Part shown: piece by piece, positions 1 to 64,000 of the stretch | Layout of the letters: the number at the start of each line of letters is the position of its first letter | Numbering within the stretch: position 1 is the first letter of the stretch | NCBI GenBank assembly: GCA_025201375.1 | Contig: JAIWZP010000088.1 | Coordinates: forward strand, 1-64,000 | DNA: 64,000 bases | Origin: Gongronella butleri | Taxonomy: Eukaryota > Mucoromycota > Mucoromycetes > Mucorales > Cunninghamellaceae | Reading direction: 5' to 3' | The notes under the pieces: model-generated | Seen by the model: the letters and a program-made list of their open reading frames with translations, nothing else | Database searches by the model: none | What the model was told of the DNA's origin: nothing | Translations under genes and position numbers: made by a program

Positions 1-727
1 TCATGTGGCAAGGCCAGCGGCAGTCAAATGGCAACGTCGGCGTCTCACCCGGCCCTACGACGCCCGTGTCCAATGATGCAAAAGAAGGTCAGATCGTCAC
101 CTATCAGGTAAGAATGAACAAAAGAACCATGGAGGGCATTTGTGGACCGTTGTTGGGGCGACAAGTCGCGTGTGTTACTTACCTTCTGGTTTTTTTCTTT
201 TTTTTGGGTTATTAGGACGAGGAGAATGGCATCTTGGGGTGTGAGCATTACCAGCGTCAGTGCAAGTTGCAGGCGAATTGCTGCCAAAAGATCTACCCGT
301 GCCGATTTTGCCATGACGACTCCGAAAGCCATGCCATTGTGCGCACCGACACCAAATTTATGTTTTGTATGCATTGCAAGTCGCTGCAGCCCGCAGCCCA
401 GACGTGCGCCGGGTGCCAAAAATCTGTCGCTGCCTACTATTGCGACAAGTGCAAGCTCTGGGACGACGACAAGAACAAATCCATCTTCCACTGCGACGCC
501 TGCGGCATCTGTCGAAAGGGCAAGCCGGAAGACTTTTTCCATTGCCATAAATGCAACGTCTGCATGGCCATTGCTATGCTCAATTCCCATCGCTGCATCG
601 AAAGAAACCTCGAGTCCGACTGCCCCATCTGCGGCGAGTACATGTTCACAAGCACCACCACCGTCATCTTCATGGTAAGAAAAAAAAAAAAGGGACGCAC
701 GCGCTTGGCATGATCTCTTACCCCTTG

Positions 728-758
<31 letters not shown>

Positions 759-1207
759 GTCTGACGCGCTAGCCTTGCGGCCATTGTATCCACAAGGAAT
801 GCTATCGCGATTATATCCAGCGGTCGTACCAGTGCCCGACATGCCTAAAGTCGTTGTTTGACATGTCCGAGTACTTTCAGCGTCTGGACCGCGAATTGGA
901 GCGCCAGTCGATGCCGTCCGAGTACCAAAAATTCGAGTCGGTCATCTTTTGCAATGATTGCGAGAAAAAGTCGCGCGCAAAGTACCACTTTTTCTATCAC
1001 AAGTGCAAGCACTGCGATTCCTTCAATACCACGGTGCTGCGAACCGAATCAAATACCTCCTCGGCAAGCGACCCTGCCGATCCCAACGCCGCGTCACCCG
1101 CGACAGACGACGACAATGATAATGGCCATGCCGACGACCGAGGTGCACCAGCTGATCTCGCTTTATTACAACAACAGGACACCAACAGAGACACGGACGC
1201 TACTTGA
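1..1207 (+). CDS. CHY zinc finger/RING E3 ubiquitin ligase (5' partial)
   Basis: This is the C-terminal 332 residues of a RCHY1/PIRH2-like RING ubiquitin ligase, which in this family moves ubiquitin from an E2 enzyme to target proteins. Exons are 1-107 (frame from base 3), 216-674 and 773-1207; both introns are phase 0. In order, exon 2 carries the end of the CHY finger (GCEHYQRQCKLQANCC), a CTCHY zinc region with many CxxC pairs, and the first half of the RING (CPICGE). Exon 3 completes the RING (PCGHCIHKEC, CPTC) and adds a C-terminal zinc ribbon (CNDC, CKHC), then an acidic tail. The RING is therefore split by an intron holding a run of about 29 T. An ATG at base 3 could be a start, but family proteins usually extend further, so I treat the gene as cut by the window edge. 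The fold assignment is firm; the substrate is unknown. Confidence 0.9.
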
Positions 1208-1387
1208 TGGATCCCCCCAAGCATCCGATCAAAAGGAAAAAAAAAGATGTTGCCGACGTGTGTGTTTAATCGGCACTCTTACTCCCGTCGCACCCGCCCC
1301 TTCTCTCCAATACTGTATGTGTCCCTTTCGTTGTCTTCTTTTTAAATAGTTATTGATTTTGCTGCTCTCCCCCCTTCTCATCGTGTA

Positions 1388-1393
1388 AATAAA
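1388..1393 (+). terminator. Poly(A) signal of the CHY/RING gene
   Basis: A perfect AATAAA lies about 180 bases after the stop codon and before the repeat-rich region begins. Confidence 0.5.
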
Positions 1394-1419
1394 CGGACGT
1401 ATTGTCTAACTTTCATTCT

Positions 1420-1650
1420 TGGCCCGTCGTGCCCGTATTGCTGCAGAAGTGCAGATCGATGAAACCAAGAATTCGTTATTTTCACAAATTCAATATACGG
1501 TATGATAGGGTATATTGATTCTTATGATAAAATATTTCGTGGATCGCGGTGAGACTGGTGCCCAGCACGCCAGCAGGAGGGAAGTGACAAACTCAAACGT
1601 CATTTTCTGATTGTTTTTTTGCTTGCCCGATGAACGGCATTACTGTATTT
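1420..1650 (+). repeat. Partial copy of repeat family R1 (5' part)
   Basis: This segment shares the order 'cacaaattca', 'aatatttcgtggatcg', 'aacgtcattttc' and a 'tttgcttgcccgatg' stretch with the starts of the R1 copies near 46.1-46.37 kb and 59.6-59.76 kb. No coding frame is conserved. The 1.65-2.05 kb stretch after it is AT-rich, holds several TAC(A/T)GTA heptamers, and shows no gene. Confidence 0.55.
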
Positions 1651-2069
1651 GCATGCTTGCAAAACTCATACAGTATGATATCAATCAAACATTTGATCAA
1701 TGGATGATTTGCGCCTCTTTTTTTTCAGGAAAAATGCAAACTGGAGGTAGATCAGGTCGTTGTCGAGGCAATCGCCACTTTTACGAAATTATTCAAATGC
1801 GATCCAAACGCCAAAAGCAGGGTTGGATGCTTGGATCGTTGTTAAAGCAGTGCTACAGTATTGATCATTTCCGCGTGTCTACTGTATTTGATTGCAAAAA
1901 TCATTAATACTGAGTAAACCAGAGACCAGCGTACATGCGTAGTACTGTACCAGCCAGCCGACTTGTCGACAACATTTTTGAAATTTCCGTAATTTTTCAA
2001 AGCTTTTCCACAAATTCAATATTAAAATGTTTTACTGTACAAACCTTGATTGAATCATCTCTCCAAACC

Positions 2070-3600
2070 TTTACAGTAGAATATCTCTGAGCGCGTATTT
2101 TTAACAAGACCTTGAAAACCCGATGTCAATCGGGTTGTTGTTGCGCATACAGTAATATGAATCCAGAATAGAACTGTATCGACATTTTCATATGATACGG
2201 TACTATAATTTTGACTACTGTATGTCTTCCCGGTCAAATTCTTTTTCGATCGCGATGAAAAAACTGGCACCATTCAAAAGAGACACGCTCGGACGTCATT
2301 TTCAGAATGTTTACAACGTACCGTATTTGTCCGATGTGTGACATTTGTACATACGGTACGCCTGTGAAAGCCATTATTCAATCATTTCAAAAAATTTCAA
2401 CCTCGGTGTTCTCGGAAGCGAATTACTACTGTTGTAGTTAGCACATACAGTAGCGCCTTTAACGTGTCGAAGGCACTGTTGAATCTCCATCAAACGAGAC
2501 CAGCAGTTTCACCGATGGATGGCTTAAACTAGCGGAGAAAATCCACTTTTTCATCAAAATTTTTGATCGCGACTTGCTACTGTAGATAACGGCCTAACAA
2601 ACAAGTGATTTTTATTACAGTTCTACAAACAAACAGGGCAGCAAAACATCTATAAAATGAGATGGCTTGTTGCAGCACGTTTACATGGTTTTGAACTTTT
2701 TGCATCGATCATTTCACCAGCCTGCTGTTCAGTCAGCACAAAAATGTGCAAAACAAAAAAATAAAAAAATAAGAAAAAAAATAAAAATACCATGTAATCT
2801 ACTGTACACACTTAATTTGGAAGTGTCAAACCTTAAATTTTTGTAAAAAAGTCTTGCCCAACGTTGGCAATTTTCTCTGTCGATCGGCGTTCATGCGTCA
2901 TTCTTTGGGCTGTTTTCTTACTTTTGGGGCGACCTGCCGTTTTGCCTGCCAATGGCAAATTGTCAAACTTACCTGTTTGGAATGCATTGATCACTCGGAG
3001 TTCGAATTTACCCAAATTAGAATTTTCTGAGATTGAAATGTGTGACCCCTGGGTGACCCCTGAATTTTTCAAAATTGGTCGTGGCGCTTTGAGGGTTTAA
3101 GCTTTTTTGTTGCAAATTTTGCGCTGAACACGATGCGGCTATTTTTGAGTGGGCTTGGCCGTGCAGATTACGAGATGGATGCAAAATAGTAAAATTAGGA
3201 GGTTTTTGGCATTTTTGAGTGCAAAAAAAATCAGGCGGATTTGTCTTGAGCACTGGTTCGTAGTTTAAGCCATGGTGCATTTTTCATTACCTGGCAGGTA
3301 GGCTGTAAAAAAAATTCTGGAGGCACAACAGACCAGCAAAGTCTGAAAAATACGCTCTTTGGTGTTTAATACCGTAGGTAAATGTGTACGCTTTAATTGT
3401 GTCGCGTAACGCGATGCTTTACTGTAGGCATCGTAATGATGGAGCGCATCAATTTCTGCCCACTGAGATTGAAACATGGAAGGATCAAGCGCTTTACAGT
3501 ATTTGTGTGCAAAATCCAAAACGGATGAAATTTGTGCTACTGAATAATTTCTCGGCGCTTGACGAGATGATGAGAACATGAGATGTCATAGGTATGATAT
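2070..3600 (+). repeat. Dispersed repeat R1, copy A
   Basis: About 1.5 kb aligns by eye with copies at about 46.1-48.36 kb and 59.44-60.9 kb in the same orientation. Shared landmarks, in order, are 'cggacgtcattttc', 'tcaacctcggtgttctcgg', 'actttttcatcaaaattttt', an A-rich 'ataaaaaaataagaaaa' tract, 'tcgatcggcgttcatgcg', 'tgatcactcggagttcgaa', 'ttgcaaattttgcgctgaa' and 'ttctggaggcacaacag'. No long frame survives in the copies, so it looks noncoding or decayed. I cannot see clear terminal repeats or a target duplication. The 3.6-4.29 kb stretch after it holds AT-rich sequence and then the pyrimidine-rich promoter of the mannosidase gene. Confidence 0.8.
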
Positions 3601-4288
3601 GATACAGTACGTCGTATCTTTTTTTTTTTTTTTTGCAAACGGATACAGGGCACCCTTCACGTCTACACCAAATTTGAGAGTATACTGTCTCTAGGATAAA
3701 AGGATCAGTGTTGTGGAATCAACGGTTTTTCCCTGAATTTTGTCTCCGGCTACAGCAGCCGCCAAAATGTTGCGTTTGACCTTCTGCAACCTTTGTTCTA
3801 GGCGCCGGCGCGTCGCAGCGTGCTTCAATTTACGCAGAAATATCGTTGTTGATGTGCCAATTAAAAAAAGTCGTTTAAAATAAAGTTTTATTTTTGTTTT
3901 TATTATTTTTCGCCAGAATAGCGCTTTAATTACGCATTGAATGATTGTCGATAAGACTTGGGTGATATTTTTGAAGGGGCATGCAGTATGATACTGTATA
4001 CCTAGTAGCTAGTACCTATCAGATAATGGTTGAAGAACAGAATTGGCAACAAGGTCGTCTTTGTTATTATTACTGTATTTTGTACTCCACGACCGGCCAT
4101 TCTACTGTAAACGAGAAACGCGTCGAGCGGGCCGTTCCTGCGGAGGTTTAAGAGAGACACGCACACATGACGGGATCATGCAGCCGAGTTTGTGCCACCT
4201 GAAAATTTAAAAGCCAGGATACGCCCTCCTTTTTGCTTGCGTTTGTTTCTCACCCCCTTCCTTATCCTTTTTATTCGACATATCGCCA

Positions 4289-6339
4289 ATGCTGCATTCT
4301 GTCTCCATTGGTTTATTGTTCTTGTCGTCGACGATCGGCGTGACCCAAGCTGACTATGCGTCCTCGTTCATAGACAGGCAGCAACAGGTGCTTGGCCAAC
4401 CACCCCCTGTGTACTACGACGCTGAGTATTTCTCGCCCTTGCCTTTTGCAAGTGAACTTTCCAACGAACAAAAGCAGCAAGCAGTCAAGGACGCCTTTGT
4501 ATTTGCATGGCAAGGATACCGGAAGAATAGCTGGGGTTATGATGAAAATCGCCCTGTCACGAACCAACCGGCCAATTCGAGGTAGGGCGATGATGCTGCA
4601 CGTTTTTTTTTTTTTTTTTTGTTGCCGTGCTGACGCGTGTCTTCATTTTCGCAGGAATGGCTGGGGTGCCACGATTGTCGATGCGCTGGACACGCTTTAC
4701 ATCATGGGATTGCACAAAGAATTCAAGGACGCGAGGGATTTCGTGGCGACGATCGACTGGGGCAAAGCCGACAATCTCGTTCAAGTGTTTGAGACGACAA
4801 TTCGCTATGTCGCTGGCCTGATCTCTGCCTATGATCTCTCGCAGGACAAAGTCTTTATCAAAAAGGCTGTCGACCTTGTGGACCGCCTGCTTCCAGCATT
4901 TGATACACCTACAGGCATTCCTTATCAATATGTCGACTTTAAGACGTAAAGATGACCTTAAAAAAAAGAAAAAAAAACCCGAATTGACGGGGTTGCATCT
5001 CCGCTTCCTCACACGCGCGCTTTTTTATACTGTAACTCAGGGGTCAAGGCGTCAAATCCGGCTTTCCAGAGGGCGCCTCCTGCTTGGCTGAGCTGGGCAC
5101 AGTGCAATTGGAGTTTACACGACTGTCTCAGATTACAGGGAATTGGACCTACGATCGCGTTGTAAGCCCATAGCGGCGTGACATCACATTTTATACATTT
5201 CTGACCAAGTCATTCTCGTGTTTTAACAGGGTCGCAAGGTCTACGACTCGTTCCGGAACATGAAAACAACGTACCCAGGGTTGTACCCCCATCTCATCAA
5301 TGCTGACACTGGACGACCTGTGGGCGACTACCTGACGTGGGGCGGCATGGCCGATTCGATGTACGAGTACCTGGTCAAGCAGTTTGTGCTCTCCAATGGC
5401 AATGACAAGCTTTTTAAAAAGATGTCCATCCAGTCATTGCGTGCCATGCAAGAGCATTTGCTTCAAAAGCCGCTGGAACACGACGATTTGCTCTTGTTGA
5501 CGGTGCTCAACAATGGCGAGCCCAACCCGGTCATGGATGAGTTGGTGAGGATCATTGAAGCTAAGAAAAAAAAGAACCTTGCCACTCATCGCCCATAATT
5601 TTCACAATTAGGCCTGTTTTGCACCTGGCACCCTGTTGTTGGCCAGTCGATGGATCAATGAATTAAAAGACTTTGAAGACGATGCAGAGGCTTTGCTCTT
5701 TGGATGCTACAATGCGTGGCAGGCCTCGAGGACGGGGATTGCGCCCGAGGTCTTTGGCTTTGTCAACGAAGAGGGACACGCCTATACCAACCTGTCAAAG
5801 CATCAGCGTGACCTGGCGCGCGAATTTGGCACCTTCCCCGTGCATCCCAGCTATATTCTTCGGCCAGGTAAGCGTGTTTCCAAGCGCTCATCCTTGATAT
5901 TTGCTCACTTTTTTTTTTTTTTTTTTTTTACATTTTGGCATGAAACGACTCAGAGACGCTCGAGTCCATCTTTTATTTTTACCAGTACACGGGCAATCCT
6001 TTGTACCAAGATATGGCCTGGGAGATTTTTAACGCCATACATACGTATTGTCGCGCTAACAGCGGATTTTCCGGGCTGGACAATGTGGACACATTCTTCC
6101 CGCGTTGGGATGATCGCCAGGAGAGCTTCTTCTTTGCAGAGACGCTCAAATATCTATACCTAATCTGGGACGACACTCCGCGCTTCCCCTTTGATAAGTG
6201 GGTATTCAACACCGAGGCGCATCCATTCAAAATCCCGGGATCTTGCAAGAATGACGGCAAGAATGACTGGTGGAACACCATGTTTGATACCATCGGCGTC
6301 TTGTGGAAGGACTTTTTGGCTTATTTCATCTTATTCTGA
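4289..6339 (+). CDS. GH47 alpha-1,2-mannosidase, secretory
   Basis: This encodes a 553-residue class I alpha-mannosidase, which trims alpha-1,2-linked mannose from N-glycans. Six exons: 4289-4581, 4655-4945, 5041-5161, 5230-5544, 5612-5867 and 5954-6339; all joins keep phase. A cleavable signal peptide (residues 1-21, ending VTQA) rather than a membrane anchor suggests a secreted or lumenal enzyme. Family landmarks are [18 protein letters not shown] near residue 98, an [11 protein letters not shown] segment, [21 protein letters not shown] and the terminal calcium-binding FNTEAHPF. The length matches fungal secreted GH47 enzymes. A signal peptide is also compatible with an ER degradation (EDEM-type) role, but the lack of a long C-terminal extension favours the trimming enzyme. 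It is convergent with TauD-1, with only 76 bases between stop codons. Confidence 0.93.
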
Positions 6340-6356
6340 TGAAAGCCAATCAAGCA

Positions 6357-6380
6357 AATAAATAAAACAATCAATTTATT
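6357..6380. terminator. Back-to-back poly(A) signals of convergent genes
   Basis: On the plus strand two overlapping AATAAA hexamers (6357-6366) end the mannosidase gene. On the minus strand TTTATT at 6375-6380 reads AATAAA and would serve TauD-1. The two 3' ends are almost overlapping. Confidence 0.5.
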
Positions 6381-6415
6381 ACTAAAACAAAGGACTGTGT
6401 CGCAATTTGTTTCAA

Positions 6416-8053
6416 TCAGGCTTCCTTGTTAGCCAGCTCGGCAGCCTCCTTCAAAGCTTCACGGCGCGATTTGCTCTTGGGATCAAAGTAAGGCGCCTCG
6501 GCAGTGGGTGTCACACGGAATCCGCTCCTAAAAATCAGAAAACATTCAGTCAATTGGGGCAATTGTGCCTTTTTTTTTCTTTGCACGTACCTCTTGCCGA
6601 GATCGAGGTAGTCAAAGATGGCCGAGTGGAACGTGACGCGATTGTCGTACACTATAAAAAAAGTAGAATGTTATTAAGAATTATTCTACATGGCGTTTGC
6701 TTGCGAGTTTACCGGCCACGTCGCCCTCTAGAATAAAAAACAACAATACAAAGGTGATCAGCTTTTGCTTCCATTGTAAACGTTTGATGGCTTACCCTCC
6801 CATTTGTGGCGCACTTGGAAATCGTAGCCACCGGCAATGTGCTCATAGAGCAGCTTGAGAAGCGCGTCACTCTCGTGTTTGCGGAGTTCTTGAATGTCGC
6901 GCGTGAATCCCGGCTGGACAAAGAGAGATTTCCATCCCGTGACCTAGTAAAGACACGCATGAGCCTTTTTGTCTCATCCTCGTGTCTGTTTTCTTACAGG
7001 ATGGGTACGGATCACCGGGTGGAAGACATCGTCGCGCACTTCACGACGAAGCGTGCGGCCATACTTCTCAGCCACGCGGATATGCGCATCACCATAGTGC
7101 TTGGCCGTCAGGCCTTCCAAAAACGTGCGAAGCACAGGCGACAAGCGGTCGTACTACAATAAAAACAATCAATTCGCGTCTATTCAACGGGCTTTTTCTT
7201 TTTAAAAAGAGCTTACAGCCTCATAACCATTGTACCAAACGGTGTCCTGTTGAAGTGCAACAAAAGAAAATGTAAAAAAAAAAAAAAAAAAGGGTGGTGA
7301 GAAGAATTGCGTCAATGGATTCAGCGTAGGTGCCTGGTCACTTACACCACCTGTCTTGGGAAGCACGTTGATCGTCAAAAATGTGAGACCCGCGGGCTGC
7401 TTTTCGTACGTGATGTCGCTGTGGATGCCATCCGCCGTGATGCGCTCCTTCAATTCCCTCTTGTACTCGCTGTTGAATAAAAATAGCGATGTTCAGCGCG
7501 ATTCATCTTTTCTTTTGCATGTTTTACCTATTTTCGTCCGAATAGATGGACAAAAGTTCAGGGTAGTTTTCGGGGTGGCCGCCGACGTTGTGGATGTGCA
7601 AGGGACCATAGTAGCGGCCCAGCTCGAGGGCATCAATGGGGTCAAAATCTTGCTTTTTGAAGAAAAGCACGCCACGCTCGGCTGCCAGCAACGCAAGGTC
7701 GTTCTTTTGTTGCTCCGTCAGCTTCGTCAGCTGCAGACCTTCAATCACAGTGCCAATGGTCGGCGTCACGTCGCTGACCTTGGTTGCAGCGTCCAAAATG
7801 GACGATTTCTTGGGATCCGCAAGCAAGCCAGGGTCCTTGTGCTCAAACGCTTCGATGCGTGGATACACCTTCTCAGGGAAAACCTAATAAATGCAATAAA
7901 GGGGTCTGTTAGCGGGCCATCGGGTCGTAAAAGGCAAAATAAAATGGATAAAAAAATCGACATTACGAAATAAGGGCCAACCTCGCGAGCGAGCTTGGCC
8001 AGATCAAGCTTGGATTCAGTAGCCACTGTGTTTTCAGTGTTGGGAGGAGCCAT
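6416..8053 (-). CDS. TauD-1: Fe(II)/2-oxoglutarate dioxygenase, nine exons
   Basis: A TauD/TfdA-type dioxygenase of 357 residues; fungal members include Jlp1-like sulfonate dioxygenases, which use 2-oxoglutarate and oxygen and may release sulfite. Exons in order: 8053-7982, 7883-7528, 7469-7346, 7246-7217, 7153-6998, 6943-6796, 6727-6713, 6651-6591 and 6527-6416. The iron site is visible as the HxD of IHSDITYEKQP and the distal His of IRTHPVTGW; the 2-oxoglutarate Arg is in GFTR. Two exons are tiny (30 and 15 bases), yet the joined frame matches the paralogs throughout (GDTVWYNGYEA, EEGDVAVYDNR). It is the most diverged of the five copies and differs from them in intron positions. A TATAAAAG lies 67 bases before the ATG on this strand. 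The substrate is not known. Confidence 0.92.
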
Positions 8054-9786
8054 TGTTAGTTGTTTGGAAGAGTGATTGATTAGAAAAGTAAAGATTTCTT
8101 TCAAAATTGCGTGGACGCGCTTTTATACCTTTTGATACGCGCGCGCGCACGCGCATCTTTTATTTGCTTTTTGTTCACAAGACAGCATCCTAATGACAAC
8201 AACAATGGCGTGATTCTTGAATTCTTTGGTGCAAGTGGGAAATTGCATCTAATGTGGCAATGGCTTTTGAAAATTGACCCGCATTATGGGTTTTGTGTCT
8301 ATTTGAGATCACAATCATGATGAAAGGCATACTTTTTGTAGCAATTGGGAGGGCCTTTATTTTGTTCTGCGTAGGTCTCGCCGGCTGCACCTTCGGTACT
8401 ATATCGACATTGCCGCTTGGAGAGCAATGGAGGCCAATTTCGCGCTTCTTTCACACGCGGACTTTTACAAATGGGGACAAAAGATAATCTTTTCCGTCGC
8501 AGCAGCTGGAAAGATCGCCGATAAGGCGGCGGACATGCCAGAGGCGAGGACACAGCACCAAAGGACCGGCTTTGCGCGCACAGACGCGCGCCGCTGCGGC
8601 ACCTTGAATAAATATAGCAAATTCAAACGTCGCTGCACCGCGATTCCTTGGATGTCGTGCCGCACACACCTGGGTCGACGCGCAACATGTAATTGTTATT
8701 TTTTAAGCGATTGACGCGTCACTGATGTGGATTGCTATTGTAAACGATTCAAAATCGTGTCCAAGGGCTCTCAATGGCTTCATATTTACTTTATCCCCTT
8801 AAAGTTCCATGAATGAACCCTTGTGACGCGATTGCTCAAGATGACAACGCGATGGTGGCATCGTGGTATCAGATCTGGCTGATTGGGTCATGAAATCATG
8901 CCAAAAAGTGGCACAAAGATGCCTCATTGGGCCTCCAATGGCAAGTTTTTTGTCACTCTTGCTAATAAAAAAATCGCAGAGATCATTTAGTAGCGCGGGC
9001 ACAGGCGGACAAAGGACCTTTCTTGAACAGCCCACATATTCAATAATTTCCAATTCAAATGAGCAAAAAAAAAAAAAAAAAAACTTTAGTTCAAAGACAA
9101 GGCAAAAACAAAAGAACACTGGCGTGAGAGTTGAGTCGTGAGTATCATATTTGCGAATGATTTTCATGCATAAAAAGGTAAAAAGATTCCCCATTTGGCA
9201 TACAACAACGGCAAACTCGCTCGCAAAAGCTCTCTTGCTGCCACTTGATGAATAGCAATGGATATTATTCAATACGCGCGCCCACCCGCTTTTGTTTCAA
9301 ACTTCTATTAAGCAGCCCACGTTTGTAATTCGGTCAATCCAACAAGCAAAAAAAAAAAAAAAGACATTGATCAAGGACTCGTCATAAAAAAAGAACAGTG
9401 GCGTGGGTGCTTTGTGTGATCAAAAGTGACAACAGTCGTGGGATGAATGGCGCCATTCTGGGCATTTGTAGAGTTATTCACAGCAATTGGTCCCTAAAAG
9501 GAAACTAAGACTTTGAACGCTTTGGGCAGCGTGCAAGCCGAGTTTAATTCAGAGCAAGCGCACTTGGGAACGCGCTGCAGAGCTTTTTTTCTTTTTACGT
9601 GTACAATTCACAGCGTCAGCCAAAGCATTGCAAACCCTGGTTACCTTTTAGGGAACAATTGCTCTGAGAAATCGAGAAACGCGATGCGGAGTTTTTAAAA
9701 CTGCGATTCGCGTCATAAAAAGCATCTGTCGCGATGCTCACTTTCTCTTTTTTTTATTCATTCTCTTCAAAAATAACACATCAAAC
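8054..9786. other. Divergent intergenic region of TauD-1/TauD-2 with an R3 upstream block
   Basis: There is no convincing gene in these 1.7 kb. The TauD-1 side has the minus-strand TATAAAAG at 8127-8120 and a CG-repeat (gcgcgcgcgcacgcgc) near 8138. From about 8405 the sequence matches the upstream regions of TauD-3, TauD-4 and TauD-5, for example 'cgcttggagagcaa', 'cgtcgcagcagctgg', 'cagcaccaaagg', 'gacgcgattgctcaag' and 'ctgattgggtcatg'. It also holds the shared 14-bp palindrome. Short frames here are not conserved between copies. Confidence 0.7.
9445..9458. promoter_or_regulatory. 14-bp perfect palindrome upstream of TauD-2
   Basis: GAATGGCGCCATTC is its own reverse complement and is found unchanged upstream of TauD-3, TauD-4 and TauD-5. 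Here it lies 329 bases before the ATG. A downstream TGCGGAGTTT (9685-9694) and a weak TATA-like CATAAAA follow. Binding by a dimeric transcription factor is an inference. Confidence 0.6.
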
Positions 9787-11395
9787 ATGGCTCCCAACAA
9801 CGAAACCATTCCCATTGAGCAAGTCACGGACCTCGTGCACCAAGTGGACATCAAAGGCTCTGGCAAGAAAATGGTAAGAAAGCAATGGCGAGGGTGCTGC
9901 GCTGTCCAAAGACACATTTGGCACTGACATGGTCTCGCTAGACGTTCCCTCGCGTGTCGTACCCTCCTTTAGAGCTCTTTGAGCATTGTGATCCTGGCCA
10001 TCTTGCCGATCCCAAGAAGGCATCGATTTTGGAGCAGGCATCGCAGGTCGTGGACCTGTCGCCCAATATTGGCACAGAAATCCATGGCCTTCAATTGTCG
10101 CAATTGACCGAGCAGCAAAAGAACGACCTGGCACTGCTTGCTGCCGAGCGCGGCGTCGTGTTTTTCAAAAACCAAGACATTGACTCTGACCAGCTCGTCG
10201 AGCTGGGCAAACATTATGGTAAAAACAAAGAAAATGAGACGCGACGCGTCATTGACGCGTTGATTGGTGCTTACGATTGTAACGTAGGCCGTCTGCACCA
10301 TCACCCCGTGTCTGGTCACGAAGAAAAGAATCAATATGCTCTAAGCCTTTACAGCGATCCTGCCAGGTAAGCAAAAATGCACAGTTTGGGATGTTTTATC
10401 ATCCAATCGATCTCATTACTTTATTTTGTTCACGCTCTCTCCAGCTCGCAGAAATTTCGCGCCCAGCGCGAGGGCTCGCCCATTGCGAATAGTAAAAAAA
10501 AAAAAGAGCCACTGAGAAGTTAAACACGCAAAGTCTCATATTTTCTTGCATTTTTTTTTGTTTAGCGTTGCATAGTGACGTTACTTTTGAAAAGCAACCG
10601 GCTGGACTGACGTTCTTGAAATTGGAGGTGATTCCTGCTGTTGGTGGCGACACGGCATGGTTCAGCGGCTACGAGGCGTACGACCGTCTTTCGCCTGCGT
10701 TCAGACAATTCCTCGAGGGTCTCAGCGCGACACACAGCGGTGACGTGTTTGAACGCCTGTCGCAGGTAACGGGTATCCCTCTGCGCCGCCAAATGCCGCA
10801 GGACACCGTCCACCCCGTGATACGCACGCATCCTGTTACTGGCTGGAAGTCCCTCTTTGTCCAGCCCGGTTTCACACGCTCCATTGTCGGCCTACGTAAG
10901 CACGAAAGCGATACGCTTCTCAAGCTTCTCTTTGAGCATCTGGCGGGCGGTTATGGTAAGTTTTGTAAAAGAAAATGAAAGCGTGGAGCAATGCCACGCA
11001 AATTATGCAATTATTTTCCCGCTCACGCTATTATTTCTCGTTACCAGACTTCCAAGTGCGCCACAAGTGGTCGCCTGGTGACGTTGGTAAACATTTACAA
11101 AGGAATCAACAGCTGTTGAACCAAGCTAATACCCCGATTTATAATTTTTTTTAATTTTTTTTTAGCCATTTGGGACAATCGCATCACGAATCACTGTGCC
11201 ATCGCTGATTTTGAGAACAATTCTACTCGGTAAGAAAAAAATATCTTTAAAAAGGGACGGTCAGACTCTCTGACAAGCATTTTTTTCTTCTTCAAAAGCT
11301 ATGGTTTCCGTGTCACCCCTCAAGCCGAGGTACCTTACTTTGATCCCAAGAGCAAGTCGCGCCGCGAGGCTCTGAAGGAGCAAAAGGCCCAATAG
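9787..11395 (+). CDS. TauD-2: Fe(II)/2-oxoglutarate dioxygenase, eight exons
   Basis: A 359-residue TauD-type dioxygenase. Exons: 9787-9873, 9942-10218, 10288-10366, 10445-10491, 10566-10955, 11048-11086, 11166-11229 and 11299-11395. Exon lengths (87, 277, 79, 47, 390, 39, 64, 97) are identical in TauD-3 and TauD-5, which supports every join. The iron ligands are H166 and D168 (LHSDVTFEKQP) and H252 (IRTHPVTGW); the likely 2-oxoglutarate Arg is R268 (GFTR). No signal peptide is seen, so it is probably cytosolic. Intron 2 carries a conserved GAGACGCGACGCGTC. The family often acts on sulfonates such as taurine, but other fungal members hydroxylate other acids, so the substrate is open. Confidence 0.93.
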
Positions 11396-11589
11396 GGCTC
11401 AATATCTAGGCCAGTGACTAGACCAAATTATTATATTGCGACAGTAAAGATATTTTTATTGTATTTTTCGTGGGCGCTACCAGATAATTTGTCAGTCTTA
11501 CTGCACAACGTGTAACGAACAAATGTCGAGAAAGACTGCAGCAAGGTTAACGCGTAGCATCAAAGACGACCTTGTGCGTCAAAAGCAGG

Positions 11590-12570
11590 GTTCCATAAAT
11601 TAAAAACGTTTTAAACGCACATTGGCCAGAAAATGAACAGACAAAGCATGCTCAGAAAAGATTTATATCGCCCAACTCTTTCCATTGGCACCAGTTTCAT
11701 GACCGTAGGAAATAAATTTGTCGTGCTATACACAAACACTCGATTGTAGATGAATACCCATGAGGGTTTTGCCATTGGGTAACCGCGGTGCCCCAAAACA
11801 GGTCTCAATGTGAACTGACCTTTTGGATTGCCTAGTGAAACACGAGTTGCAGCTGTACAAATAGAGACGTGACGCGCGACACGCAAATCAAATTCAAATC
11901 GTGTCGAGCGTCTAGACAAAAAATAATAATAATGAAAAATTGGGTCCTCAGATGTGACAAACTTGCTTGCAGGAGCCGCCTCATGGACAAACCACGAAAA
12001 ATGCCAACAAAGAACGTGATTGATATGCTCGTTCTTGAACAATCCATAATTTTAGTATTTGCGTTAAATGCTAATATCGCAAGTAAAATATGCTCTTGGA
12101 GCCGCGCGGACGCGTCCTTTAGGAAGACGTGCTCATGGTGCATGGATTTTACAAGAACAGACGCGTGCAAGCCGATGCTTGACACGGTTTTTTACGCGTC
12201 GAAAAATGTCTATAATTTTAAAAGCGCGTCAAATATGCCAAAAAATGAATTTTTTCAGAGTTTTCTGGTGTCTACGCACGCTTCACGTCGTGCTCTTTCA
12301 AATGAGTTGACTTTCAAGGCTCTGTGGTCAATCCTTGTCGAGTTTCGTCTTGAAATGAATTTATACAGCAATTTGCGTTTTGCGCCAAAACAAGTGTATG
12401 AACCTCAGTTTTTTTTTTTTTTTTTGCATTTTTTTTTGTAAATGAAGCTCGCTTACTTTGCAAACAACTGTAGAAACGTGTCCTGATGGATGTACCCAGA
12501 GACCATTGGGTGGTGAAAAAAAATTAACAAAAACCCAAAAAATCGCGTAATACTTGTTTCTTTGCATTTT
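11590..12570 (+). repeat. Repeat R2, copy A
   Basis: This block aligns by eye with 30.04-31.27 kb (copy C) and partly with 14.15-15.2 kb (copy B). Shared pieces are 'ttggcaccagtttca', 'gccattgggtaacc', 'caaatcaaattc', 'ctgggtcctcag', 'aacgtgattgatatgctcg', then several GACGCGTC words and 'cacgcgtcgaaaa'. A 190-codon frame across it is not preserved in the other copies, so I read the block as noncoding. The 11.4-11.59 kb gap holds only the 3' end of TauD-2, and 12.57-12.99 kb shows only an AT/T-rich promoter-like stretch. Confidence 0.7.
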
Positions 12571-12993
12571 TTTTACTGCGCGAAATCAAATTTGGTTCTC
12601 TCTGAGCAATGCTTGCAATGTAACCCCGAAGTTATTATAAGGTTATACTGCGATCACTGCGGCAGCAAAAGGCGCAGCTGTGCAAAGGCAACGCATTCTC
12701 GTTCGATGACGCTTGAGGACATTCTCGTCAGCCAAACTATTCGTCGGCATATCAGCAGTGCTGTTATTTTTGTAGGGAAAGGGAGGAGGGGGGCAAGGCA
12801 TTGTACAAGCTGGCTGTGACAAAAAAAAAAAAAAGCGGGCTGTGTCTTGCGCGTTCTTGTGTGACCATCTCCGTTGGTCACACACAAAGTCCTCCAAAAG
12901 TGTTGCCACTTGCATCTTTATCCATGTTTCTTTTTCTTTTTGGTGTTTTTTTTTTTTTTTGTTTTATTCACCTTCTCGTCCATTATATCCACA

Positions 12994-13462
12994 ATGTTAA
13001 TGGATCTTCCAAGCGAGTTGCTCTCCAGTATCCTTGCTCTAGTACACAAATCAGATCTGCTTGAGACGCGACTCGTGCCACCAAGCACGCGTCCGAGCCC
13101 GCGCAGTCCGCCCCGCGAGCCGACTGCCCAACATGCCGCCCCAAGGAGCCGCGCAAAACGGTTGCGACGACGAAAAAATTGACGAGGCCGCGCAAGAATT
13201 GGATGCCTTGTTCGATGCAGCCGAAAAAGCTGAAAAGGCGCACAACGAGCAGCGCCCCGCCTCGCCCGCCGCCGGTCCCTCGACCCGCCGCCCAACCGTC
13301 GCCCGCGGACCAACCGTCGCCAGCACCAACGCGCCAGTGGGTAAGAAAACCGATCGCCGCCAACAATCGAAGTTTAAATTGTCCGTCCTGTCGCGCGACG
13401 ATCGTCCCCCCTCCAACGTCCCCCAGCAAGACAATGCCACAACGACAAGCAAGCCCTACTAG
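12994..13462 (+). pseudogene. F-box-like N-terminus joined out of frame to a GC-rich acidic ORF
   Basis: A T-rich leader precedes an ATG at 12994 whose frame opens with an F-box-like stretch (LPSELLSSILALVHKSDLL). This resembles the start of the F-box protein at 53.9 kb (LPNELIDQILTHVPSSNL). The frame soon turns into Ser/Pro/Arg-rich sequence and stops at 13182. A second frame, with an ATG at 13133, runs to 13462 and encodes 109 residues, including an acidic helix-like part (DEAAQELDALFDAAEKAEKA) and a polar tail. No GT-AG intron that I can see joins the two in phase. It is either a decayed F-box gene with one frameshift or a short unrelated gene at 13133-13462. No function can be assigned. 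Confidence 0.4.
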
Positions 13463-14149
13463 GGTCTTTTATTATATGACTTATCCCTCCTTTCCTCCCC
13501 TCTATTGCCGTGCCTATACCCATATGTTTCTTTTTTTTTTTTTTTTTTTTTTTGCACGCGCATCATATTTTGGTCTTGCCTTTAAAACATAATAAACATT
13601 ACACCTGTTGATTCTTTTTAATACCCTCTCCAAAAAAAAGAGAAAATCTAAAGTGCAATACACGAGAAATCACCAATTGGCATTTTTTTTTTTTAGTAAC
13701 TCGCTTCAATGCTGCTCAGCAATGAAAAGATATCGGGCAAAAAACGCACTACCGACCGTTCGCACCTGTAGATGTATGAAATCACGAGAAAAAAGCGCCG
13801 CTGCAAGAGTGTCGATAAGTCAAGCAACTGATCAACTAAAAAATCGAGTTTGACTTGGAAACATGCACAACCGGGCTTGACGACCACGGTTTAAAATTCA
13901 TGCACATGGAACCATGGATGATTCTCTTCGACGCACCGTTGACAATTCCGCGGTGGCATGCATTGTCAACGAATGTCATCAGCTTTAGCTACAAATTGAT
14001 TGTTTGTGTCTCCTTTGGCTTGCAATGTATGTTCCTTTGGATTACACGCAGTGCAGTTCACCTCGACCCTCCACTGTTTTAAATTTGAGACTATCAGGTT
14101 AAGTTTTGTAGCAATGCGCTTAATGACCGTGTTTTTACGGCAAATCTGT

Positions 14150-15210
14150 ATATGCATCTTGCTAAACAACACAATGGAAATTCTTGAAACGCATCTCAAT
14201 AGAATTGGCAAGCCAGAAAACCCGACGGGGAATGAACTCGCAAGCGACGACAGATCATGGATGCGCTCAAAACACGCAAATCAAAATTTAGCCATGCCAC
14301 GCTTCAAAACAAAAATCGCAAAATCAGGTTCCCAGAATGGCGCCAAACTTGCACACAAGATAAAGCGCATGGAGAAACAGCAGAAAAAGCCCAAAACAAG
14401 AGCGGGCCATCTGTTGGTTGACGAGCAATGAGCAATTTTAGATTTATTTTCATCCGTGATTTTCGTCACAAAAACACGTCGCTAAGACTCCGCCGACGCG
14501 TCCATCGTAAAGAGACACGCCAGGTGCATGAATTCAACTTGAGCAGGCGCGTGTCACTCGACGCCTGACGCGGTTTATCACGCGTCCAAGTTGACCCGCA
14601 AACAAACTGCTTGCATGAATTCTGCCTGGAACACGCTTTTTGTAGTGATCATCGATAGCCACAAACGCAGCAGACCGTGCTCTTTCCGGTGGTTTCTGTT
14701 TCGCGGCTCTGCGGTCATTTCTGATTGACTTTTCCTTGAGGCTAAAAAAAGAGGCAAATTGCATTTTACGCGACAACCAACCAATGCACCTCCTTTTTTT
14801 TATTGCATCTGCATCTGTATCGGTTATTGTGGTGACAGAGCAATGTGGTTAAATGGCGAGACGATCTGAAGACCTAAATTCACATTTTTCTGCGGGTCGA
14901 CAGTAACCCTTGGAAAATCTGTCATTTTTAAAAATGGTCAATGCGCGCCATCCAGCGACTGTTGTACCTTGCGTGTGGCCTTGTTTGAACAGCAGACAAT
15001 AGATTTATATGTCTGAAGTAATTTTTTTGGTGTGCTTTATGTCCATCGAAAAAAAGACCAAAACACAATAAAATTGCACAAATTGCAATTTTCTCGAGAG
15101 CCACGTCCTTGATCGTCGTTTTTTAATGCGCAAAACACGACTGTCATATCTGAGAATAAAAAGTCTGTGGGTACACTTTAATGCAAAGCCGGTTCTGGAA
15201 TGAAACAAAG
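14150..15210 (+). repeat. Repeat R2, copy B, immediately before the tandem array
   Basis: Matches to copies A and C include 'acgcaaatcaaaatttag', 'gacgagcaatgagcaatttt', 'gccgacgcgtcca', 'cacgcgtccaagtt', 'gaagacctaaattcac', 'tctgaag' plus 'accaaaacacaataaaa', and 'attttctcgagagccac'. No frame is shared among the copies. The preceding 13.46-14.15 kb is AT-rich with no convincing gene; short frames there have no recognisable domain. Confidence 0.6.
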
Positions 15211-15299
15211 ACTTGTAAGCTTTTTAAAGCACTAAACGTGTCATATGACCGCGGTGATTGCGCCCGCGTCAATCTGTTTCTTTGGTAGACAAGCCTGAA

Positions 15300-16361
15300 T
15301 TGTCGCTTGGAGAGCAATTGAGGACAGCGGTGCGGTTTCTTTTTCTTTTTTTTTTCTGGCAGGAAAAATTGAGACTATTACAAATTGGACTCAAAAGATT
15401 ATCTTTTTCGTCGCAGCAGCTGGCATGATCACCGATAAGGTAGCCGACGTGTCAAAAGCGAGGATACAGCACCAAAGGTTTGGTTCCGGGGTGCACAGAC
15501 GCGCGCCGCTGTAGCGCTTTGTGCAAATTTATGTAAAAAAAAACCTTATTTGAAGGATAGGCCGCGGCGAATCCTCGGATTTACCTAGTATTGTTTGTGC
15601 AAGGAATGAAACGCAATATGCTTTTTTATGTCTATTTAAGCGATTGACACGGCATGGACGCGTATTACTATTGTAAATGTTTGAAATTAGTGCCCAATGG
15701 CTTCCAAAGGGTTTAAAAAAAACTTGCTATTTCTCTTTGAAGGTCCATGCACAGGCTCTCACAAAACGATTGCTCAACGTGACAAAGCAATGGTGACATC
15801 GCATTATCAGGTCAGTCTGATTGGGTCATGGATCATGCGTAGTTGCGATCTTTTTTTTTTTTTTTTTTTGCAAAAAAAGGGCAAAACGATTCCCCATTTG
15901 GCTGTCAATGGCTAACTGCGCACTCTTTGCTACTCTTGTGGATTGATGCGTCGCAGAGAATATCATACAATTTGCTCGTGCCCTACAGACTCTAATATAA
16001 AAGACCAAATTGACGCATTTAACCAGGCCGATGAGTGCAAAAACAAAGGACAATATGCCATTGTCCTTTTTTTTTATCTCCATTGTCTCGGCACTAGCAG
16101 AGGACAATGGCGTGAGAGAAGGTTGCTTCATGTGCTCAAGGGTTGATGATGATGGCGTCAATTGAATACGAGTTGACACCAGTCGCGGGGATGAATGGCG
16201 CCATTCTAGGCTCTGGTGGCCTAAAAAAGGGCAGCTGGGAATTTTCGGCGCCCGTGCGGAGTTTATGACGCGAGTGGCGTATATAAAACATAGCGTCAGC
16301 TGGCGTGATTTCTCGCTTTTTCTTTTTTTTATTCATTCTATTCAAGAAAAACACGTACAAT
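15300..16361 (+). repeat. R3 upstream block of TauD-3
   Basis: This is the second copy of the roughly 1-1.4-kb block that sits before each plus-strand TauD gene. Shared landmarks are 'cgcttggagagcaa', 'aaaagattatctttt', 'cgtcgcagcagctgg', 'cagcaccaaagg', 'gattgctcaa', 'tatcaggtcagtctgattgg' and 'gatggcgtcaatt'. It is more diverged than the nearly identical blocks before TauD-4 and TauD-5. No coding gene is evident. Confidence 0.65.
16193..16288 (+). promoter_or_regulatory. TauD-3 core promoter: palindrome, pre-TATA module, TATA box
   Basis: GAATGGCGCCATTC occupies 16193-16206, TGCGGAGTTT 16255-16264 followed by GACGCGAG, and TATATAAAA 16280-16288. The ATG is at 16362, so the TATA lies about 75 bases before the coding start. 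The same order is kept at TauD-4 and TauD-5. Confidence 0.65.
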
Positions 16362-17959
16362 ATGGCCCCCAATACTGAAACCATCCCAATTGAGCAAGTC
16401 ACAGACCTCGTTCACCAATTGGACATCCAAGGCTCTGACAAGAAAGTGGTAAGAAAGCAATGGCGTGCAGAATTTGCCGTACATTGGCGATTTTTGACGC
16501 CAACGCCATTCTCTTAGACGTTCCCCCGCGTGGTGTACCCTCCCTTGGAAATCTTTGAGCATCACGACCCTGGCCACCATGCTGATACCAAGAAAGCATC
16601 CATTTTGGAGCAGGCATCGCAGGTTGTGGACCTGACCCCCAGCATTGGCACAGACATCCACGGCATTCAATTGTCGCAATTGACCGAGCAACAAAAGAAC
16701 GACCTGGCGCTTCTCGTTGCCGAGCGCGGCGTCGTCTTTTTCAAAAACCAAGACATTGACTCTGACCAGCTCGTCGAGTTGGGCAAGCACTATGGTAAAA
16801 ACAAAGAAAAATGAGACGCGACGCGTCATTCGCGCGTTGATTGGTACTTATACTTGCTTCGTAGGCCGTCTGCACCATCACCCCGTGTCTGGTCACGAAG
16901 AAAAGAATCAATATGCTCTGAGCATCTACAGCGATCCTGCAAGGTAGGCAAAACAAAATGCAATGTAGACTTTTGCCATTCAACTAATCCCATTTCTTGA
17001 TTTTATTTTGCAGCTCGCAGAAATTCCGTGGCCAGCGCGAGGCCCTGCCCAGTTCAAGCAGTAATACAAGAGCCACGAAAAAAAAAGCAAAATCTCATAT
17101 TCTCCTTGCTTTTTTACTTTTTGCTATTAGCTTTGCACAGCGACATTACATTTGAGAAGCAGCCAGCTGGTCTGACGTTCTTGAAATTGGAGGTGATTCC
17201 TGCTGTTGGTGGTGACACGGCCTGGTACAGCGGATATGAGGCATATGACCGTCTTTCGCCTGCGCTCAAGAAATTCCTTGAGGGTCTCAGCGCGACGCAC
17301 CGCGGCGACGTGTTTGAGCGCTTCTCTGAGGCAACGGGCATCCCTCTGCGCCGCGAATTACCCCAAGACACCGTCCACCCGGTCATCCGCACGCATCCCG
17401 TCACCGGCTGGAAATCCCTCTATGTCCAGCCTGGTTTCACACGCTCCATTGTTGGCCTTCGCAAGCACGAGAGCGATGCACTTCTCAAGCTTCTCTTTGA
17501 GCACTTGTCCGGTGGATACGGTAAGTTTTTTAAAGAAAAAAAAAGCACCACGCGGCCCCACGCGAATTGAACATTTTGTTTACCGCTCACACTCCTTCTT
17601 TTTGTAACCAGACTTCCAAGTGCGCCACAAGTGGTCGCCTGGTGATGTTGGTAAGAGCCTACAAAGGACTATATGGACGCAGAGTCAAGCTAATATCTCA
17701 ATTTTATTTTTTTCTTTGTATTTTTAGCCATTTGGGACAATCGCGTCACAAATCACTGCGCCATCTTTGATTACGAAGGCGTTGCGACTCGGTAATAAAA
17801 AAAACCAATTAAAAGAAGAAACGTCAGGCTAATCAACACGCATTTCCCCCCCAATATCATAGATATGGTTTCCGTGTCACGCCTCAAGCCGAGGTGCCTT
17901 ACTTTGATCCCAAGAGCAAATCGCGTCGCGAGGCTCTGAAGGAGCAAAAGAGCCAATAG
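16362..17959 (+). CDS. TauD-3: Fe(II)/2-oxoglutarate dioxygenase, eight exons
   Basis: A 359-residue dioxygenase. Exons: 16362-16448, 16518-16794, 16865-16943, 17014-17060, 17131-17520, 17612-17650, 17728-17791 and 17863-17959. The HxD is in LHSDITFEKQP, the distal His in IRTHPVTGW and the 2-oxoglutarate Arg in GFTR, at the same positions as in TauD-2. From the last third of exon 2 to the stop it is almost identical to TauD-4, introns included, while its 5' part differs from TauD-4. That pattern marks it as one parent of the chimeric TauD-4. Intron 2 keeps GAGACGCGACGCGTC. It is probably cytosolic, with an unknown substrate. Confidence 0.93.
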
Positions 17960-18058
17960 ACATCATATCCAGGAAAAACGAGCTAGGTTATGACCAAATG
18001 ACAATAAAAAAATCAGATATTCCTGTGTTTCTGGCAATGGCTACATAGCACGCAAGAG

Positions 18059-18379
18059 GTGACGGGCGATTTCTGCGGCCACATGATGCTGCAATTTGCA
18101 CCGCCATCCTACGCAACAGGTCGCAATGCGCCACTTTTTGTACACGCCAACCTGCTCAAGGTCACGGACAAGGTGCATTTCCTTGAGCAGGATGCAGCAA
18201 AGGCGGACACGAAATCCAACCGCGATTTTACGTCATTTACGAGGGCTGCGCCTGCATGGATTTTTATGGCAGTCAATGGAGAGCCTGCACCGGAGCTCCT
18301 TGATTTTGATCACGTGCTCACAGAATTCCAGCACCTCTACTTTGAATTTGGCGGCATTGGCGGCCAAACCCATTTTTGA
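18059..18379 (+). pseudogene. Small unrecognised frame, unit 1 copy (no ATG)
   Basis: An open frame of about 106 codons (GDFCGHMMLQFAPPSYAT near the start, FDHVLTEFQHLYFEFGGIGG at the end) follows TauD-3. I recognise no family. Where the unit 2 copy has ATG (agcATGcaagag), this copy reads ACG, so the likely start is lost. The remainder of 17.96-19.3 kb is the BAHD-1 promoter region and holds no other gene that I can support. Confidence 0.35.
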
Positions 18380-19299
18380 TCAAGCGGATCATATTGAAGC
18401 TGCCTAGAAGCATCGGCCCAAAGTGCTTATATTTCAGTTGGTTATCATTTTCATTGGCAAATAATCGTTAAAACCATAAATACGCTCCAAATCGGCAAGA
18501 TTTTCACAACATTCTAACCAACTATTATTTTTTTATTGCATATAATGCGACTAACCGAGGTCTGAAAAGTGCACAGCAAGTTTGATGCGCATCAGCATAT
18601 TGAACAACAGTGAGTACTACATGAAAACGCCAAAAACGTTCTCAAATCGCAATTGCTCTCTTTACGTGATTCGATCTTTAAATTTTGAAGCCGTTGATGC
18701 TGTCATCATTAAATGGACAGTGTTCGGTTTTGCCATTTTTAGCAACCTGCAGAAATCTTGGATCACGAGCCAACTGGGTTTTGGGAAGCCTCACGGATTT
18801 CGCATGAATATGATCGCCTCGTTTCATTGTAAGAGAGTACCCCGACCGGGATGTCGGTATCTTTTCCGCCACATACTCAATTCAACGAAAACATGCTATG
18901 GCCATAAATAAAAGCGAGCACGTTCGACGTGCCAAAAATAAAATCATTGTTTTCCGGACCACGAATAGCAGTGAGCAATATAATCGTGAAAGGTAACGGG
19001 CCGAGTGCGGCTGCATACTCGACCACTGATCATGCGAACAGACAAATCAATGTTTCGCAGCGAATCGCTGTGGTGCCCTTTTACAGCATTATTATCTTTT
19101 TTTAGAATACATCATGATGCACTCTGACCTTTTTTTTTCCGTGGTGTTCAATCAGCGAATAAGGAGGGGAAGCCGGTTGATGGCCGGCTTGGAATTGGCA
19201 GGACGTCAGCTGCTGCCTGAGATCATCGTGATGTAAGCTTAAAAGGGCCGTCATTTTTTGAATGAACCATTTCGACATTGTTGGCCCTCATTTTACTTC

Positions 19300-20747
19300 A
19301 TGTCGCTCGAAACTTTTGCAGTGCTTCCAAGCAATAAACACGGCCGCCCAGCCGCTCCGTCTGAAATCAAGCTGCATGGCTTTGACGTTTTTTCCTCTTG
19401 TACTCAAATTCGCAGCCATCTGACATTCATGACGCCGGCGTCGCCCGCAGAATGCATCGACAAGCTCAAAAGGGCCCTGGCTGAAGCTCTTGAGCTATAT
19501 CCTCCGGTCAATGGCACGGTGATCACCAAGGATGACGGCTCTAAATTCATTGCCTTGGACGACAATCATTTGCAGGCAACACCCCTGATTGTCGAGACGC
19601 GTGATGGTCCCTACGAGGGTGACAGCGAGGATCTGTCTCCACGTCAGGGTGTGATGGTGCAACCCGATTCTCCCATTTTTGCCGCTAAAGTGACCATAGT
19701 AAGTACAAAAACCAAGGGGAAATGCATAAAAGAATGTCAATGACTCTTTTTATAATTATATTTGCCAAGTTTTCGTGCGGCACCATGGTCATAGCGTCGT
19801 CCATGAATCACCTAGTGTGCGATTTGCAAGGCTTCCTTGATTTTGTGGAGCTTTGGGCAAGACTGACGCGCGGCGAGCAAGTTGACTATACAAAGATCCC
19901 TGACGATTGGACGCGTACGCCACAGCGTTTTTTTGCGCCCCATAGCGGCAAGCTGATGGTGCCACCTGGCATCATGGTCGGGGACAGCTCTCAAGATACA
20001 GTTCAGGTGGCGCCGGCGCCTTCGACGACAACGCGATGGCACGTGCCTGCTGCCAAGGTGGCACAGCTGAAGCGCGACTTGGCGCCGGACGACGATGAAA
20101 TGTGGATTTCGACAAGCGACGCGCTGACGGTCCTGATCAGCGGCGCGGTCACCCGCGCGCGCGAGACGAGTAAAGTCGAGCGCCAGACGGGTCAAGTCGG
20201 GTTCACGCGGCGCACGCCAGCAGACCACAGCGTCGAGACGATTGTCATAGTGGCGGACATTCGCGAACAGGCGTTGCGCGGCGACATGGCGAATGGGCGC
20301 TATTTCGGCAACGCCTGTATAGCGTTGGTAGTACCAGTGTCGCGAGCGGATCTCATGTCGCCCACGGCTACCGCTGCGTCGCGCGCCGCCGTCGCCATCC
20401 GAAATCACATCAAGCAGCGACTGTCGCAGAAGGAAATCAGTGGTCACCTTGCGTTCCTTGAGAACCCCGGTATTCTAGTGCCCGGCCGCACCTTTTGTGT
20501 CACCGACATATTCGTCTCTAACTGGTGCAAATTCGACCTAGATGGCCCCAAACTCGACTTTGGCTGGGGTAAACCAAGCCACTACACTGACGGCAACGGC
20601 ACAGAGACCTCCTTGCCGCCCGCCATCTCGTTGATCAGGCAGAAAAAGGACTCTGGCGATGTGTTTATGCTCATAACCGTCGAGGTTCCCGGAGCAGATG
20701 CGCTCAAGAATGATCCACTGCTTACAAAATATGGTGAACTTTTGTAG
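19300..20747 (+). CDS. BAHD-type acyltransferase 1
   Basis: A two-exon gene (19300-19698, 19770-20747) for 458 residues of the transferase family that moves an acyl group from acyl-CoA to an alcohol or amine. The catalytic HxxxD is H147-D151 (NHLVCD), with an SSMNH context typical of the family, and the structural motif DFGWG is at about 396-400. The start at 19300 (MSLETFAVLPSNKHGRP) is the first in-frame ATG. It has no signal peptide. The fungal relatives include trichothecene-type O-acetyltransferases and plant BAHD-like enzymes, so specificity cannot be read from the sequence. Its placement between TauD genes, duplicated together with them, suggests a shared pathway of oxidation and acylation. 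Confidence 0.9.
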
Positions 20748-22304
20748 ATTGTTGTATTTGCCTGCCTACATAGTTCGATATCAAATATATCATAGCTGAA
20801 ATCTTTTAACCTATGCGATTGTGTAAATCAAACAAGAAAAAAATTGAATTTACCCGTATGTCTATTGACTTGTACTCGATTTGGCCGATTTCTTGCTTTT
20901 TTTTGCGCAGAGTTCGTGATTTTTGCTTCTCGGAATTGCATGACATCTTTTGCTTGACACTTTTACATCGGAGCTTGACCGTTGCGCGTTGCATTTTGCC
21001 CTGATTTCACACGTCGTGTAACGAGAATCGTCCAGCCGATTGATTAACACTTTGAAATAGGTCAGTCGCAAATTCCTAAAGATCAGATGTTTTAAATGTG
21101 AGAAAACTTAAACGAGGTCTCGGACAGGTACTATAGACTCTCCTTTTTATCTGCAACCTTTTATGAACTTGATAATGCAGCGCATGTTGAAACCTCGAAA
21201 CGAGTTCCCACGCAAATTTCGGCCCACAGTTCGCAAGTACAACTGCCCATCCGCCGCGACTAGCCTACGTGTAGATAGCCTTTATGAGAAAAGGGGACCT
21301 CAAACGCACTCTATTGCATCTCGTGGGAGAAACGCCGCGCGGCTTTTGCAAATGGGGCACAAAAGATTATCTTTTCCATCACAACGTCCAGAAAGATTGC
21401 CACTGGGGAGGCTGACGTGTTCGAGACAAGGACGCAGCACCAAAAAATCGGGTCCAGGCGCACAAATGCGGGACGCTGCGGCACCTTGTATAAATTTAGC
21501 AACAATTGCTCGAAATCGGTATCGCACGCGCCTGGAATGACGCGCAGCGTGCAGCTTGTTGCTTTTTCTCTTCGAGATTGACGCAATACTGACGCGGTTT
21601 ACCTTTGTAAACGCTTCTAATTAGTACCCAAGGGCTCACATGGGCTTTATAGCTTTCTTTTTTTTTTTTTCCTTTTTTTTCTATTTTGACGCATATAAAT
21701 GAGCTCTTGTGACGCGATTGCTCAAGGTGGCAACACAATGGTGGCATCGGGCTATCAGATCAGTCTGATTGGGTCATGGATCGCGCGTAGATGCGATATT
21801 TTTATATTTTCTCATGCAGAAAAGGGCAAAAAGATTCCTCATATGGCTTTTGATGGAAAAATATGTTGTTGACGCGTCGCAGAGAATAGTCTTCATTCGT
21901 GTATGCACCCGTGGATCATAGACTCAGCTTGAACGGCCTAATCCCAATGTTCAAAAAAAAAAAAAAGAAATCAAAAGCCAGTGTTCTTTATTTTTTTTAT
22001 CTCCATGTACGCCGCACAAGCAGAGAAAAATGGTGTGAGAGAACATTGCTTTGTGTCCTCGCTGGCCGATGCTGATGGCGTCAATTAAATACGAGTTTGT
22101 ACCGGCTGCGGGGTTGAATGGCGCCATTCCTGGCAATGGGGTGGCAATTGCGCCCCAAAAGAGGCAACCGGGATGTTCGGCGCCCCTGGGGAAAGTGCTG
22201 CGGAGTTTACGACGCGAGTTGCGCATATAAAAAGCAGTATCAGCTGTCGTGTATTTCTCGCTTTTTCTTGTTTTATTCATTCTTTCAAGAAAAACACGTA
22301 CAAT
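20748..22304 (+). repeat. Intergenic BAHD-1 to TauD-4, with R3 block (unit 1)
   Basis: These 1.55 kb are nearly the same as 26673-28215. The block includes 'gacgcgattgctcaagg', a hairpin-like ATCAGA-TCAG-TCTGAT (21754-21769) and 'gatggcgtcaattaaatacg'. A 125-codon frame starting at 21163 is shortened in the second copy by a stop, so I do not call it a gene. Confidence 0.7.
22116..22232 (+). promoter_or_regulatory. TauD-4 core promoter: palindrome, pre-TATA module, TATA box
   Basis: GAATGGCGCCATTC is at 22116-22129, TGCGGAGTTT at 22199-22208 followed by GACGCGAG, and TATAAAA at 22226-22232, 73 bases before the ATG at 22305. The promoter looks intact even though the coding sequence is broken. 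Confidence 0.65.
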
Positions 22305-23902
22305 ATGGCCCCCAATACTGAAACCATCCCAATCGAACATGTCACAGACATTGTGCACCAATTGGACATCCAAGGCTCTGACAAGAAAGTGGTAAGAAAA
22401 AGTCAATGGCAAGGGAACTGCGCCGGACATTTGCGTTTTTGACACCAACACCGCTCTCTTAGACGTTCCCCCGCGTGGTGTACCCTCCCTTGGAAGTCTT
22501 ATGAGCACCACGACCCCGGTCATCATGCTGATCCCAAGAAAGCGTCCATTTTGGAGCAAGCATCGCAGGTCGTGGACGTGACCCCCAGCATTGGCACTGA
22601 CATCCACGGCATTCAATTGTCGCAATTGACCGAGCAGCAAAAGAACGACCTGGCGCTTCTCGTTGCCGAGCGCGGCGTCGTCTTTTTCAAAAACCAAGAC
22701 ATTGACTCTGACCAGCTCGTCGAGTTGGGCAAGCACTATGGTAAAAACAAAGAAAAATGAGACGCGACGCGTCATTCGCGCGTTGATTGGTACTTATACT
22801 TGCTTCGTAGGCCGTCTGCACCATCACCCCGTGTCTGGTCACGAAGAAAAGAATCAATATGCTCTGAGCATCTACAGCGATCCTGCAAGGTAGGCAAAAC
22901 AAAATGCAATGTAGACTTTTGCCATTCAACTAATCCCATTTCTTGATTTTATTTTGCAGCTCGCAGAAATTCCGTGGCCAGCGCGAGGCCCTGCCCAGTT
23001 CAAGCAGTAATACAAGAGCCACGAAAAAAAAAGCAAAATCTCATATTCTCCTTGCTTTTTTACTTTTTGCTATTAGCTTTGCACAGCGACATTACATTTG
23101 AGAAGCAGCCAGCTGGTCTGACGTTCTTGAAATTGGAGGTGATTCCTGCTGTTGGTGGTGACACGGCCTGGTACAGCGGATATGAGGCATATGACCGTCT
23201 TTCGCCTGCGCTCAAGAAATTCCTTGAGGGTCTCAGCGCGACGCACCGCGGCGACGTGTTTGAGCGCTTCTCTGAGGCAACGGGCATCCCTCTGCGCCGC
23301 GAATTACCCCAAGACACCGTCCACCCGGTCATCCGCACGCATCCCGTCACCGGCTGGAAATCCCTCTATGTCCAGCCTGGTTTCACACGCTCCATTGTTG
23401 GCCTTCGCAAGCACGAGAGCGATGCACTTCTCAAGCTTCTCTTTGAGCACTTGTCCGGTGGATACGGTAAGTTTTTTAAAGAAAAAAAAAGCACCACGCG
23501 GCCCCACGCGAATTGAACGTTTTGTTTACCGCTCACACTCCTTCTTTTTGTAACCAGACTTCCAAGTGCGCCACAAGTGGTCGCCTGGTGATGTTGGTAA
23601 AAGCCTACAAAGGACTATATGGACGCAGAGTCAAGCTAATATCTCAATTTTATTTTTTCTTTGTACTTTTAGCCATTTGGGACAATCGCGTCACAAATCA
23701 CTGCGCCATCTTTGATTACGAAGGCGTTGCGACTCGGTAAGAGAAAAAAAAATTAAAAGAAGAAACGTCAGGCTAATCAACACGCATTTCCCCCCAATAT
23801 CATAGATATGGTTTCCGTGTCACGCCTCAAGCCGAGGTGCCTTACTTTGATCCCAAGAGCAAATCACGTCGCGAGGCTCTGAAGGAGCAAAAGAGCCAAT
23901 AG
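22305..23902 (+). pseudogene. TauD-4: chimeric dioxygenase gene with a 1-base frameshift
   Basis: Exons corresponding to the paralogs are 22305-22391, 22463-22740, 22811-22889, 22960-23006, 23077-23466, 23558-23596, 23673-23736 and 23806-23902. Exon 2 is 278 bases where all paralogs have 277. One extra T near 22499-22500 (gtcTTatgagc against gtcTatgagc in TauD-5) brings a stop codon into frame about 13 codons into exon 2. All splice sites, the HxD region (LHSDITFEKQP) and the distal His remain, so the break is recent or a base-call error. Up to about 22637 the gene matches TauD-5; from about 22655 it matches TauD-3. As written, only a fragment of some 42 residues would be made. Confidence 0.85.
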
Positions 23903-23993
23903 GGCATTATTTCCAGGGAAAACGAGCTAGGTTATGACCAAATGACAATAAAAAAATCAGATATTCCTGTGTTTCGGGCAATGGCTACATAGC

Positions 23994-24314
23994 ATGCAAG
24001 AGGTGACGGGCGATTTCTGCGGTCACACGATGCTGCAATTTGCGCCGCCATCCTACGCAACAGTTCGCAATGCGCCACTTTTTGTACACGCCAACTTGCT
24101 CGAGATCACGGACAGGTGCATTTCCTTGAGCAGGATGCAGCAAAGGCGGACACTAAATCCTACCGCGATTTTACGTCATTTACAAGGCCGCATGGACTTT
24201 GTGGCGGCCAATGGAGAGCCTGCAACGGAGGGCCTTGATTTTGATCACGTGCTCACAGAATTCCAGCATCTCCACTTTGAATTTGGCGGCATTGGCGGCG
24301 AAACCCGTTTTTGA
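23994..24314 (+). pseudogene. Small unrecognised frame, unit 2 copy (internally shifted)
   Basis: This is the counterpart of the frame at 18059. It has an ATG (23994) and the same opening, but a base lost near 24113 shifts the middle; the closing FDHVLTEFQH segment returns to frame after another indel. Both copies are thus broken in different ways. The rest of 23.9-25.2 kb mirrors unit 1 and contains no other supported gene. Confidence 0.35.
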
Positions 24315-25224
24315 TCAATAGGATCATAATGAAGCTGCCTAGAAGCATCGGCTCAAAGTGCTTATATTTCAGTTGGTTATGAATTTCATTGGCAAACAAT
24401 GGATAAAACCATAAATACGCTAAAATCGGCACGGTTTTCACAACCGTCTAATTGACTCTCATTTTTTTATTGCATATCATGCGACTAACCGAGGTATGAA
24501 AAGTGCACAGCGAGCTTGATGCGCTTCAGCATATTGAACAGCAGTGGGTACTACATGAAAACGCCAAAAACGCGCTCAAATCGCAATTGTTCTCTTTACA
24601 TTGATTCAATCCAGCCGTTGATGCTGACATCATCACCAAGTGGACAGTGTTCGGTTTTGCCATTTTCAGCAATCTGCAAGAGATCTTGGATCACGAGGTA
24701 ACGGTGTTTCGGGAAGCCTCACGGACTTCGCATGAACGTGATCGCCTCGTTTCATTGTCAGAGAGTACCCCGACCGGGATGTCGGTATCTTTTCTGCCAC
24801 ATACACAATTCAACGAAAACATGCTATGGGCATAAATAAAAGCAAGCACGTTCGACGTGCCAAAAATAAAATCATTGTTTTCCGGACCACGAATAGCAGT
24901 GTGAGCGATATAATCGATTAAAGTAACGGACCGAGTGCGGCTGCATACTCGACCACTGATCATGCCAACAAACAAATTAATGTTTCGCAGCGAATCGTTG
25001 TGGTGCCCTTTTATAATTATTTTTTTTAGAGCACATCATGAGGCACTCTGCGACCCTTTTTTTTCGTGGTGTTCAATCAGCGAGTAAGGAGGGGAAGCCG
25101 GTTGATGGCCGGCTTGGAATTGGCAGGACGTCAGCTGCTGCCTGAGATCATCTTGATGTAAGCTTAAAAGGGCCGTCATTTTTTGAACGAACCATTTCGA
25201 CATTGTTGGCCCTCATTTTACTTC

Positions 25225-26672
25225 ATGTCGCTCGAAACTTTTGCAGTGCTTCCAAGCAATAAACACGGCCGCCCAGCCGCTCCGTCTGAAATCAAGCTGC
25301 ATAGTATTGACGTTTTTTCCACTTGTACTCAAATTCGCAGCCATCTGACATTCATGACGCCGGCGTCGCCCGCAGAATGCATCGACAAGCTCAAAAGGGC
25401 CCTGGCTGAAGCTCTTGAGCTATATCCTCCGGTCAATGGCACGGTTATCACCAAGGATGACGGCTGTAAATTCATTGCCTTGGACGACAATCATTTGCAG
25501 GCAACGCCCTTGATTATCGAGACGCGTGATGGTCCCTACGAGGGTGACAGCGAGGATCTGTCTCCACGTCAGGGTTTGATGGTGCAACTCGATTCCCCTA
25601 TTTTTGCCGCTAAAGTGACCATAGTAAGTACAAAAACCACGGGGAAATGCACAAAAGAATGTCAATGACTCTTTTTTTAATTATATTTGCCAAGTTTTCG
25701 TGCGGCACCATGGTCATAGCGTCGTCCATGAATCACCTAGTGTGCGATTTGCGAGGCTTCCTTGATTTTGTGGAGCTTTGGGCAAGACTGACGCGCGGCG
25801 AGCAAGTTGACTATACAAAGATCCCTGACGATTGGACGCGTACACCACAGCGTTTTTTTGCGCCCCATAGTGGCAAGCTGATGGTGCCACCTGGCATCAC
25901 AGTCGGGGACAGCTCTCAAGATACAGTGCAGGTGGCGCCGGCGCCTTCGACGACAACGCGATGGTACGTGCCTGCTGCCAAGGTGGCGCAGCTGAAGCGC
26001 GACTTGGCGCCGGACGACGACGAAATGTGGATTTCGACCAGCGATGCGCTGACGGTCCTGATCAGCGGCGCGGTCACCCGCGCGCGCGAGACGAGTAAAG
26101 TCGAGCGCCAGACGGGTCAAGTCGGGTTCACGCGGCGCACGCCAGCAGACCACAGCGTCGAGACGATTGTCCTGTTGGCGGACATCCGCGAACAGGCGTT
26201 GCGCGGCGACATGGCGAATGGGCGCTATTTCGGCAACGCCATCATAGCGTTGGTAGTACCAGTGTCGCGAGCGGATCTCATGTCGCCCACGGCTACCGCT
26301 GCGTCGCGCGCCGCCGTCGCCATCCGAAATCACATCAAGCAGCGACTGTCGCAGAAGGAAATCAGTGGTCACCTTGCGTTCCTTGAGAACCCCGGTATTC
26401 TAGTGCCCGGCCGCACCTCCTGTGTCACCGACATATTCGTCACAAACTGGTGCAAATTCGACCTCGATGGCCCCAAACTCGACTTTGGCTGGGGTAAACC
26501 AAGTAATTACACTGACGGCAACGGCACAGAGACCTCCTTACCGCCCGCCTTCTCGTTTATGAGGCAGAAAAAGGACTCTGGCGACGTGTTTATGCTCATA
26601 ACCGTCGAGGTTCCCGGAGCAGATGCGCTCAAGAATGATCCACTGCTTACAAAATATGGTGAACTTTTGTAG
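25225..26672 (+). CDS. BAHD-type acyltransferase 2
   Basis: The unit 2 copy of the acyltransferase, with exons 25225-25623 and 25695-26672 and 458 residues. HxxxD (NHLVCD) and DFGWG are both intact. Differences from BAHD-1 are scattered substitutions, for instance SIDVFSTCTQ for GFDVFSSCTQ near residue 31, LLADIREQA for IVADIREQA, and SNYTDG for SHYTDG after DFGWGKP. There are no indels in the coding sequence, so both copies appear to be under selection to stay intact while the neighbouring TauD-4 has decayed. The donor acyl-CoA and the acceptor are unknown. Confidence 0.9.
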
Positions 26673-28215
26673 ATTGTTGCATTTGCCTGCCTACATAGCT
26701 CAATATCAAATATATCATAGCTGAAATCTTTTAACCTATGCGATTGTGTAAATCAAACAAGAAAAAATTGAATTTACCCGTACATCTATTGACTTGTACT
26801 CGATTTGGAAGATTATTGCTTTTTTTGCGCAAAGTTCGTGATTTTTGCTTCTTGGAATTGCATGATATCTTTTGCTTGACACTTTTTACATCGGAGCTTG
26901 ACTGTTCCGCTTTGCATTTTGCCCTGACTTCACACGCCGTGTAACGAGAATCGTCCAGCCGATTGATTAACACTTTGAAATAGGTCAGTCGCAAATGCCT
27001 AAAGATCAGATGTTTTAAATGTGAGAAAACTTAAACGAGGTCTCGGACAGGTACTATAGACTCTCCTTTTTATCTGCAACCTTTTATGAACTTGATAATG
27101 CAGCGCATGTTGAAACCTCGAAACGAGTTCCCACGCAAATTTCGGCCCACAGTTCGCAAGTACAACTGCCCATCCGCCGCGACTAGCCTACGTGTAGATA
27201 GCCTTTATGAGAAAAGGGTACCTCAAACGCACTCTATTGTATCTCGTGGGAGAGACGCCGCGCGGCTTTTACAAATAGGGCACAAAAGATTATCTTTTCC
27301 ATCACAACGTCCAGAAAGATTGCCACTGGGGTGACTGACGTGTCCGAGACAAGGACGCAGCACCAAAAAATCGGGTCCAGGCGCACAAATGCGGGACGCT
27401 GCGGCGCCTTGTATAAATTTAGCAACGATTGCTCGAAATCGGTATCGCACGCGCCTGGAATGACGCGCAACGTGCAGCTTGTTGCTTTTTCTCTTCGAGA
27501 TTGACGCAACACTGACGCGGTTTACCTTTGTAAACGCTTCTAATTAGTACCGAAGGACTTAGATGGGCGTCATAGCTTTCTTTCTTTCCTTTTTTCTATT
27601 TCGACACATACAAGTGAGCTCTTGTGACGCGATTGCTCAAGATGGCAACACAATGGTGGCATCGGGCTATCAGATCAGTCTGATTGGGTCGTGGATCGCG
27701 CGTAGATGCGATCTTTTTTATATTTTCTCATGCAGAAAAGGGCAAAAAGATTCCCCATATGGCTTTTGACGGAAAAATATGTTGTTGACGCGTCGCAGAG
27801 AATAGTGTTCATTCGTGTATGCACCCGTGGATCATAGACTCGGCTTGAACGGCCTAATCCCAATGTTCAAAAAAAAGAAATCAAAAGCCAGTGTTCTTTA
27901 TTTTTTTTTATCTCCATGTACGCCGCACAAGCAGAGAACAATGGTGTGAGAGAACACTGCTTTGTGTCCTCGCTGGCCGATGCTGATGGCGTCAATTAAA
28001 TACGAGTTTGCACCAGCTGCGGGGCTGAATGGCGCCATTCCTGGCAATGGGGTGGCAATTGCGCCCCAAAAGAGGCAACCGGAATGTTCGGCGCCCCTGG
28101 GGAAAGTGCTGCGGAGTTTACGACGCGAGTTGCGCATATAAAAAGCAGTATCAGCTGTCGTGTATTTCTCGCTTTTTCTTGTTTTATTCATTCTTTCAAG
28201 AAAAACACGTACAAT
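26673..28215 (+). repeat. Intergenic BAHD-2 to TauD-5, with R3 block (unit 2)
   Basis: Near-identical to 20748-22304, including the hairpin-like ATCAGA-TCAG-TCTGAT near 27670-27685 and the 'gacgcgattgctcaag' word near 27624. It differs by small indels, for example in the T-rich stretch near 27580. No gene is supported. Confidence 0.7.
28027..28143 (+). promoter_or_regulatory. TauD-5 core promoter: palindrome, pre-TATA module, TATA box
   Basis: GAATGGCGCCATTC is at 28027-28040, TGCGGAGTTT at 28110-28119 followed by GACGCGAG, and TATAAAA at 28137-28143, 73 bases before the ATG at 28216. Spacing is the same as at TauD-4. Confidence 0.65.
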
Positions 28216-29825
28216 ATGGCCCCCAATACTGAAACCATCCCAATCGAGCATGTCACAGACATTGTGCACCAATTGGACATCCAAGGCTCTGACAAGAAAG
28301 TGGTAAGAAAAAGTCAATGGCAAGGGAACTGCGCCGGACATTTGCGTTTTTGACACCAACACCGCTCTCTTAGACGTTCCCCCGCGTGGTGTACCCTCCC
28401 TTGGAAGTCTATGAGCACCACGACCCCGGTCATCATGCTGATCCCAAGAAAGCGTCCATTTTGGAGCAAGCGTCACAGGTCGTGGACGTGACCCCCAGCA
28501 TTGGCACTGACATCCACGGCATTCAATTGTCGCAATTGACCGAGCAGCAAAAGAACGACCTGGCACTGCTTGTTGCCGAGCGTGGCGTCGTGTTTTTCAA
28601 AAACCAAGACATTGAATCTGACCAGCTTGTCGAGCTGGGCAAGCACTATGGTAGAAACAAAGAAAAATGAGACGCGACGCGTCATTCGCGCGTTGATTGA
28701 TACTTACACTTGCTTTGTAGGTCGTCTGCACCATCACCCCATTGCTGGCCACGAAGAAAAAAATCAATATGCTCTGAGCATTTACAGTGATCCTGACAGG
28801 TAAGCAAAAATGCAAACTTTGAGAAGTTTTACCATCCAATTGGTCTCATTTTTCTTTTTTTTCTTTTTTTCTTCGCTTGTTGTGCAGCGTGCGAAAATAT
28901 CGCGACCAGCGCGATGGTTTGCCCAGTGCAAGCAGTAATAAAAGGATCACTGAAAAGCCAAAAACGCAAAATCTCACGTTTTCTTGCTTTTTTTATAGCT
29001 TTGCACAGTGACATCACGTTTGAGAAGCAGCCAGCTGGTCTGACGTTCTTGAAATTGGAGGTGATTCCTGCCGTTGGTGGCGACACGATTTGGTATAGTG
29101 GCTATGAGGCGTATGACCGCCTGTCGCCTGCGCTCAAGCAATTCCTTGAGGGTCTCAGCGCGACACACAGCGGGGATCTCTTTGAGCGCTTTTCCGAGTC
29201 GACGGGCATCCCGCTGCGCCGTGAATTGCCCAAGGACACCATCCATCCCGTGATCCGCACGCATCCCGTCACCGGCTGGAAGTCCCTCTTTGTCCAGCCC
29301 AATTTCACGCGCTCCATTGTTGGCCTGCGCAAGCACGAGAGCGATGCGCTTCTTAAGCTTCTGTATGAGCACCTGTCTGGCGGCTATGGTAGGTTTTTTA
29401 AAGAAAAAAATAGCACGACACGAATTCACGCGAATTGAACACGTTGATTGTTTTCATGCTCACCTTCTTTCTTCTCGTAACCAGACTTCCAAGTGCGCCA
29501 CAAGTGGTCGCCTGGTGATGTTGGTAAGTGCTTGCAAAAGGAGTCAATAGCCGTTAAACCAAACTCATTCCCAAATTTTGGTTTTTTTCTGTATTTTTTA
29601 GCCATTTGGGACAATCGCGTCACGAATCACTGTGCCGTCGCTGATTACGAGGGCATTGCGACTCGGTAAGAGAAAAATCGTTGAGGGAAGCGCCAGGCTA
29701 ATTCACATGCTTTTTTTTTAAATCATAGTTATGGGTTCCGTGTCACGCCCCAAGCCGAGGTGCCTTACTTTGACCCCAAGAGCAAATCGCGTCGCGAGGC
29801 TCTGAAGGAGCAAAAGAGCCAGTAG
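28216..29825 (+). CDS. TauD-5: Fe(II)/2-oxoglutarate dioxygenase, eight exons
   Basis: A 359-residue dioxygenase. Exons: 28216-28302, 28374-28650, 28721-28799, 28888-28934, 28999-29388, 29485-29523, 29602-29665 and 29729-29825. The iron triad is in LHSDITFEKQP and IRTHPVTGW, and the 2-oxoglutarate Arg in NFTR (GFTR in the paralogs). Its 5' half is nearly identical to TauD-4 and its 3' half has diverged from TauD-3/TauD-4. Two donors are GTAG rather than GTAA (after exons 2 and 5). It closes the array; an R2 copy follows within about 200 bases. Confidence 0.93.
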
Positions 29826-30039
29826 GAGTCATATTCAGGACTCTCCAGCTAAATTGTCTCTTAATTTAATAAAGATGTCAAGTCCTTAAATAATAAGAAG
29901 TAATATAAAAATTAAAATCTCTCGATTTTGCATCAAGCTTATTTCCATGGAAACGTTGAAAACATAGAGAAAGACAGATTTTACTCTCTCGTCAGGTACT
30001 CAGACAACGAGTGCCATCAAAAAGGGGTCTAGATGAAGG

Positions 30040-31270
30040 TTGTAGCCGACACGTGCGTAAAAATGCATGGCTCACATGCTTTGAGTATGTTTTGCACACA
30101 CCTTTACCTGAAAGGAAGCAGGCCTGGCCCTTTCTAATGGCACCGGTTTCAAAGTAATAGGAGACAAATTCGTCAAGTTACTTATAAGCATTTAATTTTA
30201 GACAAAATTTAACATGATCATGCCATTGGGCACCCGCGACGCCCCAAAACACGACGCAACGTGAACGTACGTCCTGGGCTGTCGGGTGGAATGAGACGTG
30301 CAACTGTCAAACAGGAGTTGTGGTGCACGACAGGCAAATCAAATTTTAGACTTCTCGAGCGTCTGGAGAGAAAATGAAAATCTGGGTCCTCAGAATTAAA
30401 CCAAACTTGTACACAACAAAGGCTTCATGGTGAAACGACGAGAAATGCCAAAAAAGAGTGTAGTTGATCTGCTTGCTGATGAGAAATGCGTGATTTTGGA
30501 TTTAACTTTTACAATACGAATATCTCAACGAAAACGCGTCCCTGGAGCCGCCCTGACGCGTCCATAAGCAATAGAGACTCCAGACGCATGAGTGATTAAA
30601 AACAGACGCGTCTAAATTGGCGCTAGACGTGGCTTTTCACGCGTCGAAAATTATATATGATTTTGAACCCGTGTCAAAAATGGCAAAAAATCACTTTTTT
30701 CATTGATCATTGATACCCACGTATCCAGTGAGTCATGCTCATTCTGGTGATCTTTGTTTTATGGCTTCATATCCAATTTTCGTCGACTTGACCTTGAGCT
30801 GAAAATTTGCAGAAAATCGCAGTTTACGCCAAAACGAATGAATAGATTCCAGTTTTTTATAGCATTTTTATCGGTAAATGAAGAACATTTACATTATGTG
30901 TGAACGGCGTGGCGATCAAGAGACCTAAACTCCACCATTTCCCGGTGGTCGGCTGTTCCCCTTGAAAAATTCGTCATTTTCGAAACCTATCATTGCGCTC
31001 CATCCAGTGATCACAGATCTCCCGGGGTGGGCTCATTCATACGAGCAGCGCCGGATCCACATGTCTGAAGAAAAATATTTTGCGGATTGCATATATTCAT
31101 TGACAAGCAATCAAAATACACCAAAAATACTTCATTTGCTATTTTCTCGGCAGCCACATACTTAATCGTTGTTGTAAATGTGCAGCACACGACTAACCTG
31201 GCGCACAATCTTCATCAAAGTTCAAGTTTTAAAGGCACACGCTCTGACAATGCCAGATTGATGCGTACAA
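30040..31270 (+). repeat. Repeat R2, copy C, after the array
   Basis: This matches copy A ('ggcaccggtttcaaagtaatagg', 'tgccattgggcacccgc', 'caggcaaatcaaatttt', 'ctgggtcctcagaa', 'gccctgacgcgtcc', 'cacgcgtcgaaaa') and copy B ('agagacctaaactccac', 'atgtctgaag', 'attttctcggcagccac'). No protein frame is shared. The flanking 29.83-30.04 and 31.27-31.45 kb hold only 3' ends of the neighbouring genes. Confidence 0.7.
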
Positions 31271-31451
31271 GGAAACATGGCTGCATAGCTCATTCATTTT
31301 TATTTTTTTAAAAAAAAGTATTCCACAAGAAAAAAAAAAAGGTCAAAAGGAAGTAAAGATGGGAGGAAGATGAATACACAATCAAACGAGGGAGAAAGGA
31401 GAGAGGGCGGGGGAGGATCGACAAAACAGAAGTAATTCATTGTTGATCCAT

Positions 31452-33927
31452 TCATCCATTCATTGTCTCGCTTGTGGGCGTGACTGGTGGGCCCTGATTG
31501 AGCACCTCATCCAGACTGACGTGTCGCGTCAATTCGTCGTACACCTAAAAGAAAAAAAATGGCATTTGTTCCCAGTGACCTCATTTTTTTTTTGTGCGCT
31601 TTTTTACCATTTCATCCAATGGAATGATGCTCTTTCGCCTGAACTGTTGATAGTGCTGTTGATCCGGCTCGAATTGTTGCTAAAAATAGGAGGGAAGGTC
31701 AGAGGAAGGTAGAGGTATGAGAAAATCGCTTCTGTTACCATGTCTTTGTGATCATCTGTGGACTCGGGATGGTCCTGTTCGTCTTGGCATGGCTCCGACT
31801 GGTCCAATTCGTCATCGACATCCATCTGCGTGTCCTCGGCTTCATCGAGATCGTCAATATCCTCTAAAAGAACGAAAAACACGTCAACAAAACGCGCTGC
31901 TTTCATTTTCAGACACGCTTTACCTTGTTGTTTGGGCGGGAATGAGAAGACTGGGTCGGCGATATGAGACGAAGGTGCAGAGATTGGCTCCGTTCTATTC
32001 TTGAGAAGCCTCCAGTGTTCTTCGCGTTCCTTTTGGCGCTTGCGTTCACTGCGAAAAAAAACAAGGAAACATGAGTGGAATGCGATCTTTTTTTTTTTTT
32101 TTGCGTGGCAATTGGGCAACATACAGCTGGCGCTGGATCTTGTACTGGTTGGCGCATTCGTCAAACAAGGCAGGATTGATGTCCATGCAGAGCTTGAGGG
32201 CGGTATAGATGAGGCCAAGGATCGTCTTATTCCAATGCGACTTGGACGTGCGATATAAAGCAGGGAATACAATGGGCATGATGGATTGAATGTTCTCCGC
32301 GACCAAGCTGACAATGTAGTCATTGTTCCAATAGTACAAGGCGCGCTCGGCCACCTAAACAAAGCGTGAAATTTTAGAAATCGTGCGTTTTCACGCGCTT
32401 TTCCGTGTTGTTTTTCTTTTCCCCTTGCCTGGAAGTGTGGGCTGGAGACACACTGGCTTAGCTTGGCAAAAAGCGGGACCATGATGCGCTGGAACTCACA
32501 AACCTCGATTATGTCGAGGATTTCCTCGAGTTCATTCAAGAACATGACTTCTTTTGGGCTGTTGACCTTTGGCCAATAGCGGAGCAGGCCCATGATGACC
32601 TCGGCTGTGAGTGCCTGGTCCTTTTCAAGGAACTGGACGACGCAGTAAGCCAGCTGCGGGTGGTAGACGCCGAGGGATTTGACCTTGTGCAAGGGGATGA
32701 GCACACGTGTCAAAAACGTCTTGTGTTCCTCCTTGAGTGGCAGCGCAAACCCATTGATGATGCTGCCCAGAATCTCCAACAGCTCTGCAATCCCATTGTG
32801 TCGCTCCGTCTCGTAAATGAACTGGAAAAAGATGTGGCTGATCGAGCGTCGGATGAATGCACGTAAATTCAGGAATTTGCCGTATATTCGGTGCAGCGTC
32901 GTCTTTAAAAAGTCGCGCTCGCGCGGATCCTCGCTGTCAAACAGGTCGAGCAGCTACATTATAAATGAAATCGCAATCAGCTCCATTGGCTCTCTCGTTC
33001 TCGATTTTCCGTCAAAATTGAGCTTACCTGGTGGATGAACTTGTGGTCAATGTACTTTTTGGCAAAATTGATGTTGAATTCCGGTGATTCCAAGAAGCGC
33101 AAAAAGAATTCGTACACGATTTGCAGGTGTGGCCATGCCAATTCCAAAACAGGCTCATCTTCCTCAGGATCAAAGGCATCGCCAAAGGGATTGACCTGCG
33201 GCGGGATGGGACGGAATAAATTGATGCCAAACTAAGATAAAAAAAAAAAAAGACGAATTGTGAGTCCAGTTGGCCGTGCTCCCGTCACCCAGTCCGATTT
33301 TTTTTCTGCCTTTTTACCATGTGAATGATCTCGGGATACACCGCCTCGGTGAGGACGCCGCGATTCATAATGATGTACTCGAGGATTTCCTGCAACGTGT
33401 TGCGCTTGATCTCCTTTTCGTTGAGTTCCGACGATGCATCACTGAAATCAAACACCACCATGCATTGACGGATCTTTTGGATGAACAGATCTTGGCGCAT
33501 ATGCGGCGGCACCTCTAAAAACAAGCAAAAAAAAAAAAAAAAAAGGAGGGAGGGATGAGCGGGCGGCCAACAATTGCATGCTTTTTGACGCTGCTGCGAC
33601 TCTTACCATGGAAGGGCGGCGTGCGCTCCAATTGCACTTTTTCCGTGACGTAGAAGCGCGAGGACTTTTGGCGGCGTGGCGTCTTGCTGATGGGTATTTG
33701 GTCCTTTGGCGCGTTTTTCAAGCGATTGAGGGCGCCAACTTGGTGCATAAAGGCAACACCGCCGGCACGGCCCTTTGTCTAAAACGAGCCAAAAATGAGC
33801 ATCCGCTCGACAATCCGCGAAAAAGAGCGCAATTTTATAATCTTACCACTTCCATAGGGCTGTCCGTGTTGACAATGACAATAGAAGGCGACTCGGCCGA
33901 AGGTTGAGGCGAGCCAGAGTGTGACAT
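31452..33927 (-). CDS. PP2A regulatory subunit B' (B56/PR61 family), ten exons
   Basis: A 607-residue B56 subunit, which directs the PP2A phosphatase core to substrates (yeast Rts1, fission yeast Par1 in this family). Exons: 33927-33847, 33778-33607, 33514-33318, 33231-33028, 32953-32429, 32354-32125, 32048-31924, 31863-31739, 31679-31608 and 31544-31452. The conserved HEAT-like core is clear: [56 protein letters not shown] and [13 protein letters not shown]. The C-terminus is acidic and Gln-rich. Intron 5 begins with GC (CAG|GCAAGG), so it is a GC-AG intron; the protein join [13 protein letters not shown] fits the family exactly. The N-terminal Ser/Pro-rich tail is specific to this protein. 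Confidence 0.95.
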
Positions 33928-34822
33928 ATAAACAAAAAATATCTAAACAAACAAGAGAGACGGCGGAAGGGGGGCGAAGCAAAGCGTTTAAAGGCTGCAA
34001 GCTTAAAAAAAGAGGGAGATGAAAAGGGGCAAAGCAATGAGTGGCGACCACAGCTAGCAAAAAGGACAAGGAGAGCGTGCTGCGAGAACAAAAAAAAATA
34101 AAGAGCAAGATGGGAGAGCACCCACTGAAAAAGAAGAAAAAAACAAAAAAAGGGTGTCGATGAAGAAAGAAACAAGAAGAAAAGAGGCAACTCTTGGATT
34201 TTCCCCCTTTTTTTCTTTTCAAGTCAAATTGAGCCTCCTCCCTCCGCCCTGTTGTCATGGCGTCAGAATTTACACACACACCAAATAGGCTTATTTTGCA
34301 TTTTTCATTTTTTATTTTCTACCTCTCTTAATGGACGTCATATTCCCCGTGACTCGATGAGTCGTGTTCATGTTTCCACGTCATTTCCGTTTCATTCATG
34401 GCGTGGTTTTGCCCCCCATCAAGGGCCAATTGACTGGCCTGGGGCGCCACTCCCCCTTTTTTTTCAGTTCACAATTGTAATGTTACACAAAGACCAAGAG
34501 GGGGGAGCAGGCCCCAATCCCATTCAGCAGATCAAAGGGTCGCTTTTTTCATTGTTCATGCAATGTCAATTTTCTTTTCTTTTGAAAAAAAAAATGAGAG
34601 GATTTGTCGTTTTTCACGCTTTCATACCATGAAATGGCTATCGATAGCCCTTTTGATGATCCCAGTGGCATCTATTTGCTGCTTCTCCACCATTGAATGA
34701 GCCAATGGTTGCCATAAAAGGGAGCGCGGTTGTTCTCACCCTCTTTCTTTCTTGCTTTTTGTCACGTTTTTACGCGTTTTCGTGTTTCTCTCCTTTTTTC
34801 TCCTTTTTTTCACTCGTTTTCT
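33928..34822. other. Divergent promoter region of B56 and PfkB genes
   Basis: About 900 bases with no supported gene. The B56 side is purine-rich on the plus strand (33.95-34.2 kb); the PfkB side is T- and C-rich, ending in 'ttttttctcctttttttcactcg' type sequence just before the ATG. Long frames here arise from low-complexity sequence. Confidence 0.6.
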
Positions 34823-36176
34823 ATGCGACCAGTAAGTGCAGATCATGTGTGTGCATTGCACAAAGTCTTTCTGACATTTGCCTGGTGGGTTTCCTTATAG
34901 TTGATCGTGGTTGGAGGCGTCGCACTCGATATTACGGCGACAACACATAGTGTCAAAGGTTTTTTGCACACGTCGACGGTGGGCACGGTCAAACACTCCC
35001 TGGGCGGCGTGGGGCGTAATGTATGCGAGGCGGCGCACCGCGCTGGCGCGCGCAGCATCTTGCTGTCGGCTGTGGGAGACGATATGCCCGGCCACTCGCT
35101 TCGGCAAGGCATGGCCGACATGCATATGGACACTGCATTGCTGCAAACTTCGGCTGGTCACGCATCCGCGGTAAAAAACGAAATATATCACGTGTTCAAT
35201 GGCACAACATTCTCATTTTCTGTGCATTTTTTCTTTTTTTTCTTCTTTTTTTTCTGTATGATTAGGTGTACAATGCATTCCACACTGCGGACGGCCAGCT
35301 GCTTAGCGCTGTGGCTGACATGTCCATCTTTGATCATCTCGATTTAGACAAGGTAAAACGCGAAAAAACACACGAAAAAGCGCGTCTGATGCCCCTTTTT
35401 ACGTGTCATTGCCAGATCAGCAGCGTGTTTCAATCGTACAAGCCGGCCTTGGTGTGCTTTGATGGTAACATCACGTCGGCCGCCATGGCCAAGCTTACGG
35501 CAGCGTGCCGTTCCTTGGGCATTCCAGGTAAAAATTGGAAAAATGAGGCAAAACGGGGCATTTTCTTATTTTTGTTAGCCTTTTTCGAGCCCACGTCGAT
35601 CCCAAAGTCGGTCAAGGCGTTTGCGAGCGACGTCGATACCCGGGCGATCGCGTATACGTCGCCCAATCAATACGAATTAGAGGCGATGATTGAGCATTGC
35701 GACACGTCGTCGGCCCAGCCATTGTCTGCCGCGCAGCAAATGCCGCGACTGGACGACCTGCCTTTGCTCGCGCGCCAGCAATTGGAACCCGCTTGGTGCC
35801 TGTCACACACGATCCCGCACGTCATCACCAAGTTGGGCGAGCACGGGTGCTTGTACGTGAGCCAGGCCAAAAAAGCGATTTCGTACATCCCGCCGGAGCC
35901 ATTGGACCCGTCCACGGTGCTGAGCGTCACGGGCGCAGGCGATAGGTAACGGAAAACGATAAAAAGGGCATTCTTTAAGTTTGCTCCGTTGCTCACTGAT
36001 TTCATTTTAGCTTTGTCGGTGTCCTTTTGGCAAATCTTGCGCGTGATCCGCTTCAAGACGATCTGACGACGTGGCGCGGGATGATCAGCTGCGGGCAAAA
36101 GGCGGCCATACGCACGCTGCAGTCCAAATTGGCCGTGAGCCCATCCATCGGCAGCGATCTGGTCTTGGAAACATAA
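34823..36176 (+). CDS. PfkB-family carbohydrate kinase, probably pseudouridine-kinase type
   Basis: A 336-residue ribokinase-fold kinase. Exons: 34823-34831 (only nine bases, MRP), 34901-35170, 35266-35352, 35416-35527, 35579-35945 and 36011-36176. The N-terminal GGVALDIT strand, the substrate-binding GGVGRNVCEAAHRAG and the C-terminal PfkB signature TGAGDSF (D281 the expected catalytic base) are all seen; the last is split by an intron within the Ser codon. The HTSTVGTVKHSLGG stretch resembles pseudouridine kinases more than ribokinase or adenosine kinase. In many fungi that kinase is fused to a pseudouridine-5'-phosphate glycosidase; here no glycosidase domain is present. Sugar specificity is therefore a moderate-confidence inference. 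AATAAA follows at 36178. Confidence 0.87.
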
Positions 36177-36393
36177 AAATAAAGTTTGGCGGCAAAACGT
36201 TTCATGTGCGCGATCAGGGTTGGCCAATGGGCGCAAAACCGATTATCAATGGCGGTGAGCCGGTGACTGCCAGTGCATGGGTTGGGGTGGAGCGGAGAAA
36301 ATTGGGCCTGCAAGCTTCATAAACACCAGGTTTTTTATTTTTATTTTTCATCTTTTTTTTTTTCTTTTTCTTCTTCCCTCCCATATAAAAAAA

Positions 36394-37708
36394 ATGTTCG
36401 CTGCCACCCGTGTTGCCTCTTTTGCCGCCAAGCGCGCCTTCTCCACCTCTGCCGCTAACCTGTCCAAGGTTGCCGTCCTCGGCGCTGCCGGTGGCATTGG
36501 CCAGCCCCTCTCCCTGTTGCTCAAGGAGAACCCCCACGTCTCCCACTTGGCTCTCTACGATATCGTCAACGCCCCCGGTGTTGCCGCTGACTTGAGCCAC
36601 ATCAACACCAACTCCAAGGTAAAAAAAAATTTTTTTATTGGGCCCATTGACGCGTGGCACGAGCGGAAAATGGGCAAAAATTGCGCGAAAATACCGGAAA
36701 ATAGGACAATTCGGCTCATGTCCCCTTGTTTTTTTTTAAAAAAAACTAGGTGACTGGCCACGGTGCTGAAAACGATGGCTTGAAGGCCGCTCTCGAGGAC
36801 GCCCACGTCGTTGTCATCCCCGCTGGTGTTCCCCGCAAGCCCGGCATGACCCGTGATGACTTGTTCAACACCAATGCCTCCATTGTCCAAAACCTTGCCG
36901 AGTCTGCTGCCAAGTAAGTTGTGATCCGTTGAGAATGGGATGTGGGAAAGGCGCGCGTCTTTGTGTGTGAGAGGGAGAAATTGAGAAGGTGGGGACAAAT
37001 TGTACCGAAAAAGGCGAGGAAAACAGGATTTTGTTCATTTTTACGCATTTTTTGACCCTTATTTTTTTTTTACCACTTCCCGCACTTAGGTACTGCCCCA
37101 AGGCCCACATCTTGATCATCTCCAACCCCGTCAACTCGACTGTGCCCATCTTTGCCGAGGTGCTCAAGAAGCACAAGGTGTTTGACCCCAAGCGTCTCTA
37201 TGGTGTGACCACGCTCGATGTTGTGCGCGCGTCGCGCTTCGTCTCCGAGGTCAAGGGCAAGGACCCCAAGGACGTCAAGGTCACCGTCGTCGGTGGTCAC
37301 TCTGGTGTCACGATTGTTCCTCTCTTGTCGCAATCCGGCTTTGAGTTCACCAAGGAGGAATTGGATGCCTTGACCCACCGCATCCAATTCGGTGGTGATG
37401 AGGTTGTCAAGGCCAAGGCTGGCACTGGCTCCGCCACTCTCTCCATGGCCTATGCTGGTGCCCGCATGGCCAACTCCGTCTTGGAGGCCACTGTTGCCGG
37501 CAAGAAGGGTATTGTCGAGCCCACCTTTGTCCAATCCGACTTGTACAAGGACCAGGGCATTGAATACTTCTCGTCCAACGTCGAACTCGGCCCCAATGGT
37601 GTCGAGAAGATCCACGGCCTCGGCGAGATCTCCGACTATGAGAAGAACTTGATCAAGGACTGCTTGGTTGACTTGAAGAAGAACATTGCCAAGGGCGAGT
37701 CCTTCTAA
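36394..37708 (+). CDS. MDH1: Malate dehydrogenase, mitochondrial
   Basis: A 335-residue NAD-dependent malate dehydrogenase of the TCA cycle. Exons: 36394-36618, 36750-36913 and 37090-37708. The first 20 or so residues ([20 protein letters not shown]) are a typical mitochondrial targeting presequence. The NAD-binding GAAGGIG is at 30-36, the mobile substrate loop [13 protein letters not shown] follows, then [10 protein letters not shown] and the catalytic-His motif [10 protein letters not shown]. The length is normal for the mitochondrial form. Codon choice is strongly biased to C/G-ending codons, as expected for a highly expressed gene. It is 217 bases after the kinase stop and on the same strand, with its own T-rich promoter. 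Confidence 0.97.
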
Positions 37709-37773
37709 ATACAATAGACGCGTCCCCCCCTCCATTGCTTTTTTTTTCTTCTCTCCCCCTCTCTGTATAGTAC

Positions 37774-37796
37774 AATAAAAAAGGCGCCCCAATAAA
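37774..37796 (+). terminator. Poly(A) signals after malate dehydrogenase
   Basis: Two AATAAA hexamers (37774-37779 and 37791-37796) lie 66 and 83 bases after the stop codon. Confidence 0.5.
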
Positions 37797-38071
37797 AAGC
37801 GACGTGAAAAGCGTTCATATGCGTGCAATTGCTCTATTTTTCTTTAAAAGGCACATCATTGGCTCGCGCGTTTCTGCATGATTTGAAACAAGGACGCTCC
37901 AATTCTCAACAAAAAAAGAGCGATTTCAAAGTGCACATGCATCCTCCTCCCTTGTCATAGACGATTTTTTTAGATTTTTTTTTTTTTTTCCCTCGCTCTC
38001 GTTCTTTTCCACTCTTTTTTTTTCTTTGCCTTTTTTTTGCCTTTCTCTTTTTTTTTTTCTTCTCAGCAAAG

Positions 38072-41000
38072 ATGAACGACGACGACACCCAGCACCCTTT
38101 GACAGTGACGCCAGATAGCTCGCTGTATGCGTCGCCCGTGCCGCGTGGCCCCGTGGACTCGCCGGCGCCCAAGCAAGCGGAGCAAGTGCGCACCAATTTG
38201 CAAGCGCACCGAGATAGCCTGACCGAGGCGGTCACCCACTTTGAGCAATTCCCGTCGGATATGCGGCACCACCAGCAAAAATCGCAGCAACACTCGCCGG
38301 CATGGCTGCGCGGACGCTCGAAATCGCTGGCATATGGCGTTAATTTCATGGGCCCTAATCCAGAGTACATTAGCGCTGTGCCCTACAAGGCCAAGACTTG
38401 GGAACCCACCCTCGAAAAGGCCATCAAGGCCATCATCTCGATCAAGGCAAGCCATGTCCGCAGCTTTGACACGGAAACATCAGGTAAAAAAAAAAAAAAG
38501 GCATCGTGTCAATGGCCCATTTTTTACACTTTTTTCTGAAAAAAAAGGCACCTATACCGCGACGGGCTTCATTGTCGACGCCAAGCAAGGTATCCTGCTG
38601 ACGAACCGCCATGTCGTGTCGCCAGCACCCATTGTGGCTCAGGCCGTGTTGACCAACTATGAAGAAGTGCCCTTGATTCCCGTGTACCGCGATCCTGTGC
38701 ATGACTTTGGCTTTATGAGAGTAAGGAGCCGCAGCAATAATGGAGGCATTCATCTGCTCACTCCTTGCTTTTTTTTTTTTTTTTGTCTATTTTTCTTTTT
38801 TACCAACGCCCATCCAATTGCCTTTTATAGTTTGATCCAAGCAAGATCAAGTTCATGGAGCTTGAGGAGATCGAATTGAGCCCAGAGCGCGCACGCGTCG
38901 GCCTTGATATTCGTGTCGTTGGGTAAAAATGGACCATTTCTCGTGAATTCAGTATTTTGGGCTCACTTTTTTTTATGACGATGATTAGCAATGACGCTGG
39001 TGAGAAGCTTAGTATTCTGGCGGGCACATTGGCGCGTTTGGACCGTCGGTAAGACAAGAAAAAGAAAAAACGCGTAAAAGGACCGCGTTTGACAGCCTTT
39101 TTTTTTTTTAAAAAAAATCATTTTTTTCATAGGGCACCCGAGTATGGTGTGGGTGAATACAACGATTTCAACACGTTTTACCTGCAAGCAGCATCGGGGA
39201 CAAGCGGCGGGTCGTCGGGCAGCCCTGTTTTGGACATTGATGGGCATGCAGTTGCATTGAATGCCGGAGGCGCCAGTCGCGCGTCATCCAGCTACTATCT
39301 GCCTTTGGACCGCGTGAAGCGCGCCCTGTCGTACGTGCAACAGGGCCAAACGGTGCCGCGTGGCACGTTGCAGGCAGAATTCGAGTATTTGCCGTACAAC
39401 GAGGTGCGACGACTGGGCCTAAAGGCGCCTCTCGAAGAGAAAATCCGTGCAAAGTTCCCCGACGAAACAGGGATGCTCGTGGTGCGTTCTGTGCTGCCCG
39501 ACGGGCCTGCCGACCAGCGCCTGATCCCCGGCGATATCCTCTTGGGCTGCAATGGCAACATGGTGCCGCATTTTATTGCATTATTCGAAGTTCTGGATGA
39601 TTCTGTGGGCAAAGATGTCGTTCTGACGCTGTGCCGCGGAAAAAAGACAATGGACGTCACCGTGACTGTCCAGGATCTGCACTCAATTACGCCAGACAAA
39701 TTTGTGGAAATTGGCGGCGGTGTTGTCCACGATTTGTCGTACCAGCTGGCCAAGGGATACTCGCAGCCCGTGCGTGGCGTGTACGTGGCCACGTCCGGCC
39801 ACATGCTGGCCAGCGCAAGCGCCTGGCGCAAATCCATCATCACCAGCGTCAACAACATCCCAACACCCAATCTCGACGCCTTTATCCAGGCCATGAACAC
39901 TCTACCCGATGGCGCACGCGTCCCACTCTGCTTTTACGCGCTTCACAAGGCCTACAAGGAAAAGGTCATGATCATGCACGTCGACCGCCATTGGCATTTA
40001 TTCCGGCTCGCCGTCCGCAATGGTATTTTTTTTATTTTTTTGCGTTTTTTTCACTTTTTTCACTTTTTTTTTTTTCTCATTTTTTCCTCTTTCTACTTTT
40101 TTTTTTCTCAATTGCGTCTCAAAAAGACGTGACGGGTGTCTGGGACTACCAGCGCATGCCGCCGCCGCCGTCCAAGCTGGCGTACCAGCCGTCGACGGCG
40201 TCGTTCCCGCCATTGGCGGAATCTTTGGCATTGGCACAGACCCTGATGCCATCGTTTGTGGCCATTGACTTTTATTTGCCATATTTGGTGGATGGGATGA
40301 AGGCGACGCAATTCTACGGGATGGGTTACGTGGTGGCAACGGGCAAGTATCCTCTGGTTTTGTGCGATCGCGACACCATCCCCATCAGTCTGGGCGATAT
40401 CTTCATCACGTTTGCCAACAGCATCATCATCCCGGGCAAGCTCGTGCTGCTGCATCCGTTTTACAATTATGCGCTCATCACCTACGATCCGACGCTCATT
40501 GGCGACACGCCGGCCAAGCCGCTCGTGTTTTCGGACGTGGAACTCAAGCAAGGCGATAATTGCACATTTGTTGGCTTGAACAACGACCACGCGCCGACGC
40601 AAAAGAACGTGACCATCAGTAGCATCAGCAACATTGGCACGCGCGAATGCTCGCCGCCGCGATGGCGCGCCGTCAATGTCGAAGGCATCAGCATTGACGA
40701 CCCCTCGCTGAACAATCTGCACGGTGGCTTGCTGATCGATAAGGACGGTAAGGTGCAAGCGCTCTGGACAAGTTATTCGACGCAAAATGAGAAAGCAAAG
40801 GACACTTCGTTCATGTCTGGCCTTGCCGCATCGCTTGTGGTGCCCACACTCGACAAATTGATGTCCAAGATTGAGAATGCCGAGTCGCTCGATGATTGCC
40901 AAGGTCTTTGCCTCGATTTCCGTGGATTGGATGCCGAATTCTGGACAATGCGCCTTGCTGCGGCGCGCACACTCGGGCTTTCAGATGCGTGGGTGCAACG

Positions 41001-41799
41001 CATCGAGAAAAGTGGCGCATCGCGATTCACATTGCTGTATGTGTTGAATCTGTTGGACGAGCACGGGCCGCTGGCAAAGCAATTGCAAGTGGGCGACGTG
41101 TTGCTGTCGATCCAAGGCCAATTGATGACGCGCTTGTCGGATTTGACAAAAGTCTTGTCGGCAGCCACCACGACCTCTTCCACGACAACAACAGAAACGG
41201 CCAAATCCGACGACGTCGGCCAAGTGGACATGTGCATTCTGCGCAAGGGCCAGGAGATCCAAGTGACTGTGCCATTGGCGTCGTTTTCAGGGTATGAGAC
41301 CACGCGCGTCATTGGATGGCAAGGCGCACTCATCCAATGCGCGTACCGAGCCGTGCTTGAGCAAGTCAGGCACAATACGCAAGGCGTCTATGTCAGTTGC
41401 ACGCTGTACGGGTCCCCTGCATCCAACGTGCTGCGACCCGGCGTCTGGATCACAGAGGTCCAGGGCCAACGCGTGCAAACCCTCGACCAATTCTTGTCTG
41501 TCGTCCATAAAAACGAATTCGACGCCATGAGACGCAGACGCCCAAGCTACATCCCGCCCGTCCAGCGCCAAGATACACGCTGCGTGCTGGAATTAACAGA
41601 CGACAAAGTGCTCCACGAAGAAGACGACCAAGATGACGAGGACGACAACAATGATGAGGGCTATATTCGTCTCAAGACCATCAGCCGCAATGGCACCGTC
41701 CGCGTCGTCGCTCTCAAATTGGACCTTCACTATTGGAACTCGTGGCAATTGCAGCGCGACCCCAGTGCCTTGAGCGGATGGAACGCAACAGAGGCCTAA
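38072..41799 (+). CDS. NMA111: Nma111-type nuclear HtrA serine protease with PDZ domains
   Basis: A 1,099-residue protein of the fungal Nma111/Ynm3 family: HtrA-like proteases that are nuclear and act in protein quality control and apoptosis-like death. Exons: 38072-38483, 38548-38720, 38831-38922, 38989-39048, 39133-40022 and 40127-41799. The first protease domain has the full triad: H159 (LTNRHVV), D190 (PVHDFGF) and S274 (SGGSSGSPV). Family-specific stretches YRDPVHDFGFMRFDPSKIK and VGNDAGEKLSIL cross introns without a break. PDZ segments follow (PADQRLIPGDILLGCNG), then a second, degenerate protease-like half and a further PDZ, the usual duplicated layout of this family. The N-terminal about 100 residues are polar and unrelated to the protease. 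Confidence 0.95.
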
Positions 41800-41876
41800 T
41801 GGCCCCCCTCCCAATTTTTATTTTTTATTTGTTTTTATGCTAGAATCCAATAAAAAAAATTAAAAAGCATCCAATG

Positions 41877-42548
41877 CTATCCTTGCTTGATGGAGGGCGT
41901 CAAAAGGAGCGCTTGGAGACGCGGATACGCCACAAACGTGCCAAATATCAGCGCGCCGCCAATCACAGCCAGCACACGCAGAATCCCTTCGTGCACGACA
42001 CCAAAGAGGAGTGGCTCGAGCACTAAAAAAAAAAAAAAAAAAATAGGAATTGAGTGAGACTCGCTCGTCGATATCGCTAAATAATGCTTTTTACCAATAT
42101 GAACAGGCACAGAAGGGTAATCTTTGTCGGGCTGATTGGACACGCCAGCGTACGTCGGCACGAACAGGACGCCATAGATCACGTCCGTGTCGCGCTTGCA
42201 CACCAGATCAATTTGGATATCCGTTGGCGTCTTTTTCAAGAAACAAAATCGGGATAAGCGACCAATTGAACGTTTTCACCGCGTTTTCCTTACCGTGGCC
42301 GGGTACGACACGCGCACCTCGTAGCGGCGCTCGCGTTCAACGTGAGCAAAGGGGTATAAAAAGGACTGATTCGCAGGCCACACCGTAACAATGTCGCTTT
42401 GAGGTGAAAGTACATGTGACGGCTCGACTAGCACCTCATCAAGTGACAGGCAGTCTCTGTTGCTCGCTTTTGCCGCGAACATGGCCTTCTCCGTATTTCC
42501 AAGCACCCAAGAGACGAAGAACAGGCACACAAAAAACACAGAAAGCAT
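41877..42548 (-). CDS. Small type I membrane protein, unrecognised family
   Basis: A three-exon gene (42548-42294, 42230-42095, 42022-41877) for 178 residues. An N-terminal signal peptide (MLSVFFVCLFFVSWVLG) is followed by a roughly 120-residue lumenal part (ERERRYEVRVSYPAT, IDLVCKRDTDVIYGVLFVP), one hydrophobic segment (ILRVLAVIGGALIFGTFVAYP) and a short basic tail ending IKQG. This is the layout of a type I ER or Golgi membrane protein. I cannot place it in a family; PIG-X-like lumenal proteins are similar in plan but the match is too weak to claim. It is convergent with NMA111, with 77 bases between stops. Confidence 0.75.
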
Positions 42549-42818
42549 AGAAAACGGGAAAAAGCAAGGGAAAAGTGAAACGCGGACCCACGGCCCTTTG
42601 ACAGGCCGCCCAATTTATGAGCGCAATTCCCGTGCCCAAATTTAGAAAAGGACGTGTTCATCTTTTGTTTACGCGCTCAAGACTATAAACGCCCATTTCC
42701 CCCCTTTATTTGATTGTCTCTTTGTTTTAAAATGATTCTGTCCATGGTTTTATTTTTTTTAAAAGTTGAGCTTGGAAGTAATAAATAAAAAAAGAAAAAG
42801 AACAGGGTCTAGAGCTAT

Positions 42819-43820
42819 TTAATGCGCATCATCGCGGCTTCCAATAGAAAAGACGGTGACGTCCGAATCACTGCTGCTTGTAGACCGCGTGGGCTGCAAG
42901 AATCCAACGCGTATGCGATGTTGAGGGCAGCGTTGCGGGTCAATTCGGCATCGAGAGCAGACCAACCGTTCCAGGGCAACGGCACGGTGCTGCTGGCGTT
43001 CTTCTTCCGACGATATGTCCTCGTCGGCCGTTTCATGAAGCACCGGCGTGCTGTACGAGCGCCAGTACGCCGCCTGGTACCCCGTTGGTGCTTGTAGCGT
43101 GGGCGCACGGCGCAATTCAACGGATCTCCTGCGTGATGGCGGCACATATTGCTCGTCCTCGTCATCATCATCGTCAACAGTGATGCTCAGGTTGGCAAGT
43201 ACCTCGCGCATCGTCATCCTATTCACACGCAGAATCGTCGAGTTGCTGGAGTTGCTGGAATGGCCAGAGTCAGAGCCAATGCTCATGCCGCTGTCGCCAA
43301 ACGCCATGGAATAACGCGCAAAAGGCACAATTGTGTCCTCGTCGTCGTCACTGTCGCTGCCACGTGGCCTCCAAGCAAAAGACGCGTGCGTCGGCACCTG
43401 GTGCGCAATCAATGGCCCATTGGGCACCTCAGCAATCGATAAATTGGACGAATTGCTGTTTCCTGAGTTCAAGCGGCGCACCACTCGGTAGCGCACGCCA
43501 GCATGCCATCCATAGAGGACCCCCTCGTCATCATACGCCACCACAAAGGGTCGATCAAAGTTTGAATCGTTGAAAGTCGCCATCGGCACATTGAATTCAA
43601 CTTGCAAGCGAAACACACGATCCGCCGTCGCTTGATTGACAGGATCAAAGGGCACAAATTGAGCGCCGGCTACCATCCGAATGAAGCCCCATTGATACGA
43701 AAAAGTAGACATACGGTAGAAAGCCAACAGAACACAAGAGAGAAGTGGAAACCAGGCAAGTAATATGATAAAAAAATAAAAGATCGCCGCGACACGACGC
43801 ATACCGGTATTTATAATCAT
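42819..43820 (-). CDS. Orphan acidic protein with one N-terminal membrane segment
   Basis: A single-exon frame of 333 residues. Residues about 8-34 form a strong hydrophobic segment (IFYFFIILLAWFPLLSCVLLAF); a later Met (MSTFSYQWG) could be an alternative start without it. The middle has a possible folded region (VFRLQVEFNVPMATFND, PFVVAYDDEGVLYGW). The rest is Ser/Asp/Glu-rich and likely disordered, with a small Cys/His cluster near the end (CSRCRIDPQRCPQH). No family is recognised. Coding-like codon use along the whole frame and no obvious intron support a real gene. Confidence 0.65.
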   Translation of the reverse strand: MIINTGMRRVAAIFYFFIILLAWFPLLSCVLLAFYRMSTFSYQWGFIRMVAGAQFVPFDPVNQATADRVFRLQVEFNVPMATFNDSNFDRPFVVAYDDEGVLYGWHAGVRYRVVRRLNSGNSNSSNLSIAEVPNGPLIAHQVPTHASFAWRPRGSDSDDDEDTIVPFARYSMAFGDSGMSIGSDSGHSSNSSNSTILRVNRMTMREVLANLSITVDDDDDEDEQYVPPSRRRSVELRRAPTLQAPTGYQAAYWRSYSTPVLHETADEDISSEEERQQHRAVALERLVCSRCRIDPQRCPQHRIRVGFLQPTRSTSSSDSDVTVFSIGSRDDAH

Positions 43821-44129
43821 TGATGCGCTATTGACAACACAATGACCTTGACAACATCTTTAACGGACAGAGCACAAAAAAAAAATTTTACAAACACATC
43901 CTCGGAAAAAGAATATTCTCACTGTGTTTCTTCATGCATTGATTCATTGTTATTGACTCATTGTCTCTTTTTACGCTGTCATCGCGCTTTGGTCTCATGG
44001 AAACCTTGATCCAGGGTGTCACAAGCTGGCCAATGCTAAGAATCAGACGCCACATCCTTCCAAAGCAAATCAACTTCAATTTGCCAGTTCACATACCTCC
44101 AATCTCCGAAATGTGCCTCAGCCTGTAAA

Positions 44130-44290
44130 GGCAAGATGGAAATCCAAGTGGAACGTGACTTGGCTCTACCACACGTCATTTGGGCGCGCCACATGCAAAT
44201 CAAAAAATGAAAAGACTTGCAGAAACCACAAAAATGCTTACAAGAACGTGATTGATTTGATCGTTGAAGAGCAGTGACCCGTAGCGCTTT
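44130..44290 (+). repeat. Fragment of repeat R2
   Basis: A short piece matches the middle of R2: 'catgcaaatcaaaaaatgaaaa', 'aagaacgtgattgatttgatcg' and 'ttgaagagcagtg'. The 43.82-44.13 kb stretch before it has nothing I can identify. Confidence 0.5.
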
Positions 44291-44720
44291 GTTCTTTTAT
44301 TAAGCTTTTTTTGTTAAAAATTTTGCGCTGAATAATGCAATGCACAAATATGAGTTTTTTTGGCATTTTCGGGTTCAAAAAAATTTGGGCGGGTTCGTCT
44401 TGGGCACTGGGCTATACTATAGGTTACACTTTGACGCAGATTTCATTGGCGGGCAAGCAGGCTGTAATAAATTTTCTGGAGGCACAACAGGCAGCCAAAA
44501 TCTTAAATACACGCTTTTTGGTGTTTAAAAGGCGAATGTGTACTTTTTTGCGCAGCGTAGCGCGATGCTTCAGGCATTGAAATGATAGTACGCGTTAGTT
44601 TCTGTCCACTGCGATTGAAACATAGTTGAAATCAAGCGCTTTATTTGTGTGCAAAATCCAAAACGGAAGACTTTTGTACTTTTTTACATCTTCTCGAGCA
44701 CTTTTGCCGAGGTACTCTAC
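44290..44720 (+). repeat. R1 copy D (3' part only)
   Basis: This corresponds to about 3085-3590 of copy A: 'gcttttttgttaaaaattttgcgctgaa', 'ggcattttcgggttcaaaaaaa', 'ttctggaggcacaacaggca', 'acacgctttttggtgtttaa' and 'cactgcgattgaaacat'. No gene is seen. Confidence 0.65.
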
Positions 44721-44879
44721 TGACCGATTTTTTTTTCTTGCAGGAGCCCATACTGTATTTGTGAATACTGTGTGGACAGACAGGCAGAGCCAAACGAATA
44801 TCATGACGTTTGTCAAACGAACATCGAAAATGCAAGTTTGCACAGCCATTGCACACCCACTCGCCAAGATTTCAATGCA

Positions 44880-45690
44880 ATGTCTTCAAAACACAAGCGC
44901 TTTTATCGCCTTTGATCACGGATTCATTTGAGGTGAATTGCGCGTCGATACGTTGGGCAGCTGTCGCGTACGCTGCCAAAATGGACAAGCCCCTACCCAC
45001 TTTTTGCTGGGCGTGTCCTCCGGAACTTGTTCATTGGGTCCTACAGTATGTTCGAGCTATAGGATGCTGAACACAAAAAGCCGGCGATGTCAAGTTTTTT
45101 CCCAAATCGGATCATTCAGTCCTGAGAACATTCATTTTTCATAAAATTAGGGCCAAACCAAAATCAAAACGACCCCTCAAGGCTAACTCGCCAAAAACGT
45201 GAAGCGATATCCCCAAACCACAAGCGCTTTTACCGCGTTTGGCCACCGATTCATTTGAGGCGAGTCACGTGCCGGGGCGATCAGCTGTTGCCGCAGTACG
45301 AAACAAAATGCTGCTGATCATACGACGGTATTAGCCATTTATGATACGCCTATGAAATTGGCGCTTTCTCGGAAACTCGCTCATCTGGTCCCAAATTTGG
45401 ACCAGTTGATGATAAACCCATTTCTTCATTGTTGTTACATTTTTTCGCGAATCGGGTCGCTCAGTCTCGAAAAATCTCGAAATTCGTGTTTGCTACTGAA
45501 AAGTGAAAACCAGCGCCAAATAATATTTTACGCGTTCCTCCCGATGAGCTTGACTATCTGGCTCCAAATTTATACCAGTGGATACTCAAGTCAAAACGTC
45601 GATTACAGTATTCCAAGTTTTTTTTCGCAATGCGGATCACTCAGCATTCTTGAGAAATCTTGGTACGCGTTTTTCGTTCGTGTTTCGGGA
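44880..45690 (+). repeat. Degenerate tandem repeats downstream of R1 copy D
   Basis: The stretch 'acaagcgcttttatcgcctttg...gattcatttgagg' recurs about 330 bases later (44889 and 45219). A second motif, 'ctcatctggtcccaaattt...cgaatcgggtcgctcag...gaaa', appears in three diverged forms near 45030, 45380 and 45560, and again near 60900 beside R1 copy C. The 45.7-46.1 kb stretch has no recognisable feature. Confidence 0.5.
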
Positions 45691-46099
45691 TAAAATACAT
45701 TAATTCTTGGATCAGGGGGTGGCAAAGCCATGACGACTTTGGTATTTCGGGGGGCGTGTCGCGTGTGAGCTCAAAAAAGCGGGTAGAGGTCAATGAGAGG
45801 GTTGTACTGTAGTGAAATCCCCAAAGGAGGTTGGTCCAAATCTGTTGTTCATATCCTGGACCGGGAGTGAATGGAAAGACATGGTTTTTTGAAAAGACCG
45901 TAGGCGAACCGGGGGCTGAAACTGTCCAATAGCCCGAATCTTTCAGCCCCCCGGGATGAACGCATTTTCCCGATTTTTACACAGTCCCCCTGGACAACGG
46001 GGTGTCTGTAGATTTGCTTAAAATCAATGGAACGCGTCTTGATCAGGGATAATGGACCGACCTCCAAAAAGCATATTTTCGGCAATGCGAATGTTAAAC

Positions 46100-48360
46100 A
46101 TTGCAAAGCGTGAGTTGATGACCTGTAAAACTGGTTGATTAGGCCATTTCGTGGCGTCTTGTTTTTCAACATGGAGTTGAAAACCAGAGGTGGTGGTGGG
46201 TTGAGTCGTTGTGCAGATGAATCCAAAATATCGCTACTGTACGTATTTTCACAAATTCAGCGGTTGGCTCTCGAAATATTTCGTGGATCGGGATGAAATA
46301 CAGTAGACACCACTTGATTGAAAGAGACACACTCGGACGTCATTTCTGGAATGTTTGTTTGGCCAATGCGTGTGGTGTCAAGCGCCAGATTGACACGCAT
46401 TGGTCGCGCCAGCTGCGGCGCAAGCACTGAAATGGACCAATTGGTGCAAGAGTGAACAAATGCATAAAAGCACTCAATGCGAGTTTCGGCAATTCGAGGC
46501 AGGCTCCCAAGCACACAGCCATTGCTTGGTCAAATGGACTTGGCAGCACAGCCAGCTGCAAGTGCCAATGCATCACAGATCCGGCTTAGGCAGGGACGCA
46601 AGCGGATGGCAGCAAAATAAAAAAAAATAGGATTGTGGTCGGACACCAAAGGTCCGATATGGAAATGATGTCATGGCGTCATTTCGGATCACCGACAATC
46701 CCGCTCAATGCGACAGCACCATCGCTGTGTCGCGCAGCCCTGCATATAAACCACAAGAAACGAATGACGACCGCGCAGTGCCTTTTGTGTGCGCGGACAT
46801 GTTCGCCGAGAATTATCTTTAGATTCAAAAATGAAAGAATAACAAATCCTAAATAATGACAATTCGAAAGAGTGCTTGGCCTTTTTTAGTGATAGGCCAA
46901 GCAAAGCAAAAAAAAAATTGAATGAAATGCGTCACGGGCTGTCAAGCTCAATGCCGTGGCACAATTGAATTCTGTCTTTCTGTGACACGTTGGCCCTCTC
47001 AAAGCTTAAGCGTGTCACGACAGGACACTTGGCCGTTCAGAGTAAGGCCGAAATGAAAAATGGACATTAAAGATGACAAGGGCGTGAGAAAAGAGCGCGA
47101 TCGTCATAAACCATAGCCGCGCCTCGTTTTCTAGCAATCTGTATAAATAGCCCTTTCATCCTCGTAGCTGAAATAAAGGTCCAGACCGTTTTTTAATCGT
47201 GATTCGTAGTCTTCATTTTGTTTTTTATTTTATTTTTATTTTATTTTTCTTTGACGGAGACCCCCCACTACAATGCGCGATCTTTGTACGCTTAATACAG
47301 TAAGCCGTTCAAACGTCATTACAAAATACAGTATTCAACTTCGATTTTCTCGGCACGGATTAGATAACACACAGCGCTTTCAACGTGTCGAAGGCACCTC
47401 TTTCATCTCTATCGAATGAGACGAGTTTCATCGAAGGATGGCAAATAAAACTCGTCGCAGAGAAAATCACTTTTTCATCAAATTTTTGATCGCGATTTGC
47501 TCGACAACAACGGTCTAACAAACGTGTGATTTTTATTCTACTGTAGTTGTATTAACAAACAAGGGGGCAAAGCACCTAATGGGATAACTTGCAGCGCGCT
47601 AGTATACTGTAGCTTGGTTTTGAACATTTTGCATCGGTCATTTCTCATTTGCACTCATTTCATCACCAGCCTGCTGCAGCCACTCGGCATACAAAAGTGT
47701 GCAAAATAAAAAAACTAAAAAAAATAAAGATTCCATGCAATCCACTGCCTTAATTTGGAAGTCTCAAATCTTACATTTTTGCAAAAAAGACTTGCCCAAA
47801 GTTGGCACTTTTCCTCAGTCGATCGCCGTTCATGCGTCACTCTTTGGGCCTTTTTCTTAAGTTAGGGCGGCCTGTCATTTTGCCTGCCAATAGCAAATTC
47901 TTGGAGTTACCTGTTTGGGATGCATTGATCACTCGGAGTTCGAAATTTCCCAAATTTGGCATTTTCTGAGATTGAAATGAGTGACCCCTGAGTGACCCCT
48001 GAATTTTTCAAAAGTGGTCGTAGCACTTTGGGGTTTTAAGCTTTTTTGTTGCAAATTTTTCGCTGAACTCAATGAGGCTATTTTTGAGCGGGGTCAACCA
48101 TGTGGGTGGCGAGATGAATGCAAAATAGTACAAATTAGTGGTTTTTGGTATTTTACTATTTTTGAGTCCAAAAAAAATCGGACGAGATTGTCTTGAATAC
48201 TGAGCTATACAGTAGTTTACGCCTTTACGGCTTTACGCCATAATGCAGGTTTCATTGGCGGGAGCGCAGGCTGTAAAAAAAAATTCTGGATGCACAGCAA
48301 GCCGCGAAAGGTCGAAAATCACGCTTTTCAAGGGCAAATGGTTTACTTTATGACCCTATT
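46100..48360 (+). repeat. R1 copy B, split by a solo LTR
   Basis: R1 sequence runs from about 46.1 kb to 46370, stops at the LTR, and resumes at 47273. On both sides it aligns with copies A and C, through 'tcaacttcgattttctcgg', 'actttttcatcaaatttttgatc', 'cagtcgatcgccgttcatgcgtc', 'tgatcactcggagttcgaa' and 'ttctggatgcacagcaagcc'. After 48.36 kb comes an A-rich low-complexity tract (48507-48557) and then the promoter of the Tcf25 gene. Confidence 0.8.
46371..47272 (+). mobile_element. Solo LTR of 902 bp with 5-bp target site duplication
   Basis: The element begins TGTGGTG and ends CACTACA, an imperfect 7-bp terminal inverted repeat of the TG...CA type. ATGCG flanks both ends (46366-46370 and 47273-47277); the unoccupied sequence 'ccaatgcgtgacatttgtacgc' is seen in R1 copy C near 59745. 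Inside are a TATA box (TATAAATA, 47142-47149) and AATAAA (47172-47177), as expected for the U3-R region of a plus-oriented LTR. No internal coding region is present. Confidence 0.85.
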
Positions 48361-48692
48361 GCTGCAGCCTTTCGGGCAGAGCGTAAGGCAATCGCAATGC
48401 AAGCGAAGAAATACAGTAGCAGATGGAAACTCGCTTACGTAGTGACATGGAAACATAGCTGCCAAGAGAAGGTGTCGAGCGGGTACCGGGAACCAGGTGT
48501 AAAATGCAAAAAAAAGAAAAATAAAAAAAAATAAAAAAATAAAAAAATAAAAAAATACTATAGGGCCAGCCCGCAGTAAAATCAGTGGTGGGCTGGCCAT
48601 CTCTCCGCTCCGTCAGCGGGATGCACAAAAAAGGATGAGACCGCCTCTGACTTTTTCCACTTTCTTCCCTGTTTTATTTGAAAAAAAAAAGC

Positions 48693-51112
48693 ATGTCTTC
48701 GCGCGCGCTCAGACGTTTACAGAAAGAAAAGCTTCTGCTCGACACGGTGAGCGACGATGAGGTGTCTGACACGGAGCCCGTGGCGGCCCCCGCGGTGCAG
48801 AATCTGTTCGACTTGGTAAGCAATAATGTGCTAAATTGTCCCATTTTACCAAGCTGACCCGTGTTACACTTGACCTGCCGCAGCTAAATGAAGGCGATGA
48901 CAATGACCATGACGACGATGATCAGGACGAGCATGACGATGCACCCGTGGACACCAAGCCGTCACCGCCGCTGCAGCCCGTTGCCACTTCCAAGAAGAAA
49001 AAGAAGAAAAACAAAAAGAAGGGCCTGCAGGTGACGGAGGTGGACAGCAGCATGGCGGCCGAGGCAGTGCCTGCCGGGATGGTGGTCAGCAAGAGCAAGA
49101 ACAAGAGCAAGAAGAAGGGCAAGGGCGGCAAGGGCACAGCCGTGGAAGACCTGTCGATGCAAGATCTGGACGCATTGTTAAAGGGGATGGACCAAAAAGA
49201 CAGCCAAGCAACGACGACAACGACCATGACGGACGCGACTGCAGCACGCGACGACCAACACGTGTACTCGGCGCAAGCGCAGTCGCTGTTGTCGATCCAG
49301 GCGCGATTCTTGGACGCTGAGGCTGAGATGAAGCGATTGTTTGGCTCGCGCGTTGTGAACCGCGAATCGCGTCCGTCGGGCCGTCTTTTGAAAAAGACCA
49401 AGCTGGCGACGCCCAAAGTGGATTGGCCCATGTACAACAAGCAAGGATTGTCAATGGAGCGGTACACAGCGGGAAATGATGAAAATAAGGATTTCAAGGC
49501 GGATGTCGTGGAGAACGCGTATACGTTCCAGCACGGCGGGCGGTACCAAGACAGCCAGCTGATGTACCTGGAGGCCATTGAGCGGTTCGACCCCAACGCG
49601 CTTGTGCTCCTGTCGCGACAGCATCCGTACCACATTGACACGCTGTTGCAGCTGTCCGAGATCGCCAAGCAACAAGGCGACTGGACCGTGGCAGGCGATT
49701 GTGTGGAGCGCGCGTTGTACGGAAGCGAACGCGCGTTGCACCCGCATTTTGCCCTCGGCCCAGGCACCGCACGCCTCGCTTTCCGCCGTTCGGAGAATCG
49801 CTCGTTTTACACCGCCATCGTGCGCCACATCCAGTTCCTCACGCGTCGTGGCTGCTGGCGCACCGCCTTTGAATTCAACAAGTTGCTGCTCAGCCTCGCC
49901 CCCGCAGAGGATCCCACGGGCGCCATCCTCTCTATCGACTACTACGCCCTGTGCGCGCGCGAGTACCAATACGTCACAGAATTGGCGCAGCACTGGCAGG
50001 GCAATGGTGTCATTTACCCCAAGGACATGCACGAAATGCCCAACATTGCCTTTTCCGCCGCGTACGCCTACTTTAAATTGGACCAAATGGACGACGCCAT
50101 TGATGCCCTGCAACAGGCCATTGCCCTCTTCCCTGGGGTCGCCGCTGCACTATTAGAAAAGCTGGATGCCCCCGTTCAATTGGCCTCGAGGTAACAAAAG
50201 AAAAGAAAAAGAAAAGAGTAAAATTTAACCCTTTTTTTTTCTAGACCCATGGATGACACGCTTTCGCTGTTGACGGCATTGTACGTGGACCGTGCTCACC
50301 AGCTGTGGAAGGAGCCAGAAGTTTTGTCCTGGCTGTCATCGACGGTGTCAAGTATGAGTGCAGGCGGCGCGACGGAGCAGACGGCGCTGAGCAAGCTGCC
50401 TGTGTCACGCGACAATGGCAACGACGACGAGAACGACGTGCCTTTGAACGTGTGCCGCCACATTCTGTTCCTGGACCAGCGCGAATTACTCGCATTGCTG
50501 CCGCGCACAGTCACACAGCAAAACTCACATGTCAACGATCCACTGCCACCCTCCAATTCCGAGACCGCGTACGAAATCCAAGCGTCTACGCGGCGCTCGG
50601 GCGGCTGGATGGATGAATTGCGTCGCCTGATCGGCGGCTTGCCGCCCGACATCCGCCGACCCTTTGAACAGCTTGTTCAGGCCCGCGTCGCCGCGGCCTT
50701 GCCTGCCGAACTAAATGATCGCCTTCCAGGCACATTCCCCGGTGCAGAGCATCCGGATGACGACCACCCAGACAACGACCATGATCAAGATCATCAAGAT
50801 GAGCATGCTCAAGACGCTGCCGCAGCCGACGCGTAAGATATTTGTTTCTCACAAATTCAAAAAAGGGAGCCAAATTCACATAAAATTCCATTTGTTAGGC
50901 CTGGCGACGCGCCAATGGAGCCCGATTGGAACAACCCTCAGTGGGCAGAGCTTGCTACAGCCGTCTTGCAGCAATTGGGCATCCATGAGGGCGCGAATGA
51001 TGACAATGAAGACATTCAAGAAGAGCAAATCGATCATGACGATGATTACAATTCGGACGACGAGGATATGGAGCTGCAGCGCGCCTTGGAAGAATCAAGA
51101 CGACAACAATGA
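48693..51112 (+). CDS. TCF25: Tcf25/Rqc1 family protein
   Basis: A 743-residue Tcf25/Rqc1 homologue, a part of the ribosome-associated quality control complex that helps ubiquitinate stalled nascent chains. Exons: 48693-48815, 48884-50190, 50245-50832 and 50899-51112. The N-terminus is acidic, then strongly Lys-rich (two clusters near residues 75-110), as in the family. The conserved core is clear: HPYHIDTLLQLSEIAKQQGDW, RALYGSERALHPHF, RLAFRRSENRSFY and RRGCWRTAFEFNKLLLSL. The C-terminus is Asp/His-rich and ends with a ubiquitin-interacting-motif-like ELQRALEESRRQQ. All joins keep phase. Confidence 0.94.
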
Positions 51113-51277
51113 ATGCGTCCAATAAAAAGTACTCTTTTACGTGGAGCGAAAAAAAAAGTATGATGGAAATGCAGGAAACGATTATATTTTTGACATGAAA
51201 TCAAACAACAAGAGAAAAAAAGAGAGAGCAGGGGAGTAAAGGAAAAGGAAATGAAGTAAAATGATGAAAAAAGAGGA

Positions 51278-52785
51278 CTAGCCGCCAAAGCCGACCCCAT
51301 CCGTGACGCGTCGGTGTTCGGCTTCGTGGTACGCATTGTAGTCGAGATGGACAAAGGCGCGCTCGACATTGTCTAGCAGCTCCAGGGCGTCTTGTAGAGC
51401 CTCGCCAACATCATGGGCCTCGTGCAACGGGCACTCGGGGGGTAAAATAATGTCAATTTCGACTAGCAGACGATCGCCGTTGTAATACGCGCGCACCGTG
51501 TCCACGGCCTGAATCTTGGTCGAGAAGCGATATGCCATGTATGTCAGCTGCTTCAAATCTTCGGCACTTGCCGCCTGGCCAGTGAGCCTCTTGATGTTGT
51601 CTATGAATAAATGAGGGAGGGGAGAGAAAAACGCGTTTTAGCCAAAAAAAAAAAAAAAAAAAAAAAAACGGGGTCCTTACCGAGGAGAATCGACATCCAT
51701 TCGTAAATGATGTAAATGGACAAGATGATGGCGCCCACAGGGTCAAGCCATGGCAAGTTGAACCAGATACCTATGAAAAAAAAAAAAAAATACAAAACGA
51801 AAATAAGCCATTTGCAAAAAGGAGGTTCCTTCTTCGTGTTTTCTTACCAACAATGGGGAAGAGTGTGGATGCAATGCTGAAAACGACATCGTTTTCGTGG
51901 TCGTGGGCGAGTGCGGTGACCGAGGAGCTGCCCTTGATGCGAGCACACCAGACCCACAATATGGCTTTCAGGACAATGTTGACGGCGAGCAGCGAGAGCG
52001 CGCCAATGCTCAGATCCAGGGCCTCGGCAGCGCCACCACTGAACAGGCGCTCAACAGAGGACATCAGGACCTGCGTAAACGAAGTGGTAATGATGCAAGC
52101 AAACACAATGATGCCAAGGGGCTCCATTCGCGACTTGCCCGCGGGGTATTCGTAGAAGTCCTTGTGGCGGATCACGCGGATCGTGAAAAAGATGATGGCG
52201 TTGCTGACAATGTCCAAAAAGCTCTCGAACGCGCTGGCCAGGATCGCCATGGAGCCCGAGTACAGCGCGACAACCACTTTTGACGCGAAGAGTGTCACAT
52301 TGACCAAAAACGACAAATTGATCGCGAGGTGGATGATCCACATGGGCGATTTGTTGCTGTTGGTATTGTTGTTGTTGCTGTTGGGCAGCAGTGCCGAGTG
52401 CACCGTGGCATCGTCGGCTCCTTCGGCTCCAACGCCTTCTTCCTCGTCGCGACTGGCGGTGCGACTGAGCGTGCCATAGTCCGACGGCCGCACACCCGTC
52501 TTTAACGCCTCGATCACCTGGTCCACTTGCAAGAACCGGTCGATCATCTCGTTTTGTTGCTAAAAGAGAGCATAAAAGTGTCAAGTTTAGCTGTTTTGCC
52601 GCATTTTAGGTTGAAAAAGTGGTTTTTACCTCGTAAAACTTCTTGACCTGCTTGTTGCGAATAGCGTTGACCTGCTCCTCGGGTAAGCGCAGCGAGTTAA
52701 AGTGCACGGGGGGCGGGAGCGCGGCGGCGGCCAGCGACACCAGCGCCTTTTGGCAAGGCTTGCAGTCAAAGTGGTCAGGCGCCAT
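51278..52785 (-). CDS. Cation diffusion facilitator, probably manganese type
   Basis: A 426-residue metal transporter of the CDF family, which exchanges divalent metals for protons across organelle or plasma membranes. Exons: 52785-52630, 52559-51848, 51770-51681 and 51600-51278. A hydrophilic N-terminus with a CxxC (CKPCQ) and an Asn-rich loop leads into membrane segments (LAINLSFLVNVTLFASKVVVALYS and following). The metal-site motifs read ESFLD in TM2 and DHENDV in TM5; acidic residues in place of His resemble the Mn/Fe group (MTP8-11-like) rather than zinc carriers. The C-terminal cytosolic ferredoxin-like domain includes VDTVRAYYNGDRLLVEIDI. Substrate choice is an inference from those motifs. 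The 52.8-53.2 kb gap shows no gene. Confidence 0.92.
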
Positions 52786-53212
52786 ACTGCAAACGTGTAA
52801 AAAGGAAGAAAGAGGGAAAAAAAAAAAAAAAAAAAAGTCGAAACAATTCAGTAGTCAATGCTGAATTACCTAAAAACGGTGCTCCCTTTTTGCTTTGTTG
52901 AATTGTTTGCCCCCCGACCCAGCCATTGCAAGCCTGACTGCCCAAAACAGGCTTATCTTGGCTCCCTTTCCAGGATTTCTGGGGCTGCGAGCGCGGCATT
53001 TTTCCAGTCAAGCTGTTTTCCAAGCGCCGATGCTTATTTTTTTTAATGGGTGCTCAGTATGTTATTAATTCATGACGTTTTCTTTAAAATCATCCAAAAA
53101 AATAAAAGGGGGGGCATAAAGCCTCTCTCATACACGTCAGAGAAGGGGGGTATACATTTGACACACTCAGAAAAAAAAAAACGTGCGACATCGTTTTCTG
53201 GGCAAGTCATCA

Positions 53213-53965
53213 TCAACAATGCGTTCGTTTTGGGAAAGTGCGGAAAGCAGCAGGCAAGTCGGCGACCCAGCGCGTGATGGGGATCTTGTGCCACCAATGC
53301 ATGGTTGTCGCTCTTGATTGCCACAGCCAATCAAGATGCAGATGCAATTGTCGCGGCTGCAGCCACCGCTCGCCAGGCCGAGCCTTGAGAACAGAGGGCG
53401 GTGTGCGCTGTGTCAGATACACGAGCTGCGGCGCCCTTTTTGCACTCGTACGCGTCACACATGCGCTCCCGACGCGCTTGATCTGGATCGGTGTCGACCG
53501 CGGCAGCACATTAGGCACGAGGCACGCGTCGTGCGCCTCGTAGCGGAGCGCATGGCGCCCAAACAAGCGAAAAAACGCATTTGCGCGATTTTGGTCCTTG
53601 CACGCCGTCCACATTGGTGCATCATCGCGGTCCGATTCCTGCAGCGTGTCAATGAGTGCGACGCGGCAGAGCAATGGCTGGCGCAGCAGGGCTGATGTAT
53701 AGAAACGGCAAAAAAAGGGAGCGTTGCGGCGGCTGGGCGCAAACAGGCATTGCCCGTCGCCGTGCACCTTGACGAGCTCCATGTCCACGCAGTATTTCCA
53801 CCGCGACTCCTGTTCAACATAAACGCGAAGGCTAAGGTCACCCATTTGTAAACGACGGACCAACTCGTGCACCACAATGGCCACGCTTGCCCATGGAATC
53901 AGGTTGCTGGACGGCACATGCGTTAAGATCTGATCGATCAATTCATTTGGCAGTCCTCTCGTCAT
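53213..53965 (-). CDS. F-box-like protein, single exon
   Basis: A 250-residue frame opening with an F-box-like helix pair (GLPNELIDQILTHVPSSNLIPWASVAIVVHELVRRL). The rest is Arg- and Trp-containing (HLHLDWLWQSRATTMHWWHKIP) with no recognised substrate-binding repeat. F-box proteins link targets to SCF ubiquitin ligases; that role is inferred from the first 40 residues only. No intron is needed. The window holds a second, broken relative of this N-terminus at 12994. Confidence 0.65.
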   Translation of the reverse strand: MTRGLPNELIDQILTHVPSSNLIPWASVAIVVHELVRRLQMGDLSLRVYVEQESRWKYCVDMELVKVHGDGQCLFAPSRRNAPFFCRFYTSALLRQPLLCRVALIDTLQESDRDDAPMWTACKDQNRANAFFRLFGRHALRYEAHDACLVPNVLPRSTPIQIKRVGSACVTRTSAKRAPQLVYLTQRTPPSVLKARPGERWLQPRQLHLHLDWLWQSRATTMHWWHKIPITRWVADLPAAFRTFPKRTHC

Positions 53966-54420
53966 TCGCCCGCGCCGTCAAAATAAAAAGACAAGGAAAA
54001 AAAGGAAAATCTCTTGTGGGAAAAGCAAAAAGGAAGAAAAAGAGAAAAATGATCAAAAAAAGGGGAACACAAACACAAGACAAGCTTTTTTAAATTCCCA
54101 CACACCATGCACACCCCTCTCAACATTGTGTGTAAGCGTGATCAGACCGCGTCGCACAAAAGTCACGGACGTGGGTGCCATTGCATCAAAAAAAAAAAAA
54201 AATTGGAAAAAATCACCCTTTTTTATTCAAAAGGGAAAGAAAATAAAGAAAAAGAAGGGAGGATATGATCGACGAATGGAAGAAGATGGATGCAAAAAAA
54301 AAAAAGTTGAAGAAGAGAAGGAATAAGGAATGAGATGGGGGGTAAAAGGACATTTGGTGAGGAAGAGAAAGAAAGAGAAAAAAAAAAGAGCAAGGGGGAG
54401 AGGAAAAAGAAAGAAAAAGA
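53966..54420. other. Purine-rich intergenic stretch
   Basis: About 450 bases between two minus-strand genes. From 54190 the plus strand is almost all A and G. It contains the 3' end of the F-box/WD40 gene and the upstream region of the F-box gene. No gene is supported; frames here are low-complexity. Confidence 0.6.
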
Positions 54421-56332
54421 TCAGTCATCAGTGTCCATGGGGACGCTGGTGGAGGAGGCGGAAGAGGAAGAAGGTGGGTACATGGCGACCGGGATGGGGG
54501 AGGCAACATTGTCGTCTACAATGTCGAAATCATGGACTTCCATGACAGTGTCGACCACCTCAATCTTTTCATCTGGTCGGTCGTCCAGTGTAATGAAGCG
54601 CTGGCGCTGCTTGAGGACGACGGCCATGGTTTCGTTGAATTGGAGTTTCCAAACGGTCTTTGCGGGTTGACTGAAGCTGCGGATCAGGCGGCCAAGCTTG
54701 ATGTCCCATAGTTTGACTTGGCCATCGTTGCCGGCGCTCAACACGCGTCTGTCGTCGAATTGCACGCAAGTCACGGAATTGTCGTGAGCAGAGATTTGGT
54801 GGATGCATTGATAGTGTGCAAGATCCCACACACGCAAACAGCCATCGGATCCGCCACTGACAAGCGTGTTGCCGCTCAGTTGCAATTGGCCCACGAGCGA
54901 CGTGTGGCCCTGCAACGTAGCAAGGCACGCGCCAGTCTCGGCAGACCACACGCGGATCGTGTAGTCCAGGGAACCCGTAATAACACGATTGCCATCAAAC
55001 GCAATGGCATAAATCTGCGCAATGTGGCCCTCCAACACATGCAAGCACCGCCCCGTCCGCGTGTGCCACACGCGCGCCGTCGAGTCGTATGAGCCAGACA
55101 CGACAAGGTCGCCGCTGATCTCAAGACACCGCACACTGTGCTGATGTCCAAGCAAAACGTGTTGCAACGTGCCTGTTTGCAAATCCCACACACGCAGAGA
55201 GTTGTCTCGCGAGCCCGTGACCGCAAGGCGCTTGTCTCTCATCTTGAGACATCTGACCGTCGACGTGTGACCACGGAGCACATGAAGCAAACGCCCCTTG
55301 TCCAGATCCCAGACACGGACATCCCTGACAGAAAAATGACGAGAGGCACACAGAAGAGAGAAAGAAAGAGAGAGAAAGGGAGAGAGAGAAAGAAAAAGAA
55401 AAGATAAAGGAGAATGAGATGCCTTTTTTTTTTTTTTTGTCCATTTCTCTTTTTTTTCATTACCTGTCGCAGCCACCAGAGACAAGCAAGCGGTCGGGAT
55501 CGCGGGTTGTGCCGCCCTTGAATTGCAGAGCCCAGACGCCGCCTTCATGGCCCTCGAGTGTAAAGAGATGCGAGGCCGACTGTGTGTCAAAGACCTCGAT
55601 TCTGAAATTGTCGCAGCCGACGACGATGTATTTGCTGTCGAATTGGAGCGACGTGACGAGGACTTCGCCCAGAAACACGTCATCGACTGTGGTGACCTTG
55701 CCGCCATGTGCCCAAGCCGCGGCAATGTTGTATTTGCGCTTAAAATATTGTCTGTATGAGAAGCTCTTGCGCTGAGACGGAGGCGCAAGCAGCTCGCCGC
55801 CACATATGCTCGAATTGCGCCTTTGGTACTGGTGCTTCATGCACAAAGACTTCCACGTCGCCTCGTCACGCAACAATGAGTTCCAAAACGTGCTCACACA
55901 CGCCGCACGCGCCAATGTCTTTGGATCATCGATAAACGACAGAATGTGCAGCGAAATCTCGATGGGCAATTCCTTCAAAAAATCGATCTTCAGCCGGGGG
56001 CTGATCAGGTTGTTGAGATACGTCAATTGCGAGCTGGTGCAGCTGTTGACCAGCTCGTACAAAAACATCTGCTTCTGCTGCGCGTCCAATTGCTGGAACC
56101 GGCTCTTGAGCTGCATGATCTGGTCGTGCGAGGTATCGAGGAGCGGATGCACATGCTGCTGCGGCCGTGGCGTCGACGGCGTACGGTGCAATGGCCCATG
56201 GAAATGGAAGCTGGGCGGTGTCGCAGGCGGTGAAATGTCCTCAGGACCACAAACCTCCATCAACGACGACGACCCAACCCAGTTGGCCCGCGCCTTTTTG
56301 CAGGGGATCGACCGCGTGCTTGAATCGTGCAT
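54421..56332 (-). CDS. F-box/WD40 repeat protein, SCF substrate receptor
   Basis: A 590-residue protein from two exons (56332-55464, 55324-54421). A dimerisation-like helix (FLYELVNSCTSSQLTYLNNLI) precedes the F-box (residues about 118-155, LKELPIEISLHILSFIDDPKTLARAACVS). Seven or eight WD40 repeats follow (for example GHTSTVRCLKM, TGSRDNSLRVWDL, SGSYDSTARVWHT, TGSLDYTIRVWSA), then an acidic tail. This is the architecture of Cdc4/Pop1/Fbw7 and of Met30/SconB. The F-box leans to the Cdc4/Pop side, but I cannot exclude a Met30-like sulfur-control role. It shares a 564-base divergent promoter with a SulP transporter. The start is the ATG at 56332; the frame is open slightly upstream without another ATG. 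Confidence 0.92.
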
Positions 56333-56896
56333 AGATGATACAGACAAGGAAGAGAGAGAGACAAAAAAGATAGAAAATAGAGAAAAAAGAAAAAAAGAAG
56401 GAGTCGTCGGCTGGGGGGAGAGGGGCAGAAAGGGAGCAAAAGCAGCGACGACAAAGAGGGGGGGAGGTCAGAGACAAAAAGATAAGCGACAAAAGGATAA
56501 GTCACTTCCAAGTGCGTGTGAGGTGTGCGTAAGTGCGCAATAAAGAGAATAAAAAGAGCGAGAGTGAGAGAAAAAGAGAGAGAGTTGCTTGTGTGTGAGA
56601 GTGCAAAAAGAGAAAAAAAGAGAGTAAAAAAAAAAATAAGGAGATAGGGATCGAAAAAGGCTTCTCGTTGAGCGGGGGGGGGGAGGAAAAGCCCAACCAA
56701 CGAAAATCAAGCCACGCCGCGAATCAAGATGCAACGGGGGGTGATCCGAACCTGACGTGACAATTTCAATGCAAACCATGCTACGCAGTGCAGATTGCCT
56801 TGTTTGAAGATCTGTTTCTTTCATGAAAGATATAAAACCGCTCCTTTTCCCCCTCTTTTTTTTTTCTACATCTCCGTTAACAGAATCCAGAAAATC
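56333..56896. promoter_or_regulatory. Divergent promoter between F-box/WD40 and SulP genes
   Basis: The plus strand is nearly pure purine from about 56340 to 56690, with (GA)n and (A)n runs and a G8-9 tract near 56676. A pyrimidine-rich 'ttttccccctcttttttttttc' leader directly precedes the SulP ATG. No gene is supported. Confidence 0.55.
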
Positions 56897-58220
56897 ATGA
56901 ATGAAGCAGATCGCATTTATTCGCATCACGCCGCCTCTTATCGTTCAATCGCCGCGTAAGAAAAAAAAAATGAAAAAAAGCATGCCAATTAGCCACTCAT
57001 CCCCCTGTCGACGCGGTGTAGCCCTGCTTCCAAGGCCGACGACGCGTGCAAAACGACATTGACCGCGTCCCCATGGCACTTTTGGAAGACACGCTGTCGC
57101 TACTATGTGCCCATGTTCCAATGGCTACCTGCTTACTCGACCACCTTCTTTTGTCAAGACCTGTTTTCCGGTGTTTCCCTCAGCTTCCTCTTCATTCCCC
57201 AGGCATTGAGCTACAGTACGGCCCTCCTGGGCATTGCACCCATCCATGGGCTCTACAGTGTCTCTATCTCCACCATCATCTATGCCTTTACAGGCATGTC
57301 GCCGTAAGTTGGGCTAGAAAAAAAAATGGGGAAAAAATGGAAAAATCGACGATAATGTGGTATCACAAACGCGTCTTTTACGAATTTGTTCATCGCATTT
57401 TTGACCTCATTTCCTAGGCAATTATCTGTGGGTCCCGAGGCAAGCACATCTCTCATTGTGGGTGCAAGCATTGCGCATCAACAAGCGCACACGGGCCATA
57501 CGTTGGATGCTGAAGGTGCCGCAGCCATTGCGAGTCTCATGGCGTTCTTGGTGGGTATAATCACGCTCATGTTTGGGTTTTTCCGCTTTGGCTTCTTGGA
57601 CAGCCTCTTGAGTCGCGCACTCATGTGCGGCCTGATCACAGCCGTGGCCATTGTGATCATGATTCAGCAAGCGATCATGCTTCTTGGCCTGGCGCAGCAC
57701 GCCGCCGACGCCGGACTCACCTCTGAATCGACCTCTGCACAGCGCGTGTCGTTCCTCGTGGCTCACGCGCACGAAGCGCACCCATTGACCACGTATGTGT
57801 CGCTCGCTACCCTTTTCTGGCTCGCCATCATGCCTACACTTAAGCACCGCGTCCCTGCGCTCCAAAAATTCCCAGAGATGCTCATCGTCGTTATCGCCAG
57901 CATCGTTTTGTCCCGCGCATGTGACTGGCAACACCGTGGCGTCGCCATTCTCGGCACCGTCAGCGGCAATGCCACCTTTCACGCGCCATTGCCCTTGCCC
58001 GCGCTCCCAAAGACACCCGCAAATCTTGACTATAGCTCGCTCATCGTCAATGCCATCATCCTTTCCATCGTCGGCTTTGTCGAGTCCATTGCTGGCACAA
58101 AACTCTTTGCCCAAAAGCACAATTACTTTGTCAGCTCCAACCGTGAACTCGTCGCTTTTGGCCTTTGCAACATCTTTGGCGGACTCATGCAGGGCTACCC
58201 GTCCTTTGGCTCCGTACGTC

Positions 58221-58255
<35 letters not shown>

Positions 58256-59310
58256 AAAGTCGCTCACATTTGGCATCATGACGACGATAGCTGTTGCGCA
58301 GCAAGGCGCACGAAATGCTCAATCCGCGCACACAGGTGTCCGGTCTGATCTCGGGTGTTGTGTCGCTTGTGGTCACATCGACATTGATGTCAAGTTTCAC
58401 GTATTTGCCCACTGCCGTGCTCAGCAGCGTCATTTTCATGGCCGCAACGGCCCTGCTGCGCGAATTGCCGCACGACTTGCGTTTCATGTGGCGCATCCGC
58501 GCCTGGAAGGATATTGCGCTCCTCATCCTTGTCTTTTGCATCACCATGTTCTTTTCGCTGGAAACAGGCACATCCGTTGCCGTGCTCCTCAGCCTCGTTT
58601 CCACCATCAAACAGAATAGTTACCCGCGCATTAGCGTCATGGTAAGTACAGTCATGGCCAATGGACAAAAAAAAAAGGGCCAAAAAATTCATTTTTTAAT
58701 TTTTTTTTTTTACGCCTTGCAGGGCCGTGTTAAAGGCTCCTTGTGCGATTTCCAAGCAATGAGTACCGGACGCAAAGTTGAACAGCTGGATGGGGTGCTC
58801 ATTGTTCGCATGGATGACCCACTTTACTTTGCCAATTGCGGTAGGGACACCAATGGGGGCTCATAAAATAGAATCTCACACATATTTACTAGGCAAATTC
58901 AAGGATCTGCTGCACCGCCTTGAGCAATATGGCGACCTGTCCGTGCACCCTGCCGAGGAACCACGCTACGCATCGCTGCAACACGTCGTCTTTGACTTCG
59001 GCAGCATGGATTACATCGATGCGAGGTAAATGGGACAAAAAGACGCGCGGACTCGCTTAAAATAGCCAAATTGACATGATTTTTTTTTGCAAGTGCGGTG
59101 CATCAATTGTACGAAATCATCTCCGTGTACCAGACCAGGCGCGTCAAGGTGTATCTGGTCAACATTCATCCCAACATCATTGACGCCCTGACCCAATCAT
59201 CCGTGCTTGAGCTTGTTGGCTCGCACCATATTTTTGACTCAATCACCCAGGCCATTCAATGCATCGACTATGATGCAATGATTCACCCTATCAAATTCAA
59301 TAACCCATAA
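56897..59310 (+). CDS. SulP-family sulfate/anion transporter with STAS domain
   Basis: A 651-residue anion transporter. Exons: 56897-56955, 57022-57303, 57418-58213, 58291-58641, 58723-58840, 58893-59025 and 59094-59310. The membrane core has the SulP signature (FSGVSLSFLFIPQALSYSTALLGIAPIHGLYS), followed by VGPEAS, a long TM series, and GGLMQGYPSFGSLLRSKAH. A C-terminal STAS domain (VVFDFGSMDYIDASAVHQLYEI) lies in the cytosol. Fungal members mostly carry sulfate into the cell by proton symport, though some carry other anions. Intron 3 contains an uninterrupted run of 30 A. Divergent from the F-box/WD40 gene. Confidence 0.94.
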
Positions 59311-59439
59311 CAATTATGATAACCAAAAAAAATGAATAAAAGCAAAATACAGTATGATATAAAAAAAGGACAACATCCGGAAGCACAAATCATCACGGCA
59401 GAAGCACATCTACTCTATCCTACTAAATTTAAAAAGCCG

Positions 59440-60900
59440 GAGGACTATCGGCCTGTTGTCGAGATGTGCACCATTTTCATGAATTTTCACAAATACCATC
59501 TTAAACACTACAAACCATGGTTATTTCGCCTCCAAAACCCTTTGCATAAGACCATTTTGTCGCGTCTTTTTTCAATATGGCATTGAAAATCAGAGGCCAT
59601 TTGAATCGTTGTGCAGATAAATCCAAAACATTGGCATTTTCACCATTATAACAGTGTCTTAGTCAAATTCTACTTCGGTCGCAATGAAACTTGCCTTGCT
59701 CAAATTAGACGAGCCTGAACGTCATTTTCGGAAGGTTTGTTTGCCCAATGCGTGACATTTGTACGCTTGTGAAAGCCGTGCAAACATAACAAAAATTTTC
59801 AACCTCGATGTTCTCGGCAACTGATTAGACGATATACGGCGCTTTTAACACGTCAAAGTCATCTGTAGAATGTCTAGAAAATGAGACCAGTGTCATCGAT
59901 GGATGGCTAAAACTCGCAGAGAAAATCAACTTTTTCATCAAAATCTTTGATCACGCTTTGCTCGACAACGGTCTGGTCGACTCCCAATTTTTATTGCAGT
60001 TTTGATAACAAACAGGGGGACAAAGCGTTTAATGGGATGGCTTGCAGCGCGCTAGCTTGCGTTTGAACTTTTTGCATCGGCCATTTCACCAGCCTGCAGT
60101 CCAGTCAGTGCACAAAAATGTGCAATTAAAAAAATAAAAAACTAAGAAAAAAATAAAAATTCCATGCAATCCATGCACCTAATTTGGAAATGGTAAACTT
60201 TAAACTTTTGCAACAAAATCTCGCCCAAAGTAAGCAATTTCCTCAGTCGATCGCCGTTCATGCATCACACTGTGGGTACTTTTTTTCTTAATCTGAGGCG
60301 ACCTGTCATTTCGTCTGCCAATAGTAAAATGTCGGAGTTACCTGTTTGGGATGCATTGATCACTCGGAGTTCGAAATTTCCCAAATTTGGCGTTTTCTGA
60401 GATTGAAATGTGTGACCCCTGAATTTTTCAAATGTGGTCGTAGCGCTTTGGGTGTTTAAGTTTTTTTGTTGCAAATTTTGCGCTGAACTCGATGCGGCTA
60501 TTTTTGAGCGGGGTTGACCATGCATATAGCCAGATGACTGCAAAATAGTGCAATTAGGAGGTTTACAGTATGGCATTTTCAAATCCAAAAAATCGGGCGG
60601 GTTCCTCTTCTTGAGCCCTGGACCGTAGATTTTGTCGCGACGCAATTCTCATCAGCAGGCAGGTACTGTAGGTTTTAAAAAAAATTCTGGAGGCACAGCA
60701 GCAGGCCGGCAAAGTCTGAAAAACACGCTCATTGCGTCGTTGGTTCTTAAATAAAAGGCAAATGTGTAAATCTTTGTGCAATGTAGCGCTATGCTTCAGG
60801 CAGTGAAATGATATGATAACACAAACACGCCGCGTCAGTTTCAGTCCCCTGATGAGAAGCTTTACGCCTACAGTATTATTGAACTGGCACTTCTTCTGAA
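59440..60900 (+). repeat. R1 copy C
   Basis: This copy aligns with A and B over its length: 'gtcaaattctacttcgg', 'gaacgtcattttcgg', 'tgcgtgacatttgtacgc', 'tcaacctcgatgttctcgg', 'actttttcatcaaaatctttg', an A-rich tract, 'cagtcgatcgccgttcatgc', 'tgatcactcggagttcgaa' and 'ttctggaggcacagcagc'. It provides the undisturbed version of the solo LTR insertion site. No gene is seen. Confidence 0.8.
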
Positions 60901-60929
60901 ACAGCTTGCTCATTGGTCCCAAATTTGTA

Positions 60930-61661
60930 CAAGTTCGAGGAGGAGGAATTGTACGCGTTCCGCATGAGGAGGAGGAGGACGAGCCCGCCACGTCGTCGTC
61001 TTCTGAGGTGCCCGCGGCCTCTTCATCATCTTCCTCAACCCAGGGCGGTCGAAGCGGCGCCGCGAATTTTACGGAAGAAAAAAGAGAGGATCTCCAACTT
61101 TATTTGTCGCTCTTGGATTGCCATTTCGACCGACTCAGATGTCGGCAGCGATCAGACGCTTGAGACGTTTTGGACGAAGATGACCGACGCACGACTACGA
61201 GCGATGATGCCGCCCGACGAATGAGCCTCGCCCTATGATGCGAGCTTTGCAAAATCGCTGGGGTAAAATCCACCAAACTGTTAGCAAGTTCACGGGTGCA
61301 TTGAACCAAGTCAAGGCCAATCCGCCTAGTGGAGCCAACGAGGAAGATTTGGTGAGCAAAGATACAGTAGGCAGAAAACGCGTCGCAATTTTGACGTTTA
61401 TTTTTTATAGATCGATTTGGCCAAGGAGCGCCTACTTTATTGCCAATGAAATTCCGGATGATGCACTGCTGGAGAATCCTGCGTGACGAGCCGAAGTTCC
61501 GCGCGCGCTACGGGCTGCGTGATGACGGTGACACTGGAGAGGAGGGTGCCATCGCTGCTAGCGAGGCCCCTCGATTGTCCTATGGGCCGCAAGGCGGCCA
61601 GGAAGCGCAAACGCCAAGGAGAAACGATTCTTCCTCACCCATGAATACTGTAACTTTATAA
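60930..61661 (+). pseudogene. Decayed Myb/SANT-like transposon-associated gene
   Basis: Pieces of one protein lie in three frames. They resemble the trihelix/SANT-like proteins often linked to Harbinger-type transposons and annotated in plants as NAM-associated or GST-T3-like. In order: an acidic leader with FTEEKREDLQL, then ICRSWIAISTDSDVGSDQTLETFWTKM in the next frame, a stop at 61222, then ALQNRWGKIHQTVSKFTGALNQ in a third frame. A 59-base intron (61352-61410, GTGAGC...TATAG) leads to IDLAKERLLYC, and a last shift to HCWRILRDEPKF. At least three frameshifts or stops make it a pseudogene. It starts right where the R1-linked 'ggtcccaaatttgtacaag' ends. Confidence 0.65.
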
Positions 61662-61740
61662 TTTATAAATGATTCATTTTTTATAAATTAACGTTTAAAA
61701 ATAATTAAAATTATATATACTATAAAACAATAAATTATTT
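61660..61740. other. Very AT-rich stretch
   Basis: About 80 bases of almost only A and T, with several 'ataaatta' and 'tataaatt' words, between the decayed SANT gene and the LTR-like block. Function unknown; it may be a 3' end or a decayed element edge. Confidence 0.5.
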
Positions 61741-61790
61741 TTTCGATGTTGAAGCAAGTACAGTACAATTGATTCAGCTCGATTTCATCA

Positions 61791-62175
61791 TCTAGTGTCA
61801 GGCCCACGCATTGATTAGGGCCTGGACGCGTAGTGGGCAAAAGGGCGTGTAGCCTGCTGCGCCAGCCTTAGGTCTTTACACGCACTGAATTCATGGCCAT
61901 ATTCAAGATTGAACCAAGTAACAAGATTAGGCTAGTCATAGATGGAATGGGTCCATGGACATGGGGACATTCCATTCTCAAAACTCAAAAGAAATTGCAT
62001 ACCGTATTTAAGACTATTTCACATTCCCGGGCCAGTCCTGTTTCCAACTCATTGTCAACTGGATACATTTTGAATCGATCTAGTCACCCTAGAAAAAAAA
62101 ATCATGGGAATGTAGAAACATATATAAGCTAGCCTCGGATCAAAGAAAATAAAGCCTCATCGGCAACAACACACA
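61791..62175 (+). mobile_element. LTR-like block, about 385 bp
   Basis: The start (TCTAGTGTCAGGCCC) resembles the start of the solo LTR (TGTGGTGTCAAGCGCC), and the end is CACACA. It has the same internal order of TATA box (TATATAAG, 62121-62128) and AATAAA (62148-62153). No 5-bp duplication flanks it, which fits an LTR left from a larger, rearranged element. A 26-codon plus-strand frame (ATG 62200) follows and may be the start of a lost gag. Boundaries are approximate. The 62.2-62.5 kb remainder has no clear gene. Confidence 0.5.
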
Positions 62176-62519
62176 TTGTCAAAACCCCATATAATTATCA
62201 TGAACAGCACGCAACCCGGCTTTTTCGAACAAATCCCCCTCGTCCCTGTTGCGCCTCGATCGGCTGGTCCTGACATCTAGTGATTGAAGCACGGCTGCAA
62301 TGGTGCGTGTTGTTGGATGACATAAATGAAAAAAGGGATGAATGAAGAAAGGTCAAAAAAGAAAAAAGAGGCACAGAAAATTTGATTTTGTGCACTCCGT
62401 TGGGTGAAGCGACTCTACAAACGACACATCGCAAGGTTTAAAGTCAGATTTGTGCAGTTTATTTGTTGTAACCGTTGGGGATGCTCTTATTTTTTTGTTT
62501 TTTGTAGAAAATAGCATTT

Positions 62520-63401
62520 TCATCGGCAAACTTCTTTGTGATGGACGAGAATTGAAGTTGCATGCATGCCGTGTCGCGGAGAGCCAGAGTGGTGCGAATT
62601 CCCTCTATACTGTAGTGGTCGGGTGTCGTAGTAGCCCGTTGTGTCGGTGTCCTTGGCACCGATTCTTGCTTCACGCCTCACGGCTCGACGGAATTGCTTG
62701 TCTGCGCGGTCGCGCACTGCCTTGTGGTATTCAGGGCAGGCGTGGCCGGGCGCCCACTTGGCCTTGCAATACATACAAAGTCCCTTCTTCTTCAGCGCGG
62801 CTTTTTTCTCCGCGTCAGTTTTCTGGGATCTTTGATGATGTGCCTTGCCCTCAGCACGGGCGTTGCCTTGCTCGGGCATTTCGGGCCCCGAGCGACCCCG
62901 CCCACCCGTCGCGGCAAAATGACGCGACTTTCTGCCACCATGGCGGTCGTACGGCTTGGTCGTTGCCTGCTTGTGCTTGCGGTCTTGTGCCTGCGCGCTT
63001 GATGCGCCCTTGGGGGTGAGTTCGCGGGGCGTCACGCCCGACACCAAAAAGGCGGTATTGCCGGCGTACGCACGACGTACGTTGCGCGAAAAGTTCTTGT
63101 GGTTCTTCTCCAGGGCGTGCTCCAACAATGCGCCGTACGTAGAGGAATCCTTGATGCCGTGTCTGTCCATGATCGTCTTGTACTTGTTCACGAAATCCGA
63201 TGAATTCTCGTTGTCGTCCGCGACAATGGTTGCTAGTTGCTTCTCGGCGGTGGGCTCCTTGGTCTCGTCCGTGAACTTTGAGATAAGCATGGCCTGCGCT
63301 TGCTTCCAAGTCATACTCTTGCCCTTGATTTCATTCATGTACTGTACCACCCAGTGAGATGAGTCGAGTGACCGCAAGCGTCGGCAAGGTTGCTTTCCCA
63401 A
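62520..63401 (-). pseudogene. Broken gag of a Ty3-type LTR retrotransposon
   Basis: A 293-codon minus-strand frame shows a gag-type capsid region (WVVQYMNEIKGKSMTWKQAQ, FVNKYKTIMDRHGI) and a basic stretch. A zinc knuckle at residues 209-222 (CMYCKAKWAPGHAC) is of the form common in Ty3/gypsy gags. It has no ATG at its 5' end: a stop lies directly upstream and the N-terminal part appears to continue in another frame (63.33-63.64 kb). No protease, reverse transcriptase or integrase follows, so the element is truncated. Its orientation is opposite to the LTR-like block at 61.8 kb. Confidence 0.75.
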
Positions 63402-64000
63402 CTAAGATCTTGATCATGCTTGGTGCGGGCGTCGGCGCTGCAGATTGCCAAGGTGAAGCGATCCACAAAGGTATCCTTTTTCTTGTCGCGGTCGTAATCC
63501 GTGTACTGTACCATACCCTACAAAAAAAATGTCGCAAAGTCAATTTTTCTGCAGTGCCAGCTGCAAAATTTATCACTTTAATCTCCTCTGTATTGATCAA
63601 TAATGACTCCAATGACATGAAACTTTGTAGAAACAATGGCTTGGATGTATAAAAAAGATTATAAAATTATGACATGGATGAAGTGAGCGGGTTTTGAAAT
63701 AGACTAAAAAAGGAGAACCTGACGCGTCACGCGACGCGACGCGTACCCAAGCGTGTACAATGACCTGTGGAGACGAATTGACATTATGAATGAATATCTC
63801 CAAATTTTTTTGAGACAATCATGGATATGTCTAATTATTTTTGTCAATTCATTTTTGGGCACACGCGTCATGCCAGAGCGCAGCGTGTCAATTGGTCAAA
63901 TTGCCCCTATGACGCGCTAGGCAGCAAAAAAACTATGGAAAAATGATTTTATCTCTAGCAAACAATTTTAATCTCTTTGTTGACTTGAAAATATGATAAC
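63402..64000. other. Window end, gag 5' remains and AT-rich DNA
   Basis: 63.4-63.64 kb probably holds the frameshifted 5' end of the gag. After that the sequence is AT-rich with no gene; a CG cluster with repeated GACGCG words (about 63718-63745) stands out. Confidence 0.5.

What the first reader, a model, noticed from the sequence alone, without database searches (positions are those of the whole stretch)
6416..29825. Five-copy TauD dioxygenase array interleaved with BAHD acyltransferases
Five TauD-type genes and two BAHD genes fill 23 kb with almost nothing else, in the order TauD-TauD-TauD-BAHD-TauD-BAHD-TauD. The sequence shows intact iron and acyltransferase motifs in all but TauD-4. A dioxygenase plus acyltransferase cluster with no backbone synthase nearby could modify or detoxify an imported small molecule, or supply sulfur from a sulfonate. 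This is the best candidate here for an undescribed system.
Basis: partly seen in the sequence, partly recalled or inferred. Interest (0 to 1): 0.75.

Follow-up and report, generated by a model that had tools for sequence, protein, structure and literature searches.

The report
Tandemly duplicated fungal sulfonate-dioxygenase gene array
A soil fungus carries five neighbouring copies of an enzyme gene that probably frees sulfur from sulfonates such as taurine; the acyltransferase genes between them most likely came along when the DNA was duplicated, so the locus is largely ordinary, apart from a shared sulfur-control-like switch in front of the array genes.

Summary
The window is the first 64 kb of an 85-kb Gongronella butleri (Mucorales) contig. 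It holds five TauD-type genes (one inverted, one frameshifted) and two BAHD genes in the stated order.

Tandem duplication explains the pattern. A 5.92-kb TauD+BAHD unit is repeated. T4 is a chimera, T5-like in its 5' part and T3-like in its 3' part, as unequal crossing-over predicts. T2, T3 and T5 are under purifying selection (dN/dS 0.10-0.14).

Adjacency to BAHD is probably hitchhiking. The TauD and BAHD matches found elsewhere in the genome share no contig, and the BAHD upstream regions lack the ATBRCGCCAT element.

The enzymes keep TauD's iron, 2-oxoglutarate and sulfonate-contacting residues (His70, Arg270), but not its taurine-amine residues.

The longest word shared by the T2-T5 upstream regions is TGAATGGCGCCATTC. 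It contains ATGGCGCCAT, a reported Neurospora CYS-3 sulfur-regulator site. T1, ATP sulfurylase and one sulfate permease carry related sites 161-188 bp before their start codons; most other sulfur genes checked do not.

Best reading: a sulfur-starvation-induced sulfonate-scavenging array with BAHD passengers. It is a new member of a known kind. The modest novelty is a CYS-3-like circuit suggested in Mucoromycota.

The parts
6416..8053 (-). T1: TauD/TfdA-type Fe(II)/2-oxoglutarate dioxygenase gene, 9 exons, 362 aa, divergent from T2
   Evidence: splice model, Pfam TauD 2.2e-54; public protein P0003 agrees except for a few residues at one small exon and the last two residues
9787..11395 (+). T2: TauD-type gene, 8 exons, 359 aa
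   Evidence: splice model; sister of T3+T5 in the tree
16068..21990 (+). Tandem unit 1 (T3 + mannosyltransferase-like remnant + B1), 5.92 kb
   Evidence: self-BLAST, 92.4% over 7.9 kb against the next unit
16362..17959 (+). T3: TauD-type gene, 8 exons, 359 aa
19300..20747 (+). B1: BAHD-type acyltransferase, 2 exons, 458 aa, HLVCD and DFGWG present
21991..27900 (+). Tandem unit 2 (T4 + remnant + B2)
22305..23902 (+). T4: chimeric TauD copy, 5' part T5-like and 3' part T3-like, frame broken in exon 2
22533..22658 (.). Switch interval in T4 between T5-like and T3-like sequence
   Evidence: 454 columns where T3 and T5 differ
25225..26672 (+). B2: BAHD-type acyltransferase, 2 exons, 458 aa, 96% identical to B1
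27901..29826 (+). Partial tandem unit 3 (T5 only)
28216..29825 (+). T5: TauD-type gene, 8 exons, 359 aa, identical to public protein P0001
9447..9456 (.). ATGGCGCCAT palindrome, -340 from T2 ATG
16195..16204 (.). ATGGCGCCAT palindrome, -167 from T3 ATG
22118..22127 (.). ATGGCGCCAT palindrome, -187 from T4 ATG
28029..28038 (.). ATGGCGCCAT palindrome, -187 from T5 ATG
8205..8214 (-). ATCACGCCAT (fits the first ten bases of the CYS-3 DAP-seq motif), -161 from T1 ATG
17990..18420 (+). Remnant related to a stretch on contig C67 (mannosyltransferase-like by eye), downstream of T3; a second copy at 23934-24355

Best explanation
This is a tandemly amplified set of fungal TauD/Jlp1-type sulfonate dioxygenases used to scavenge sulfur. 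SHOWN: gene structures, catalytic residues, tandem-unit structure, the chimeric T4, purifying selection on T2, T3 and T5, and the shared palindrome. INFERRED: under sulfur limitation a CYS-3/MetR-type bZIP factor binds the palindromes and switches on T1, T2, T3 and T5. The enzymes use Fe(II), O2 and 2-oxoglutarate to hydroxylate the carbon that bears the sulfonate. The adduct falls apart to an aldehyde and sulfite, and the sulfite enters sulfide and cysteine synthesis. Because the taurine-amine residues of E. coli TauD are replaced, substrates other than taurine are likely. Copies arose stepwise: T1 against the T2-T5 lineage, then T2 against T3/T5, then duplication of a TauD+BAHD unit by unequal crossing-over that made T4. 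The two BAHD acyltransferase genes are passengers in the duplicated unit.
For: Homology: Pfam TauD E 2.2e-54 and 6.6e-58; the best solved relatives are bacterial proteins named taurine dioxygenase, including E. coli TauD 1gqw. Residues: Fe ligands, Thr126, Arg266, His70, Arg270 and Phe206 equivalents are the same in T1, T2, T3 and T5, and His70 and Arg270 are kept in 117 of 117 non-gap rows of 120 relatives; His70 and Arg270 bind taurine in TauD (PMC9304159, passages). Array: unit identity 92.4%; T4 follows T5 and then T3; dN/dS 0.10-0.14. Regulation: 7 matches of ATGRYRYCAT in the window against 1.07 expected, four of them the perfect palindrome, one before each of T2-T5. The longest word common to the four 1.4-kb upstream regions is TGAATGGCGCCATTC. 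ATGGCGCCAT is a reported CYS-3 site and five N. crassa taurine dioxygenase genes are CYS-3-bound and up more than 59-fold in sulfur starvation (PMC8550094, passages). ATP sulfurylase has ATTGCGCCATC at -162 (position counted by hand) and one sulfate permease has the motif at -188 (start codon chosen by eye). TauD-like genes of Trichoderma reesei are methionine-repressible, one of them the most strongly repressed in the table seen (PMC4536894, passages).
Against: No expression, binding or enzyme data for this fungus were seen. Taurine-amine residues Tyr73, Asp94 and Asn95 are not conserved. The wider promoter test is weaker than its first count: 6 of 17 sulfur-related genes outside the array had ATBRCGCCAT within 1.5 kb, but 2 of the 6 sites lie in coding exons (sulfate permease C1 and TauD C16, the latter by eye and recall a carnitine-pathway-like protein rather than a sulfonate enzyme) and 2 lie more than 1 kb away, leaving 2 clear promoter sites. 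A perfect site in the sulfite-reductase gene is also coding. 8 of 10 sulfate-permease upstream regions, including the one in this window, have no ATBRCGCCAT. N. crassa has two further predicted taurine-dioxygenase genes that did not respond to sulfur starvation, so family membership alone does not prove sulfur control. T1 has no perfect palindrome of its own.
Confidence: 0.66

Rival explanations
1. A functional TauD+BAHD module: the dioxygenase hydroxylates a small molecule and the BAHD enzyme acylates it (biosynthesis or detoxification), and the pair was amplified as one unit because both are needed.
For: Both families are intact in unit 1 (T3, B1) and B2 is intact in unit 2. B1/B2 show constraint, dN/dS 0.28.
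Against: The co-duplication is explained by unequal crossing-over. T1 and T2 have no BAHD neighbour and T5 has none downstream. TauD hits elsewhere (C16, C22, C20, C34, C17) and BAHD hits elsewhere (C19, C69, C67) share no contig. ATBRCGCCAT is absent from 5 of 5 BAHD upstream regions, although the looser ATGRYRYCAT occurs once, at -1322 before the C67 gene. No backbone synthase was seen in the 10 window stretches checked by Pfam, which did not cover every gene.
Confidence: 0.1
2. The TauD copies act on a non-sulfur substrate, for example xanthine (XanA type), a phenoxy acid (TfdA type) or a secondary metabolite.
For: PF02668 is functionally broad; 2,4-D and phenoxypropionate dioxygenases and other non-sulfonate enzymes are among the 27 solved relatives. 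Residues around the taurine amine are not kept.
Against: The sulfonate-contacting His70 and Arg270 pair is invariant. The spacing from the first to the last iron histidine is 150 residues in T3 against 156 in E. coli TauD (His99, His255); a longer spacing in XanA is recalled, not tested. The promoter palindrome points to sulfur control.
Confidence: 0.18
3. The ATGGCGCCAT palindrome is conserved by chance or serves another factor, and the array is not under sulfur control.
For: The palindrome occurs at 201 places in the genome, and some occurrences lie in coding exons. The copies are paralogues, so four sites are not four independent events. Only 2 of 17 other sulfur-related genes have a clear promoter site.
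Against: It is the longest shared word in upstream DNA whose T2-T3 identity is otherwise mostly about 40-50%. Five of the six ATBRCGCCAT places in the window lie before T1-T5. None of 2000 column-permuted motifs reached the 6 of 17 upstream regions of the true motif, the highest being 4 (the 6 include coding and distant sites).
Confidence: 0.25
4. The near-identity and chimeric T4 are assembly artefacts.
For: T3 and T4 are identical over about 770 bases and T4 has a one-base length difference that breaks the frame.
Against: B1 and B2 differ at about 4% of residues, so the two units are distinct. The JGI assembly of this species (33.01 Mb) is reported as PacBio 150x (PMC9117579, passage). The single-base break alone could still be a sequencing error.
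Confidence: 0.06

Closest known systems
Saccharomyces cerevisiae Jlp1 (EC 1.14.11.17)
   Same: Fungal Fe(II)/2-oxoglutarate dioxygenase homologous to TauD, up under sulfur limitation; described in 2018 as the only experimentally verified enzyme desulfurizing aliphatic sulfonates in fungi (PMC5857272, passages).
   Different: Single gene in yeast; its sequence was not compared here. The array has five copies in a Mucoromycota fungus, four of them behind a CYS-3-type palindrome.
Neurospora crassa taurine dioxygenase genes tdo-2 to tdo-5 and suc-2 under CYS-3
   Same: Several TauD-type genes under a bZIP sulfur regulator whose sites are ATGGCGCCAT, ATGRYRYCAT and ATBRCGCCATC (PMC8550094, passages).
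   Different: Their gene numbers there are far apart, here the genes lie side by side. Binding is shown there and only predicted here.
Escherichia coli TauD
   Same: Fe ligands, Thr126, Arg266, His70, Arg270 and Phe206 equivalents kept.
   Different: Tyr73, Asp94 and Asn95 equivalents not kept; N-terminal extension of about 60 residues; eukaryotic gene structure.
BAHD acyltransferases (plant hydroxycinnamoyl transferases; fungal Transferase family PF02458)
   Same: PF02458 match and HxxxD and DFGWG motifs (that these motifs mark BAHD enzymes is recalled); weak similarity to plant HCT structures.
   Different: Acyl donor and acceptor unknown; the closest listed relatives carry no functional name beyond transferase and come mostly from early-diverging fungi and bdelloid rotifers.

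Membership tests
TauD/TfdA Fe(II)/2-oxoglutarate dioxygenases (PF02668) | Whole-domain profile match above cut-off | tested here: met
   T1 185.6 bits and T3 197.1 bits against cut-off 27; T2, T4 and T5 exon matches
TauD/TfdA Fe(II)/2-oxoglutarate dioxygenases (PF02668) | HxD...H iron triad and 2-oxoglutarate arginine | tested here: met
   H, D, H and R266 equivalents in T1, T2, T3, T5 (that Arg266 binds 2-oxoglutarate is recalled); T4 not scored because its frame is broken
TauD/Jlp1-type sulfonate dioxygenase | Sulfonate-contacting His70 and Arg270 | tested here: met
   that these two contact the sulfonate end is recalled, the passages say they bond to taurine
TauD/Jlp1-type sulfonate dioxygenase | Taurine-amine network Tyr73, Asp94, Asn95 | tested here: not met
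   S/G/A, S/T/I and S/A at these columns in the array; the E. coli residue is not among the six commonest at the Tyr73, Asp94 and Asn95 columns of the 120 relatives either, so this speaks against taurine specificity rather than against sulfonate use; the loop aligns with some uncertainty
TauD/Jlp1-type sulfonate dioxygenase | Release of sulfite from a sulfonate | not testable with these tools
   needs purified enzyme
CYS-3/MetR sulfur regulon | CYS-3 site in the promoter | tested here: met
   ATGGCGCCAT before T2-T5, ATCACGCCAT before T1
CYS-3/MetR sulfur regulon | Other sulfur genes carry the site | tested here: inconclusive
   ATP sulfurylase -162 and one sulfate permease -188; 8 of 10 sulfate-permease upstream regions have no ATBRCGCCAT and one of the two hits is coding
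CYS-3/MetR sulfur regulon | CYS-3-type bZIP encoded in the genome | tested here: inconclusive
   5 of 17 bZIP_2 matches have an RRRNT(A/E)ASARFR basic region; that this marks CYS-3/MetR is recalled, a text search for NTAASARFR found 0 papers
CYS-3/MetR sulfur regulon | Binding and sulfur-responsive expression | not testable with these tools
   no expression or binding data
BAHD acyltransferases | PF02458 match with HxxxD and DFGWG | tested here: met
   B1 110 bits; motifs in B1 and B2
Biosynthetic gene cluster | Adjacency of the two families recurring elsewhere | tested here: not met
   no shared contig elsewhere in the own genome; in 8 of 9 other species no shared contig length (visible rows only, one of the 8 compared across different strains; the ninth is one 4.7-Mb sequence)
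Biosynthetic gene cluster | Backbone synthase or tailoring genes nearby | tested here: inconclusive
   Pfam on 10 window stretches gave GH47 (two stretches), PP2A B56, PDZ, TCF25, WD40, sulfate permease, and three without a match; not every window gene was checked and the last 21 kb of the contig were not examined

The most novel reading that the evidence does not exclude
A CYS-3-type sulfur-control circuit, known to me here from ascomycetes (PMC8550094) and, by listing only, from Cryptococcus, reaches into Mucoromycota and drives a tandem-amplified dioxygenase locus whose enzymes keep the sulfonate grip but lack the taurine-amine pocket, so that they serve soil sulfonates other than taurine. 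ATGGCGCCAT-type promoter sites would then map the sulfur regulon of early-diverging fungi.
Probability: 0.4. Interest if true: 0.5.

Novelty: new member of a known kind. Interest (0 to 1): 0.33.

Why it matters
It turns a seemingly new system into a clear case of local gene amplification with a specific, cheap test (sulfur starvation or methionine repression). If the palindrome is a real CYS-3-type site, sulfur control by this circuit would extend to an early-diverging fungal phylum, and the array would be a model for sulfonate use by soil Mucorales. The chimeric T4 is a clean example of unequal crossing-over in a fungal tandem array.

Tried and rejected
TauD+BAHD as a cluster: rejected as the leading reading for the reasons under rivals. 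The window's own sulfate permease as a partner of the array: no CYS-3-type site within 1.5 kb upstream, so not claimed. ATGGCGCCAT upstream of a bZIP domain on C16 as autoregulation: the site is inside the coding frame of a Gcn4-like protein, rejected. A perfect site 2,265 bases before the C18 CYS-3-type bZIP domain lies beyond other coding-looking sequence, not claimed. The 6-of-17 promoter count (Poisson 1.2e-4) was downgraded after 2 coding and 2 distant sites were found; I had already seen some of these hits before fixing the 1.5-kb rule. With the looser ATGRYRYCAT, sites also appear before sulfate permeases C27 (-419) and C22 (-1255), TauD C17 (-1457) and BAHD C67 (-1322); I did not count these. 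PAPS reductase: site more than 1 kb away, not counted. The sulfite-reductase flank was fetched but left out of the 17; its site is coding. A second PAPS_reduct match on C45 was left out as a different protein by my judgement. Upstream lengths were 1131-1500 bases because some loci were shorter. A GATA-like conserved block upstream of T2-T5 was noticed but not pursued. Structure prediction and fold search were not run, since sequence homology was decisive. DNA of Hesseltinella or other fungi was not sought: states that this genome has no relatives in the genome set, and I know of no fungal collection among the tools.


Full report
WHAT IS THERE. The window is the first 64 kb of an 85,191-base contig in a 33.0-Mb genome of 110 contigs. 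Public proteins identical to T5 (P0001) and almost identical to T1 (P0003) are recorded for Gongronella butleri on a contig of that same length. T1, T3 and B1 were confirmed with Pfam. T4 has the same exon layout but its frame breaks in exon 2.

HOW THE ARRAY AROSE. Self-comparison shows 16068-23903 and 21991-29826 to be 92.4% identical, which gives tandem units of 5.92 kb, the third holding only T5. At 454 alignment columns T3 and T5 differ. T4 follows T5 with few exceptions up to about 22,533, is mixed to about 22,658, and then follows T3 with few exceptions; T3 and T4 are identical from about 22,680 to 23,451. A TauD-BAHD-TauD ancestor that recombined unequally within its TauD genes gives exactly TauD-BAHD-chimera-BAHD-TauD. 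Between units 1 and 2, the BAHD stretch is 95-98.5% identical in 200-base steps and the DNA between T and B is 84-94%. A maximum-likelihood tree of 89 rows, the 85 best relatives plus T1, T2, T3 and T5, places T2 as sister of T3+T5, Hesseltinella vesiculosa P0002 as their sister (100/100), and T1 as sister of that group (100/99). dN/dS is 0.12 (T2-T3), 0.14 (T2-T5), 0.10 (T3-T5) and 0.28 (B1-B2), with dS 0.51, 0.57, 0.42 and 0.073. The TauD copies T2, T3 and T5 have been kept as working enzymes, and the BAHD duplication is young.

IS THE BAHD LINK MEANINGFUL? TauD exon matches elsewhere in the genome are on C16, C22, C20, C34 and C17. BAHD matches elsewhere are on C19, C69 and C67. The two sets share no contig; both searches score only the best candidates and are lower bounds. 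The closest BAHD relative is another G. butleri protein, 65% identical, on a contig of 155,748 bases, which is the length of C69; no TauD match was found on C69. By eye, nine other species appear in both protein lists. Eight show no common contig length (one of them, Mucor circinelloides, compared across different strains), and the ninth, Mucor velutinosus, shares a 4.7-Mb sequence, which says little (120 of 1590 TauD hits were listed). No Hesseltinella protein is among the 79 BAHD hits (which scored only the 7998 candidates sharing most words). None of 5 BAHD upstream regions has ATBRCGCCAT; the looser ATGRYRYCAT occurs once, at -1322 before the C67 gene. I read the BAHD genes as passengers. 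A functional pairing is not excluded, because expression could not be examined.

WHAT THE ENZYMES DO. The best solved relatives are bacterial proteins named taurine dioxygenase. In E. coli TauD the iron is held by His99, Asp101 and His255, taurine bonds to His70 and Arg270, and Asp94, Asn95 and Ser158 position its amine (PMC9304159, passages). In T1, T2, T3 and T5 the iron ligands, Thr126, Arg266, His70, Arg270 and Phe206 equivalents are all kept. His70 and Arg270 are kept in 117 of 117 non-gap rows of 120 relatives. The Tyr73, Asp94 and Asn95 residues are not kept in the array, nor are they among the six commonest residues at those columns of the relatives (the loop before the iron histidine aligns with less certainty; Ser158 was not placed). 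That fits an enzyme that grips the sulfonate but not specifically taurine. The chemistry is that given for Jlp1: hydroxylation of the C-S carbon, then spontaneous breakdown to sulfite and an aldehyde (PMC5857272, passages).

HOW IT MAY BE CONTROLLED. The longest word common to the 1.4 kb upstream of T2, T3, T4 and T5 is TGAATGGCGCCATTC, at -343, -170, -190 and -190. It contains the palindrome ATGGCGCCAT. In the window ATGRYRYCAT occurs 7 times (expected 1.07; no shuffle of 100 reached 7), and the four perfect palindromes are exactly these promoter sites. ATBRCGCCAT occurs at six places, five of them before T1-T5. In Neurospora crassa these are the CYS-3 site from random oligonucleotides (ATGGCGCCAT), the footprint and mobility-shift consensus (ATGRYRYCAT) and the DAP-seq motif (ATBRCGCCATC); five taurine dioxygenase genes there are CYS-3-bound and rise more than 59-fold in sulfur starvation, while two further predicted ones were unchanged (PMC8550094, passages). 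A TauD-like gene is also the most strongly methionine-repressed gene in the Trichoderma reesei table seen (PMC4536894, passages).

TESTING THE CONTROL IDEA IN THE OWN GENOME. ATGGCGCCAT has 201 places in 33 Mb, with 16 for the reversed control; ATBRCGCCAT has 617+583 strand matches, that is 999 places when the 201 palindromes are counted once, with 38-39 for the control. Among 17 sulfur-related genes outside the array (10 sulfate permeases including the one in this window, ATP sulfurylase, PAPS reductase, 5 other TauD-family genes), 6 had ATBRCGCCAT within at most 1.5 kb upstream of the first domain exon. Of 2000 column-permuted motifs none reached 6 (maximum 4), and the Poisson chance from genome density is 1.2e-4. 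Inspection weakens this: two of the six sites are in coding exons (sulfate permease C1, and TauD C16, which by eye and recall looks like a carnitine-pathway protein rather than a sulfonate enzyme), two are more than 1 kb away (PAPS reductase, TauD C20), and a site in the sulfite-reductase gene, which was not one of the 17, is coding too. Two are clear promoter sites: ATP sulfurylase, ATTGCGCCATC at -162 (counted by hand), and one sulfate permease on C75, at -188. Their spacing resembles T1 (-161), T3 (-167) and T4/T5 (-187). Of 17 bZIP_2 matches, five have an RRRNT(A/E)ASARFR basic region, which I recall as CYS-3/MetR-like; a text search for the string NTAASARFR found no paper. The control idea is therefore likely for the array and only suggestive for the genome.

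VERDICT. Confirmed observation and ordinary mechanism of origin; the probable role is sulfur scavenging from sulfonates; the BAHD genes are probably incidental. Text searches for TauD with BAHD and fungal (0 papers), Gongronella butleri with genome (20 of 38 papers listed), Mucorales/TauD/sulfonate (12 of 147 listed), CYS3/MetR/sulfur/Mucoromycota (10 of 354 listed) and sulfur starvation/Mucor/taurine/CYS-3 (3 papers) showed, in the titles and abstract openings listed, nothing describing this locus or a Mucoromycota CYS-3 regulon; the library holds open-licence papers only.

Noticed in passing
14272-14957: A dispersed repeat of about 680 bases; the genome search scored dozens of further copies at about 72-86% identity (1140 candidates, 40 scored).
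   Followed up: partly
17990-18420 and 23934-24355: Remnant downstream of T3 and T4 related (70%) to a gene-like stretch on C67 (L018) that reads, by eye, like an alpha-mannosyltransferase.
   Followed up: partly
8460-8596, 15373-15511, 21338-21502, about 27270-27420: Conserved block of about 140 bases far upstream of T2-T5 with a GAT(A/T)ATC palindrome, possibly a second shared regulatory element.
   Followed up: no
57149-58500: SulP-type sulfate permease gene in the same window, about 27 kb from T5, without the CYS-3-type site within 1.5 kb upstream.
   Followed up: partly
46665-46682: Two overlapping CYS-3-like sites (ATGATGTCAT and ATGGCGTCAT) about 2.1 kb before the TCF25-like open frame.
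   Followed up: no
B1/B2 relatives (P0124, P0126, P0136, P0144): The BAHD family has about 45%-identical relatives in bdelloid rotifers (Adineta, Rotaria) amid fungal sequences, a possible horizontal transfer.
   Followed up: no
G000 C27, C1, C18, C15, C23 (L078, L079, L080, L083, L084): Five bZIP genes with an RRRNT(A/E)ASARFR basic region, a multi-copy set of possible CYS-3/MetR-type regulators.
   Followed up: partly
2453-3361, 47373-48223, 59839-60734: A second dispersed repeat of about 0.8-0.9 kb, about 77-78% identical between copies in the window.
   Followed up: no
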